A stretch of 64,000 bases of DNA from Mya arenaria (Eukaryota > Mollusca > Bivalvia > Myida > Myidae), in assembly GCF_026914265.1 (NCBI RefSeq), contig NC_069129.1:26395650-26459649 (forward strand), written 5' to 3'. Made by a program: the position numbers and the translations under genes. The notes under the pieces were generated by a model. It had not been told where the DNA came from and ran no database searches. It saw only the letters and a list, made by a program, of their open reading frames with translations. Positions 1 to 64,000 of the stretch are shown here, piece by piece (within the stretch, counting starts at the first letter, position 1; each line of letters opens with the position of its first letter).

Positions 1-220
1 AAATTCAGCCCTATTTCCATGCGGTACTTTATGTTAACTTTCACTGATTATATGTAAATCATAATATCAGTATATTACAAAAATGTTAACACGGATACAC
101 GATAATTATACATCCATTTTTCTCACAAATATTAGATTTGCACTGTGTAAAAAGTATGACCTCAGGTCTGACGAATGACTGATATTTTTGAAAACTTTAC
201 ACATGTCAGGCATCGAACGA

Positions 221-280
221 TGACGTCATCTACACGAGCAATCAAACTGCGTGTGCGTGTTAAATTTGTGTGGTATAAAA
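221..280 (+). promoter_or_regulatory. Possible internal promoter in intron 1: CRE palindrome and TATA box
   Basis: TGACGTCA at 221-228 is a perfect cAMP-response-element palindrome, and TATAAAA lies at 274-280, 46 bases downstream, about 360 bases before exon 2. Both are kept in the second unit. A transcript from here would lack exon 1. This is suggestive only. Confidence 0.25.
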
Positions 281-642
281 GTTCATGTAATAGTGTATTG
301 AATTTTTTTATCAACAGTCGTGACCCTTATTGGTTTAATACATAACGATACATATACAACAACCTTCAGTCGATCTATGTTTTATTTATTATGTCTTGCC
401 ATTACAGAACTATGGGATGTACTGCAATGTATCACCATTAATCGCAATTAATCAGTCCCGTGCTTTTATAATATGCATTCTATTGAATGCTAGTCTTTGA
501 AAAAAAATATATGATATTGTTTTACAATATTTTAACTTGTTTATATTCTATGTCCTAATTTTGTTTTAAGATTGACGTTTTGTTTGTCACCCTAACATTA
601 TGATGTAGAACTCGATAGTATTTTGTATCTTTTTTTTTTTAG

Positions 643-2518
643 CTCTGGTCTGGTGACGAACATGAGGAGTGTTGACGAGATTAAGACGATGTGGAGAAAC
701 GCAAAAGGACGAGGTTCGCTTAATACGCTTACTACGCTAAACTGTCTAACCCCGTTTGCTCTAACTCAGGAAAAATCGGGCTAGGTGGGATGTCTAACCT
801 TCAGAATATAAACATCGGTCCTTCATATCCAGTTCGATCAGCAATTCTGGCCAAAAGAGTTCGAGCCAACGGGGTGCGGCTGTATTTAAAAGTTGAATAA
901 TTATTCTTGTGTCGCCTGTACGTATGACTGACGGTCAGTCAAATATAAGGAACCGTTTGCCACAATGTATTATCTATAAAAAGGATAAAATTTACTTCAA
1001 TATGCTGTACTATGTGAAGAATCTACGTCAATTAATTTGCCTTTGCTTTTAAATCACCGCCGCACGTATTTTGTTAACCGCATGGTGATATTTACTATAA
1101 AGCATTGTAGCTGTACTGATACTTGAATTTTGCTTTCTGTTTTCAATGCATTTTCATACACGGACGTTATTTTATTCAGTAAAAGAAAAGGTAGATAAAA
1201 GTAAAATGACTGGTGCTGGTGTGATTGAGCCCCTAACAGCATGCGAAGAGTTCGTTAGCAACCACATGTACGCTAACAATCAGTGCCAGTTGCTAGGGAT
1301 TCCCGGAGGATCAGAAACAGGTGAGATTACTGAATTCGTACATATTTCGACTGTTGTGATTGTTCAATATGCATTATATTAACGTTACTCAATCGCCAAA
1401 ATTCAAAAACATGAGAAACATTAGAACGCTTTAAGGCCGTGCGTATTTGTGCGTAACGATCTGTAACTATAATGCACCAGTCAGTAACCACGGCCCCTCC
1501 AGGTCGGGGGAATAGCGGGGACTTTGACTTTCGGTACAGCCAACCCCAGGTAAAATCGCCACCCTGCGGGAACGAAGTGATGGTCAAATCCCCGCGAAAT
1601 GCCCCCGCACCCCAGGGAGCCTAAGTAAGGCAAATTCTCCGCTTTTTTTGCGCAAATACAAAACCACCGCATTCAACCGGCACTGCGGGGCCACATGAAA
1701 GGTAAAAACACGGCCCATTTCCCCGGCTGTCCCCGGACCTGGTGGGGGCGTGGTTACAATTGACTTGTGCATAATTGTTAAGAATAATATATTGATTATT
1801 AATATGTTAATTCTTTTTTTCAGCCACTTATGTTGCACAGTCATTACCAAGCGGCCAAGAGATAACCAGAGACGATGGTCTGATCGTGCTACACCTTGAC
1901 GACAACATGAACATGTAACTTATACTTTACACAATAAATTGACAACTAATTATGTTAACATTTGCGAAAGGGAATATTTACCGAACTGTTGTCTGAAAAT
2001 GACCGTATATCAGTAGTAGTATTGCAATGGAAGGTGATTATTGAAGAAGTACTAATTGACTTTATATGAAGAACATATTAGTTAAATTGTATGATGTGTA
2101 TACAAAGTTCCTTGATGCATATCAGTTACTGAATGTATGTTTTGTTTTAGCTCGGATATAATACAAACCCCAAGCCCAGTGCGAGATGAATAAGATTGTG
2201 ATCGTCAGGCGGCAGAAAAGAAGCCGATGTTAAAAGGTGGTAACTAAACCTTTATATAAAATCATCAATCTGTTTGAAGGCCTCATGACCGCAATTACAG
2301 ATAGCCTTTACATTCAATGAGCACTTTTTAGAACTTAAATGTTATAGATTAAAGGCATAACACATGTTTGTCAATAAATGAAAATCAAGAAATAACATAC
2401 TAAATATTTATTAACAGGGAATAAAAGCACACTGAAAAGGAAAGGAGAAAGAACGGAGGATTTGTACGATCTTGAGGAGCAGCGCTTGAACGCTGAATTA
2501 AAATCATTTAGGGCCTAA
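643..2518 (+). pseudogene. Myb/SANT-like DNA-binding protein, upstream tandem copy, exons 2-6, with a private premature stop
   Basis: Exons read from consensus splice sites: 643-713, 1180-1320, 1824-1914, 2151-2236 and 2418-2518; exon 1 lies left of the window. Exon 2 carries the end of the Myb/SANT-like domain (RSVDEIKTMWRNAK), exon 3 a linker ending LLGIPGGSETG, exon 6 a coiled coil. It is nearly identical to the gene at 3252-6614, but codon 2191-2193 in exon 5 is TAA where the other copy has CAA. This stop removes the rest of exon 5 and the coiled coil. The second stop, TAA at 2516-2518, is shared with the other copy. This copy is probably non-functional, or makes a truncated DNA-binding protein. 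Confidence 0.75.
1470..1774. mobile_element. GC-rich MITE in intron 3 of Myb/SANT copy 1
   Basis: About 305 bp bounded by imperfect terminal inverted repeats, TAATGCACCAGTCAGT at the left and ACTTGTGCATA at the right, each next to a CCACG/CGTGG block. The interior is C/G-rich, unlike the AT-rich intron around it. A related shorter copy lies at 49837-49992. Confidence 0.65.
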
Positions 2519-3014
2519 GAGAGGTATTGGACGGAAAATAACAAAAGGGAGGCAGCAGTTCATGAACTTAACATTGAACTTTTGAAGAGAAGAGTCGAAA
2601 ACGAAAACTATACTTAAAATATATTTAAATGAATGTAAAAATCCCAACATCATCTTAAGAACCAATTCTTCGTATTTGTCATTTTAAGCTCGACTTTTCG
2701 AAGAATAAGGAGGGCTATACAACTCGCCCAACGTCTGCGTCCGGTTAACGTTTTAGGGCAATTTGGGCTTTTCACTATAAATCGAATAGCCTTCATCTAA
2801 TTGACTTAATACTTCACACAGTTGTTCATGTCCGTTACAGGATGAGGTAAGGTTACTCCATATTATCCTTTATACAAATTATGGCCCCTGATTGATTATG
2901 GAACTTATGTTAAAGCAACTGTGCACCAGATGATTAATTTGCAAGAAAAAAGGAAATTGTCGAAACTGACAAAAACTTGGAATTAATGTGTACAATTAAT
3001 TGAAAATAACTAAC

Positions 3015-3045
3015 CGGCCCCAATTTCTCGAAAATTCTTAAGTAC
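3015..3045 (+). mobile_element. Single MITE terminus at the start of the duplicated unit
   Basis: The sequence from 3015 contains CCCCAATTTCTCGAAAATTC, matching the terminal repeat of the MITE at 45690-45945. I see no opposite end within 1 kb, so it is one arm only. It lies exactly at the tandem duplication junction. Confidence 0.5.
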
Positions 3046-3251
3046 GTTAACTCAATAACATATTCAGTAAAAATAACGCTCTCAGCTGAGTAGGTTAGCT
3101 AAATTCCATTTCTTGAACGTGCTCAATAAGCTACTCAACTGAGTAAAAATAACGCGATTATCTTTTCGGTCATTTCGGTTAAAAGAGAGCTCTTCGGTAA
3201 AAAAGGTAAGAAAGTATAAAGTTCGGGAAAATCTGACAACAGACGATAGCA

Positions 3252-6200
3252 ATGAAAAAATCTTGCACAATGGACAATGGAAGCAAAAGAGCTCCCAACT
3301 GGACAGAAGCAGAGAAAAGCTACTGCCTCGAGCTGATATCAGTCGAGTCTGATGTACTGTTCGGAACATTTCGAGGGGCCACACAAGGTGGCAAGCTAAA
3401 AAAAACAGCCTGGGAAGGCGTTTGTAAAAAGCTTAATGCGTAAGACACAGCCCTTTTGTTCACATTTTTTTATCAAACATGCATTATTACAGTAATTAAA
3501 TAACTATACGATACAATAAACATGTTTATACAATAATTTATTATTTTGTCATATGATTTATTAAACGGTAAACAATACGGGCATGAATTTCAAACTTTTG
3601 AAAGAATCTTACCGCAAAGAATCTAGTGCCTTCTATCTTTCATTGGCTGCAACTGTATCATTTTTATTTAATTGTTAAGTCCTGGTTCACATATTTTATG
3701 TAACGTGTAAAGTTTAGTCCACCTGGTCCTTTGACGTTTATTATTTATTGTGCCAGACTCGAGACAGGGATACAGAAGAAATGTCAAAATAATAAAAAAT
3801 ATCCCTGATCGCTCTCGATTATTGTGGCTATTGTAAATTTAGCTTCGATCATTGTGAAATATGCTAAAAGAATCCCGTAAAAATTGAACACACCGTTGAA
3901 CACAGTTGTGTCTATTTTTATCAAGACACCTTCAGCATGATTTGTTTTCACTTCCTTTTTCTAAGTGTTTGTCGATGTAAGCTTTTATGTATGAGAAATT
4001 GGTTTCTTTCCATTGTCTGTAAAATCACATGTTAAATGTACTGGAATAACAGCAACTATTGTATTAACTGAACCAAATCTGAGAAAGTAGATATGGAAAT
4101 TCAGCCCTATTTCCATGCGGTACTTTATGTTAACTTTCACTGATTATATGTAAATCATAATATCAGTATATTACAAAAATGTTAACACGGATACACGATA
4201 ATTATACATCCATTTTTCTCACAAATATTAGATTTGCACTGTGTAAAAAGTATGACCTCAGGTCTGACGAATGACTGATATTTTTGAAAACTTTACACAT
4301 GTCAGGCATCGAACGATGACGTCATCTACACGAGCAATCAAACTGCGTGTGCGTGTTAAATTTGTGTGGTATAAAAGTTCATGTAATAGTGTATTGAATT
4401 TTTTTATCAACAGTCGTGACCCTTATTGGTTTAATACATAACGATACATATACAACAACCTTCAGTCGATCTATGTTTTATTTATTATGTCTTGCCATTA
4501 CAGAACTATGGGATGTACTGCAATGTATCACCATTAATCGCAATTAATCAGTCCCGTGCTTTTATAATATGCATTCTATTGAATGCTAGTCTTTGAAAAA
4601 AAATATATGATATTGTTTTACAATATTTTAACTTGTTTATATTCTATGTCCTAATTTTGTTTTAAGATTGACGTTTTGTTTGTCACCCTAACATTATGAT
4701 GTAGAACTCGATAGTATTTTGTATCTTTTTTTTTTTAGCTCTGGTCTGGTGACGAACATGAGGAGTGTTGACGAGATTAAGACGATGTGGAGAAACGCAA
4801 AAGGACGAGGTTCGCTTAATACGCTTACTACGCTAAACTGTCTAACCCCGTTTGCTCTAACTCAGGAAAAATCGGGCTAGGTGGGATGTCTAACCTTCAG
4901 AATATAAACATCGGTCCTTCATATCCAGTTCGATCAGCAATTCTGGCCAAAAGAGTTCGAGCCAACGGGGTGCGGCTGTATTTAAAAGTTGAATAATTAT
5001 TCTTGTGTCGCCTGTACGTATGACTGACGGTCAGTCAAATATAAGGAACCGTTTGCCACAATGTATTATCTATAAAAAAAGATAAAATTTACTTCAATAT
5101 GCTGTACTATGTGAAGAATCTACGTCAATTAATTTGCCTTTGCTTTTAAATCACCGCCGCACGTATTTTGTTAACCGCATGGTGATATTTACTATAAAGC
5201 ATTGTAGCTGTACTGATACTTGAATTTTGCTTTCTGTTTTCAATGCATTTTCATACACGGACGTTATTTTATTCAGTAAAAGAAAAGGTAGATAAAAGTA
5301 AAATGACTGGTGCTGGTGTGATTGAGCCCCTAACAGCATGCGAAGAGTTCGTTAGCAACCACATGTACGCTAACAATCAGTGCCAGTTGCTAGGGATTCC
5401 CGGAGGATCAGAAACAGGTGAGATTACTGAATTCGTACATATTTCGACTGTTGTGATTGTTCAATATGCATTATATTAACGTTACTCAATCGCCAAAATT
5501 CAAAACATGAGAAACATTAGAACGCTTTAATGCCGTGCGTATTTGTGCGTAACGATCTGTAACTATAATGCATCAGTCAGTAACCACGGCCCCTCCAGGT
5601 CGGGGGAATAGCGGGGACTTTGACTTTCGGTCCAGCCAACCCCAGGTAAAATCGCCACCCTACGGGAACGAAGTGATGGTCAAATCCCCGCGAAATGCCC
5701 CCGCACCCCAGGGAGCCTAAGTAAGGCAAATTCTCCGCTTTTTTTGCGCAAATACAAAACCACCGCATTCAACCGGCACTGCGGGGCCACATGAAAGGTA
5801 AAAACACGGCCCATTTCCCCGGCTGTCCCCGGACCTGGTGGGGGCGTGGTTACAATTGACTTGTGCATAATTGTTAAGAATAATATATTGATTATTAATA
5901 TGTTAATTCTTTTTTTCAGCCACTTATGTTGCACAGTCATTACCAAGCGGCCAAGAGATTACCAGAGACGATGGTCTGATCGTGCTACACCTTGACGACA
6001 ACATGAACATGTAACTTATACTTTACACAATAAACTGACAACTAATTATGTTAACATTTGCGAAAGGGAATATTTACCGAACTGTTGTCTGAAAATGACC
6101 GTATATCAGTAGTAGTATTGCAATGGAAGGTGATTATTGAAGAAGTACTAATTGACTTTATATGAAGAACATATTAGTTAAATTGTATGATGTGTATACA

Positions 6201-6614
6201 AAGTTCCTTGATGCATATCAGTTACTGAATGTATGTTTTGTTTTAGCTCGGATATAATACAAACCCCAAGCCCAGTGCGAGATGAACAAGATTGTGATCG
6301 TCAGGCGGCAGAAAAGAAGCCGATGTTAAAAGGTGGTAACTAAACCTTTATATAAAATCATCAATCTGTTTGAAGGCCTCATGACCGCAATTACAGATAG
6401 CCTTTACATTCAATGAGCACATTTTAGAACTTAAATGTTATAGATTAAAGGCATAACACATGTTTGTCAATAAATGAAAATCAAGAAATAACATACTACA
6501 TATTTCTTAACAGGGAATAAAAGCACACTGAAAAGGAAAGGAGAAAGAACGGAGGATTTGTACGAACTTGAGGAGCAGCGCTTGAACGCTGAATTAAAAT
6601 CATTTAGGGCCTAA
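3252..6614 (+). CDS. Myb/SANT-like DNA-binding domain protein (six exons)
   Basis: Exons 3252-3439, 4739-4809, 5277-5417, 5920-6010, 6247-6332 and 6514-6614 join in frame to 225 codons plus a stop; every junction has GT/AG ends and matching phase. Exon 1 from ATG 3252 has the domain start (NWTEAEKSYCLELI, then KTAWEGVCKKLNA); exon 2 completes it with RSVDEIKTMWRNAK. The end is a charged coiled coil (LYELEEQRLNAELKSF). The family binds DNA and includes NAIF1-type partners of HARBI1 and the second protein of PIF/Harbinger transposons; a role here is inferred. The reading frame stops at TAA 6612-6614, but 32 more in-frame codons (ERYWTEKNKREAAVHELNIE onward) follow to TAA 6711-6713, so a CAA-to-TAA change has probably cut off the last helix. 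The exon 5 donor could also be 3 bases further on, in frame. Confidence 0.82.
4317..4376 (+). promoter_or_regulatory. Possible internal promoter in intron 1, second copy
   Basis: Same CRE (4317-4324) and TATAAAA (4370-4376) pair as in the first unit, unchanged, upstream of exon 2 at 4739. Because the units are so alike, conservation between them is weak evidence of function. Confidence 0.25.
5566..5869. mobile_element. GC-rich MITE in intron 3 of Myb/SANT copy 2
   Basis: The counterpart of the MITE at 1470-1774, carried along by the tandem duplication, with a few substitutions. Confidence 0.65.
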
Positions 6615-7171
6615 GAGAGGTATTGGACGGAAAAGAACAAAAGGGAGGCAGCAGTTCATGAACTTAACATTGAACTTTTGAAGAGAAGAGTCGAAAACGA
6701 AAACTATACTTAAAATATATTTAAATGAATGTAAAAATCCCAACATCATCTTAAGAACCAATTCTTCGTATTTGTCATTTTTAGCTCGACTTTTCGAAGA
6801 ATAAGGAGGGCTATACAACTCGCCCAACGTCTGCGTCCGGTTAACGTTTTAGGGCAATTTGGGCTTTTCACTATAAATCGAATAGCCTTCATCTAATTGA
6901 CTTAATACTTCACACAGTTGTTCATGTCCGTTACAGGATGAGGTAAGGTTACTCCATATTATCCTTTATACAAATTATGGCCCCTGATTGATTATGGAAC
7001 TTATGTTAAAGCAACTGTGCACCAGATGATTAATTTGCAAGAAAAAAGGAAATTGTCGAAAACTGACAAAAACTTGGAATTAATGTGTACAATTAATTGA
7101 AAATAACTAACTGAAGTACCACATAGTTTACAATTTATTTAGGTTTAACAGTTTTTCGTATTTTTCCATTA

Positions 7172-7934
7172 AACAAGAGGGCCCTGAATGCCCTGTATCG
7201 CTCACCTGGTCCAATTCAATTACCTTGCTGTAGTAAGTACATTCCGATCAGATTTCATATAGACATAGTAGAACTATGGCCTCAAAAGTTCTTTAACAAT
7301 ATTTGACTTGACTTTGTGACCTTGTTTTTGAACTCATGTTACCATGTTTCAAACTTGACATAGACTTCATAAACACAAACATTCAGACATAGTTTCATGG
7401 TGATCAAATAGAGAATGTAACCTCTACAGTGTTTACAAAGTTTTTTCTATAATTTGACCTAGTGGCCTGATTTTTGACCTCTGATTACACAAGTTTCATG
7501 AGCATAATTATCGTTAACATGTTAACATGAGGATACATTTATAAATGTGACCTCTAGAGTTTTAGCAAGCTTTTCCTTCAATTTGACCTAGTTTTTGGAT
7601 CCACATGACCCAGATTTAAACTTGACCTAGGGATTATTGATATTAACATTCTGTCCAAGCTTCTTAAAGATATGGTCATAAATAAACCTCTATAGTGTTA
7701 ATAGGCTTTTCATTTAATTTGACCAGGTGACCTAGTTTTTAACTCCAAATGAACCAATATCGAACTCATCCAACATTTTATTGCGGGTAACATTCTGACC
7801 AAGTTTCATTAAGATTGTGTCCAAATTGTGACCTCTAGAGGGTTAACAGTCAAATTGTTGACGACGGACGACCACGGACTCAGGGCGATCACAATAGCTC
7901 ACCTTGAAGCACTTCGTGCTCAAGTGAGCTAAAA
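7172..7934 (+). mobile_element. Pearl-like element A (non-autonomous, tandem core)
   Basis: Starts AACAAGAG followed by the hairpin GGGCCCTGAATGCCC and a CTGTATCGCTCACCT head. The core has four or five diverged ~145-bp units, each with a TTTGACCTAGT block. An impure ACGG stretch (about 7858-7880) is followed by a 3' hairpin at 7896-7930 (AGCTCACCTTGAAGCAC / GTGCTCAAGTGAGCT) and then AAAA. No coding capacity is seen. The order head hairpin, repeats, ACGG microsatellite, tail hairpin fits the bivalve pearl elements; kinship to Helentron-type rolling-circle elements is inferred. Confidence 0.75.
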
Positions 7935-8741
7935 ATATTACTGGGTATGTCTACCTAAGTATTTGATTGCCCTTTTAAAAAAAATATATGCATATTAAAG
8001 TACATCAATTGTTCACCATGTTAAGGTCAATGAATCTACCATGTGAAGTTAAATGAATCTACCATGTTAAGATAAATGAATAACACTACTTTAAACTAAA
8101 ACATAAAGGAAATTTACAGACAATGGAGGTCTAACATGTTCTTCACAATAACATAACAGGAAATAGAACTTGACATGTATTTCATCTGTTTTTCAATAAC
8201 ATAACATAAAATAGAAATGGACATGTATTTCATCTGTTTTTTTAAGTGCCATATTTCAAATATATTGATTGTCACATTTGCAAAAGGTACACTATGTAAA
8301 AGGATGATATGTACAGTTAATTCATGTGATAAAAGTTATATGACGTTATGAAAGTCTTTATGACCACATCTGCATATATACTTATGTGTTATTTGTTTTG
8401 TTGTTTAATATCAGGTAGTTTAAAGAGAGTTATTACAGAAATAAAGATTTTTAAACAAAATGCATTTTTTTTTTACAAAAGTATCAAGGATATGGGCTTT
8501 ATGCATGAAACACCATTGGAACAGAAATATTTGATATGTCTCAAAAGACTAGCAATGGAAATATCACACTCGGAAGTAGCAAATGATCATCAGAGGAGCA
8601 AAAAACATTAAGAGAAAATGCAATTTCTCTTAAACTATCAGCATTCCAATTGAAAATTAGACATGTATATAATGATATCAAATGAACCTCAAACAGGGAT
8701 TGACAACCAGAGTTGGTGGAAAACATTTCGAAGCAATTATT
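7935..8741. other. AT-rich spacer without a recognised gene
   Basis: Holds short local duplications, such as repeated ATGAATCTACCATGT phrases near 8030-8060 and two similar ~65-bp stretches around 8150-8250. An open frame of 87 codons at 8348-8611 has no recognisable motif. Confidence 0.6.
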
Positions 8742-8815
8742 AACAAGAGCTGTCACAGAGACAGCGCGTTCGACTACTCCGTCGCTTTTATGTGTAAGGA
8801 TTGAAAAGTTTTGGT
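8742..8815 (+). mobile_element. Head of another ACAAGAG-type repeat
   Basis: AACAAGAG followed at once by a perfect hairpin, CTGTCACAGAGACAG (8750-8764), and then GCGTTCGACTACTCCGTCGC. It is the same design as the heads of elements A, B, D and F but with a different hairpin. No tandem core or 3' tail is clear downstream, so the end is unknown and it may be truncated. Confidence 0.5.
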
Positions 8816-9150
8816 GAAACATGCATGGATCACTTTAAATTGGATTAGAGTGATGCCAAACTTAATGCAAACTATAGTTATTTTACTTGTTTTTTAGTAA
8901 ATTGGATGGTTTAGTACCATTGTATAAAATCTCAATGCAACACGATACATCAAGTAGTTGCTGAGATATCAACCTATGTGTGCCTACATGCAACACTTTT
9001 ACCAGAATTTCAAAGTCAAATAATAAAGGCCCATTTGCACTATACTCAAATAAGTGTTATCTTACTTCATTAATTTGGTAAGTTATATAAATGGGAATAC
9101 ATATCCAAAGTTTCAATGCAGTAAATGATGTAGTTACTAGAGATAATGGC

Positions 9151-9515
9151 TTAAAGCTGCACTCTCACAGGTTGAACGTTTTGACGACTTTTTTTTATTT
9201 TTTGTCATGGAACAAGCTAATTTTTGAGAAAATCCATGTAAACCATTTATATAAGACTGCTGACAAAAAATCAGATGGCAGATTGTTATATAAAGTTCAA
9301 AAATTGATATTTTATGCATTTTCCTTATACTGTTAGTAACAGTTTAAGCAATAAAACATTAATTTTGGTATGGAAATATGAAAATCTACGATCAGATTTT
9401 TTGTCAGCAATCTTATATCATTGGTTTGCAAATATTTACGCCAAAATTTGCTCTTTCCAAGACACAAAATAAAAAAAGTTGCAAAAATGGTATATCTGTG
9501 AGAGTGCAGCTTTAA
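9151..9515. mobile_element. Fold-back MITE, TTAA-flanked (family 1, copy 1)
   Basis: Terminal repeats TTAAAGCTGCACTCTCACAG (left) and its complement at the right end. The two halves are largely complementary throughout, so the element can fold into one long hairpin. TTAA at each end fits a TTAA target. Second copy at 10717-11218, decayed copy near 55537-55715. Confidence 0.85.
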
Positions 9516-9711
9516 ATGTTCATACCAGTATATGCAAAATCTTAAACAAGATGTCCAGCCGACGCTGCTGCCGACATAACGCAGAGTAGTATAGTTCTCC
9601 ATTCTTCATTCAGTTCAGCTAAAAACAAAATGATTCTTACTTTTTTCAAATACTCAAATACTGTCATAACAGTTACAGCACTTTTATGAAAAAGGAAACT
9701 GAACATATCAG

Positions 9712-12700
9712 TCAGGAGAAGAATGTTTGTGCTAAAACATCTCTGAAAAGAAGGCCATTGCCTGGATTTTGAATTTGAAAATGAAAGTCATGATCTGGTT
9801 GATCAACATCAAAATCGTCCAGACGATCAAATATGTCTCCATTATCTAGACCAAAGTTGTGGAGGAAGGAGCAGGTCAATATTATCTGGCAGCATCGCTG
9901 GGGCTGTACACGAAGGCCATATGAAAGGCAAGGAAACCTGCGCTTCAACACACCGTATGTCTGTTCAATAATGACTCGAGTCTTTACTAGGGCTCTGTTA
10001 TATCTGAAATTTATACAACAATCATATCATGGGCATATACTTATACAACGCAATTAATGTTAAAGGTACTAGACACTAGATGGTCCCAAAGTTAGCAATA
10101 ACATGATCCAGTATGAGTGAAATGTCACTTACACATCTAAACAAATTTTAGCACATCTTATCATTTACATATGTTACATTTCTTTTATTTGCCCTGCTTG
10201 GCATGAGTATCATACCTTTCCTGTGCTTGTGATCGTGTGTTCAGGTATGGTGTTAGAAGGTAACGTCGGCACGCATAACCACTGTCACCAAGCAAGTAAC
10301 CATCCATGACACCTGTTCGACATATTATATAATACAACATCAAAATACATCAGACATAATCAAATGCGGTCAATAAGAACATGAATATTTACACCTCACA
10401 CTGCTTTTCAGGCTTCAACATGTAAAAACTATTAATAATCACAAATTTCTTAAGATATGATTTTGTGTATTTATTATTTTACAGTTTGCAATAATTTTAG
10501 AATCTTTGATTAATCTTGGATTTGGAAGCAATGGTACATAATAAAATGGTACAAAGATCTATTGCCAGACTGAGACACATACAATGACATACTTCATCAC
10601 TTGACCATTGTTCAATTGCTCACCATTTATATAATGGTGAACAATTGAACAATGGTCAAGTGATGAAGAATGTCATTGTATGTGTGAAAAGGAATTGTTT
10701 CAAAAACATGACTACCTTAAAGCTGCACTCTCACAGATTGACCATTTTAACAACTATTTTATTTTTTGTCTTGGAAAGAGCAAATTTTTGGCGTAAATAT
10801 CTGCAAACCAATGATATAAGATTGCTGACAAAAAATCTGATAGTAGATTTTCATATTTCCGTACCAAAATTAATGTTTTATTACTTAAACCCTTACTAAC
10901 GGTTTAAGAAAAATGCATAAAATATCAATTTTTGAACAATCTGCCATCTGATTTTTGTCAGCAGTCTTATATAAATGGTTTACACATGGGTGAAAGTTTG
11001 AATTTTTCAAAATACTGAAAATAGGGTGTTTACATGGGGAAATGCCATTTTTACAATACATTATATAGGATAAATATTTTCTAAAATACTGAATTCAGTA
11101 TCAATACTGAAAACTTTCACCCATGTTTACATGGATTCTCTCAAAAGTTGGCTTGTTCCAGGACAAAAAAATCAAAATAATTTGTCAAAACGTTCAATCT
11201 GTGAGAGTGCAGCTTTAAGAATATGAAACTGGAAGTTATGTCCATCAATTATTTTACTGAAAGTACCATATACAAATATTTTTTTAACTTTTTTCCCAAT
11301 TACTTTGTTAATTTTTTTAAAAAAACAACAATTTTATTTTGCAAAAATCACAGATTTGTATCATAAAAAATCATTTTACATCAAGAATGATTCCAATTGA
11401 AAACATTTTAACAGAAATATTGACAACATGTTATGAAAATTTCAAGATTATGGAAGTTTTAGTACTGAAAGTTTTCACCCATTTTTAGGAAATAATCTAC
11501 TTACAAACTTCCATTAACAAACGCCCTGTTAAATTATGTTTTACCATTTAAATATACCTGGCAATCTTAAACTCAGAAAATGTGTGTATTTGTATGGTTA
11601 TATGACATTAAATGAGACATCAAAGTAAAAGAAAAATGCATTTTCATTGAAATACACGAGCATTGATTCATTTACCATTTTCCAAATCCAGGCATAAGGA
11701 AGATTGCCGGAATATGCGGGCATCATGGACACTTCCAGGCCACTTCACAACTACATTTTGAATCCGGAACCCAGCATCACATACCATCTGAAAATACAAT
11801 GACAATTGTTGATTATGTTTCAGTCCAGTTGTTCATTTCTGGAGTAAGATTGAACAAAAAGAATGAGTATTACAATGACAAGAGGGCCATGATGGCCCTG
11901 TATCGCTCACCTGTAGCTTTGCTAAATAAAGTGAACATTCTGACCTATTATCATAAAGATCCAATGAAAAGTATGGCCCCTAGAGGCCACTCTTTTATTT
12001 GTCCCACTGACCTAGTTTTTTACCCCACATGACCCTATCAGTAGGCAATGCTTCAAACCAAATATTTAAGACCTAGTCCTTGTGGCTTCAGACAAGAAAA
12101 TTTTAAAGTTTTTTCCTATATAAGCCTATGTTAAACTTGTGACACCCAGGGTGAGGCCTCTTTTCACCACAGGTGCACAAATTGAACAATCTTGGTAGCG
12201 GGCCACTAGGTTATGCCACATATAAAATGCCAATGTCTTGTTGGTTTAGACAAGAAGTTTTTTGTTCTATATAAGCCTATGCAAAACTTGTGACTCCCCC
12301 CAGGATAGGGCCTCTTCTCCCCAGGGGCATAAATTGAACAATCTTGGTAGAGGACCACTTGGTTATGATACATACCAAATATTGAATGCGTAGGCCTTGC
12401 ATTTTCAGACAAGAAGATTTTTAAACACTTTCCTTATATAAGCCTATGTAAAACTTGTGACCCCCTAGGTGGGGCCTCTTATCACTTCAGGGGCATAATT
12501 TGAATAATCTCGGTAGAGAACCACAAGGTAAAGCTACATACCATATATCAAATGCCTAGGCCTTGTGGTTTTAGACAAGATTTTAAGTTTTCACTAAATA
12601 AGCCTATGTAAAACTTGCGACCCCCGGGCAGGGCCTCTTATCACTCCAGAGGCATAATTAGAACAATCTTGGTAGATGTCCATAAAGTAATTATACATGC

Positions 12701-15700
12701 CAAATATCAAAGCCCTAGGACTTCTAGTTTTGGAGAAGATTTGTTAAGTTTTCCATATCTAAGTCTATGTAAACCACGTGACCCGGGGCGGGGTCATTTT
12801 TGACCCCAGGGGCATAATTTGAACAATCTTGGTAGAGGTCCATTAGGTGATGCTACATATCAAATATCAAAGCTCTAGGCCTTGTGGTTTTGGAGGAGAA
12901 TTTTTTTTAAGTTTTTCTTATCGGTTACCATGGCAACCAGAGTTTCGCATGGAATCCATGTCTTTGAACAACTTTGGTAGAGCTTCATGCAAGGAACATC
13001 CCTGCCAAGTTTCATCATGATTGGCCAAGGGGTTAAGGAGATGTTGTTCGAAGCAAAATGTTGACGAACGACATACATCAAGCGGTCACAAAAGCTCATT
13101 ATGTCACTGCGTGACAGGTGAGCTAACCATAGGGCCATGGTGGCCCTGTATCGCTTACCTGCCATCGATCCATACTATTGGGACTTTCAGGATTGCAATG
13201 CATCAATATTTTGAGTTACTGGTTCTTCCTTAATTGTTAGTAATTAATGGATGCCACCAGGCGACAAGTTTACTTTGTTGTTAACAATCATGAATGAATG
13301 GAAGTTGTCATAGTATATTAATTAGCAAACAAAATACAAACAACATCTTCAAAGGGTTTTATTAATGTGTTTATTAAACATTTACTTGTGCCAAATTTTC
13401 TATAAAAACAAACATCTTCAAAATCAACAGAATGCATCAAAAAGTTGTGGGAACAAACCTTGAAAAGTATGATGGAAAAGATGGGTTCAAGGGAATGATA
13501 TGAAGAAAATTTCTGATTTGTTGAATAGGGATTGGTATTAGCTGCAAAAAATGAGGGCATTAACAGTTCTAACACTGGACTTTTAACGTCAAGGTAACAT
13601 GAAGGTGATGGTCACAATTGTAAGTGAATGGGAACTACATCAATAATGACAATGATAACATCAATGCAGACACAATGTAGTTGGTGACAACATTTTTACT
13701 TTTTCCAGGAAACAACTGAGCTCTAAGTTCTTTGGTTTTTGAATGTTTTAAATGTGTCAGTAATAGTATTCTTGTGCCAAGGTAACTATGACAGACAGAT
13801 AGGCTAACAAAAATGTACAAATATGTACACTATTATTTGTGTAGACTGCACATACTGTTGAGTACAAATGTGAAACGTTCAATAGTAGTCAGCCAATTGC
13901 AAATGAGAACATGAAATTATATTGAATAGTAGCACATTGGTGACATATTTTTAAGATTTTTGCAAACAAGAGGCACATCAGTGCCTGTGCTGCACTGGCC
14001 TACAGGCTCAAGCAAAGGCCACCTAACAAACATTTTCGCCAAGTTAAATAGAAATACAATCATCGGTTTCTGAAGAAAAGTCATTTAAAGATTTTTCTAT
14101 TTTTAGCTCTGATGCCCATGTTGTGCAGCGGACCAGAACGGTTTGGGCAATTTGAGTTAACAAGGACCACCAAAGGAACATTTCTGTCAAGTTTACTGAG
14201 ATAAGATTATTGGTTTTTGATGAAGTTGTTTAAAGGTTTTTCCATTTTTTAGTCTTGGCGGCCATGTTGTGCAGCGGAATGGACCCATTTGATAGATTTT
14301 GGTTAAGGACCACCCAAGGAACATTTATGTTAAGTCTAATCAAAATCTGATCATCGATTTCTGAAAAGATGTCGTTTAAAACTTTTTCTATTTTTAGCTG
14401 CGCCGCCATGTTATGCAGTGGACCAGAAACATTTAGGCAATTTCGGTCATCGAACTTGACCTATATTTTTCTAGAGATGATCATTCTGACCAAGTTGAAT
14501 TGAGTTAAGCCTAAAATTGTGACATCTATTATGTTCACAAGGTTTTTCTACTAATTGACCTAGTGACCTAGTTTTTGACCTGGGTTGACCCAATATGGAA
14601 CTTGACCTAGCTTATGTTAAGATGATCATTCTGACCAAGTTTCATTAAGATAAGGCTAAAATTGTGACCTCTATTTTGTTCACAAGGTTTTTCTAATAAT
14701 TGACCTAGTGACCTAGTTATTGACTGCGTATGACCCAATATCGAACTTGACCCAGATTTTATAGAGATGATCATTCTGACCAAGTTGCATTAAGATTAGC
14801 CTAAAATTGTGACCTCTATTGTGTTCACAAGGTTTTTGTACTAATTGACCTAGTGACCTAGTTATTGACCGCAGATGACCCAATATCGAACTTGACCTAG
14901 ATTTTATAGAGATTATCATTCTGACCAAGTTGCATTGAGATTAGGCTAAAATTGTTACCTCTATTGTGTTCACAAGGTTTTTGTACTAATTGACCTAGTG
15001 ACCTAGTTATTGACCGTGAATGACCCAATATCAAACTTGACCTACATTTTATAGCGATGATCATTCTGACCAAGTTGCATTGAGATTAGGCTAAAATTGT
15101 GACCTCTATTGTGTTCACAAGGTTTTTCTACTAATTGACCTAGTGACCTAGTTATTGACCGCGGATGACCCAATATCGAACTTGACCTACATTTTATAGA
15201 GATGATCATTCTGACCAAGTTGCATTGAGATTAGGCTAAAATTGTGACCTCTAATGTGTTCACAAGGTATTTCTACTAATTGACCTAGTGACCTAGTTTT
15301 TGACCCCAGATGACCCAATATCGAACTTGACCTAGATTTTATAGAGATGATCAGTCTGACCAAGTTTCATAAAGATTAGGTCAAAATTGTGACCTCTGTT
15401 GTGTTCACAAGGTTTTTCTAATAATTGACCTAGTGACCTAGTTATTGACTGCGGATGACCCAATATCGAACTTGACCTAGATTTTATAGAGATGATTATT
15501 CTGACCAACTTGCATTGAGATTAGGCTAAAATTGTGACCTCTATTGTGTTCACAAGGTTTTTGTACTAATTGACCTAGTGACCTAGTTGTTGACCGCGGA
15601 TGACCCAATATCGAACTTGACCTACATTTTATAGAGATGATCATTCTGACCAAGTTGCATTGAGATTAGGCTAAAATTGTGACCTCTATTGTGTTCACAA

Positions 15701-17922
15701 GGTTTTTCTACTAATTGACCTAGTGACCTAGTTTTTGACCTGGGTTGACCCAATATGGAACTTGACCTAGCTTATGTTAAGATGATCATTCTGACCAAGT
15801 TTCATTAAGATAAGGCTAAAATTGTGACCTCTATTTTGTTCACAAGGTTTTTCTAATAATTGACCTAGTGACCTAGTTATTGACTGCGTATGACCCAATA
15901 TCGAACTTGACCCAGATTTTATAGAGATGATCATTCTGACCTAGTTGCATTAAGATTAGCCTAAAATTGTGACCTCTATTGTGTTCACAAGGTTTTTGTA
16001 CTAATTGACCTAGTGACCTAGTTATTGACCGCGGATGACCCAATATCGAACTTGACCTAGATTTTATAGAGATGATCATTCTGACCAAGTTGCATTGAGA
16101 TTAGGCTAAAATTGTGACCTCTATTGTGTTCACAAGATTTTTGTACTAATTGACCTAGTGACCTAGTTATTGACCGTGAATGACCCAATATCGAACTTGA
16201 CCTACATTTTACAGCGATGATCATTCTGACCAATTTGCATTGAGATTAGGCTAAAATTGTGACCTCTATTGTGTTCACAAGGTTTTTCTACTAATTGACC
16301 TAGTGACCTAGTTATTGACCGCGGATGACCCAATATCGAACTTGACCTAGATTTTATAGAGATGATCATTCTGACCAAGTTGCATTGAGATTAGGCTAAA
16401 ATTGTGACCTCTAATGTGTTCACAAGGTATTTCTACTAATTGACCTACTGACCTAGTTTTTGACCCCAGATGACCCAATATCGAACTTGACCTAGATTTT
16501 ATAGAGATGATCAGTCTGACCAAGTTTCATAAAGATTAGGTCAAAATTGTGACCTCTGTTGTGTTCACAAGGTTTTTCTAATAATTGACCTAGTGACCTA
16601 GTTATTGACTGCGGATGACCCAATATCGAACTTGACCTAGATTTTATAGAGATGATTATTCTGACCAACTTGCATTGAGATTAGGCTAAAATTGTGACTT
16701 CTATTGTGTTCACAAGGTTTTTGTACTAATTGACCTAGTGACCTAGTTGTTGACCGCGGATGACCCAATATCGAACTTGTCCTACATTTTATAGAGATGA
16801 TCATTCTGACCAAGTTGCATTGAGATTAGGCTAAAATTGTGACCTCTATTGTGTTCACAAGGTTTTTCTACTAATTGACCTAGTGACCTAATTATTGACC
16901 GCGGATGACCCAATATCGAACTTGACCTAGATCTTATAGAGATGACCATTCTGACCAAGTTGCATTGAGATTAGGCTAAAATTGTGACCTCTATTGTGTT
17001 CACAAGGTTTTTCTACTAATTGACCTAGTGACCTAGTTTTTGACCCCAGATGACCCAATATCGAACTTGACCTAGATTTTATAGAGATGATCAGTCTGAC
17101 CAAGTTTCATAAAGATTAGGTCAAAATTGTGACCTCTATTGTGTTCACAAGCAATTGTGAACGGACGGACGGACGGACGGACGGACGGACGGACGGACGG
17201 ACGGACGGACGGACGGACGGACGGACGGACGACGGACGAAGAGTGATCACAAAAGCTCACCTTGTCACTACGTGACAGGTGAGCTAAAAAGTGAGTGTTT
17301 CTTCTGCATGATTGCAAGGAGTGTACTAGTGAAGATATAAGTACATTTAGAGCAAAAATTCATATGTCAGTCATTGAAATTAGACTTTCGGATAAACAAA
17401 CCCGAATTCTTATACTATATTGCATGGAATCATGTTTTTGAACAAGCCCTGCTATATAAACTTCAGAATTTGAGCAAGCCCGGAAGACATTTTACTAGTG
17501 CGTGGCTTGCATGCTTGTGCTAATTTCGACCACTGATATGTTATTAAAACCATGAAATTTACAGGAAGAACTTTCAATCATACTATCACCATTGGCATTG
17601 CCAAGGCAAGTGAGTACACTATGAAAGTTGTTATAAGCTACATGCTAAGGCCAAACAATTTACAAATACAACATTGCAGCTTGGTAAGGATGACCATTAC
17701 ATTTCGTATAAAACTAGAACATCTATAAGATTTATTGACAACAAAACATTTATGATCTTTTTTCAGACAGTTATATCATTTTCAGTTGTATCAGTATGTA
17801 AGTTCTCACCTGCACATTGATAGAGTGATAGCCATTGCGATTTACATAGTCCTCCTCATACTGGTGAGGGGCATTTATTCGTATGTGGGTTCCATCCACC
17901 AGTCCAATGACATTTGGAAATC
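9712..17922 (-). CDS. PIF/Harbinger transposase (HARBI1-like), four 3' exons; N-terminus not found
   Basis: Exons in transcript order, complement of 17810-17922, 11676-11787, 10216-10312 and 9712-10003; all junctions have GT/AG ends and fitting phases, giving 203 codons and a stop without interruption. The three catalytic acids of the DDE nuclease are present: Asp in [10 protein letters not shown] (first exon), Asp in [19 protein letters not shown] (third), Glu in [19 protein letters not shown] (last). Other family marks are [13 protein letters not shown] and [19 protein letters not shown]1 proteins are about 350 residues, so the N-terminal ~145 residues should lie upstream but were not recognised. 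Introns hold two pearl-like elements, D and B. It converges on the Myb/SANT-like genes, the usual partner of this transposase. Whether it is a domesticated gene or an inflated transposon is open; no terminal inverted repeats were found. Confidence 0.85.
10575..10685. repeat. Near-perfect long hairpin (about 53-bp arms, 5-base loop)
   Basis: The arm 10575-10627 is complementary to 10633-10685 with only a few mismatches, around a TATAT loop. It lies in an intron of the HARBI1-like gene and differs from the neighbouring MITEs. Confidence 0.85.
10717..11218. mobile_element. Fold-back MITE, TTAA-flanked (family 1, copy 2), split by a nested MITE
   Basis: Same terminal repeats as 9151-9515 and TTAA at both ends, but longer by a 142-bp insertion plus its 5-bp target copy at 10984-11130. 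Outside the insert it aligns with copy 1 in reverse orientation. Confidence 0.85.
10984..11125. mobile_element. Small MITE nested inside a MITE
   Basis: Inverted ends CATGGGTGAAAGTTT and AAACTTTCACCCATG. Flanked by TTTAC at 10979-10983 and 11126-11130; the uninterrupted MITE at 9151-9515 has a single TTTAC at this site (on the other strand), which confirms a 5-bp target duplication. Confidence 0.8.
11878..13127 (+). mobile_element. Pearl-like element B
   Basis: Head ACAAGAG with hairpin GGGCCATGATGGCCC and CTGTATCGCTCACCT, as in element A. The core differs: five or six units of about 150-165 bp, each with an AACAATCTTGGTAGAG block and an AAGCCTATGTAAAACTTGTGA block. A short remnant (ACGAACGAC) stands where the ACGG stretch normally is. 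The 3' hairpin lies at 13093-13124. No coding capacity. It sits in an intron of the HARBI1-like gene. Confidence 0.75.
13130..13165 (+). mobile_element. Detached head of a pearl-like element
   Basis: Two bases after element B ends, TAGGGCCATGGTGGCCCTG with TATCGCTTACCTG repeats the head hairpin of elements A and B. No core or tail follows: a truncated element or a failed end. Confidence 0.55.
13166..13964. other. Intronic spacer without a recognised gene
   Basis: AT-rich single-copy sequence inside the long intron of the HARBI1-like gene. No repeat or coding signal was recognised. Confidence 0.6.
14440..17150 (+). repeat. 145-bp tandem array with an 8-monomer (1160-bp) higher-order repeat
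   Basis: About 18-19 monomers, each with TTGACCTAGTGACCTAGTT, TGACCCAATATCGAACTTGA and GATCATTCTGACCAAGTT blocks. Distinctive variants recur exactly 1160 bases apart: the TGGGTTGACCCAATATGG monomer at about 14580 and 15740, and the long minus-strand open frames at 14713 and 15873. So blocks of eight monomers were duplicated after the monomers had diverged. Confidence 0.9.
17161..17240 (+). repeat. ACGG microsatellite
   Basis: About 17 uninterrupted ACGG units at 17161-17230, then GACGGACGA. It sits between the tandem core and the 3' hairpin of element D, the position typical of bivalve pearl elements. Confidence 0.97.
17291..17809. other. Intronic spacer of the HARBI1-like gene
   Basis: No repeat or gene recognised between element D and the exon at 17810. 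Confidence 0.6.
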
Positions 17923-18483
17923 CTGAAAACGCAAACTTCCAATTAACATGTGTAAATATTCTAAGAAATGAAGAAATAAATTTATTATTTAAATTTAATC
18001 CATTTACAGCTATGGAGTGGAATGAGTAAATAACTAAGAGTTGGGTGGGAATGGTGGCGGGGTATATGCGATTATATCGACAATTTCATCCACAATATAA
18101 TTTATATCTACAAATGTAATCAATGCACATCTACGTACAGTATATAAATATGATAAACTTTTGTCGTGGAAAAACTGAGAGGCTGAAAAATAAAATCCCA
18201 AAAGTAACTAAATAAGTTGCGAAAGCCCTTCAAAGGTTGATTCATGCCCCCCCCCCCCCCCATTTTATTTTATAAATAAATAATATATAAAATAAAAAAA
18301 ATAATTCCACTATTGGCCCATACAGATTCGGAGTAGCTAAAAACAATACCAAAATGTAAATTAAAGAAGTGACGAAAGCCTGTACGAGGTAGATTCTTAA
18401 CCCCCTCATACAACATCCCCACTCCTCCCACATAAACAAATCCCCACCCCTTTCACCTACTTTTGATCAACTAGTGTCCTTTA
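17923..18483. other. Non-coding spacer with a poly-C run
   Basis: Contains a C run near 18247-18260 next to an AT-rich block. On the minus strand that block holds AATAAA-type polyadenylation signals about 220 bases past the stop at 18484-18486. No upstream exon of the HARBI1-like gene was identified here. Confidence 0.5.
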
Positions 18484-18774
18484 TCAAATGTAGAATCTAG
18501 CTTGTTCATCAAGCAGCAACAATGCCAGGATATGAGACACCTCGTAGCATGTTCTATCATCATTTGACAACAGTAGCGCAACTGGAACAGAAAACAAGAG
18601 TATTTTTTACGATATGAATTAAACAAGGAGCTAAGTTTGAACCAGTATAATATGTCTTTCCAAACAACTGCTCTATTTCTAGTTTTCTTTTCACCCATAA
18701 ATCAGTCTTAGGTACATTGCCTGGTTTTGGACAATTTCACATGGTTTAAAATAAGCGATATAATCATTAAACGT

Positions 18775-19048
18775 CATTAAAATGTATGCAATAAAACTGC
18801 TTACCTCTGACCAGTGTCAGGTACAAGCTGGTATCATGTGCCAGTCTGTGTCTCAGGGAGAAGTCATTAAAATGTATGCAATAAAACTGCTTACCTCTGA
18901 CGAGTGTCAGGCACAAGGTGGTATCACGTGCCAGTCTGTGTCTCAGGGAGAAGTTATTAAAATGTATGCAATAAAACTGCTTACCTCTGACGAGTGTCAG
19001 GTACAAGCTGGTATCATGTGCCAGTCTGTGTCTCGGGGAGTAGTTATT
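18775..19048. repeat. Three tandem 90-bp units, each with a minus-strand splice donor
   Basis: Units start at about 18781, 18871 and 18961 and differ by only a few bases. The 90-base period keeps open frames on both strands (30-residue repeats). On the minus strand each unit reads TGACACTSGTCAGAG then GTAAGC, a good donor; the frame before it (LAHDTSLYLTLVR) would join the exon at 18484-18581 in phase. They may be duplicated small exons or simply a minisatellite. Confidence 0.8.
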
Positions 19049-19719
19049 ATGAATGATGCTTCATATAATGGATAAAAACCAGGTAGGTATGGCTGCACGG
19101 CGCTCTGGAAAAAAATGGTTGACATACATTGTACATTTTAGACATTTGTAATATATTTGATCACTTGAGCCCAAAGCAAATTTGACAATGAATTTGTCGT
19201 ACACTGCAAGTGATGACTGAAAAGGGACATCATTGCTCATCTGTTATGGAGACAACACTCAAGAAAATCATGCATATATGGTCACTGGTAACATTTGTAG
19301 AAAGTTTTATGTCAATATCAATATTTTTCAGCTATTGTCAAGTTGTTGTAGGATGATTTGGTTGCAGGAGAAGACGACTGAATGACTATCATATACCTGT
19401 AACTTTTTATTCTTTACAAACAGACAAGAGAAGAATTAAAGTCATGGTAATTACAATCTCACCCTACCCTGAAGCCATGCTGTCTAATTTAGTGTGTTCG
19501 ACAAAAAATGGCTTTGGCATATAACGACAAAAATCGAGTAAACAGTGCCATATCAGGCCTTAATGGTCTAATAAAATAAGATTGTATATCACTGAGCATA
19601 TTTTTTAACTTTGAGAAGGTTACAAACAACCGAATAATTTTCCTATATATTCTGTCTAACAAATTTGCATGTATCATAAAACTGATTTCTAGTGCTCCAC
19701 GACTCCGAAACACAATTTA

Positions 19720-20050
19720 TGGACATAAAGCTCCACTTGTGTACATTAAACATCATTAGAAAAAAAAGTTAATTCCCCTTAGAAAAGTAATATTGGTTGA
19801 ACGTAACCACTGTATATTTGGTAAAATGACAATATCTGGAGTACGAGGACAAACAATGCGGTGAAAATGTAAATAATAAAAAGTAGATCAAGTAGATCCA
19901 GCATGTCCAGCCTGTTTTCTAAATCATTCAGTTTTAAAACCTATTTATATGTAAGGTAGCCAATTGTCTGAGATTGTACCACAGTACTTTGGTTCACAAC
20001 TAATGGAAATAAGGCATGTAACAATGAGTAAGCACTTCTGATTTGGTGTA
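19720..20050. repeat. Dispersed ~350-bp repeat, copy 1
   Basis: Aligns by eye with 48445-48806, sharing TTGGTTGAACGTAACCA, GGTAAAATGACAATATC and AAATAAGGCATGT blocks in the same order. Type not recognised; it is moderately diverged and probably an old transposon. Confidence 0.65.
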
Positions 20051-21025
20051 ATTTGCCGTTAGAAAGCTACATACTGAATTAGAGTCGCCATCTTTGAGCA
20101 CACCGAGTTGGATGTGTTCCAATATCTTTTCCATCCCACCATCTTTCTTGAAGGCTGTATGCAAGGAAGGATCAGTAACATATCAAGCTTGTCGGAAAAC
20201 AGCTTGTTTCTTGTTTGCATATTCCCGACTAAAATAAAGATTCTTTCTTTTATCTTGTGGTTAAATGAGTTTAACACAATTATATAATGTTGTCTTTTAT
20301 TTCTGGTTTAAAACTGCCATAAACTTTAAGACAGCTCCATATAAATGAAAATAAAACACACACACTAAAGTGACCACAAATTATTTGAAAACTTATTTTC
20401 ATATTTTCAAAACTGCAATAATATTGTTATAATGGAAAAGTAGCGTTAACGATAATATTTAATTAAAAAACAATTAAATGATAACACAAGTTGTATAATC
20501 GTTAATATGACATTAAATATCCTTCTGGGCACTTTAGCTCATATCTTGAGAAGAGGCAAACATTTAATTCACCCTTTTTGTACATGCCTTTATCTTCAAG
20601 GGTCTACAATCTTGTCATAAAAGCGTGACTATCATCATTTGTCAGATAAATATAACTATTGATATTTTCAAAACCTACCTTGCAGTATAATGGCGAGTTG
20701 ATCCGGCAGATTTTTTCACCCCAGGATCAACTAAGAGAGATGTAAGTATCTTATACACCTTCCGCAACCCATCCATCTGTAAAGTATAACAAGACACTTA
20801 TAAGGATATTTATCATGAATTTAAAACATTAAAGAAACCTTTCTTTATAGACTAACATGACAGTCAGCCTAAGGAGTATGTGAATTCCTGGCATGTTAAA
20901 TTTTAAGTCAATTAGAATTAGAGCTTTCAATGGATGATATTAGTATCCAGCACAACTTTCTGTTTCGTAAAAAAATAAGTTTAATAATCGAAGGGCAATA
21001 ACTATAAATTATCATACACAAAATA

Positions 21026-22163
21026 AACAAGATATGTTTTGATGTTTGCTCCCCCTCCTGCCCCCTTGGACATTGGATGCCTTTGAGGCAGTTTACAGAT
21101 TATGACTATTCAAAATGGGATGATAGTAGGTTCAGCTTTTAATCATGTTCAGATATTGATAAATATTTGCAGATAAAAATATATTGTCTTAGCAGCAGGG
21201 AATAAGTAAATATGATGTAAATCTAAATGATGAATATGACTTATGACCATGACCTTTGACTCTATGATCTCAAAATCTGTAGGGGTCATCAACTGGTCAC
21301 CCTCTCCCTAAATATTAAGTTTAAGGGCCATGGAATCAGGCATTGCTGAGTTATCACACAAACAAGCTGTTTACATTCAAGGTCACTGTAACCTTGACCT
21401 TTGACCCGATGACTCCTAAATTCAATCGGGGTCATCTACTGGACATGCCCAGCCTCCATGTCAAGTTTGAAGATCATAGGTCTAGGCATTGTTTAGATAT
21501 CACTTGGAGAAGCTTTGTTAACCTTTTCGCATTAAAGGTCACTGTTACCTTGAACATTGGCCCAATGACCCCTTAAATCAATAGGGGTCATCTACTGGTC
21601 AGGTCTAACCTTCACGTCAAGTTTGATGACAATAGGTCCAGTTATTGTCGAGTTTGCATTCAACGTCACTGATACCTTTACCTTTGACCCCTAAAATCAA
21701 TAGGGGTCATCTACTGGTCAGGGCAAACCTCCAAGGCAGGTTTGAGGGCCGTGTGTGCAGGCATTGTCTAGTTATAACTCGGACAACCTTTTATCATTCT
21801 AGGTCACTGTGACCTTGACTTTTGACCTGATGACCCCTAAAATATAAATGGGTCATCTACTGGTCAGCCTCCATGTCAAGCTTGATGACCATAGGTATAG
21901 GCATTGTTGAGTTATCACTCAGACAAGCTTTGAGAACATTTTACCATTAAAGGTCACTGTGACCTTGATATTTGACCTGATGACATCTAAAATCAATAGG
22001 GGTCCTCTACTGTTCAGGCTCAACCTTCATGTCAAGTTTGATGACCATACGTTCAGGAATTGTCGAGTTATCGATCGGACAAGCTTTGGTCTATGGACGA
22101 ACCAACTGACCGACTGACATGTGCAAAGCAATATACCCCTTATTCTTTGAAGGGGGCATAAAA
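21026..22163 (+). mobile_element. Pearl-like element E
   Basis: Head AACAAGATATGTTTTGATGTTTG, a decayed form of the head of element F (38239). Five ~150-bp core units, each with GGTCACTGTGACCTTGA, TGACCCCTAAAATCAATAGG and GTTGAGTTATCACTC blocks. Then a CCGACTGAC remnant of the ACCG stretch and a 3' hairpin (CCCCTT..AAGGGG, 22136-22155) followed by GCATAAAA. Confidence 0.72.
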
Positions 22164-23020
22164 ATGTACACAAAATGTTTCTTGTGCATGGCACTCCTCT
22201 CAACACAGTCAATATATGAGTTATTGAGAAAAGTAGACTTGTCCTGATGGATAGACAGACAGGAAAACTTTATTCTTATATAGCCCCTAATATAGAAACT
22301 CAAAAAGACAATATAGAAGGGCTCCCCTGATTCACTCTCACAATCATTCAGATTTTACTAAATTAAATAATATTGATACTGAAGTTGTAGAAATATTTAC
22401 ATTTAAAATATAACTTATACACTTACAATATTCTTATCAGTTATCAGGGCATTTTTCTACCTAAAATAAGGTACTTCAACCAAGAAAGAAAATTATCCAC
22501 AAAAGTACAGAGGTGGCATGAAAGCTTGAGTATTTGTTTTCAAGTTCATGATTTTATTATATTAAGAGATTTCCTTAGAAATACTATTTCAACTATACAA
22601 TCCAGACATAATTAAACTAAACATACACTGTATATAAATTGAGAACATTAATGATTTTGATCAAAACACGCATTTGAGGACAAAAGCTCAGTAAGCATAA
22701 TCAGGGTTCATACAACCAGATCCATAAAAAAATTCAAGGAGTTTTTAATGAGATTTCAAGGACCTTTTTCGATTTCCAATGACTATTGTTGATAACAATT
22801 ATTTTCTGCACATTAAGACATAATTTACAGCAATCTATGAAAATAACACAACTTTGTGATACAGTTACCTGTCAAAGTTTTATTAACCCTTTAAACGTGT
22901 ATAATGTATCGTCTAATACCTCTGAGATACTTAAGCACATCTCTATACTCTTTCCCTGTCCTGTTACATTTACAAGGAAATGGTGAACTTGTCTAGGGTA
23001 TAAATGCTTGTGCAAATACT
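22164..23020. other. Intronic spacer without a recognised gene
   Basis: AT-rich; no repeat, splice-flanked exon or RNA gene recognised. Confidence 0.55.
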
Positions 23021-25012
23021 AACTAGAGCTATCACTGAAGGTTATAAATACCCCGAACGCCGTCTCTTGTTATGATTTATCATAGTATGAAGTTTTATGC
23101 TATTCCATTTAGTAGTTTTCAAGTTACTTTCCGGACAAAAGTTTGACAAAAAACACAGAAAAAGGCAATAACTCTGTAATTTGCTAAAATAATGTAATGA
23201 TTCATGTACATTGAACTCCTTCTTATTGTGTTGTACCATTGTATAAAGTTTTATTACATCCCATCCGGTAGTTTTCAAGTTATACTCCGGACAAGAAAAA
23301 AGTAACAAAGGGCAATGACTCTGTAATTGGCTGAAAAAGAATTGCATTTCCAGTGCACTGCACTATTTCTCATTATGATCTATCACTGTATGAAGTTTTA
23401 TTAAATTCCATCCAATACTTTTCAAGTTATGCTTCGGACAAGAAAAAGTAACAAAAGGGTAGTAACTCTGTAATTAGCTGAAATAGAATTGCGGTTCCTG
23501 TACACTGCACTCCCTCTCATTATGATCTATCATTGAATGAAGTTTTATAAAATTCCATCATGTAGTTTTCAAGTTATGCTCCATACAAGAAAAAGTAACA
23601 AAGGGCAATGACTCTGTAATTAGCTGAAATAGAATTGCGGTTCCTGTACACTGCACTCCCTCTCATTATGATCTATCACCGTAAAAAGTTTTATTAAATT
23701 CCATCCAATAGTTTTCAAGTTATGCTCCGGACAAGAAAAAGGAACAAAGGGCAGTAACTCTGTAATAGGCTGAAATATAATTGCGATTCCTGTATACTGC
23801 ACTCCCTCTTATTATGATCTATCACTGAATGAAGTTTTATAAAATTCCATCCGGTAGTTTTCAAGTTATGCTCCGGACAAGAAAAAGTAACAAAGGGCAA
23901 TGACTCTGTAATTAGCTGAAATAGAATTGCGATTTCTATACACTGCACTCCCTCTCATTATGATCTATCACTGTAAGAAGTTTTATTAAATTCCATCCAA
24001 TAGTTTTCAAGTTATGCTCCAGACGAGAAAAAGTAACAAAGGGCAGTAACTCTGTAATAGGCTGAAATATAATTGCGATTCCTGTATACTGCACTCCCAC
24101 TCATTATGATCTATCACTGTATGAAGTTTTATAAAATTCCATCCAATAGTTTTCAAGTTATGCTCCGGACAAGAAAAAGTAACAAAGGGCAATGACTCTG
24201 TAATTAGCTGAAATAGAATTGCGGTTTCTGTACACTGCACTCCCTCTCATTATGATCTATCACTGTAAGAAGTTTTATTAAATTTCATCCAATAGTTTTC
24301 AAGTTATGCTCCAGACGAGAAAAAGTAACAAAGGGCAGTAACTCTGTAATAGGCTGAAATATAATTGCGATTACTGTATACTGCACTCCCTCTCATTATA
24401 ATCTATCACTGTATGAAGTTTAATTAAATTACATCCAATAGTTTTCAAGTAATGCTCCGGACAAGAAAAAAAACAAAGGACAGTAACTCTGTAATTAGCT
24501 GAAATAGAGTTATGGTTCTTGTGCACTGCAGTTCCTCTCATTGTGCTTTACCATTGTATTAAGTTTTAATAAATTCCATCTAGTAGTTTGCAAGTTAATG
24601 TCTGAAAAAAATTGACAGCAATAAAAACTAATAAAGGGTAATAACTCAGTAATTAGCTAAAGTAGAGTTATGGTTCTTGAACACTGCACTTTCTATCGTT
24701 GTGCTTTACCACTGTATGAAGTTCCAATGAATTCCATCCAGTACTTTTCAAGTTATACTCGGGACAAAAAAGTAACAAAGGGCAATAACTCAGTGATAAG
24801 CAAGAATAGAGTTATGGTTATTGTAGACTGCACTTCCTCTCATTATGCTCTACCATTGTATGAAGTTGAATTCAATAGTTTTTAAGTAATGCTCCGGACA
24901 AGGTAAATTGCAACGGACCGACCAACCGACAAACTGATCGACCGACTGACCGACCACAGGGTGACTCCAATGTACCCCCTTCAAACTTCGTTTGTTGGGG
25001 AAATAATAATAG
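23021..25012 (+). mobile_element. Pearl-like element G with a 146-bp core in dimer register
   Basis: Head AACTAGAGCTATCACTGAAGG, then about 12 units of ~146 bp (each with AACTCTGTAAT, TTCCATCCAATAGTTTTCAA and TATGCTCCGGACAAGAAAAA blocks). Then CCGACC-type repeats (24914-24955) and a 3' hairpin at 24975-25000 (ACCCCCTTCAAACTTCGTTT onward). In the middle of the array two monomer types alternate (CAATGACTCTGTAATTAGC and CAGTAACTCTGTAATAGGC), giving a 292-bp period. Confidence 0.78.
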
Positions 25013-26142
25013 GCAGATTTCTCTTTTGTTTTTCTGACTTTGAGTTTGATTTCAGGGAAGACTCACCCCCTGAACTGATATCAATCAAATGCAATGTTTA
25101 CACATCGGTTTATGTTTATTTTTTCGTGGTCAACTAGTCTATCTTAAGCAAAACGCCACTTTTTGTTAAAAACACAAGAAACAACAGCAAAAACAAAACA
25201 AAGAACAGAAATAGACTTAACCAGTGTCCGCATTAATTGTACTCTTTGGATAAAAACCGGTACCATACCCATACCATCGTACGCATGGCAACATATTCGA
25301 AAAGTAAATGAAGGTCCACTTAAATAGAAGTTTTTTTCTAAAGATGAACCTCTTTTACTACAAAATACAGACACTTCTTTTGTGACAGAACAAGGAAATT
25401 TAAAGACGGTTTCTGAAAATACAAGCACTTTCCAAGCAGTTTTCACATAGATTTAAAGAGCTTTTTTAGCAAAATTAAAGACTTGTCATCCAGCAGCCTA
25501 AAAATCAAGTACTTTTCAAGTCCGTGCGAAACTTGGCATTTGCTGCATCATTACTCAATACTCAACTTTAATTAGTATTCCCACACTTAAAATCTGTTTC
25601 AAGGATATCAATTTACAAGGTATAACAACCGAATGAAGTAATTGACTGTGCTACAGAGCACAGATAAAATACTGCTTCTTTATCAGCTCAAAATGGGAAA
25701 CCTTTTGAGAACAATCAAAACATTTCAATTGTTTTCTTGTTTTGGCTATAGATTGAATTAAAACATCATTTAAACAAACTAAAATGTCTTTTGATGATTT
25801 TAGAGAAAAATAGTATGCACAATTTCTTTTTCACACAGTGTATCGTTCAACTTTCTCGTTGATAATTTATCACCCAAAGCCCCATCTGATATGTATGTAC
25901 AAAGTCTATAGTCAATGAGATAACAAGACTCTAGATTATGACATTGATTGAAATTTTAATTATTTGATTGAGATTTAACTATCATTTTGCATGAAATACT
26001 TAACGATTTAAAATGACTTTAAAGCATACATATCTAGTTCTTGCTTGACATTGTGACATTTAACAGGCATATTGATATGTGGAATATTAAAACTTACTGG
26101 TAAAAATTGGCTTCAAAGCATACAAAGTCATTTAAAGACTCA
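25013..26142. other. Upstream region of the TRIM-like gene
   Basis: No repeat, RING-encoding exon or clear core promoter seen. Confidence 0.5.
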
Positions 26143-29100
26143 ATGTCAATGGCATCTGATTTGATCCATGACTTTGTCTGCTCTCCGTGTCAAGAAGACA
26201 AGCTTAATACTGAGGCCAAGCATTTCTGTAGGGACTGCTCCAAATACTTATGTGACAAATGCCTGACATTTCACTCCAAACTCTTCAAACAGCATGTTGT
26301 GTTGGACCATAAGAATGTGGACAAGTGGGTGGGGCAGGGCGACGCCCTCATTTCATGTGACCTTCACCCTGGTAAGGTCATTGAACTTCTGTGTGAGGAC
26401 CATGCTGAGATGTGCTGCCACCTCTGTGTGTCCTTGAATCACAGGTTAGTGATAATATTATGACTTATTTGACTGCATCTGTTTAATTGACACCAAGATA
26501 TCTTAGGATGAATAATTTAATCACTCAATGTTGATTTCCCTCATGATTTGAGAGGATACTAGAGCAATGTGAACTGATTATTTTTCAGTAAGGGTTAAAG
26601 GTCTAAAACTGTCCATTATGTCAGATAAAGAACAAACCGAGGCACGCAGTGTGGATGTTTTTTTCCGCTGACATAATGGACAGTTAGAGGTGTTTCACTT
26701 ACTTAAAACAAGTAAACACAGAGGTCAAAATCATGATTTCATGGCGCTATTGTTTACTTATTGGACAGTCTGTTATTTACCATTTGAAAAGATACTAATC
26801 ATGGATATCTCTTAGGCAAAGCAAAATCATTTTTACGCTTATTTACGTGTACATGTATATCAATTGTAAATAATTGTTTGGTTATCATTTCAAATAATCA
26901 TTTTTAGAATACAACCTATATTTACAGCTAATGAAATTACAGATAGGCAATCATTAAGTACTTTGATTAAGAGGATTAATCATTAAGAACTTCAACTTTT
27001 GCGGGTGTTTAAAGGTCCGCACACTGCAACTTATCCGAAACACAATCCCCGTGTCAGATTTTGCGTTGACAATGTGTCAATCAATGAGGTTGTAACCTAA
27101 GTCAGTTAGATGACCTGAGTTAAAATATTATGATTAAGAAGGGCTCGTTCGCTACGCTCTCTACGGCCATTCTTAATCATTAAGATTTAAATTCATCTAA
27201 CTTTTACTTAAAAGTCAACTTCTATGGACATAAAACAAATCCTAACTGTGTTTTCATTGTTTATTATTCACGTAATACGGAAACCTTTTAAATCCAAGAG
27301 TTTTTCAGTTTATACAACTTATAAACATGTTCCTTTGCCCTAACGGCTGCACAAACCTCAGTCACATCTTCAAATTCAACATATATTTATAATTATTTAT
27401 TAAACCCTAGTAATAAAAGGGCCTTTAAGTATTTTTCTTCAAATAGTTTTACACAAACAAACAAACTTTATACACAACAACAGAGCTGTAGGCAAAAGGT
27501 TTTTATTAACTAGTATATTTATTCAACTTTTTTATTCGAATATTCGAATACCGATTTTGACATTCAAATACCAAATGTTTGATGGCATATTCGAATATTT
27601 GTTTGCATCCCTATAATGTTGTGAAAATGGCTCTTCGTAGCAAAAGTGTGACAAATGTTTACATGAGTAAATTACTACAATTTGGACATCTCTTTGATGT
27701 TATAAAAACAGCAAAGTCAATTGACACAGACGAAATAGCCCTCAATGATATCCCTTGATATTTGGGGATGGTATGACAGACACTGTTTGTGTATTAAAAA
27801 ATCATATTTATTTACTGACTAAGCCGTTTTGGACTGAAATTTACAAGAAGAGGATTTTTTCAAACCAATTTTTTAGTCCTTTTCTTTTACTTAATTCCAT
27901 CCGGCAAAGTCCAAATCAAACCAGACCAGCAAATTGTCGGTTTTAGAAGCCCTGTAAACAATCATCTCTTCTCAATTGACTAACTTTATGCCTCAGATTA
28001 TGTACATAAACTGATTTCAAAGCTGAAATGTTGATTACTTTTATCAGTAAGTGAAATATAACAACTAAACGTTATTAAATACAAATGTAGCTTCAAAATA
28101 TATAGCTATATAGGACACTGTGTTACATTTAAATAACACATAAAACTATTTTATATTCTATAGATGTTTAATCCAGTCACTAATTCACCATTCTTACATC
28201 CTACAGGATGTGCAGAACCATCAGCTTGATCTCAGACCTGGCCAAGGATGTATACGAGATGGCCGATTTCAAGCAGCTTCCATCCAATGTTGCTAAGATA
28301 ACAACAAGCCTGAACCAGGTTAGAGAGGTCAGAAAGAAAAACCAATGCACATTAAAGACTTCTGGCAAGTCCATGCTGACAAAGATCAAGGACTTAAGGA
28401 AGTCACTGAACCAGCTGCTAGATAAGCTGGAGAAGAGGACAGTGAAACAGATGGACAGTGTCCTGGCTGACCTGGATGACACACTACAGAAGGACATTGA
28501 CTCCTGCACACTCATACATGACCAGCTTAAGGCCTTGATGGACACCATCCTATCCCAGGGCAAGGACGATGAGTCAAGCTCCTACATTGGCTTCAGAAAG
28601 TGTGAAGAGAAGATGGCAGAAGCCAACAGCCTGCTTCAGGAGATGTCCACAAAACCTGAATCGACCACTAGTTTCCAGTCTGATACCAGAGTTACACAAC
28701 TGCTGTCTGATATGCATTCATTAGGCAAGATCCTTGGGAACTCCGAATCACCGACTGGCCATCAAAAGTCTGACAAGAAGTCTTCAAAACAGATCAGGCC
28801 ATTGCATGATATATCAGGGGTTTTCACAGTTAAAAACAAATCTACTTTCAAAGTGAAAATCAAGCCAGATAAACATACCTGTGAAAATATGGGTATAACA
28901 GAACTTCCATCAGGAGAGATTATTCTTGTAGATAACAGCAATAACAGAGTGAAGGTATTAAATATGAAGTATAAGGTAATTACCCAGTGTGATGTAACTC
29001 CAAGGCCCCAGGACATCTGTCATGTGACTGGTAATCAGGTGGCTGTAGCAGTAAACTGTGTTGGTCCTGTCAGGCATGAGGTCCACTTTCTCACTGTGTC

Positions 29101-29620
29101 AGCTGGCAAAATCAAGATGACCATGAGGTTCTCAGTTGACCATGACTGCATGTCCATCAGGCACCATGGAGACCAGCTGTATGTGTGCTCCAATTCTGCC
29201 CTGTACCTCTACACCACAGACAGCAAGCTAGTCAAGAAGATATATGAAGACACATCAGGAGGGAGGACAGTGGCTAACTTTGTTTTAAACCAAGATGGCA
29301 AAAGGATATACATCTGTGACTCTACAAATAGCAAGATCATTACAATTGACATCAATGGCAGTATTCTAGCCACACTGAAGGATCCAAACATTGGAAGGCC
29401 ATGTGGTGTACATGTGAGTGAGGATGGACATGTGTTTGTGAGTTCATGGGTCTCCAACACAGTGGTGCAGGTTGACCAGGAAGGCAGGAAGAAGCTGGCC
29501 ACACTGGTCAGGAGTGGAGAGGGCATCAAATATCCATGGGCAGTTTGGTACAGCACCCACACTGGCAGATTGATTGTGGGTGGATCACAAGATGACATTC
29601 AGGTGATGGAACTCCAGTAG
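26143..29620 (+). CDS. TRIM-like protein: B-boxes, coiled coil, NHL-type beta-propeller, no RING
   Basis: Two exons, 26143-26444 and 28207-29620 (GT at 26445, AG before 28207), join in phase to 571 residues. Residues ~15-60 form a B-box-like zinc site (CSPCQED..HFCRDCSKYLCDKC..H), ~70-102 a second (CDLHPGKVIELLCEDH..CCHLC..H), ~105-240 a coiled coil (KIKDLRKSLNQLLDKLEK), and ~300-571 repeated beta-propeller blades (GITELPSGEIILVDNSNNRV; GKRIYICDSTNSKIITIDI; GRPCGVHVSEDGHVFVSSW). This matches the many bivalve TRIM2/3/45/56-like proteins. RING-containing members are ubiquitin ligases; without a RING this one more likely acts as a binding or scaffold protein, which is inference. The open frame runs upstream to a TTG at 26107; ATG 26143 is the first ATG, with another at 26149. 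The gene lies inside an intron of the minus-strand gene fragment. Confidence 0.9.
26607..26685. repeat. Short hairpin with perfect 18-bp arms
   Basis: AACTGTCCATTATGTCAG at 26607-26624 and its exact complement at 26668-26685, in the intron of the TRIM-like gene. Probably the ends of a very short MITE. Confidence 0.7.
27450..27613. mobile_element. Right end of a non-autonomous hAT element
   Basis: Matches the last ~170 bp of the element at 29916-30904: AACAAACTTTATA, the TTCGAATATTCGAATACCG block and the terminus TTTGTTTGCATCCCTA. No left end found upstream, so it is truncated or highly diverged. Confidence 0.7.
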
Positions 29621-29915
29621 AGAGACAGTCAGAAAGTCAACAAAAGTTTGGAATAGTTGTTGAAGTGATGGAAGGAAGCATTCAGAGAGACAGAAACTAT
29701 GTTTAATTCAATTCATTATAATATGTATGCTAATCTAGATTTTACTTATTTGACTTTCTAAATACATTTGTTGATTAACAAGAAAACCCCAGAAATAATG
29801 TAAATTCAATAAGTATGTGTGTTTGCTTATATTCAATGATTGATATTTGTAATTGTTAAAACCTTTTTTTAATTTACTTCTGTATCATGCAATACCTCAT
29901 GAAATGATTTAATAT

Positions 29916-30904
29916 TAGGGATGCAAACGAATGGCAAAATTGATATTTGAATATTCGGTAATTCTTGCGATCGAATATTCGAATATTCGATTGAATTACC
30001 GAAATACATATTTTGGAAGATGTAGTAAACTACTATTATTATTCGCTTAAGTAATAGCCGGGGCAATTTTACCTTACTTTGTCGCAGCCAGTACGCGCGG
30101 CAGACCCCGATTTCCCCCTAATGAGCCTTTGAAATTCGCAATTTTCAGGAAGAAAAAACAATACATTATAAACAGACAAACAACAAAATCGAATAATTTC
30201 AATTCCGCTGCCTTTATACGAGTAAACAATGTGATATTAGATGGATTCCTGGTCAAATAGCGTTTTGCACCAACGGAGGGTCTTTCTGTAGGACAAGCAG
30301 CCTCGTTCTGAGATTGACTTCTAAATTGACTAAATATAACTATGGAAACCCCAAACCAACTCGGGAACTAGTAAAATAATAAAACTAAAACATATCTGGA
30401 TTTGACTCATCCAGTGTTCAACAATAGAGGAAGTATATTCTAAAACGCTATACTATACATTTACATTTCAAAGCACGAACATTGTATCGAAACAGGGAAA
30501 ACAGTTAAAAGCACATACATGTAACAACATTATTGTAGCTCAGCTTAATTTGCAGCCAAATCAAAACATTGGTCTTAAAGCCGATTCCTATTGAGTTATT
30601 GTTAAAGTACGGGGACTTTTTACAGTACCCTACGATATGTCCATAAATTACATATGACCCGTGTTTTGTGTATTGTCATCACATTCACACCTCTGGCATT
30701 ATGGGCCAGTCGTTGTAAAAGCAAAATAAACAAACTTTATAAACAACAACAGTGTTACAGTGTTGTAGGCAGAAGGTTTTATATTATCTCTATTGAAAAT
30801 TAGTATTATTACCGGTACTCCTTTTTTCGAATATTCGAATACCGATTTTGACATTCGAATACCAAACGATTGATCGAATATTCGAATATTTGTTTGCAAC
30901 CCTA
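29916..30904. mobile_element. Non-autonomous hAT-type element, 989 bp, with 8-bp target duplication
   Basis: Terminal inverted repeats TAGGGATGCAAACGAAT and ATTTGTTTGCAACCCTA. The 8-bp direct repeat TTTAATAT flanks it at 29908-29915 and 30905-30912, the target length typical of hAT. Subterminal TTCGAATATTCGAATA palindromes occur at both ends. No transposase frame. It lies just downstream of the TRIM-like gene. Confidence 0.88.
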
Positions 30905-30912
30905 TTTAATAT

Positions 30913-31325
30913 TATCAAAAACAAATAAAGTGATTAACGGTAGTATCACCAAAAGAAATATCCTGATCTAGTATCTTTAAAACAAATTGTGTTGGCTGCT
31001 GTATATACCGCAATTATTATAAATTTCTTTACTGTTAGAATACAATACAAGTATTCAATATCTTATACATTAATAAATTGGTTTTGAAATGTATATTATT
31101 AGTTTAACTGACCCTTGAAAATTACGTTGACCAAGAATTAGGTTACACTGTTTATTGTCATTATTTATGCAATAAGCTACAGAAAATGTTTATCGTCAAT
31201 TCCATTTCTCGACACCTGTCTTGGTATAGTGATCAGATTATGATACTCTCACAAGCAATAGTCCCAGAGATTGGAAGTGTCTTTTTTACCATTTTTGGAA
31301 GAGGCTCAAGGCTTTTTTCCATAGA
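30913..31325. other. AT-rich spacer
   Basis: Nothing recognised between the hAT element and element H. Confidence 0.55.
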
Positions 31326-34300
31326 AACAAGAGCGTCGTCTTGGTATGTCGAACACATGTGGCAAGTTATTTTCAAATCTGTCCATACAAGAAAAAGTTA
31401 CTGCCCGGACATAACAACCAATACTCTGTATCCTTATATGCAGCACTCCATTGTGAATAAACACCTAAGTGTGACCTTGACCTTAGAGGTAGGGACACGG
31501 TTCTTGCACGTGACACGTCGTCTTGGTATGTCGAACACATATGTAAAGTTATTTTAAATTCTGTCCATACAAGGGAAAGTAACAGCCAGGACACGACAAC
31601 CTATAGTTTATGTCCTTATATGCAGCAAGTGTGACCTTGACCTAAGAGGAAGGGACACGAATCTTGCACTCGACATGTCGTCTTGGTATGTCAAACACAT
31701 GTGGCAAGTTATTTTATTATCTTTCTATACAAGGGAAAGTTACAGCCCAGACACGACAACCTATACTCTATCTCCTTATATGCAGCACTCCATTGTGAAT
31801 AAACACTAAGTGTGACCTTGACCTAAGAAATAGGGACACGGATCTTGCACGTGACACGTCGTCTTGGTATGCCGAACACATGTGGCAAGTTATTTTAAAA
31901 TCTGTCCATACAAGGGAAAGTAACAGCCAGGACACGACAACCTATACTCTATGTCCTTATATGCAGCATTCCATTGTGAATAAACACCAAGTGTGACCTT
32001 GACCTAAGAGGTAGGGACACGAATTTTGCACGCGACACGTCGACATGGTATGTCGAACACATGTGGCAAGTTATTTTAAAATCTGTCCATACAAGGGAAA
32101 GTTACAGCCCGGACACAACAACCTATACTCTATGTCCTTATATGCAGCACTCCATTGTGAATAAACACCTATGTATGACCTTGACCTTAGAGGTAAGGAC
32201 ACGGGTCTTGCACGCGACACGTCGTCTTGGTATGCCGAACACATGTGGCAAGTTATTTCAAAATCTGTCCATACACGGGAAAGTAACAGCCCGGAAACGA
32301 CAACCTATACTCTATGTCCTTATATGCAGCATTCCATTGTGAATAAACACTAAGTGTGACCTTAACCTAAGAGGTATGGACACGGGTCTTGCACTCGACA
32401 TGTCGTCTTGGTATGCAGAACACATGTGGCAAGTTATTTTAAAATCTGTCCATAAAAGGGAAAGTTACAGCCCGGACACAACAACCTTTACTCTATGTCC
32501 TTATATGCAGCACTCCATTGTGAATAAACACTAAGTGTGACCTTGACCTTAGAGGTAGGGACACGGGTCTTGCACGTGACACGTCCTCTTGTTATGTGGA
32601 ACACATGTGGCAAGTTATTTTAAAATTTGTCCATACAAGGGAGAGTTACAGCCAGGACACGACAACCTATACTCTATGTCCTTATATGCAGCACTCCGTT
32701 GTAAATAAACAACTAAGTGTGACCTTGACCCTAGAGGTAGGGACACAGGTCTTGCACGCGACACGTCGTCTTGGTATGTGGAACACATGTGGCAAGTTAT
32801 TTTAAAATCTGTCCATACAAGGGAAAGTTACAGCCCGGACACGACAACCTATACTCTATCTCCTTATATGCAGCACTCCATTGTGAATAAACACCTAAGT
32901 TTGACCTTGACCTTAGAGGTAGGGACACGGTTCTTGCACGTGACACGTCGTCTTGGTATGCCGAACACACGTGGCAGATTACTTTAAAATCTGTCCATAC
33001 AAGGGAAAGTTACAGCCCGGACACGATAATCTATACTCTATGTCCTTATATGCAGCATTCCATTGTGAATAAACACCAAGTGTGACCTTGACCTAAGAGG
33101 TAGGGACACGAATTTTGCACGCCACACGTCGTCTTGGTATGCCAAACACATGTGGCAAGTTATTTTAAAATCTGTCCATACAAGGGAAAGTTACAGCCCG
33201 GACACAACAACCTATACTCTATGTCCTTATATGCAGCACTCCATTGTGAATAAACACCTATGTGTGACCTTGACCTTAGAGGTAGGGACACGGGTCTTGC
33301 ACGCGACACGTCGACTTGGTATGCCGAACACATGTGGCAAGTTATTTTAAAATCTGTCCATACAAGGGAAAGTAACAGCCCGGAAACGACAACCTATACT
33401 CTATGTCCTTATATGCAGCATTCCATTGTGAATAAACACTAAGTGTGACCTTAACCTAAGAGGTAGGGACACGGGTCTTGCACTCGACATGTCGTCTTGG
33501 TATGCAGAACACATGTGGCAAGTTATTTTAAAATCTGTCCATAAAAGGGAAAGTTACAGCCCGGACACAACAACCTATACTCTATGTCCTTATATGCAGC
33601 ACTCCATTGTGAATAAACACTAAGTGTGACCTTGACCTTAGAGGTAGGGACACGGGTCTTGCACGTGACACGTCCTCTTGTTATGTGGAACACATGTGGC
33701 AAGTTATTTTAAAATCTGTCCATACAAGGGAGAGTTACAGCCAGGACACGACAACCTATACTCTATGTCCTTATATGCAGCACTGCGTTGTAAATAAACA
33801 ACTAAGTGTGACCTTGACCCTAGAGGTAGGGACACAGGTCTTTGACGCGACACGTCGTCTTGGTATGTGGAACACATGTGGCAAGTTATTTTAAAATCTG
33901 TCCATACAAGGGAAAGTTACAGCCCGGACACGACAACCTATACTCTATCTCCTTATATGCAGCACTCCATTGTGAATAAACACCTAAGTTTGACCTTGAC
34001 CTTAGAGGTAGGGACACGGTTCTTGCACGTGACACGTCGTCTTGGTATGCCGAACACACGTGGCAAGTTACTTTAAAATCTGTCCATACAAGGGAAAGTT
34101 ACAGCCCGGAAACGATAATCTATACTCTATGTCCTTATATGCAGCATTCCATTGTGAATAAACACTAAGTATGACCTTGACCTTAGAGGTAGGGACACGG
34201 GTCTTGCACGCGACACGTCGACATGGTATGTCGAACACATGTGGCAAGTTATTTTAAAATCTGTCCATACAAGGGAAAGTTACAGCCCGGACACAACAAC

Positions 34301-36382
34301 CTATACTCTATGTCCTTATATGCAGCACTCCATTGTGAATAAACACCTATGTGTGACCTTGACCTTAGAGGTAGGGACACGGGTCTTGCACGCGACACGT
34401 CGTCTTGGTATGCCGAACACATGTGGCAAGTTATTTTAAAATCTGTCCATACAAGGGAAAGTAACAGCCCGGAAACGACAACCTATACTCTATGTCCTTA
34501 TATGCAGCATTCCATTGTGAATAAACACTAAGTGTGACCTTAACCTAAGAGGTAGGGACACGGGTCTTGCACTCGACATGTCGTCTTGGTATGCAGAACA
34601 CATGTGGCAAGTTATTTTAAAATCTGTCCATAAAAGGGAAAGTTACAGCCCGGACACAACAACCTTTACTCTATGTCCTTATATGCAGCACTCCATTGTG
34701 AATAAACACTAAGTGTGACCTTGACCTTAGAGGTAGGGACACGGGTCTTGCACGTGACACGTCCTCTTGTTATGTGGAACACATGTGGCAAGTTATTTTA
34801 AAATCTGTCCATACAAGGGAGAGTTACAGCCAGGACACGACAACCTATACTCTATGTCCTTATATGCAGCACTCCGTTGTAAATAAACAACTAAGTGTGA
34901 CCTTGACCCTAGAGGTAGGGACACAGGTCTTTGACGCGACACGTCGTCTTGGTATGTGGAACACATGTGGCAAGTTATTTTAAAATCTGTCCATACAAGG
35001 GAAAGTTACAGCCCGGACACAACAACCTATACTCTATGTCCTTATATGCAGCATTCCATTGTGAATAAACACTAAGTGTGACCTTAACCTAAGAGGTAGG
35101 GACACGGGTCTTGCACTCGACATGTCGTCTTGGTATGCAGAACACATGTGGCAAGTTATTTTAAAATCTGTCCATAAAAGGGAAAGTTACAGCCCGGACA
35201 CAACAACCTTTACTCTATGTCCTTATATGCAGCACTCCATTGTGAATAAACACTAAGTGTGACCTTGACCTTAGAGGTAGGGACACGGGTCTTGCACGTG
35301 ACACGTCCTCTTGTTATGTGGAACACATGTGGCAAGTTATTTTAAAATCTGTCCATACAAGGGAGAGTTACAGCCAGGACACGACAACCTATACTCTATG
35401 TCCTTATATGCAGCACTCCGTTGTAAATAAACAACTAAGTGTGACCTTGACCCTAGAGGTAGGGACACAGGTCTTTGACGCGACACGTCGTCTTGGTATG
35501 TGGAACACATGTGGCAAGTTATTTTAAAATCTGTCCATACAAGGGAAAGTTACAGCCCGGACGCGACAACCTATACTCTATCTCCTTATATGCAGCACTC
35601 CATTGTGAATAAACACCTAAGTTTGACCTTGACCTTAGAGGTAGGGACACGGTTCTTGCACGTGACACGTCGTCTTGGTATGCCGAACACACGTGGCAAG
35701 TTACTTTAAAATCTGTCCATACAAGGGAAAGTTACAGCCCGGAAACGATAATCTATACTCTATGTCCTTATATGCAGCATTCCATTGTGAATAAACACTA
35801 AGTATGACCTTGACCTTAGAGGTAGGGACACGGGTCTTGCATGCGACACGTCGACATGGTATGTCGAACACATGTGGCAAGTTATTTTAAAATCTGTCCA
35901 TACAAGGGAAAGTTACAGCCAGGACACGACAACCTATACTCTATGTCCTTATATGCAGCATTCCATTGTGAATAAACACTAAGTGTGACCTTGACCCAAG
36001 AGGTAGGGACACGGGTCTTGCACGCGACACGTCGTCTTGGTAAGCCAAACAAATGTGGCAAGTTATTTTAAAATATGTCAATACAAGGGAAAGTTACAGC
36101 CCGGAAACGACCACCTATACTCTATGTCCTTATATGCAGCATTCCATTGTGAATAAACACCTAAGTGTGACATTGACCTTAGAGGTAGGGACACGGTTCT
36201 TGCACGCGACACGTCGTCTTGGTATGCCAAACACATGTGGCAAGTTATTTTAAAATCTGTCAATAAAAGGGAGAGTTACAGCCCGGACACGAGTTATTGA
36301 GCCGGACACACGGACGGACGGAAGGACGGACGGACGGGTGCGATTTTACGATTTTAATTTGCCCACCTTCGGGGGCATAAAA
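31326..36382 (+). mobile_element. Pearl-like element H, 5 kb, ~182-bp satellite core
   Basis: Head AACAAGAGCGTCGTCTTGG, then about 27 monomers of ~181-182 bp (each with GAACACATGTGGCAAGTTAT, CCTTATATGCAGCACTCCAT and GTGACCTTGACCTTAGAGG). Then an impure ACGG stretch (36309-36338), a 3' hairpin GCCCACCTTCGGGGGC (36361-36376) and ATAAAA. The repeated open frames in it are a by-product of the monomer. It is the largest such element here and lies in the intron of the minus-strand gene fragment. Confidence 0.85.
32050..35720 (+). repeat. Higher-order repeat in element H: six monomers, 1089 bp
   Basis: Variant monomers recur at exactly 1089 bases: 32061, 33150 and 34239 for one type, 32596, 33685 and 34774 for another. 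The last step is 544 bases (34774 to 35318), half a block, so three monomers were duplicated or lost there. Blocks are almost identical to each other while monomers within a block differ, which shows recent block-wise amplification. Confidence 0.9.
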
Positions 36383-36939
36383 TGCGCCATTTTGACTAAA
36401 TTTAGAAATGCAAGTTACTTGCTTTAAAGTTAGACATAATAAGATTGTTTTCTTTGAGAATTAATCAACATTTCAATAAAAAAACATACGCGGACCCATT
36501 TTTTTTTAAATCAACTTTTATTTTTACATTTTTGGAAAAGTATATGTTTTAAGTTTGGTAATGTGTCAAAAATTATTGGTCAGAATTTGTTTCACTTGCT
36601 TGGTTATTTCTGGTTTCAGGCAAGGTATTCACTATACCAAGTATACCTAACATCTACATGAGTCTATGAAAAGTCTGAAACAAACTAGAGATATCACAGA
36701 ATTGATGAATGCCCCCAAAAACAGGGCGAGGTTGGAACATGATGACACAAATGCAACTCAATTATATCCCATTATACCAAACTAAAGACTGAATGAAAGT
36801 CTACTATATTATAAGAAAATATTTGTTTCATGTCTATATTTTGAACAGTTTTTCTCTACCGATGACAACAGTGATAACACCAGTTCTTGCCAATATATCA
36901 TTCCCCCCTCCTCCTACAACAAAAAGACAGCGTTCTTAC
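36383..36939. other. Spacer 3' of element H
   Basis: No gene or repeat recognised up to the minus-strand exon at 36940-36994. Confidence 0.5.
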
Positions 36940-36994
36940 CTGAAACACAGATTGCCCCAAATCGTTGTCTACGGATCGTGAAGATTTGCAAGGT

Positions 36995-37772
36995 CTGCAA
37001 CGTTCAGCTCCGAAAATATGGGTAACCGACGCGCACCACCTTCCTCGTTTGATAGGTACCAGGATAAGCGCTTCAGGGCTTCTGATCGTACCCGGTGTGC
37101 GGATGATGGAACCAGTTTAATATATTTTTGTTTTTTTTATTCCACAATACTTTCTTGTTATTCTAGTTTCAAACTTCTTTATATTTAACCTTTGAGAAAC
37201 AACTTACTACACTATTATGCTAATCACTGTCTTTGGCATAATGTTATGGCCTGCTGGTGTGTAAGCTCATTTATACTCGCACATGGGCCTTGCCCATTCA
37301 CAAAAATTGAAATGATTTAGATATTCAATAAAAAAAATCAGCAATGTTTTAGCACTTTTTAACGTTGGAATTGTGGCTATGTAGCTATTAACTCCAGAAC
37401 TTACTTTAAGTTTAAAGGTCACCATGACCTCAAATCCATGGGGGTCATATTTTGACCCCGTCAAATGTGCATATCACATTTGATGACTTTGCACATTTGA
37501 CGACTCTGGAACATGAAATTCAATGGATATTGATCCTAAACAAACATGTGACGGACAAGTCATTCCTTTGTGTCTGCCATGCTCACCAGGTGACACAAAA
37601 GCAGACAAGCTTCAACTATTGTGCGATTCTTGACTCACCACAATTTTAGACTCATTTAAACACTAAGTGCAACTCGAAAATTAAAAGCTAAAGAGACTCA
37701 GAAGAGTATGGATTCAAATGACATCACTACAACAGTAACCCCCTTTGCGTGTGAATACGTCCCCAAACTTAC
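36995..37772. other. Intron of the minus-strand gene fragment
   Basis: Single-copy sequence; near 37470-37500 the phrase CACATTTGATGACTTTG / CACATTTGACGACTC is locally repeated. No exon recognised. Confidence 0.5.
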
Positions 37773-38238
37773 TTTAGGTCTGTAGACAGCATACATCGCA
37801 GTGTTCCCCGGAGTTTCTCCCCTTGGGTGATCTCACTTGAGGAAGTGGAGGGTTTGGTTTCCAGCATGGCTAGAATACTGGTTCCCAGCACTGTGTTAAC
37901 ACATGCATATGACTGAAAGAACGTGCAAATGTCAGGTTTTGATAAACCAGCAGCAGAAATAGCGGAAAAATATCGTTTTTTTTCTCTCACTAACATGTGA
38001 ATGATCAAAAGAACATTTATTTCTTATTTTTGTATTCTTAATGCATTTTCTTTCATGCTTTGACTGAAATATCAAGCTATTTTTATCTTTCTCTTATTTT
38101 CACTTCAATGAAAATATCATTTTTATTTGATTCATTGATTTCTGTGATCACATGGTGAAATATAGTTTGATGTTCCACCCAAATACAACAAGTATCTCTT
38201 TATTTATTCGTTAAAACAACAAACATAGGATGAAAAGT

Positions 38239-39190
38239 AACAAGAGATGTTTGTCAAACATTATGCCACCCGTGAGTGCCATGTTGTCAGGATTATTTGG
38301 ACAATTTTGGAATGAAATATGCATGGACTGAAATGAAAGCTGATTTGTCATTGAGGCAGATTTAAGATAATGACCACTCAAAGTGTGATGACAGTAGGTA
38401 CATAGTTTTATCATGTTCAGATGATGAATGATATTTGTAGATAAAAGTGTATCCTCTTAGCAGCAGGGAACAAGTAAATATAATGAAATGTTTATGATGA
38501 ATATGAGTTATAACCATGACCTTTAACTCTATGACCACAAAACCAAAATCAACTGGTCACCCCAAACCTAAATGTCAAGTTTGAGGCCCATGGGTGCAGG
38601 CATTGTCAAGTTATCACACAGACAAGCTCTTTGCGTTCAAGGTCGCTATGACCTTGACCCTTGAACCAATGACTCCTAAATCAAAAGGGGTAATCTCAAG
38701 GACATGCCCAACACCAAAGTCGAGTTTGAGGGCCATGGGTGCAGGCGTTGTCGATTTATCACTAGAACAATATTTTCGCATTCAAGGTCACTATAACCTT
38801 GCCTCGATGACTCCTAAAAGCAATCTACTGGTCAGGCCCATCCTCCATTTCAAGTTTGATAACTATAAGTCCAGGAATTGTCAAATATGCCTTCCAGGTC
38901 ACTGTGACCTAGACCCAGCCTCCCTGTCAAGTTTGATGGCCCAAGGTCTAGGCACTGTTCAGTTATCACTCGGACAAGCTTTAAAATCCGTTTTACCAGT
39001 AAAGGTCATTGTAACCTTGACCTTTTACCCGATGACCACTAAAATCAATAGGACCATATGTCAAGGAATTGTTGAGTTATCACTCAGACAAGCTTTGGTC
39101 TACCGACGGGCCGACCGACCAACCTACAGACCAACAGACCAACACGTGCAAAGCAATATACCACTCTTTTCCGAAGGGGGGGGGCATACT
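38239..39190 (+). mobile_element. Pearl-like element F
   Basis: Head AACAAGAG with the hairpin ATGTTTGTCAAACAT (38247-38261). Core of about four ~150-bp units of the same family as element E (GGTCACTGTGACCT, TCAAGTTTGA..CC..AGG blocks), then GGGCCGACCGACCAACC and a tail ending GAAGGGGG..GCATAC. About 0.95 kb. Confidence 0.75.
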
Positions 39191-39459
39191 TATGTGTAAA
39201 AAAAGAACGCATTTGCTTGTTACTCTCATTTATGCAAATTAATAAATACCAGTGAAATCTTGTCTCAAGGTCAGTAATAAACTTGAAACGTCTAACAAAA
39301 TAAAAGCATCATACCTGCATAATTGGCAGTGCTCTGGCGAGTTCTTTCAACATTAACTGCCATAAGGCTGGGCTCATCAGTTACTGACTCTTCAACAAAT
39401 GAGTAACCAACTCACTGGCTGCATTGGCCACCTAAAAAACAAGAAAGATTATTCAGTTT

Positions 39460-39560
39460 CACAGCTCAAATAAACGTAGCACCATGGCTGGGATCATCAG
39501 TAACTGACTCTTTAACATATATGTTACAAATTCACTCAGATTGGCTGCGTTCAAAATTTA
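39460..39560 (-). pseudogene. Degenerate second copy of the exon at 39315-39431
   Basis: The complement reads AANLSEFVTYMLKSQLLMIP, matching NAASELVTHLLKSQ then LMSPALW in the neighbouring exon. An acceptor-like AG precedes it, but the end is diverged and no donor follows. It has TTA where the neighbour has the stop TAA. Confidence 0.6.
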
Positions 39561-40139
39561 GAAAAGTCAAAACCAGATAATTCTGTATAATAGGAAGTGC
39601 TCTGCTTGCTTTTCTAGTAAATCATGACACCATTAGAACCTATCTTAACATCTGCGTCTAAATTTTCACAGTCAACAACAACTATATATGTCTCCACAGT
39701 AGTGTTTTAGCTGAAGGGTTATGGAAGGGTACTGAACCCTGTCCTTTTAAAAGTCTTCATAGAATTAAATGCTCAACACTCTCAAAAAATATTTCGTATT
39801 GTCTAATTATATTGTAAATATACACGCAACTTTATATTTCTGTCTGTTGAAACTTTAAATTTCCTCCATTGAACACAATATCTACCATTTTCTGCCAAAT
39901 TCATGTTTAAGTTCTTCATAGCCCGATTCAAGGTGCCGTTTTTACCCTTAGCAACCATTTTCTTTTTCTGCACCACCCTGTCCTTTTTAAAGCCTGGCTA
40001 AAACCCTACTATTTTACTTTAAATCTGTATGTTCTTTCAAAGAAAATAGTTTGAGAGTTTGGCATAGCTTTGATAGCATTATCAGTTTTGTCACGAAAAA
40101 ATAAAAAAAAATGCCAATGACCCAAACATGTCAAGGTTT
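39561..40139. other. Spacer without a recognised gene
   Basis: AT-rich; no feature recognised. Confidence 0.5.
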
Positions 40140-40861
40140 TCAAATTCCAATCTGGTTTTTGCTCAACCTATTCACCACCGGATAATATATTTGTGTTGCA
40201 CTGCTTAATACAAATAGTAAAAGCCAAAAAGAAGAAATCATGTTTTGCGTGTATTGACCTTATAGCTGCATTTAACTCTGTCTGGCGTTCTGATCTTTGG
40301 TAAAAACAAAGTTCATATAATATTTGCGGTATTTTTCTAAAGTTAATGAAAGCATGTTTGATTCTATTAAATCTTTTGTTAGGGTTAATGGAAAGTCGTT
40401 TAACTATTTTGTAAGTAATATAGGGGCCAGACAAGGAAAAAATCTTTATCTGATGTTATTTTCCCTTTTTCTAAACGACCTTCAGGATTCTGTAACACGA
40501 AAGAGCTAAATGGCATCGACATTGGTGATAATCAGTTATTATTATGTATACAAATGTTTTATTTTTCTATGCTGATGACACAAACATTGTCTGTGAATCT
40601 GAAAATAATATCCCATATTGTTTGTATGCAAACCATGACTACTGTCTCTTATGGCATTTAAAAGTTAATATTAATTAAACAATGATTGTAATATTCTCAT
40701 CCGGTAGAATGATGAATCAGACATTCCAATTTGATAATATGGGCATAGAAACTGTGAGAGAGTACAGGTATCTTGGAAAATATTTTAGTCATATTACAAA
40801 CCACGCTAATAAAGCTATGTATTTCCTTAATAAGAAATGCTTAATCATTATACTTTCCAAT
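40140..40861 (+). mobile_element. LINE fragment: reverse transcriptase domain, broken
   Basis: Three frames carry ordered RT pieces: DNIFVLHCLIQ near 40180, IDLIAAFNSVW near 40254-40290, the stretch VRVNGKSFNYFVSNIGARQG (40380-40435), YADDTNIV around 40570, and REYRYLGKYFS near 40760. Several frameshifts and stops; the first RT acid (IDLIAAFN) and the YADD box are still readable. It is a non-LTR retrotransposon of unknown clade, truncated at both ends. Confidence 0.8.
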
Positions 40862-40863
40862 TA

Positions 40864-42718
40864 ATATGCAAGTTGACTTGTCAATACTAGGGCCTTTAGT
40901 TTGCAACATCTTCCTAAATGACATCTACTACTTTATCAATGATGCGCAGCTTTGTATGATTATGCAGATGACAATACTCTTTCTGTGTGTGATAAAAATC
41001 CTGATGCTGTTGAGACCACTCTTGAAAAAGAAAGTAACATTTTGATAAACTGGTTTACTTCCAGTCAAATGCAGGTTAACCCTGACAAATTTCAGGCAAT
41101 TTCAGTTGGCTCAAGGTCAGTTAAAAAAATAAAACAATTCAATATACTTAATCACACCATTGTTTGTGAAGAGCAAGTGAAAGTTTTAGGTGTTGAAGTA
41201 GATAGTTTATTAGATTTTGATGCCCAGATTTCTAAAATGTGCAAAAAAAAGCTGCTAAGCAATTGAATATTCTTCAAAGACTAAGCAAATTTGACAACCA
41301 ATACTAAGCTTATTATCTTTAAACTTTTTATCAGATCCAATTTCAACTACTGTCCTGTCGTTTGGCATTTTTGTATCAAGACCAACACAGACAAATTAGA
41401 AAAGATTCAATACAGAGCTTTAAAAATTGTTTTTAATGATTACACCTCAACTTACGAAAATCTTCTTCATATAGTTCAATTGCCAACATTACATTTGAGT
41501 AGGGTAAGATACATTGCTATTGAAACTTACAAATGTCAGTATGGTATCTCAGCAGAATATGTTCAAAACCTTGTAACTTTTAAGACATGTAATTTTAATC
41601 TGAGATACGAAAACTGTGTAGACGTTCCATCAGTAAGAACAACTAAATATGGAAAAACTCTTTCCGCTTTGAGGCCAGTCAGGTATGGAACAGCCTCCCA
41701 AAGGAAATAAGGGTCTCCCAAAACTACCTGGAATTTAGAAGGCTGATCCGCAACTGGAAAGGTCCCTCTTCAATGTGTTCAATGTGTAAATAATACCTTT
41801 TTGCTTTAAAAAATAGAAGAAATTGAGAACAATAAGATGTTGCACTGAATATCTTTTATCCTTTGTCTTAACGGAAAAGGAGTTTTGTTTTCAGTGGGAT
41901 GGCTTACACCCACTGGACAAGATATGGGATTCAAATACCAGAAAAGAATTCATCGGACTTCTTTGACTAAAATAACAACTTATTAAATTAAATTACATGG
42001 GCTAATATCTTATTATGATTGTTCAAATTATATAACATCTGTCGAACACATACAACTACTTGTGTTTTTCTTTCGGCAAGTATTTTGTTTAGATGTTACG
42101 ATTTTACTTTTTCATTTTTTTCAATTAACATTATTTTACAGTGAAAGGTGTAATATCAAAATAACATGATATATATCATACCTCCTCTAAGCAATACTTG
42201 CAAAGTTGTTGTTTTTTTTCCTATCATGCTAGATTATTTTTAAGTTTTTTGTTCTTTTATAAACTACACATCGATGTACAAAGCTGTTATTCCCTTGTAT
42301 ATTTTGCTACTTACAATTTTGCTACTTCAATGTATATGATTACCCTTCAAGTTATACTGTTGAAACAACTAGCCATTTTACAGTGGTATCTCAACTAGTG
42401 GAACCGTGCGCATGTGGTCTGGCCATACAGCTGGGAAAACTTGTTGGTGATATCACTGTTCACGATGCTCTGGTGATATCACTGTTCACGATGCTCTAAT
42501 CCTATTTTGCTATTTGTATTTGTATGCATGCTCCAATATGTGTTCATTTTAACATATATACTTTTATTTCCAGGTCACAAGCTCATTGTTATTGTTATTT
42601 GATATGTTATGTATGTTTGTTATTCATGTCGGAAAATAGCTCATTGAGCTAATGTTTCTTGTTAACACATACCCGACTTTAAATAAAGATTCTTGTATCT
42701 TGTATCTTGTTTCTTGTT
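40864..42718 (+). mobile_element. Second LINE, 5'-truncated, with RT end, C-terminal domain and 3' UTR
   Basis: Starts inside RT with LSILGPLVCNIFLNDI, then DYADDNTLSV (about 40960), NWFTSSQMQVNPDKFQAI, and a C-terminal part (LIIFKLFIRSNFNYCPVVWH, 41305-41365) to WNSLPKEIRVSQNYLEFRRL and CSMCK with stop 41791-41793. At least three frameshifts (near 40951, 41265-41290 and 41685). The pattern fits Jockey/CR1-like elements. A ~900-bp 3' UTR ends in short TTGTATC repeats at 42718; reversed copies of this UTR lie at 55318-55465 and 59855-60195. A 26-bp unit is doubled at 42446-42497. Confidence 0.8.
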
Positions 42719-43440
42719 TAATAAGCTTGTTAAACCAGTATTTCTTTATGGGTGTAAAATATGGGGATTTTGAAACTTAAAATATTTGATAAAAGATACA
42801 ACTTTAATTTTTGAAGCACAATTTAAGCCTTCGCTACTTTATTTTGCCATATAAAGTCTTTATGATCATCTGAAAAAAACGGGTATTCAAATAAATTCAT
42901 CTTGATCAATACTATTTAAGATATGTTAATAAAAAGAGGAATGTATGGGATTTGGTTATCACATACATTAAGTAATTGTAGATGCCTAACCCTCTCAGAG
43001 ACACAAAAGTTAAAGGATTTGTTTATTATTAACTGGTACATGAAATACATCGACACGTTTTAGATATAAAAAAACATCTAAAAAAACAAAGTTTTAAATG
43101 GAAAATTATCTTAAGAGCATTTATGACATAAATAGAAGAGTTTTGCAACATTACGAACGAGATGGAAAATATGAGAAAAGTAAAATGAACACGTTGCAAT
43201 AGCACGATAGGTGATGATACCATTATATTGAAGAATGTCCTGATTTTCTTTAATCTGAGAAAAACATTAATAAAACCTGTATTTAATGATTCACCGAGTT
43301 ATGTAAAATTGCTGAACCTCTTCATAAGTAGAAAGAAAAATTAGTTCATGAAACTATCAATATTTGTTATACACGTTTTAAAATCATTCAGCACTTAGTG
43401 TTAAAAAATTATGTAAACGTTCATCACTCGTTTCTTTGGC

Positions 43441-43910
43441 GTATAAGTAAGTAAATTGTTTATTATTGTGGCATGTGCAATTCAAACAGAGTAGTAATAA
43501 CATATATACAAACATTTGCACCCGACCCGTTGTGTCTATAGGTCACCATATCTAAAGTGTAATGAAAGTGGCATAAGGTATATAACATAAATTGACAAGT
43601 ATCATAACACAGTTGGTATTACAGATACAATGTAAGTTCCAAGAGCGGCAGAAATGGATCAAATATCACATTAAGCGTACATAATAGTTCGTCTTTTAAG
43701 TTAGGCATTTACAATATATTTAGATAGTTTCCTAGGATATGAGGACATTAGAATGGATAGTTTACTGTCTATATCATGGTCGACTAATTGACGTGAAATT
43801 ATTTTGTTCAGGTGTAACAAACGCAGATCACTGTAACGATTGCATTCAAAAAGAAAGTGTTTCTCGTCCTCAATATGATTAAGCTGGCATAATCTGCATA
43901 TATGGCTCAA
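43441..43910 (-). mobile_element. 3' end of a LINE, minus strand
   Basis: The complement encodes ICRLCQLNHIEDEKHFLFEC then NRYSDLRLLHLNKI, the cysteine-rich C-terminal motif (C-x2-C...EDEKHFLF-x-C) of bivalve non-LTR elements, with a stop at 43701-43703 and a 3' UTR to about 43441. The sequence is absent from the right block of the duplication, so it inserted after that duplication or was deleted there. Confidence 0.75.
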
Positions 43911-44285
43911 GACCACAGTTATCTGCCCCCCGTTGACCAAGATCCGGATGTGAATACAGAAAAAGAGTGCTTGTGTTCAAGTATCAATATTTTATTAAAA
44001 TTGAATGAAAAAGAAGCAAAAAATGTTCTTTTTGCAGAGAACTTGACTGAATTTGACACTCTATTGCAGAAATTGATAGTTTTCAATGTAAATATTGGAA
44101 AAATCATAGCATGTGGAAGTCTGAAAATTAGTTGTTTGTAGCCGATTGACTCCCTGGCGGAAGGGTTATGTATTTGAACTCAATTTTGACAGTCGGGTCA
44201 ATGGTCAACATGGTGTTTTCTTGTGATTATATTTTGTGTCTTGAATTGTTCTAGAGATGCCATGTCCTTGTTTTTCAATTGGGGG
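43911..44285. other. Unassigned sequence of the left block
   Basis: Open for 79 codons (43902-44141) with no recognised motif; not found in the right block. Confidence 0.4.
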
Positions 44286-44803
44286 GTGTATAAAGTCAAA
44301 AGCCAGGTTAGTGTCGACTATATGAAACATATAGTAAAAATAACTGTGGTCTCACGCCATATTAAGATCCAGTGGTTCCCCAATAAAACGTCCAGTTTCC
44401 GCTCTCGTATATTGATTGGAGAATTCTCACATGATATATATTTTATAGGTTTTTAATATATATACATACATTCTCTTCCGGAGAATTTTGTTTTTGGGAT
44501 AACGTTTTAAAATGTTATAATTCTATGTAATCCTATTTACAGGTGTGTATAAAGTCAAAAGCCAGGTTAGTGTCGACTATATGAAACATATAGTAAAAAT
44601 AACTGTGGTCTCACGCCATATTAAGATCCAGTGGTTCCCCAATAAAACGTCCAGTTTCCGCTCTCGTATATTGATTGGAGAATTCTCACATGATATATAT
44701 TTTATAGGTTTTAATATATATACATACATTCTCTTCCGGAGAATTTTGTTTTTGGGATAACGTTTTAAAATGTTATAATTCTATGTAATCCTATTTGTAT
44801 TTT
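44286..44803 (+). repeat. Fresh 259-bp tandem duplication
   Basis: 44286-44544 repeats at 44545-44803 with only a 1-base indel and minor end differences. The right block of the large duplication has a single, older version of its second half, so the tandem copy arose later. Confidence 0.92.
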
Positions 44804-45307
44804 AACAGCATTTGAAACTCAATGTATAATTCCGTTCGGACAACTTTAAACTCAGTGCATTCTTTGTTTTCATATATGTATTCATTATGACCCTGCATAA
44901 AGTATCTGCATACTTTGCATTTATAATGCTCTCATGTTTGTAAACTATCTGCAATGAGTGTATGAATCACTTTTGGTAGTTTATATGTGAACTAAAAAAT
45001 AGTGCACTGTTATGTATAAAAAGTAAAATGTTTGTTTCAGTACAATAGTGCAATATATTATCTCATAAATACCAATAGTATATATTTTCCTCATGGCTAC
45101 GGATCTGGTGCTAACTCGGTGACATATTTTACGATCTGACACTGAAACAAACAAGTGACCTCTACATAAATTATGCCAGAGAGCATGTCTACGTATTTGA
45201 AGGCATGCGTTATCTTACAAAGCACGCCGATACCAAATGTGCCCAGGTCATAGATAATATCTATCAAAGGAAGTTTGAATGTGGTTCTATTCATGTATGG
45301 AAACAAG

Positions 45308-48133
45308 ATGACAGACAAATGGATATTCCTTGGCCTTCTGGTTACGAATGCAATAAGCCATATTGCATGTGTTAACAATGAAAATGAAAATACATTTCAA
45401 AAAGTTGTTGACGAAAGACTTACTAATCTGGAGAAAGCTGTGGTAACCCTTGTCGAAGAAAATATGCACCTGAAGAAAACGATAAAGGACATCGAGAGCC
45501 AGGTTTGTTTTGATGAAGCTTGTAAAGTATTTAGTCGTTGGAAAGAAAATGTTTCCGGTTTCACAACCTACATTTATCAAATTCATTATCTTGATTATCT
45601 CAGACCACGTAATGCGGCAACATTAATAATGCATCCACACAAAACAGTACACGGATAGTATACTGCAATAGAATTATTTACGTGATGCGGCACCAATTTC
45701 TCGAAACTTCTTAAGCTTAACCGGCTTATGTCGCTTATTTCAATTAGCCAAAATACATACTTAAAATCGATTTTGATTAATGAAAAATAGTTAATTGTGA
45801 TTATTATACAAATATTTACTTCATAACGTATACAAACTCTCGCATAAGTAAATGTTTAGAATAATACATGTATAGAAAAACAAAAATAGTGAGATTAGCT
45901 TAATCCTGTTATAAGGGACTTGAGAAGTTTCGAGAAATTGGGGCATGGTGATATTTACTTCAAAATTTTAAAATGATTTGTTTAACTAATTCTACCCATT
46001 CTACCTCCTGACAAAAACAGATGAAGAGAAGAAAATTCCATACACTTTATTTAACAAATGGAATTGGAATACACCCGACGACAATTTAGTTTTCGATTTT
46101 TTAATATTTTTTTTATTTTTATTTATTTTTTATAGGTTCTTGCAAGTCAAACTGATATTCAAACACATCTTTATTGAGAGAAAAAAGGAACATGACTTAC
46201 CTACTCAACTATATTAAGATTAATCTTATTGATTTCACAACGATTGTGAAACCAGTTTTTACATCATTATATTAATCACTCTCATTGGCACGATGTTATG
46301 CGAGGGTGTGGTCTTGTGTTGTGGGTGAAAACGGAGGACCCGTGGGCTTAGCGACCATAAACCAAACTCACATGGGCTTATTATAATTCAAAACAATTGG
46401 CAGAAACAACAGGAACATACAAATTGCTTCGTACATATACACAAAGCCAACACTACTTGCTTTGGCTTTTCGACAAGAGTGATGGGATACGTATAAAAGC
46501 AAAACTTAAATTATGCGGTGCATTTCAGGGTGAAAATGAAAACAAATGTTTATATATAAAAACCATACAAAAATACAATTTCACATTCACAATCTCTGGC
46601 TAATACTGTTATCATTCATGCGATTGAAGCTACATCGAAAGAAGCAACATACATCAAACACTCATATCAGTATAAATATCCGGCTTTATAATTTATGTTT
46701 ATAAAACCATTTTTTTCATTTAAGCATACAACTACAAGAAATCGACACGCAATCCCGGACATCGATATTGGAAATAAATTCGCTCGCCAAGCAGGTAAGC
46801 GTCAAGGTAAAGCGGTTTCTTCGTCCGCAACCCCGGTTAATTCATTTGGGGCTCTTTGGCCTTTTTCCATCGAAAATAACCTCGGATGTTTATGGACGGT
46901 TTACAATGTCAGTTTTTTTATATATCTAACTACAATGCAAGTATATCGCGTAGTAATTTCAATTTAGCTGATTAACTTAATTACTGTACTCGTTGGAATC
47001 TTAATGTTTATGCACTTACACACTTCACTTGCAATAAATTTGAACACGTTTAAACACCACAATAAATTAATACTATTATGTAAATTTATCAAGCTACTTC
47101 TACTGATGTACCGGCATTTATCCGATATGTTTTATGTAAAAAGGCCGAGAACTTCCGCAAGCAGTAAAATCCGTTTACACTACATGAGAACGAAACATTT
47201 GCAATGTGGACACCTCACATTAATAAAAGACATCAATTTTAATTAAATACAGGTTGCCGGTCAAAGCAAACACTAAGTCAAGGCCGGTTTATATATAAGC
47301 GTTTGATGCAGATATTCTTTAAATATAACACAAGAACCTAACCAGCTAACTGCCTTTGATATTGTCTTTGTACTACATCTGATAAATAGAGTGTATGTAC
47401 TCATTTGCAGCTATAATAACATTTCAGCATTATTTTTATCACAGTCGATATGCAATACTTATTTTTGATCATCGTGTTAAAACAAATATATTTCACTTTA
47501 TGTTGTCCACTTGTTCTATTTATGTTTGATAAGTTTTAAGTTGTAAGCAATTGGACTGTATGTATGCAATGTATACATCATTGCTATGCATGTATAAACT
47601 AAATATAAGTATACCGGTAGATCGATATCATACAAATCACCCATTTTTCTGTATTAATTTCGTGACTAAATGTATAAAAATAACCATTGTCTTGTCTTAA
47701 TACAGCTGGAAACGGCCCAACTGCATTCACTTCTTGCGTTGGAGTCAAAGACTTGACGAATCTTGGCGCACATCAAACGATTATTTTCGACCGTATCATA
47801 ACCAACTATGGCCAAGCCTACCGCAATTCAACCGGCATATTCCACGCACCAATCAACGGCGTCTATGCCTTTCACCTATCAGCAATGTCACGACCAAATC
47901 ATTCCCTGTATCTTAACTTTGTTCACGACGGCGAAATTATCGACGGCATCTATTCTTCTGCACAAGGTATAACTGAAGTTGAATCTGTCGGAGAAATGTG
48001 GACACTTGAAATGAAGCAAGGTTCTGAAGTATGGATAGCGAGTTCAGGCCAAGGGGAAATTCACGGCTACTGTCACACGATGTTCAGTGGGTTTCTTCTG
48101 TTTGAAACCGAGCCTACCAACATCATTGGCTAA
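45308..48133 (+). CDS. Secreted C1q-domain protein (three exons)
   Basis: Exons 45308-45502, 46725-46794 and 47706-48133 have GT/AG ends and matching phases and sum to 693 bases: 230 residues and a stop. ATG 45308 starts a signal peptide (MTDKWIFLGLLVTNAISHIA). Residues ~28-65 form a coiled coil (VVDERLTNLEKAVVTLVEEN). A short exon-2 linker (PDIDIGNKFARQA) leads to a full C1q domain, ~93-226 (AFTSCVGVKDLTNLGAHQTI; GIFHAPINGVYAFHLSA; FSGFLLFE at the end). C1q-domain proteins form trimers and often act as soluble lectin-like recognition molecules in bivalve immunity; ligand unknown. An upstream in-frame ATG at 45275 would add 11 residues before the signal peptide and is less likely. A partial copy lies at 56882-58566. 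Confidence 0.92.
45690..45945. mobile_element. MITE with CCAATTTCTCGAAACTTC termini, in C1q intron 1
   Basis: About 256 bp with inverted ends ACCAATTTCTCGAAACTTCT and its complement at 45921-45943. It is absent from the matching position of the right block, so it is younger than the segmental duplication. One arm of the same family lies at 3015. Confidence 0.82.
46288..46385 (-). mobile_element. SINE body fragment without the tRNA head, C1q intron 1
   Basis: Shares GGTGTGGTCTTGTGTTGTG, AAAACGGAGGACCCG and AACCAAACTCACATG with the body of the SINE at 60430-60602. Its counterpart is at 58053-58145, so it predates the segmental duplication. Confidence 0.6.
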
Positions 48134-48444
48134 GATGGAATACAACATAACAACACAATAAAATTTATAAAGTCAAATTGAATCAATTTACTATTTTAGT
48201 TTGGATTCGCAACCTGAATATCAATGTTTTGATTCGAAATAAAGTTTGAAAGTTAAGTGAAAGTACAAACTTTCAAAACGATTGTGTTGTACTTTTCCGT
48301 GTTCACTTAATCGATTAATTGCCGAATAGTCGACATTTGGCAAACACATACAGGTTAGAGACCACTAAATAAATTTTCTAAATATTATATAGTCAATTTA
48401 CCAAAATGCATGAAAGATAACACCGATTTCTTATTCTTCACGAC
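48134..48444. other. 3' flank of the C1q gene
   Basis: An AATAAA at about 48158-48163, roughly 25 bases after the stop, and another AATAAA near 48238 are candidate polyadenylation signals. No other feature seen. Confidence 0.5.
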
Positions 48445-48806
48445 CCCAACATCATAAATGGGAAGAAAGCTCTACTTGTGTACTTAACATTTAACAACGT
48501 GAGAAAAAAGTAACGTTTCTCCTAAGAAAAATAAAATTGGTTGAACGTAACCATTGTGTATTCGGTAAAATGACAATATCCGGTGCACGAGGACAGATAA
48601 TGCGGTGAAAAAGTAATTCAAGTAAATCCAGCATGTTCAGCCTGTTGTTGTTTTTTTCAAGCACCAAACATTCAGCTTCAAAACATATGAAAATGGAAAC
48701 TAGCCAATGGTCTGAGGTGGTATAACCATGCTTTAATTCACTGTCATGTGTAGATGAAAAGAAATAAGGCATGTGACGATGCGTAGGCACTTCCGAATAG
48801 GTGCGC
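48445..48806. repeat. Dispersed ~350-bp repeat, copy 2
   Basis: Second copy of the repeat at 19720-20050, same orientation, moderately diverged. Confidence 0.65.
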
Positions 48807-49390
48807 TTCGTGCCCTACTGGGATAAACATGTTTATAACAATTGTATTGTACGAACAAATATACGGCTACTTACTTTTTTAAATTAAATTTTATCTTTAA
48901 AGAGAAAACATCGTGAGACTAATACGACAATCTGGACTCAAGCTTGCGAATAAATAATGTAGCAATTTTAATATTCAGAAAACGATAAGAAATGGTAAAA
49001 AATACCAACTTATATTTCGGTGCATTTTACTGCGTATCTAAAATGGATCTTATCCCGGTGTGTGTGCTTTCCGGTAGTATAAATATATTTTTTCGGTGAA
49101 ATAACATTGATATTTCACTGTTTCAGATGGTGAAAATATCAGTTTGATATTTTACACTGTTTTAAAATGTCCGCCCAAATCAAACACAATCACGCACAGG
49201 GCGTAATTCTTATAAAACGCAAATAAATGTCTTGAAAAACCGATTTTAAGCATAATAATAACAAGAAAAAAATGAAAGTTTCAGTGTAGGATCGCAATAT
49301 ATTTCACCTCGTGAACACCAAGAGTGAGGTTTCCACTCGTTGTTATGTCACTCGTGAAATACAACTTTTGATTACGATCCTACGCCGAAA
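48807..49390. other. Spacer without a recognised gene
   Basis: AT-rich. Near 49060-49160 there are repeated TTTCACTGTTT / GATATTT phrases; TTTCACCTCGTGAACACC / CACTCGTGAAAT are locally inverted near 49305-49355. No gene. Confidence 0.45.
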
Positions 49391-49435
49391 CTATCGTGTT
49401 TGCGAAGGGGCGGTCCGTGTGGGTTCCGGGACAGT

Positions 49436-49660
49436 CCATTGGTGATCCGGAATGGTCCGGGACGGTCCGGGATGTCATCCGTGTTGACACAGTGTTGGTC
49501 CGGGTCATTTCGGGACGGTCCAGAATGTCATCCGTGTTGACACCGTGTTGGTCCGGGTCATTTCGGAACGGTCCGGGATGTCATTTGTGTTGGCACCGTG
49601 TTGGTCCGGGTCATTCCGGGACGGTCCGTGGCGCTGCCGTGGTGGTACCGTGGTATTCCG
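49436..49660 (+). repeat. GC-rich minisatellite, ~52-bp unit, about 3-4 copies
   Basis: Units built from GGTCCGGGATGTCATCCGTG, TTGACACCGTGTTGGTCCGG and GTCATTTCGGGAC. It stands out as G+C rich in AT-rich surroundings. The open frame through it has no protein character. Confidence 0.85.
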
Positions 49661-49836
49661 TGATGGCTTCGTGTTGGCTCCAATTGAATCGAATTGAAAA
49701 CAATTTCTATGAAGATTAAGAATCATTTTCAACACACAAAGAACTGTCTAAAAATCGTAACTTTTAACGATAGTATTGAGGAATGTTAAGTGTTTAAAAC
49801 AAAAGCGTGACCTTTAAATTAATGATAACGTACATT

Positions 49837-49992
49837 TATGCACCAGTCAGTTGGGGGCATTTGGCGGGGATTTTACTAGCAGTTCGTCCCCGCAGGTCGG
49901 ATATTTTGCCCGGGGTTGGCTAGACCGAAAGTCAAAGTCCCCGCTTTTCCCGGTGCCTTAAGGGGCCGTGGTTACAATTGACTGGTGCATTA
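49837..49992. mobile_element. GC-rich MITE, short copy
   Basis: Ends TTATGCACCAGTCAGTTG and TTGACTGGTGCATTA are inverted. The interior (GACCGAAAGTCAAAGTCCCC) matches the complement of the MITE in the Myb/SANT introns (1470-1774, 5566-5869); about half its length. Confidence 0.75.
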
Positions 49993-50564
49993 GATCCAAT
50001 AAGGCATACATACAGTTTCGTTGAAGGCAGTTTCTGCTTTTAGTGCCAATATATTTAAAAGAAATGGTCCATGGAATCAAACAAGATAAAATATTAATGT
50101 TTAAACAAATATTTCAGAAAAAAAACTCAATAACAATATAATATGAAAAACTTCAGAAACAAGCCCAGTGGTCGAAAGTTTAAACATAAACCCGTTTGAT
50201 GGCGCAAGGTCAACGTCAATGACATAGAATACAAGACACTACTTTTCATATCTAAAGCAATAACGTTTAATACATGCTATAACTCCTTAACCCTCCAACG
50301 GCGAAGAGGCAGAAAATGGCAAAATATTCAGTAGGTTTTTTTCCAGTAAATATAGATGTGGAAAAGTACCTCTGCCTATAAACCTAATTAAGTCGTTGTT
50401 GTTTTTCGGTTTAAACCTCTTGCACGTTTTCTTTCGCTTATACAAATAAATATATTTACAATAATAAATACGTGTTACTAAGTTCTCTCCATCAATAAAA
50501 TTGAAAGCATTTAAACCTTTTAATCTTGGTTGGAGCAGAGTGAATGAAACAAATTGCAACTATC

Positions 50565-53500
50565 CAGGCGCGTAGCCAGGCATACTCCCATACTCCCGGG
50601 AGTATTTCGATTTTGAAAAATGAAAATTTCAAATGGCCTAAAAATGATGTAAAACTTGAACCCTAAAGGGGGTACAGGCAACATATTACACAATGAAGAC
50701 AGTCACAATTCGCATAAAATAAAATTTTCACCACATTTATAAATGTGTTTTTATACTAGCTTTTGTTTTCTGCAATATTTTTTTCTTGTTTTTCAATCGA
50801 AGGTAAATTACATATCTGTATAAATCTGAGTTGTCTCCCATACATTATACAGTATACATGTCAAGTAAAGTTTATTGAGCGGGTAATTTTAAACCAATAT
50901 GGCTTCCACAACATCAGCCGGTCCGCCGTATCCAGATCTTTTTCGGGAAGATGACATAAAACTGACATTATGACTCGCGTACATAAATATTTTAATATAT
51001 TTATATTTTTTGTTTGTGTATACATTCAGGTACGCCCAAGGACGATTTCGTACACTACAAGCAAAGTATTTTGTGGACTTTCCATGGCTGCGATATTCTT
51101 TATCGACGGATGGTGTCTATTGCGCCCAATGCCACTTATTTTCTGGCCCTGATTCACGCGTGAAAACCCTTGTTAGCTCGGTTCTCCGTGACTGGAGCAA
51201 TATCGCAAAAATTGTTGCTAATCATGCTAAGTCTGAAGCACATTTGGCGAACTGTGATTCTGCTGATACTTTCTTGTCCGTCATGAACGGCAATCAACCA
51301 GACATAATGCGAAAACTGTCATCACAATACAACACTCTAGTTAAAAAGAACAGACAGATAATGATAAGCATCCACTGAAGCAATTATCTTCTGTGCAAAG
51401 CAGAACATTGCACTCAGGGGGCACGATGATGATGGGGGAAACTTCAAAGCTTTATTGAGCTTTCAAGCTAAACATGATAGAGTCTTGAAAGATCATCTTA
51501 CAAATGGAGATCCCCGGTCCATGTACCTGAGTCCGGATATTCAAAACGAACTTATTGGGCTTTGCGGTAAACAGATTTCGGACGGTATTGTCTCGAAGTG
51601 TAACGAAGCAAAATGTTTTGGCTTCATAGCAGATGAAGCCACCGATGCCAGTACAATGGAGCAAATGGCCATGTGTCTCCGTTATTTTGATGGAACTGGT
51701 CTACGTGAGGAGTTTCTAGGCTTTGCAGAATGTGAATCGACCACAGGTGAATCATTAGCAAATGCGTTTTTAGCCAACCTTGAGCGTGCGGGTGTGCACA
51801 TCAATCACATGCGTGGCCAAGGATATGACGGCGCAGCCAACATGTCAGGGATCCATAGGGGTGTACAAGCTAGGATTCGGCAGCGTATTCCTGGTGCAGT
51901 GTATACCCATTGCAAGGCACATAGCCTTATCTTGTCAATTATCCATGCCTCGAAGGAAATGTACGCCCGGAACATGATGGGGACTGTCCAGCAAATTGCT
52001 TTTGCGTTTAACTATTCCGCCAAGCGCGTTTTAAGGTTCCAAGAAAACCTTGAGAAAGACGCTGCTGCACGCGAAGAGATGGACCGGCGCACGAAGCTCC
52101 AATCTTTGTGCGAGACCCGCTGGGCCGCAAGGGCAGAGGCGTTGCACACGTTCCTGTGTTCATATAGGTATTTTCATAGTCAAACATTCAATACTTTGCA
52201 AATATAATGAATACTCTGATGAAAAGAACAGTTTTTAACTTATTTCATACTATATTTATAAACATGCATAAAACATTAAATATAATTTGTTCTCTACATG
52301 ATTGTATTAAAAACATAAGAATATTTTAAATTGAGTTTATATTCTCTGATTTTTGCGATTAAAATGCCTGTAAATGCCTGAAATAGTACGTTTCAAAACC
52401 ACTTTATTAATTCTTTACTTCCATATTAAACTATTCATATTTCAGAGTTGTTGTGGGGTCATTGGACGAGCTAGCGAGCGACTATGGGGACACAAAAGCC
52501 GCGGGATATAGCCGCTCAATACAGAACTTTGAGTTTGTCATAACATTGGTCGCGGTAGAGCATGCGTTGTCGGGTCTTGTTAACATATCAAAGATCCTCC
52601 AGAAGAAAGACTGCGACTTGCTTGAGGCAGCCGAGGAAGCACGAGTTGTTATCACCATGCTGGAGGTATTTTCGTTATTTCATTTATATGTAATATGTAT
52701 ATACATAATATAGTATTAATATTGTATGTATGTATGATCAATTGCCGTTCAAGTTGTCTTGTTCCAGACATGTTCGTAATGTCTATAGATATAGCATAAT
52801 AATTCGACTTACTGGAATTAACAAATAAGTTTTACGCATAGCAACTATCGAAACAAATAATTATGTACTATATGAAATGATGAATTAGCCATTAATATAA
52901 GACTTAGTATTATGTATGATTGCGTAATGGCTGGATTAATGCTTATAAACAATATGCGTTCATATGAATATCAAACCACCGCATTTCTGTGTGGTATTAA
53001 AACAGTCTTCTGGTCATATTTATATTTATACATTTAACCGGAACTCATTACAGAATGAACGAAATGACGATATGCTGTGGGACCACCTATATGACAAAGC
53101 CGTTTCTCTAGCAGACGACATCGGCGTGGAGGCCACCGTTCCTCGTTGCCACGGTCGGCAAGCCAACAGACCAAACGCTTCGGCCCAAACCCCTTCGCAA
53201 TTCTGGAGAGTCAACATGTATCTACCATTCGTAGACCATCTCATTGTGGAGTTGACGAATCGGCTGTTAAATCCACATGGAAGATTCACTGCTCAGTATC
53301 TACTGCCAACAAAAGTACAAATTAGTTTGTCTTTAATTTTGTCCTATATTTATATTTTATATGACTAGTGAATTAATACATGTTTCAACAATGATATAGA
53401 GGATATTTGTTGACTTGAGTGTATGATCATGTTATCATTCACGAGTGGTCAGAGAATTAATATTTTCACGAGTAGCGAAACATGTTTCTTTATTATTTAT

Positions 53501-54422
53501 AATATATTGGCGTGTAGATATTATATCGTTAAATGTCTTCATCATATTGGTAATGATACAAACTAGTCGCGGTAAAAACAATTGCAAACTTTATAACCAT
53601 GGTTATTGTTTTATTATAACTATAGGCTGCTGGGCTCACACCTGCTCGGGCTGGAGAGATATACGCAGTGTACCAGCCAGACCTACCAGGGTGCGACCAG
53701 GAGACGTTCGTGCGGGAGTGCAACAGATGGACGGCTAAATGGACGACAACATCCCCTGCTCCATATCCATGCCTAGAATCAAGCTTGGGCGTGGCAACTG
53801 AGGCGTCCTATCCTAATATCCGGATATGCATGATGATTTTGTTGTGTATGCCTGTATCCACAGCAACGGCAGAGAGGTCGTTTTCAACGATGAAGCGGGT
53901 CAAGACCTACCTCCGAATTACCATGACCACAGAGAGGTTATCCGGGTTTGGGCTACTGAATATTTACCAGGAGCGAAACAATAACGTTGAGCAAGTGGTG
54001 GATGCTTTTGCCCGTCAAAAAGATCGTCGCCTTGCTCTTATTTTCAAAGTTTAACCATATTGTAGACGAAAACTTTGGTTAAGTGGTTGCATAAACACTT
54101 AATGAACTAACTGACGCCGCAACGAAAGATGTTTGATATTATATGAATGTTATTTCAACTTTACAAAAATGTATAATGAAGTTAGTATTTGTTACGTATC
54201 GAATGTTAATATATGTGACTTTGCATTTTCCTTACATATTTCCATTACACCCCCCCCCCCCCCCGATATATTGCACGGTACAAGTCTTACAATTTTGATG
54301 CCATAATGCCCTCAGATGCCGTCTAAGACGGTCTGTGAATTAAAAAATTTCCGGGGTGGCATGCCCCCGTACCCCCCTAGAAAGGCGGGAGTATCTCGAA
54401 TTATGGCCTGGCTACGCCCCTG
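50565..54422 (+). mobile_element. hAT-superfamily DNA transposon, 3858 bp, with its empty site in the paralogous block
   Basis: Terminal inverted repeats CAGGCGCGTAGCCAGGC and GCCTGGCTACGCCCCTG (one mismatch in 17). Flanked by CTATC at 50560-50564 and 54423-54427. The duplicated block carries the uninterrupted site AACTATCAATC around 59359-59363 with one CTATC, so both ends and a 5-bp target duplication are certain. The target is shorter than the 8 bp usual for hAT. It encodes the transposase at 50899-54054 on the same strand. Confidence 0.92.
50899..54054 (+). CDS. hAT-like transposase (TTF zinc finger, DUF4371-type core, C-terminal dimerisation domain), one frameshift
   Basis: Exons: 51030 to 52167 (with a frame change near 51374-51378), 52446-52665, 53054-53314 and 53626-54054; the last four segments join in phase. 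The N-terminus has a TTF-type finger (LQAKYFVDFPWLRYS..GVYCAQCHLF..H..H). The core follows the DUF4371 pattern (FGFIADEATDASTMEQMAMC; RGQGYDGAANMSG; YTHCKAHSL; ETRWAARAEAL). The C-terminus has the hAT dimerisation motif (STATAERSFSTMKRVKTYLR). It resembles host proteins named 52 kDa repressor of the inhibitor of the protein kinase, a known product of this class. An extra C in the CCACTGAAGC stretch probably causes the frameshift. Exon 1 is uncertain: ATG 50899 (MASTTSAGPP) could splice at 50928 in phase to 51030. Confidence 0.85.
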
Positions 54423-54472
54423 CTATCAATCATTTTTATAAACGTATACATGTGCAAACAAATGTTGAATAG

Positions 54473-54833
54473 TTAAAGTGACACTCTTATTAAAAATCAA
54501 TACATTCACATGTATAACAAACACAATTTTTGACTGATAAACCTTGAACTACTTACTAAATAGTGCATTTATGGAAACTATAAACAAACATATTTAATAG
54601 CAGAAAGTGCAAACATATTAAATGATTGGTGAATGCTAAAAGATTTACTGCGGTGTACTGTAGTCTCATAAGGTAGAAATACTGTGTTATTAAATATGAT
54701 TATTTTCTTCAAATTGAACTCGATATCCTTCATAAGAACAATTGTTTTTGACATTTATTCATCCTTTTTTGATTATTAAAACAATACTATTAATTTTGGA
54801 AAATCTTATTTGGGAGCAAGAGTGCATCTTTAA
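54473..54833. mobile_element. Fold-back MITE, TTAA-flanked (family 2, copy 1)
   Basis: Ends TTAAAGTGACACTCTTATT and AGAGTGCATCTTTAA. Same family, reversed, at 61155-61487. In the right block only the first ~20 bp remain (59407), so most of it was deleted there. Confidence 0.78.
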
Positions 54834-55088
54834 TGCTTTTCATTTATTTAACGATTGTTTACTGTGATAAATTGACAGTTGAAAAACCACCGATGAAACT
54901 ATAAGTAATAGTTACGGTATCCACAATTCGAGTTATTGACATCTTACGTTGTAGTGCGCGTGCATAATTTCAATCACGAGGGTTGTGCGTGACGTAAATG
55001 TTCTGTACCATGTTATCATCGTTCAATAAATAGCGTGCGCTAAAAGTGAACAACGTTGTAATATATCCGCACGGTAGTTATAGTCTCT

Positions 55089-55305
55089 ACAGGGGCGGAT
55101 CCAGGATTCGATGTTAGAGGGGGCGTAAGGTAGGGGCGTTCCCTTTTGACTAGCGGCCCTCCCTCAGAAACATTATCTATTTGTCTTAATGTGTTGACAG
55201 GGGGGTTTGGTCCTCCCCCAAGAAAATGTTATCAATATCTAGTCCGAAATGGTGCATTTTGGGAGTATATTATGGGTGCCTACCCGCTCCCCCTGAATTC
55301 GCTAG
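55089..55305. mobile_element. Short hAT-type non-autonomous repeat
   Basis: Begins CAGGGGCGGATCCAGGATT and ends CTCCCCCTGAATTCGCTAGTG, a decayed inverted repeat. Contains GTTCCCTTTTGACTAGCGGC and GGGGGGTTTGGTCCTCCCCC. Its counterpart in the right block is at 59650-59842. No target duplication can be read. Confidence 0.6.
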
Positions 55306-55317
55306 TGATAGAACATA

Positions 55318-55465
55318 TACAAGAAACAAAAATCGTTATTTAAAGTCGGGTATATGGTAACAAGAAACATTAGCTCAATGAGCTATTATGTGACATGGAT
55401 AACAAAATATACAGTCCACACGCACGCGGTTCCGCTGGGTGACACGCCACTATAAAATGGTCATT
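55318..55465 (-). mobile_element. LINE 3' UTR, reversed (left block)
   Basis: The complement matches the 3' end of the LINE at 40864-42718 (TAGCTCATTGAGCTAATGTT, then a TTAACCATA..CCCGACTTTAAAT-like end). Shorter than the copy at 59855-60195. Confidence 0.7.
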
Positions 55466-55536
55466 TTTTTCAAGAATATGATTTAAGGAATAATTGTATA
55501 CATTTAAATAGCAATGTTATATTTATCATGTAATTT

Positions 55537-55715
55537 AAAGCAGTACTGTCATTACTTCTGTATTTTTTACTTGGAAAGAGCAAACTTTTGCGTAAATATC
55601 TGCAAACCATGATAAAAGATTGCTGATAAAGCAGATTTTAATATTTCCGTTCGAAAATTAATGTTTCTTTATGGCTTAAACAAACGGTTTAAGAACAATG
55701 TATAAAACATCAATT
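55537..55715. mobile_element. Decayed half of a family 1 fold-back MITE
   Basis: TTGGAAAGAGCAAACTTTTG, CGTAAATATCTGCAAACCA and TTAAACAAACGGTTTAAG match 10717-11218; the terminus TTTAAAGCAGTACTGTC is degraded. Confidence 0.65.
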
Positions 55716-57522
55716 ATTAACTTAAATATAAAAAGCTTCGATTTATTTTTTGTTGATATGGAAATTGACTTATTTACTAAGCTAGTTAAAACATTTTTTT
55801 CTGTATGGGTGTGAAGTATGGAAATTTGGAAACTTGGATTTATTGGTAAAAGGTACAACTTAAATTTTTTGAAGCACATTTTAAGCCTTCACTACTTTAC
55901 TTTGCCATATATAGTGTTTATGATCATCTGGAAAATATATGATCATGTTCATAAATAATATTCAAAATATGTTAATAAAGACAGGAATGTATTGAATTTG
56001 GTTATCACATACATTTTGTCACTGTATATGGCTAACACTCTCAGAAACGCAAACGTTAAAAGATTTGTTTATTAAATTCAGTACATAAAATACGTCTACA
56101 AGTTTTAGATTTAAACAAAAACAAAAAAACAACAGCATTTATAACAAAGTTTGAAATGGAAATTTATCTTAAGATCATTTATGACAAAATTACAAGTAGT
56201 TATGCAACATTACGAACGACAAATCGCAAATTGCCATGTGAAACTGGGCGATAAAAATATTCCATACGAGAATTGTATATAAACACGTTGCAATAGTACG
56301 ATAGGTGATGATTATTAATTACCACTATATAAAAGAATGTCCTGATTTTCTTTAATCTGAGAAAAACATTAAAGAACCTGTATTTAATGTTTCACCGAGT
56401 TATGTAAAATTCCTGAACCTCTTTATGAGTAGGAAGAAAAACTAAGTCATGAAACTATCAATATGTGTTAAACCCATTTTAAAATAATTCAGCACTTTAT
56501 AGTGTTAAAAATTGTCTATTATTTAAACGTTCAGCACTCGTTTCTTTGGCGTATTATAATTAGAGAATTCCCACAAGATATATACTTTAGAGTTTTTGTA
56601 ATATACATACATGCACTTCCAAAGAAGTGCATGTGACTATGTTTTAAAATGGTATAATTTTATGTAATTCTATTTGTATTTTGACAGCATTTGAATCTCA
56701 ATGTATAATTCCGTTCGAACAACTTTAAACTCAATGCATACTTTGTTATCATATATCATGTCTACGTATTTGAAGTCATGCCGTATCTTACAAAATCACG
56801 CCGTTACCAAATGTGCCATGCTCATAGATAATATCTATCAAAGGAAGTTTGCATATGGTCCTATTCATTTATGAAAGCAAGATGGCAGACAAATGGATAT
56901 TATTTTGCCTTCTGGTTACGAATGCAATAAGCCATATTGCATGTGTTAACAATGAAAATGAAAATACATTTCAAAAAGTTGTTGACGAAAGACTTACTAA
57001 TCTGGAGAAAGCTGTGGTAACCCTTGTCGAAGAAAATATGCACCTGAAGAAAACGATAAAGGACATCGAGAGCCAGGTTTGTTTAGATGAAGCAAGTAAA
57101 GTATTTTGTCATTGCAAAAATATGTTTCCGGTTTCACAACCTACATTTATCAAATACACTTTATTGATTATCTCAGGCCACGTTTTGTGGCAACATTAAT
57201 AATGCATCCACACAAAACAGTACACGGATAGTATAGTGCAATCAAATAATTTACGTGATATGGCAAAGGGAATAGATAAAAAAAATCCAAACAATACAGG
57301 TGAGAAGAAAACGTAAATATTCTAAATCCATTTCTACTTTAATTTACAAATGAAGTTTATGGAATATATATACACCCGACGCTTATTTTGTTTTCGACTG
57401 TTTTATATTTTATTTTATTCTATTTATTGGATATATTTTATAGGTTCTTGCACGTTAATGTACCAAGACATAACGGCAACGGTTATAAATCTTAAAAATG
57501 TTATTCAAACACATCTTTATTG

Positions 57523-57947
57523 ATAATATAAGTATCTTACATGGCCGAGAGTGTAAGAAAGGTTCATCCCGACCCGAGCGTTGAGTGTTTTGCGGAAACG
57601 AGGTTTACCGAGCGGCTATGGCAGATGCTTTTTCTCCCACCTCAGTTAAATCGGTGTTTAAATAGTTCTGACGAGAGTGGAGCATTATTTCTTGAAAGGG
57701 CTTGAAATCTTTTTTATGGTGACATTTGAAGCTAGAAATAGTTAATAAGCATTCTAAATATCGCCACAAGACAAGGTTTCAGACCTACGACTTTTGATGC
57801 TACAGACGACTGTCTTCAACAAGGGAGGTAACTTAAATGTGGTGACCATTAAAGGAGTTTCATACGGGCATTTTATCTTCGCCCGTGGTCAAGATAAGAA
57901 TTTCTAGCATGGTTGAATTATTGGATCTATTTATCTGAGGTGGGAGA
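57523..57947. mobile_element. Insertion in intron 1 of the partial C1q copy, inverted ends
   Basis: About 425 bp absent from the left block at 46185. It holds inverted CTTTTTCTCCCACCTCAG (57629-57646) and CTGAGGTGGGAGAAAAAAG (about 57936-57954), and a GC-rich start (GGTTCATCCCGACCCGAGCG). It is probably a transposon; exact ends unclear. Confidence 0.6.
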
Positions 57948-58052
57948 AAAAAGAATCCTGACTTACCTACTCTACTATATTTAGTTTAATCTTATTGATT
58001 TTACAACGGTTGTGAAACCAGTTATTATATCAATGTATTAATCACTCTGGTT

Positions 58053-58145
58053 GGCACGATGTTACGCGAGAGTGTGGTCTTGTGTTGTGAGGGAAAACGG
58101 AGGACCCGTCGGCCTAGCGATCATAAACAAATCACACATGAGCTT
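58053..58145 (-). mobile_element. SINE body fragment (right block)
   Basis: Counterpart of 46288-46385, with AGAGTGTGGTCTTGTGTTGT and AAAACGGAGGACCCG. Confidence 0.6.
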
Positions 58146-58649
58146 ATTATAATTCAAAACAATAGGCAGAAACAACGGGAACAAACAAATTGTTTCGTCC
58201 ATATAATCAAAGCCAACAATACTTGCTTTTGCTTTCCGACAGGAGTGGTGGGATACGTATAAAAGCAAAACTTAAATTATGCGGTGCATTTCAGGGTGAA
58301 AATGAAAAAAAAAAATGTTTATATATAAAAACCATACAAAAACACAATTTCACATTCACAATCTCTGGCTAATACTGTTATCATTCATGCGATTGAAGCT
58401 ACATCGAAAGGAGCTACATACATCAAACACACATATCAATATAAGTATCCGGCTTTATACATCTATATTTATAAAACCAAATATTTTTCATTGAAGCATA
58501 AAACTACAAGAAAGCATCACGCAATCCCGGACATCGATATTGGAAGTAAATCCGCTCGCCAAACAGGTAAGCGTCAAGGTAAAACAGTTTCCTCGTCCGC
58601 AACCCCGGTTAATTCATTTGGGGCCTTTTCCCATCGAAACGCGAAATAG

Positions 58650-58812
58650 TTCTGAGACTACACATGGTAGTGCATGCTACGGAATTAGAAAACGACAGGA
58701 TGGTGATACGGATTCTTCAATACGGCGTGCTGTATTTTCACTGTTGGATATGGAAAACAACATTGATAGGCATATAATAAAATTAGATACACTACAGGCC
58801 TATAATAATAGA
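58650..58812 (+). other. Sequence of unknown origin at the C1q deletion junction
   Basis: About 160 bp between the two matching parts of the right block, with no counterpart in the left. Open in one frame to TAG at 58816-58818 (IRKRQDGDTDSSIRRAVFSL, then LDMENNIDRHIIKLDT). No family recognised; filler DNA or a transposon piece. Confidence 0.5.
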
Positions 58813-59649
58813 CAGTAGCGTTGAAGGCAGTTTTCTGCTGTTTGTGCCAATATGTTTAAAAGAAATGGTCCATAGAATCAAACAAGATAAAATATTAATG
58901 TTTTAACAAATATTTCAGAAAAAAAATCAATAACAATATTATATGAAAAACTTCAGAAACAAGCCCAGTGGTCGAAAGTTTAAACATAAACCTGTTTGAT
59001 GGCGCAAGGTCAACGTCAATGACATAGAATACAAGACACTACTTTTTATATCTAAAGCAATAACGTATAATACATGATATAACTCCTTAACACTCCAACG
59101 GCGAAGAGGCAGAAAATGGCAAAATATTCGGTAGGGTTTTTTCCAGTAAATATAGATGTGGAAAAGTACCTCTGCCTATAGCCTAATTAAGTCATTGTTG
59201 TTTTTCGGTTTAAACCTCTTGCACGTTTTCTTTCGCTTATACAAATAAATATATTTACAATAATAAATACGTATTACTAAGTTCTCTCCATCAATAAAAT
59301 TGAAAGCATTTAAACCTTTTAATCTTGGTCGCAGCTGAGTGAATGAAACAAATTGCAACTATCAATCATTTATCAACGTATACATTTGCAAACAAATGTT
59401 GAATAATTAAAGTGACACTCGTAAAACCACCGGTGAAAATATAAGTGATTGTTACGGCACTCGCAACTCGAGTTATTGACATCTTACGCTGTAGCTATAT
59501 ACATGTACATGTATAGTGCGCGTGCATAATTTTTATCACGAGGTTGTGTGTTACGTAACTGTTATGTACCATGTTGTCATCGTTCAATAAACAACGTGCG
59601 GTAAAAGTGAACAGTGCTGTAATATATCCGCACGGTAGATATTGCCTGC

Positions 59650-59842
59650 AGGGGCGGATCCACTAGTTAGGGAGGCGTTCCCTTTTAACTTGCGGCCCTC
59701 CCTCAGAAACGTAATTTATTTGGTTAAAAGTTTTGACAGGGGGGTTTGGTCCTCCCCCAATTTTTCTTTATCAATTTCTAGTCCGAAATGGTGCATTTTG
59801 GGAGTATTTATGGGTGACCCCCTCCCCCTGAATTCGCTAGTA
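59650..59842. mobile_element. Short hAT-type non-autonomous repeat (right block)
   Basis: CAGGGGCGGATCCACTAG start and CCCCCTGAATTCGCTAGTA end; counterpart of 55089-55305. Confidence 0.6.
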
Positions 59843-59854
59843 ATAGAACATATA

Positions 59855-60195
59855 CAAGATACAAGAATTATTGTTTAAAGTTGGGTATATGATAACAAGC
59901 AGCATTAGCTATATTAGCTATTTTTCCATATGAATAACAAAATATGCATAACATATCAAAACATAACAATGAGCTTGTGACATGGAAGCATATGCAAAAT
60001 GTAGTTTAAAATAGGTACACGTATTAGAACAAGTGTTTACAAAAGCTGTTCCTTATTATATTCATACAATTACAAAAAAATAAAATGATTAGAGCACTGA
60101 AAACAGTGATAACATCAACTAGTTTTCCCCGGCTGTACAACCAGTCCACACGCGCGCAGTTCCGCTAGTTGACACACCACTATAAAATGGTCATT
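59855..60195 (-). mobile_element. LINE 3' UTR, reversed (right block)
   Basis: The complement matches about 42360-42715 of the LINE 3' UTR (GTCAACTAGCGGAACTGCGC; GGTCACAAGCTCATTGTTA-like; GACTTTAAA-like end). Longer than the left-block version. Confidence 0.72.
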
Positions 60196-60429
60196 TTTTT
60201 TTTCAAGAATATAATTTGAAGGATAATCGTAAACATTTAAATAGCAATAAATTGTAAGCATCATTATATACATGGTAATTACAGCATGGTACATTGGTGT
60301 GTAGTTGGTAATTATAATGTTTTAATCAATCAATCTAGCTTGATAGGAAAGTCTTGCTTATTTTCTATTGTTACCGTTCCGATAGAGGCTTTAACATGTT
60401 AAAATTGCACAAAAGTCACTCTCGATGGC
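60196..60429. other. Spacer
   Basis: Nothing recognised. Confidence 0.5.
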
Positions 60430-60602
60430 CGATGAAACGCGGGGGTGCGGTCGTGTGTTGCGGGGGAAACAGGAGTACCCGGGCAAAACCCACTTGTCCG
60501 GCTTGGTGATCATTAACCAAAGTCACATTCGCCCAGGCCGAGAATCGAACCCGGGTCGCCTTGGTGAGAAGCGAGTGCGCTAACCACTGCGCTTACCGGA
60601 CA
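60430..60602 (-). mobile_element. tRNA-derived SINE
   Basis: On the minus strand the 5' end has pol III boxes in tRNA spacing: box A in GTGGTTAGCGCACTCGCTT and box B GGGTTCGATTC (complement of 60542-60552). A body follows with AATGTGACTTTGGTTAATGA and CAACACACGACCGCACCCCC. The tRNA-like part is unlikely to be a true tRNA gene, because the sequence continues into a body shared with the fragments at 46288 and 58053. Confidence 0.82.
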
Positions 60603-60703
60603 ATCAACACAATGCTTGCAGAGGTAATTAAGAAAATAGTTGCCCTCTTGGCACGTGAAACTCAGCTTCAGTAGAAAAAAAGACTGTGTACGTAAACTGG
60701 TGG

Positions 60704-60937
60704 TAATCCACAGTGATAAGTTTGTGTTTATAACTGACCATTATATGATGGTTAACCCGATTATTTATTGATTTTACAGGTACATGTATATGCCAAAGGT
60801 GACCGGACCTGTGTTTACTTCTCGTTATCCACAGTGATAAGTCTGTGTTTATAACTGACCGGTATAAGATGGTTACCCCGATAATGTATTGAATTAACAG
60901 GTATATGCCAAAGGTAACCAGACTAGTGTTTATTTTT
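60704..60937 (+). repeat. Two tandem units of ~120 bp
   Basis: ATCCACAGTGATAAG, GTGTTTATAACTGACC, ATGGTTA and ACAGGTA..TATGCCAAAGGT recur about 120 bases apart (60707 and 60827). Confidence 0.85.
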
Positions 60938-61154
60938 TTTTTTCCTGATTGGATTGAATTCTTTTGATGTTAACATAATTCAAGGGTTAAGTTCCAGGGT
61001 TAGGGTCACGTCACCTACAATCTTCGATACTGAAATAATGCATTCGCAATAAACCGTAACTCCTTCTATTTTCATACGGACCGTGTCGGGCTAAGAACTC
61101 GAATTGTCCAAGCTTTGGCTTCAATTAGTTTTTCCTTTAGTTCCTTTTTACATT

Positions 61155-61487
61155 TTAAAGATGCACTCTTACTCCCAAATGAGCAGTCCCATCATTGATA
61201 CAAATGTTCTTATGAAGGATACCGAGTTTAATTTGAGAGAAAGGTCCAAAAAACACGGTATTTCTACCTTATAAAACGATAGTTGATCACTGAAAATCTT
61301 AAAGCACTCACCAGTCATTTAATATGTGTGCGTCTTCAGCCATTAAATACACGGTTACAATCTTATTATTAATAATTAATATTTTTCACAAATGCATTGT
61401 TTAATAATTAGTTTAATGTTTACTACTCCCAATTTATGTTTGTTATACAAGTGATTGTATTGATTTTGAATAAGATTGTCGCTTTAA
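61155..61487. mobile_element. Fold-back MITE, TTAA-flanked (family 2, copy 2)
   Basis: Ends TTAAAGATGCACTCTTACTC and ATAAGATTGTCGCTTTAA. Matches the complement of 54473-54833. Confidence 0.75.
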
Positions 61488-61921
61488 CAAGAAATATCTT
61501 TAAAAATGATACACGGCACTGGTAAACTAACGGTTGTCTAGTGTTCGAAGGTTGGTTGAATATTTTACTACACTAGAGATTGTACCGGGTGAAATTGTAA
61601 TGGGTGTTTATGCGTTGATAACTTGTGCAAAAAAGAGCATTGCAATACAGTATTTGACAAATACAAAATAACTAGAATAACTTGCACACCTTTTCGAATA
61701 CCGAACTCGTTTCACGTGGAGACTTTTTGACTAAACTATGTCCAATACGGCGTTGGGTGACCTTGACATATTGTCATCGGTCAACCAGATTAATTTCGAA
61801 ATTGAATCATATTTTAAGCATTCTTGTCGGTGTGGTCAGCGTTAATACAACATCTGTCTTAATTTTCAGGGAAAATCGTTCGTGATTTTTTTTTAGATAT
61901 TTTCAATTTTTATACTACAAC
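61488..61921. other. Spacer before the minisatellite
   Basis: No feature recognised. Confidence 0.5.
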
Positions 61922-62672
61922 AGAGCTAAAACGATCGTATCCGATACTCCTTTATGTTAGAGCTAAAACGATCGTATTCGATACTCCTTTATGTTAGAGC
62001 TAAAACGATCGAATTCGATACTCCATTATGTTAGAGCTAAAACAAACGTATCCGAGACTCCTATATGTTAGAGCTAAAACTATTGTATTCGATACTGCTT
62101 TGTGTTAGAGCTAAAGCGATCGTATCCGAGACTCCTTTGTGTTAGAGCTAAAGCGATCGTATCCGAGACTTCTTTGTGTTAGAGCTAAAACGATCGTATT
62201 CGAAACTCCTTTGTGTTAGAGCTAAAACGATTGTATCCGATACTCCTTTATGTTAGAGCTAAAACGTTCGTATCCGATACTCCTTTATGTTAGAGCTAAA
62301 ACGATCGTATTCGATACTCCTTTATGTTAGAGATAAAACGATCGTATCCGAGACTCCTTTATGTTAGAGCTAAAACTATCGTATTCGATACTCGTTTATG
62401 TTAGAGCTATAACTATCGTATTCGATACTCCTTTGTGTTAGAGCTAAAGCGATCGTATCCGAGACTTCTTTGTGTTAGAGCTAAAACGATCGTGTCCGAG
62501 ACTCCTTTGTGTTAGAGCTAAAACGATCGTATCCGATACTCCTTTATGTTAGAGCTAAAACTATCGTATCCGAGACTCCTTTATGTTAGAGCTAAAACTA
62601 TCGTATCCGATACTCCTTTCTGTTAGAGCTAAAACTATCGTATTCGATATTACTTTGTGTTAGAGCTAAAAC
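61922..62672 (+). repeat. 37-bp minisatellite, about 20 copies
   Basis: Unit AGAGCTAAAACGATCGTAT then YCGAKACTCCTTTATGTT. Copies are nearly invariant in length; variants (GATA/GAGA, TATG/TGTG, TCC/TTC) recur in runs. Each unit centres on the palindrome ACGATCGT or a one-base variant. The copies follow each other directly, with no unique spacers. Confidence 0.95.
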
Positions 62673-63049
62673 GATACAATATTTGGCCAATACTAATTCT
62701 AACTATCACTTTAAAATCTTTACAACTGCCAATGATTTATGTTTCATTTGACAATGACAAAAGAACCTTTTAAATTACCTTCAGCTCATCTATGTTCATT
62801 TCACAGGGAGCCAGGGCGAACTCAGTCGACCAAGGCCACAGAAAACATGTTGAAGGAATCCGACCCACTAAAACGCTAGTTCGCTGATAAAGTGGTATGT
62901 TCAATGTCGGTGCTTGTTGGTCCTTTATCATTTAGGTATCATTTAGTATTTGATATTTGGTAACGTATATGTAGATGGGGCAAAACTATACTAGGCCAAG
63001 TATTGCAAACTTTATGAACTACAATGATGTAGAACATACATGATGTAAA
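62673..63049. other. Spacer
   Basis: No gene recognised; CAGGGAGCCAGGGCGAAC near 62805 might be a short exon, but there is nothing to pair it with. Confidence 0.4.
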
Positions 63050-64000
63050 CGGCACGTGCCAACAGTCACGAAAAAGACATGGTGATCGACTTTCCGCAGC
63101 CACGTGATACTGTTGTACCATCACTCTTTAAACATAAGGAAACACCGAATGCCCCTAAACAACATGGTACAAAACTCACAACTGTTAAGTCTAAAACCCA
63201 ACCGGGGAATAAGGATGGTTCCCATACTCCTAGATCAACGACCAGACGTAAGCAGGGTCCACGTCGGACACACTCAGTTTCAGCGCGCCGTGTAAACCTT
63301 CAACATACTCCGGGTACAACCATTAACTCTGCCCCTGGTGGTGAATCTGTGGCCTTAGGAGGTGCTGACTCTTGCTAGGAATGGCAGGAGAAGGTTAACC
63401 TTAAAATAGCCGTCCTTAATGTACAGTGTTTAGTGTCTAAATATTGCAACAAACTGCATTGCCCTGAAATTATTTCCATATGACATAGTTATAGACATGT
63501 AAGTGAAGATGACATTTTATTGATACGGCTGGACGGCAATATTTTCTTTCTAGATAATGATTTATTTATCGGTTTCTGTTATATTGTATCAGAGAGTAGC
63601 GGTAGATTTAATTTACAGTTAGAAAATGTTTTTGACAGATTGTTAAACTCTGTAGCATTAATTCATAATTATACGGATGGTCAGTGTAATATATAATTTT
63701 CTGGTGATTTTAACAGCCGTACATCGGATAACTCCGATTGTATTGATTTTGACCTAAATAATGACCTGTTTATACTACCTGATGATTATACGGTTGACAT
63801 ATTTCGTCCTACATTCTCTCAAGATAAAGGTCACACCAATAGTAACGTACTGCGTTTATAGATTTTTGTAAACGAACAGGTTTACGCATAGTGAATGGTC
63901 GTTGTGGTGAGGACGCGGAGATTGGTAAATTTACTTTTGTAGGGTCGAGAGGATGCAGTTTAGTGGATTATGTTTTAGTTTCGGAATCCGTGTTTGATTG
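63050..64000 (+). mobile_element. LINE 5' part with AP-endonuclease domain, cut by the window edge
   Basis: A basic, proline/threonine-rich frame (63079-63378, with RSTTRRKQGPRRTHSVSARR) resembles the end of an ORF1 or an ORF2 lead. It is followed by AP-endonuclease pieces: KIAVLNVQCLVSKYCNKLHC (63400-63460), FSGDFNSRTSDN (about 63697-63735) and the block RTGLRIVNGRCGEDAEIGKF, then GCSLVDYVLVSES (63955-63990). Several stops and frameshifts (for example TGA near 63480 and TAA near 63695) show it is dead. The RT domain would lie right of the window. Confidence 0.8.

Follow-up and report, generated by a model that had tools for sequence, protein, structure and literature searches.

Within the window analysed here, a stretch of 64,000 nucleotides of Mya arenaria contig NC_069129.1 (positions 26,395,650 to 26,459,649, forward strand), a series of repeats combines one structural plan with different satellite cores, raising the questions of what moves such elements and how one plan came to hold several satellites. 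Bivalves possess very many satellite arrays carried by small rolling-circle elements (PMC7492417). The moving enzyme and the origin of two unrelated arrays in a single element were left unsettled by work on the Pacific oyster, where the passages on Cg_HINEs tie no autonomous Helentron to them and account for double arrays by hypotheses (PMC7492417). A preliminary description likened the window elements to bivalve pearl elements, an apt comparison; pearl had by then been re-filed as a non-autonomous Helentron, and HINEs as such are already published (PMC7492417). We conclude that the window repeats are very probably minus-strand HINEs moved by rolling-circle Rep/helicase/endonuclease Helentrons of the same genome, the copies of the one family read closely being array-anchored deletions of a long parent.

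Tandem arrays were present at all of the places previously reported, the ACAAGAG starts were confirmed to within one base, and the redrawn boundaries (Table 1) cover 15,305 bp or 23.9% of the window, close to the earlier estimate of about 14.5 kb and 23%. The earlier picture required revision in several respects. Rather than seven separate elements, those placed at 11878 and 13965 constitute one mobile unit. The polarity is reversed: ACAAGAG plus palindrome, the former 'head', is the 3' end of the Helentron, and the 'ACGG plus hairpin' tail is its 5' end. The genome comprises 18 contigs (1.216 Gb).

Table 1. Coordinates of the mobile elements in the window and of the parts of the composite unit.
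Feature	Position	Strand	Basis or remark
HINE-type element, core A	7173..7935	-	3' end at 7173, 5' hairpin end ~7895-7932
Composite mobile unit, one element	11878..17289	-	3' end 11878, 5' end ~17287-17289
Composite 3' end: terminus, palindrome GGGCCATGATGGCCC, 3' subTIR GCTCACCTGT	11878..11912	-	Genome matches
Inner unit #1, core B, 5' hairpin end of its own	11878..13125	-	Array, folding, primer sites
Second, altered 3' end, palindrome kept	13126..13160	-	ACCATAG in place of ACAAGAG
Parent-element internal sequence	13161..13965	-	26 genome copies
3' part of nested HINE, core F, truncated	13966..14449	-	Longer form in L070, L074
Core A satellite array, 145 bp x 18.6	14449..17151	-	Proposed anchor of deletions
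ACGG microsatellite (element strand: GTCC)	17153..17240	-	Sequence
5' subTIR and inverted repeat hairpin, composite-family 5' end	17252..17287	-	0/200 shuffles
HINE, core C	21027..22163	-	5' end 43/53 identical to autonomous Helentron L034
Element with core D, ACTAGAG terminus	23022..25005	-	Array, terminus sequence
Core E array (181 bp x 26), 5' end of TATGCCCCC type	31327..36381	-	3' end at 31327 is a candidate
HINE, core C	38240..39186	-	Both ends match autonomous Helentron L034/L035

The pearl plan of head, ~160-bp core, microsatellite and hairpin tail was recognized throughout, with exceptions at 31327, 21028 and the joined 11878/13966. ACAAGAG was found on the plus strand at 7173, 11878, 13966, 31327 and 38240, while the head at 23022 reads ACTAGAG, as already described, and that at 21028 reads ACAAGAT. 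The motif alone occurs near chance level (14 matches on both strands versus 8.0 expected, with 3/100 shuffles reaching 14). At 31327 the assigned head was not confirmed: of the 40 top-scoring candidates, 39 are further long matches that start at 31334-31335, past ACAAGAG, and the sole other locus with ACAAGAG has the same flank too. A palindrome of at least 5 bp, a HINE/Helentron trait near the 3' end, was present in four of the seven heads, a weaker result than the hairpin formerly placed after most of them, and only the head at 11878 beat most shuffles (8/200 folding as well; 49 for 13966, 50 for 38240, 70 for 31327, 84 for 7173, 179 for 23022 and 200 for 21028). ACGG/ACCG stretches were likewise seen, with significant tail hairpins at 7880-7935, 13085-13128 and 17240-17289 (0/200 shuffles each) and at 36340 (7/200), and folding that was not significant at 22120 (23/200), 24950 (49/200) and 39140 (61/200). 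The HINE/Helentron trait of a 5' inverted repeat with a microsatellite is thus present in the window elements, except that these three hairpins are not significant. Head and/or tail of the 7173 element recurred in several of eight genome copies (L001-L008), and by eye the 3' end of the 23022 element resembles that of the Rep elements L031 and L012. Every window element is on the same strand, yet this strand bias is not convincing genome-wide (906/915) or for the neighbours listed within 300 kb (11 alike, 4 different).

A Rep/helicase element with the same ends, proposed earlier as a search target, was found for 38240 (both ends) and for 21028 (5' end). Profile searches of the same genome identified a Helentron frame of 2,422 aa with a Rep domain match (PF14214, Helitron_like_N), and across L034 and L043 the same frame holds PF14214, a PIF1 helicase (PF05970) and an endonuclease (PF03372, Exo_endo_phos). 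The L034 3' end is identical to the 38240 head in 55 of 61 aligned columns (shuffle maximum 42); the degraded 3' end of the 21027 element reaches 42/66 (shuffle maximum 41), and no other window head exceeds the shuffle maximum. Two copies whose flanks differ delimit the L034 5' end; inside it lie a GTCGG microsatellite and then ~145-bp repeats, and the repeats together with the end match 21028 (63% over 975 columns, E 2e-70). The proposal that the hairpin ends serve a rolling-circle enzyme is therefore upheld insofar as the 38240 ends are those of a Rep/helicase transposon; its head-to-tail orientation is not. For the GCTCACC-type ends (7173 and the composite), no Rep-bearing partner was found in the genome, and tblastn with the frames read found no trace of Helentron coding sequence in the window or composite. 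Helentrons with nearly identical proteins bear two different 3' ends in this genome, L032, L033 and L036 being 99-100% alike to L034 and L035 over the 124 bp leading up to one point and different thereafter.

Published HINEs and Helentrons have 5' and 3' subterminal inverted repeats (subTIRs) of 11-15 bp. The longest shared stretch was 10 bp in both the composite and inner unit #1 (1 and 3 of 500 shuffles, respectively), 9 bp in 21028 (24/500) and at most 6 bp, not significant, in 7173, 23022, 38240 and 31327. Relatives gave 11 bp (autonomous L034), 12 bp (F element L076), 11 bp (L022 element) and 6 bp (F element L070, 220/500). At the one empty site read, that of the relative L022 rather than of a window copy, comparison with three empty copies placed the insertion in an A/T run, with six As kept and no target duplication, as is characteristic of HINEs and Helentrons, and the ends were co-terminal with the insertion, as had been expected. 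Inverted repeats that are short and subterminal, together with a high copy number, would also suit tandem-repeat MITEs mobilized by a DDE transposase, the class in which pearl elements were formerly filed, but the missing duplication at this site, the subterminal position of the inverted repeats, and a Rep/PIF1/endonuclease element having the 38240 ends make that assignment extremely improbable.

The cores are also less independent than the 'at least four unrelated families' first reported. Core A is common to the 7173 and 13966 elements (local alignment, z 37.6), core C to 21028 and 38240 (z 48), and cores C, D and E have a common 52-bp ungapped box (0/200 shuffles for each pair). This linear box test replaced a comparison of circular consensus monomers by pairwise local alignment and a triple test, in which distant pairs reached only reverse-complement-like scores and consensus closures were missing bases. 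Within the linear 52-bp test, nothing rose above shuffles for A-C, A-D, A-E, A-F or D-F, and the reverse-complement control B-D scored 30/52, matching the B-F score. When only the last monomers were compared, a phase-anchored test beat 299/300 random phases, but it is dominated by the close pairs. Core B (~160 bp) is BIV160-like, with 20 of 21 bases of the published reverse primer site at 12799-12819 and a recognizable forward site, both by eye; in the passages of PMC5139131 BIV160 is a satellite, unlike core B here, which lies within a mobile unit of defined ends. Cores A and F have in common a 14-base word at the box.

The composite unit illustrates how two arrays can share one pair of ends. 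Its left edge was kept in 10/10 further copies and its right edge in 4/4 copies reached (five fetched), in each case with differing flanks, so that in this family, too, heads and tails are co-terminal with the insertion. Its 3' end had 1,821 genome matches (any 5-base loop, at most two mismatches) and its 5' end 733, against none in either control. The altered 3' end at 13126 abuts inner unit #1, forming a tandem junction, and the sequence that follows occurs in 13 full-length and 13 shortened genome copies, 26/26 starting at 13126, with no similarity by tblastn to the Rep-element frames read. Judged by sequence, the 13966 'head' terminates a truncated nested element rather than the composite: the core F HINE is longer in L070 and L074, with its own 5' end present, and the 13966 head and 17289 tail have no subterminal repeat in common (longest stretch 5 bp, 458/500 shuffles). 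This nesting, with both ends of the F element intact in the longer copies, would be expected had the composite arisen by nested insertion only, without rolling-circle read-through, and then spread by segmental duplication. Such a duplication would ignore element edges, whereas ten further copies stop at the outer 3' end amid unrelated flanks and all four reached stop at the 5' end, leaving this origin very improbable. Instead, copying from the upstream 5' end may have passed the altered 3' terminator into the neighbouring element. Terminator bypass giving new 3' ends is established for the 3' hairpin of Helraiser, a canonical Helitron for which the passages of PMC4778049 give no satellite arrays.

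A 15.85-kb copy (L074, C1:29615263-29631109), about two thirds of which was read, has the same two ends as the composite and carries core B, core F, an OB-fold ORF and core A in that order, with array A at 95.8-99.2% in 3/6 samples and a 5' end that is present with a 7-bp hairpin deletion. We infer that this copy represents the parent, from which the other copies derive by deletion. The OB-fold ORF was recognized by PDB sequence search and not by Pfam; since it has one full and one weak genome match (33%, E 8e-4) and the neighbouring ORF has one match, it is possibly a host gene captured by this copy.

Junctions were seen in 23 of the 25 composite-family copies read, giving 20 distinct internal junctions, of which 17 run directly into array A in the assembly sequence of this one family (binomial 2e-7 at p = 0.28; 0.001 at p = 0.5). 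Shortened copies lack variable interior stretches; array A was retained in each one in which it was reached, mostly joined directly to many different points further 3'. No array absent from the parent was noticed in the 25 copies. These junctions indicate that head-core combinations arise by array-anchored trimming and not by cassette exchange, and the core swapping previously offered as the source of modularity gives way, in the family read in depth, to internal deletions in which the array next to the 5' end is retained. Recombination among elements that puts different arrays under the same ends was the oyster paper's proposal for similar flanks with unrelated repeats and for double arrays (PMC7492417), and could also accommodate both the alternative 3' ends of near-identical Helentrons and the word common to cores A and F. 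We nevertheless regard it as improbable: the longer copy already has both arrays of the window unit in the same order, so that deletion alone suffices for the double core, and head/tail pairing is stable, a 5' end lying within 15 kb in the right orientation for 62/71 listed 3' ends with an ATGAT-like loop versus 1/29 with another loop.

Under the deletion reading that we favour, copying or joining would slip from the tandem array at microhomology, with which the overlaps (computed for 13/20 junctions, clean in 10 at 0-5 bp) are compatible without proving it. The outcome would be 'pearl' elements of head, core and tail, with the array that adjoins the 5' end serving as core. Elements whose two ends could be paired showed 61 distinct lengths among 63 (1.1-10.1 kb). 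That 17/20 junctions were seen in one copy only and that array lengths vary between copies would equally be produced by deletion unrelated to transposition, through unstable arrays and host repair deleting into neighbouring sequence after insertion. Against this, three junctions recur (window and L066; L068 and L072; a 240-bp break at six sites, two of them read), and recurrence at differing flanks implies that these forms, at least, moved once they had been deleted; we consider post-insertion deletion unlikely, though a serious contender.

Array-anchored trimming thus represents one way in which such elements acquire different satellites. More tentatively, and with more doubt than confidence, the satellite array beside the Helentron 5' end, with the box shared between cores next to the microsatellite, may be a built-in deletion anchor and working part rather than a passenger: rolling-circle copying or joining would exit the array at variable points and land downstream, so that a new insertion would tend to be trimmed. 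If true, this would explain the retention of satellites and the seeding of different satellite families genome-wide.

The elements described here resemble Cg_HINEs in their 5' end (inverted repeat and 4-base microsatellite, with a subTIR in some elements), central 140-180-bp arrays of one orientation with differing cores, a few double-array elements, TT preference without duplication and, in some elements, a 3' subTIR with palindrome (PMC7492417). Unlike in those passages, a Helentron here has the ends and a related array of 38240/21028, and the double core is explained by the 15.85-kb copy together with its shortened relatives. The pearl elements CvA, CvE and MgE and DTC84 follow the same plan, seen here also in the copy L041, which opens with a 39-bp head and then array A; pearl elements were first filed as MITEs, whereas one family here is traced to a larger copy (PMC5139131, PMC7492417). 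With DINE-1/HINEs and Helentrons the present elements share a Rep/helicase/endonuclease protein, T-rich termini, non-autonomous deletion derivatives and, in some elements, subTIRs and a 3' palindrome, and differ from the account in the relevant passages in having a satellite array in the Helentron itself and deletion endpoints in the array (PMC4067079). The tandem-repeat MITE model of miDNA4 likewise involves microhomology-driven internal deletions and array changes, but miDNA4 is a Tc1/mariner MITE and the passages of PMC12628747 give no one-parent deletion ladder. A Helentron sharing its ends and array type with two elements, a long multi-array copy and a ladder of shortened copies make satellite spread and exchange countable in this genome, with ends paired, interiors measured and junctions mapped.

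Several loci depart in detail. A candidate end at L021 was rejected as a terminus because it lies inside a larger repeat. The L073 junction is blurred by 10 bases without an exact array word, L040 enters an inverted piece of A first, L067 retains 407 bp of parent interior, and the junctions of L039 and L098 lead into a 24-bp minisatellite first.

Read on the minus strand, the elements of the window match the order published for Helentron-associated interspersed elements (HINEs), given in the available sections of two papers (PMC7492417; PMC4067079) as 5' subterminal inverted repeat (subTIR), inverted repeat, microsatellite, tandem repeats, 3' subTIR and palindrome. The orientation of the preliminary description, in which the ACAAGAG-type head was the start of the element, is reversed: the element starts (5') with the ACGG-hairpin tail and finishes (3') with the head. 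The window occupies C8:26395650-26459649, and its BIV160-like and pearl-like sequence points to a bivalve. This polarity agrees with that of L034, an autonomous Rep-bearing Helentron copy, because its reading frame runs toward CTCTTGT. The tandem arrays are present where they had been placed. ACAAGAG lies on the plus strand at 7173, 11878, 13966, 31327 and 38240, with variant heads ACAAGAT at 21028 and ACTAGAG at 23022; in all, the window holds 14 matches where 8.0 would be expected (3 of 100 shuffles reach 14), a near-chance count that makes the word by itself weak proof. The hairpin said to follow the head was borne out as a palindrome of at least 5 bp in four of the seven heads, but folding was clearly above shuffles for 11878 only (8/200). 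Tail folding was matched in 0/200 shuffles at 7880-7935, 13085-13128 and 17240-17289 and in 7/200 at 36340, and was not significant at 22120 (23/200), 24950 (49/200) and 39140 (61/200). Two extra heads were seen: 8743 (ACAAGAGCTGTCACAGAGACAG...), absent from the preliminary list, is a 3' end of Helentron type with a palindrome of 6 bp and no adjoining satellite array seen, and 36684 (ACTAGAGATATCACAGAATTGATGAATGCCCCC) is an ACTAGAG head with a GCCCCC stretch that by eye resembles the 3' ends of L014 Rep elements. One repeat in two copies (~9151-9518 and 10718-11220), with inverted ends AAAGCTGCACTCTCACAG ... CTGTGAGAGTGCAGCTTTAA, is apparently a different mobile element.

The elements at 11878 and 13965, previously described as separate, form a single mobile unit, 11878-17289. 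Searches of the genome (1.216 Gb, 18 contigs) with 13966-14610 returned more copies of the 13966 head at 99-100% identity, and in ten of these outside the window (L066-L075) the match extends into the leftward sequence (97-99%). All ten have their left edge at the ACAAGAG of 11878, and the right edge is the 17289-type end in all four copies reached (five fetched; L089 stops short of the end). Edges conserved between different flanks imply that the whole moves as one unit; in two of the ten, L079 and L081, the alignment extends 7 and 4 bases past the left edge, as flanks may match by chance. The inner unit, #1, is directly abutted by a second 3' end, whose terminus is ACCATAG in place of ACAAGAG, and all 26 genome matches of 13126-13960 start at the first base of that segment. 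Then follow 800 bp, a nested element with core F and array A. The nested element is truncated in the window and longer, with its own 5' end by eye, in copies L070 and L074.

Locations of the long copy, the inner unit and tandem arrays
Feature	Location	Size or content
Long copy L074	C1:29615263 to 29631109	15.85 kb
Inner unit #1	11878-13125	core B, own 5' hairpin
Tandem array	18773-19049	90 bp x 3.1
Tandem array	49458-49628	53 bp x 3.2
Tandem array	61922-62675	37 bp x 20

L074, which we take as the parent form, carries #1, the second 3' end, the F element, a long unique part, array A and a composite-type 5' end in that order; all but ~5 kb of its 15.85 kb was read. Three of six samples matched array A at 95.8-99.2% identity, the other three lying before the array or past the 5' end. 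Its 5' hairpin carries a 7-bp deletion, and L070 has a longer F array. On the element's strand, the unique part encodes an OB-fold ORF that matches PDB single-strand-binding proteins (E 7.5e-6), was not recognised by Pfam and has one full and one weak genome match. This single-strand-binding-like ORF and a zinc-ribbon-like ORF lie on the minus strand of the fetched stretch (L100:2919-3215 and 1926-2501), had no further close genome matches, and may represent either host sequence captured by the element or a transposon gene surviving in a single copy.

Twenty-five copies (the window, L066-L075, L091-L099, L039-L041, L050 and L051) were read, all located via the 3' end, the 13126 segment or core F and never via array A. 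Twenty distinct junctions were found in 23 copies, with no junction to array A within the continuously read sequence of L070 and L074. The length kept from the 3' end is 39 bp in L041 and 112, 157, 281 or 697 bp within #1; further breaks lie 49-378 bp into the segment after #1, and several inside core F. Array A is entered directly at 17 of the 20 junctions, including L040, where an inverted piece of A comes first. It is reached after 407 bp of parent sequence in L067, and L039 and L098 first enter a 24-bp minisatellite (the L098 read stops short of A). The probability of 17/20 is 2e-7 if array A makes up 28% of the possible landing zone and 0.001 at 50%, the true share being uncertain. Overlaps, computed for 13 junctions, are 0-5 bp in ten; L073 is blurred, and the values of L075 and L099 are inflated by a common 14-mer. 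Three junctions recur (in the window and L066 and in L068 and L072, each pair with different flanks, and as a 240-bp break at six sites), indicating that deleted forms kept moving.

Beyond the ends, the partner of 38240 (and in part that of 21028), the composite unit, the long copy and the shortened copies, all directly established, the composite would have formed through terminator bypass, a process demonstrated for Helraiser in the portion available of PMC4778049. The deletions may have arisen through slippage out of the array while copying or joining; the main rival is that array instability after insertion produced them. Published HINEs already include some with differing satellite cores and some with double ones (PMC7492417, as far as available), and a 2025 review (PMC12628747, available in part) covers single Helitron/Helentron elements with deletions, tandemisation and different arrays and cites internal deletions driven by microhomology in a tandem-repeat MITE. 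In a literature search covering few subscription journals, we recognised no description of a parent with array-anchored deletions.

The suggested search for a Rep/helicase element with the same ends led to the L034 Helentron. Among 85 genome matches to Helitron_like_N, two copies have open frames, of 2,422 aa in L034 and 2,468 aa in L035 (a second autonomous copy), that of L034 containing the Helentron set of Helitron_like_N, PIF1 and Exo_endo_phos. Some 450 bp past this frame lies GGGGGGCATAATGTTTGACAAACATCTCTTGTT, the reverse complement of the 38240 head; across the final 60 bp, 55/61 columns match (shuffle maximum 42). The 5' end, placed by comparing both copies across different flanks, is TTATTATGCCCCC, after which come a GTCGG microsatellite and repeats of ~145 bp; the first 50 bp of L034 match 21028 at 43/53 (shuffle maximum 32) and 38240 at 37/57 (33). 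The 3' end of 21028 is degraded (42/66, shuffle maximum 41), and none of the remaining window heads and tails compared with the L034 ends exceeded shuffles. End and array together align with 21028 at 63% over 975 columns (E 2e-70). Given these shared ends and array, 38240 and 21028 appear to be cut-down relatives of a Helentron that itself bears satellite. Different Rep-element ends, TTCTAGTT or CTCTAGTT, occur in L014/L015 and L009/L011, where a pair of copies bounds the end, and, as judged by eye, in L012 and L031; by eye they come near the ACTAGAG heads of 23022 and 36684. Proteins of L032, L033 and L036 are 98-99% identical to L034 where compared, and their DNA matches at 100%, 99.2% and 99.2% over 124 bp before changing abruptly to another 3' end. 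Set against L034/L045, the Rep elements L044, L046 and L047 show this natural 3' end change: the proteins are near-identical, and past a sharp break there are two unrelated 3' ends.

Genome-wide, with up to two mismatches, the 3' end with any 5-base loop gave 1,821 matches (906/915 by strand) and the 5' end 733 (365/368), each against a control of 0. Among the 100 exact 3' ends listed, which all come from C1-C4, a correctly oriented 5' end lay within 15 kb downstream for 62 of the 71 with an ATGAT-like loop versus one of the 29 with other loops; geometry was wrong in three cases. The 63 paired lengths took 61 values (1,142-10,122 bp, median 3,110), array length contributing to the spread. The listed window elements all lie on one strand, while across the genome the 3' end family is split about evenly between strands; of the neighbours listed within 300 kb, 11 were on the same strand and four on the other. 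In the empty-site comparison proposed earlier, the ends of a relative, the L022/L062 HINE inserted within a Rep gene, were co-terminal with the insertion, and the opposite result was not found. Empty copies (L018, L019, L021) read CCAATGG-AAAAAA-CTG and filled ones CCAATGG-AAA, element, AAA-CTG; the element interrupts a run of As (Ts on the opposite strand) without target duplication.

The proposal of at least four unrelated core families was not borne out. Arrays are homologous between 7173 and 13966 (z 37.6) and between 21028 and 38240 (z 48), and core C scores z 31 and 21 against the Helentron array. Cores C, D and E share a box, CAAGTTT...AGTTAT...CGGACAAG, at 32-33/52 in each pair (0/200 shuffles each; ungapped, 52 bp). 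The same 0/200 was obtained for B versus its own last part and for that part versus C and F; weaker pairs were A with the last part of B (1/200), B-F (1/200) and C-F (4/200), most other pairs gave no signal in this test, and the reverse-complement control B-D scored 30/52. The box ends just ahead of the microsatellite in arrays inspected by eye, and the available part of an oyster paper (PMC7492417) describes two segments that are conserved among some of its monomers. We take the box to reflect common descent or shared constraint, too weak to extend to all core pairs. At 31327, the core begins directly after ACAAGAG, without palindrome or subTIR; of the 40 best candidates scored, one further locus has this head and also the same flank, and the 39 remaining long matches begin after the head. 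This putative terminus may be the product of a deletion that stopped only at the final bases of the 3' end. The boundary and flank recur at 100% identity 1.2 Mb off on the same contig (C8:27671497-27671737, minus strand), through either recent segmental duplication or duplication in the assembly.
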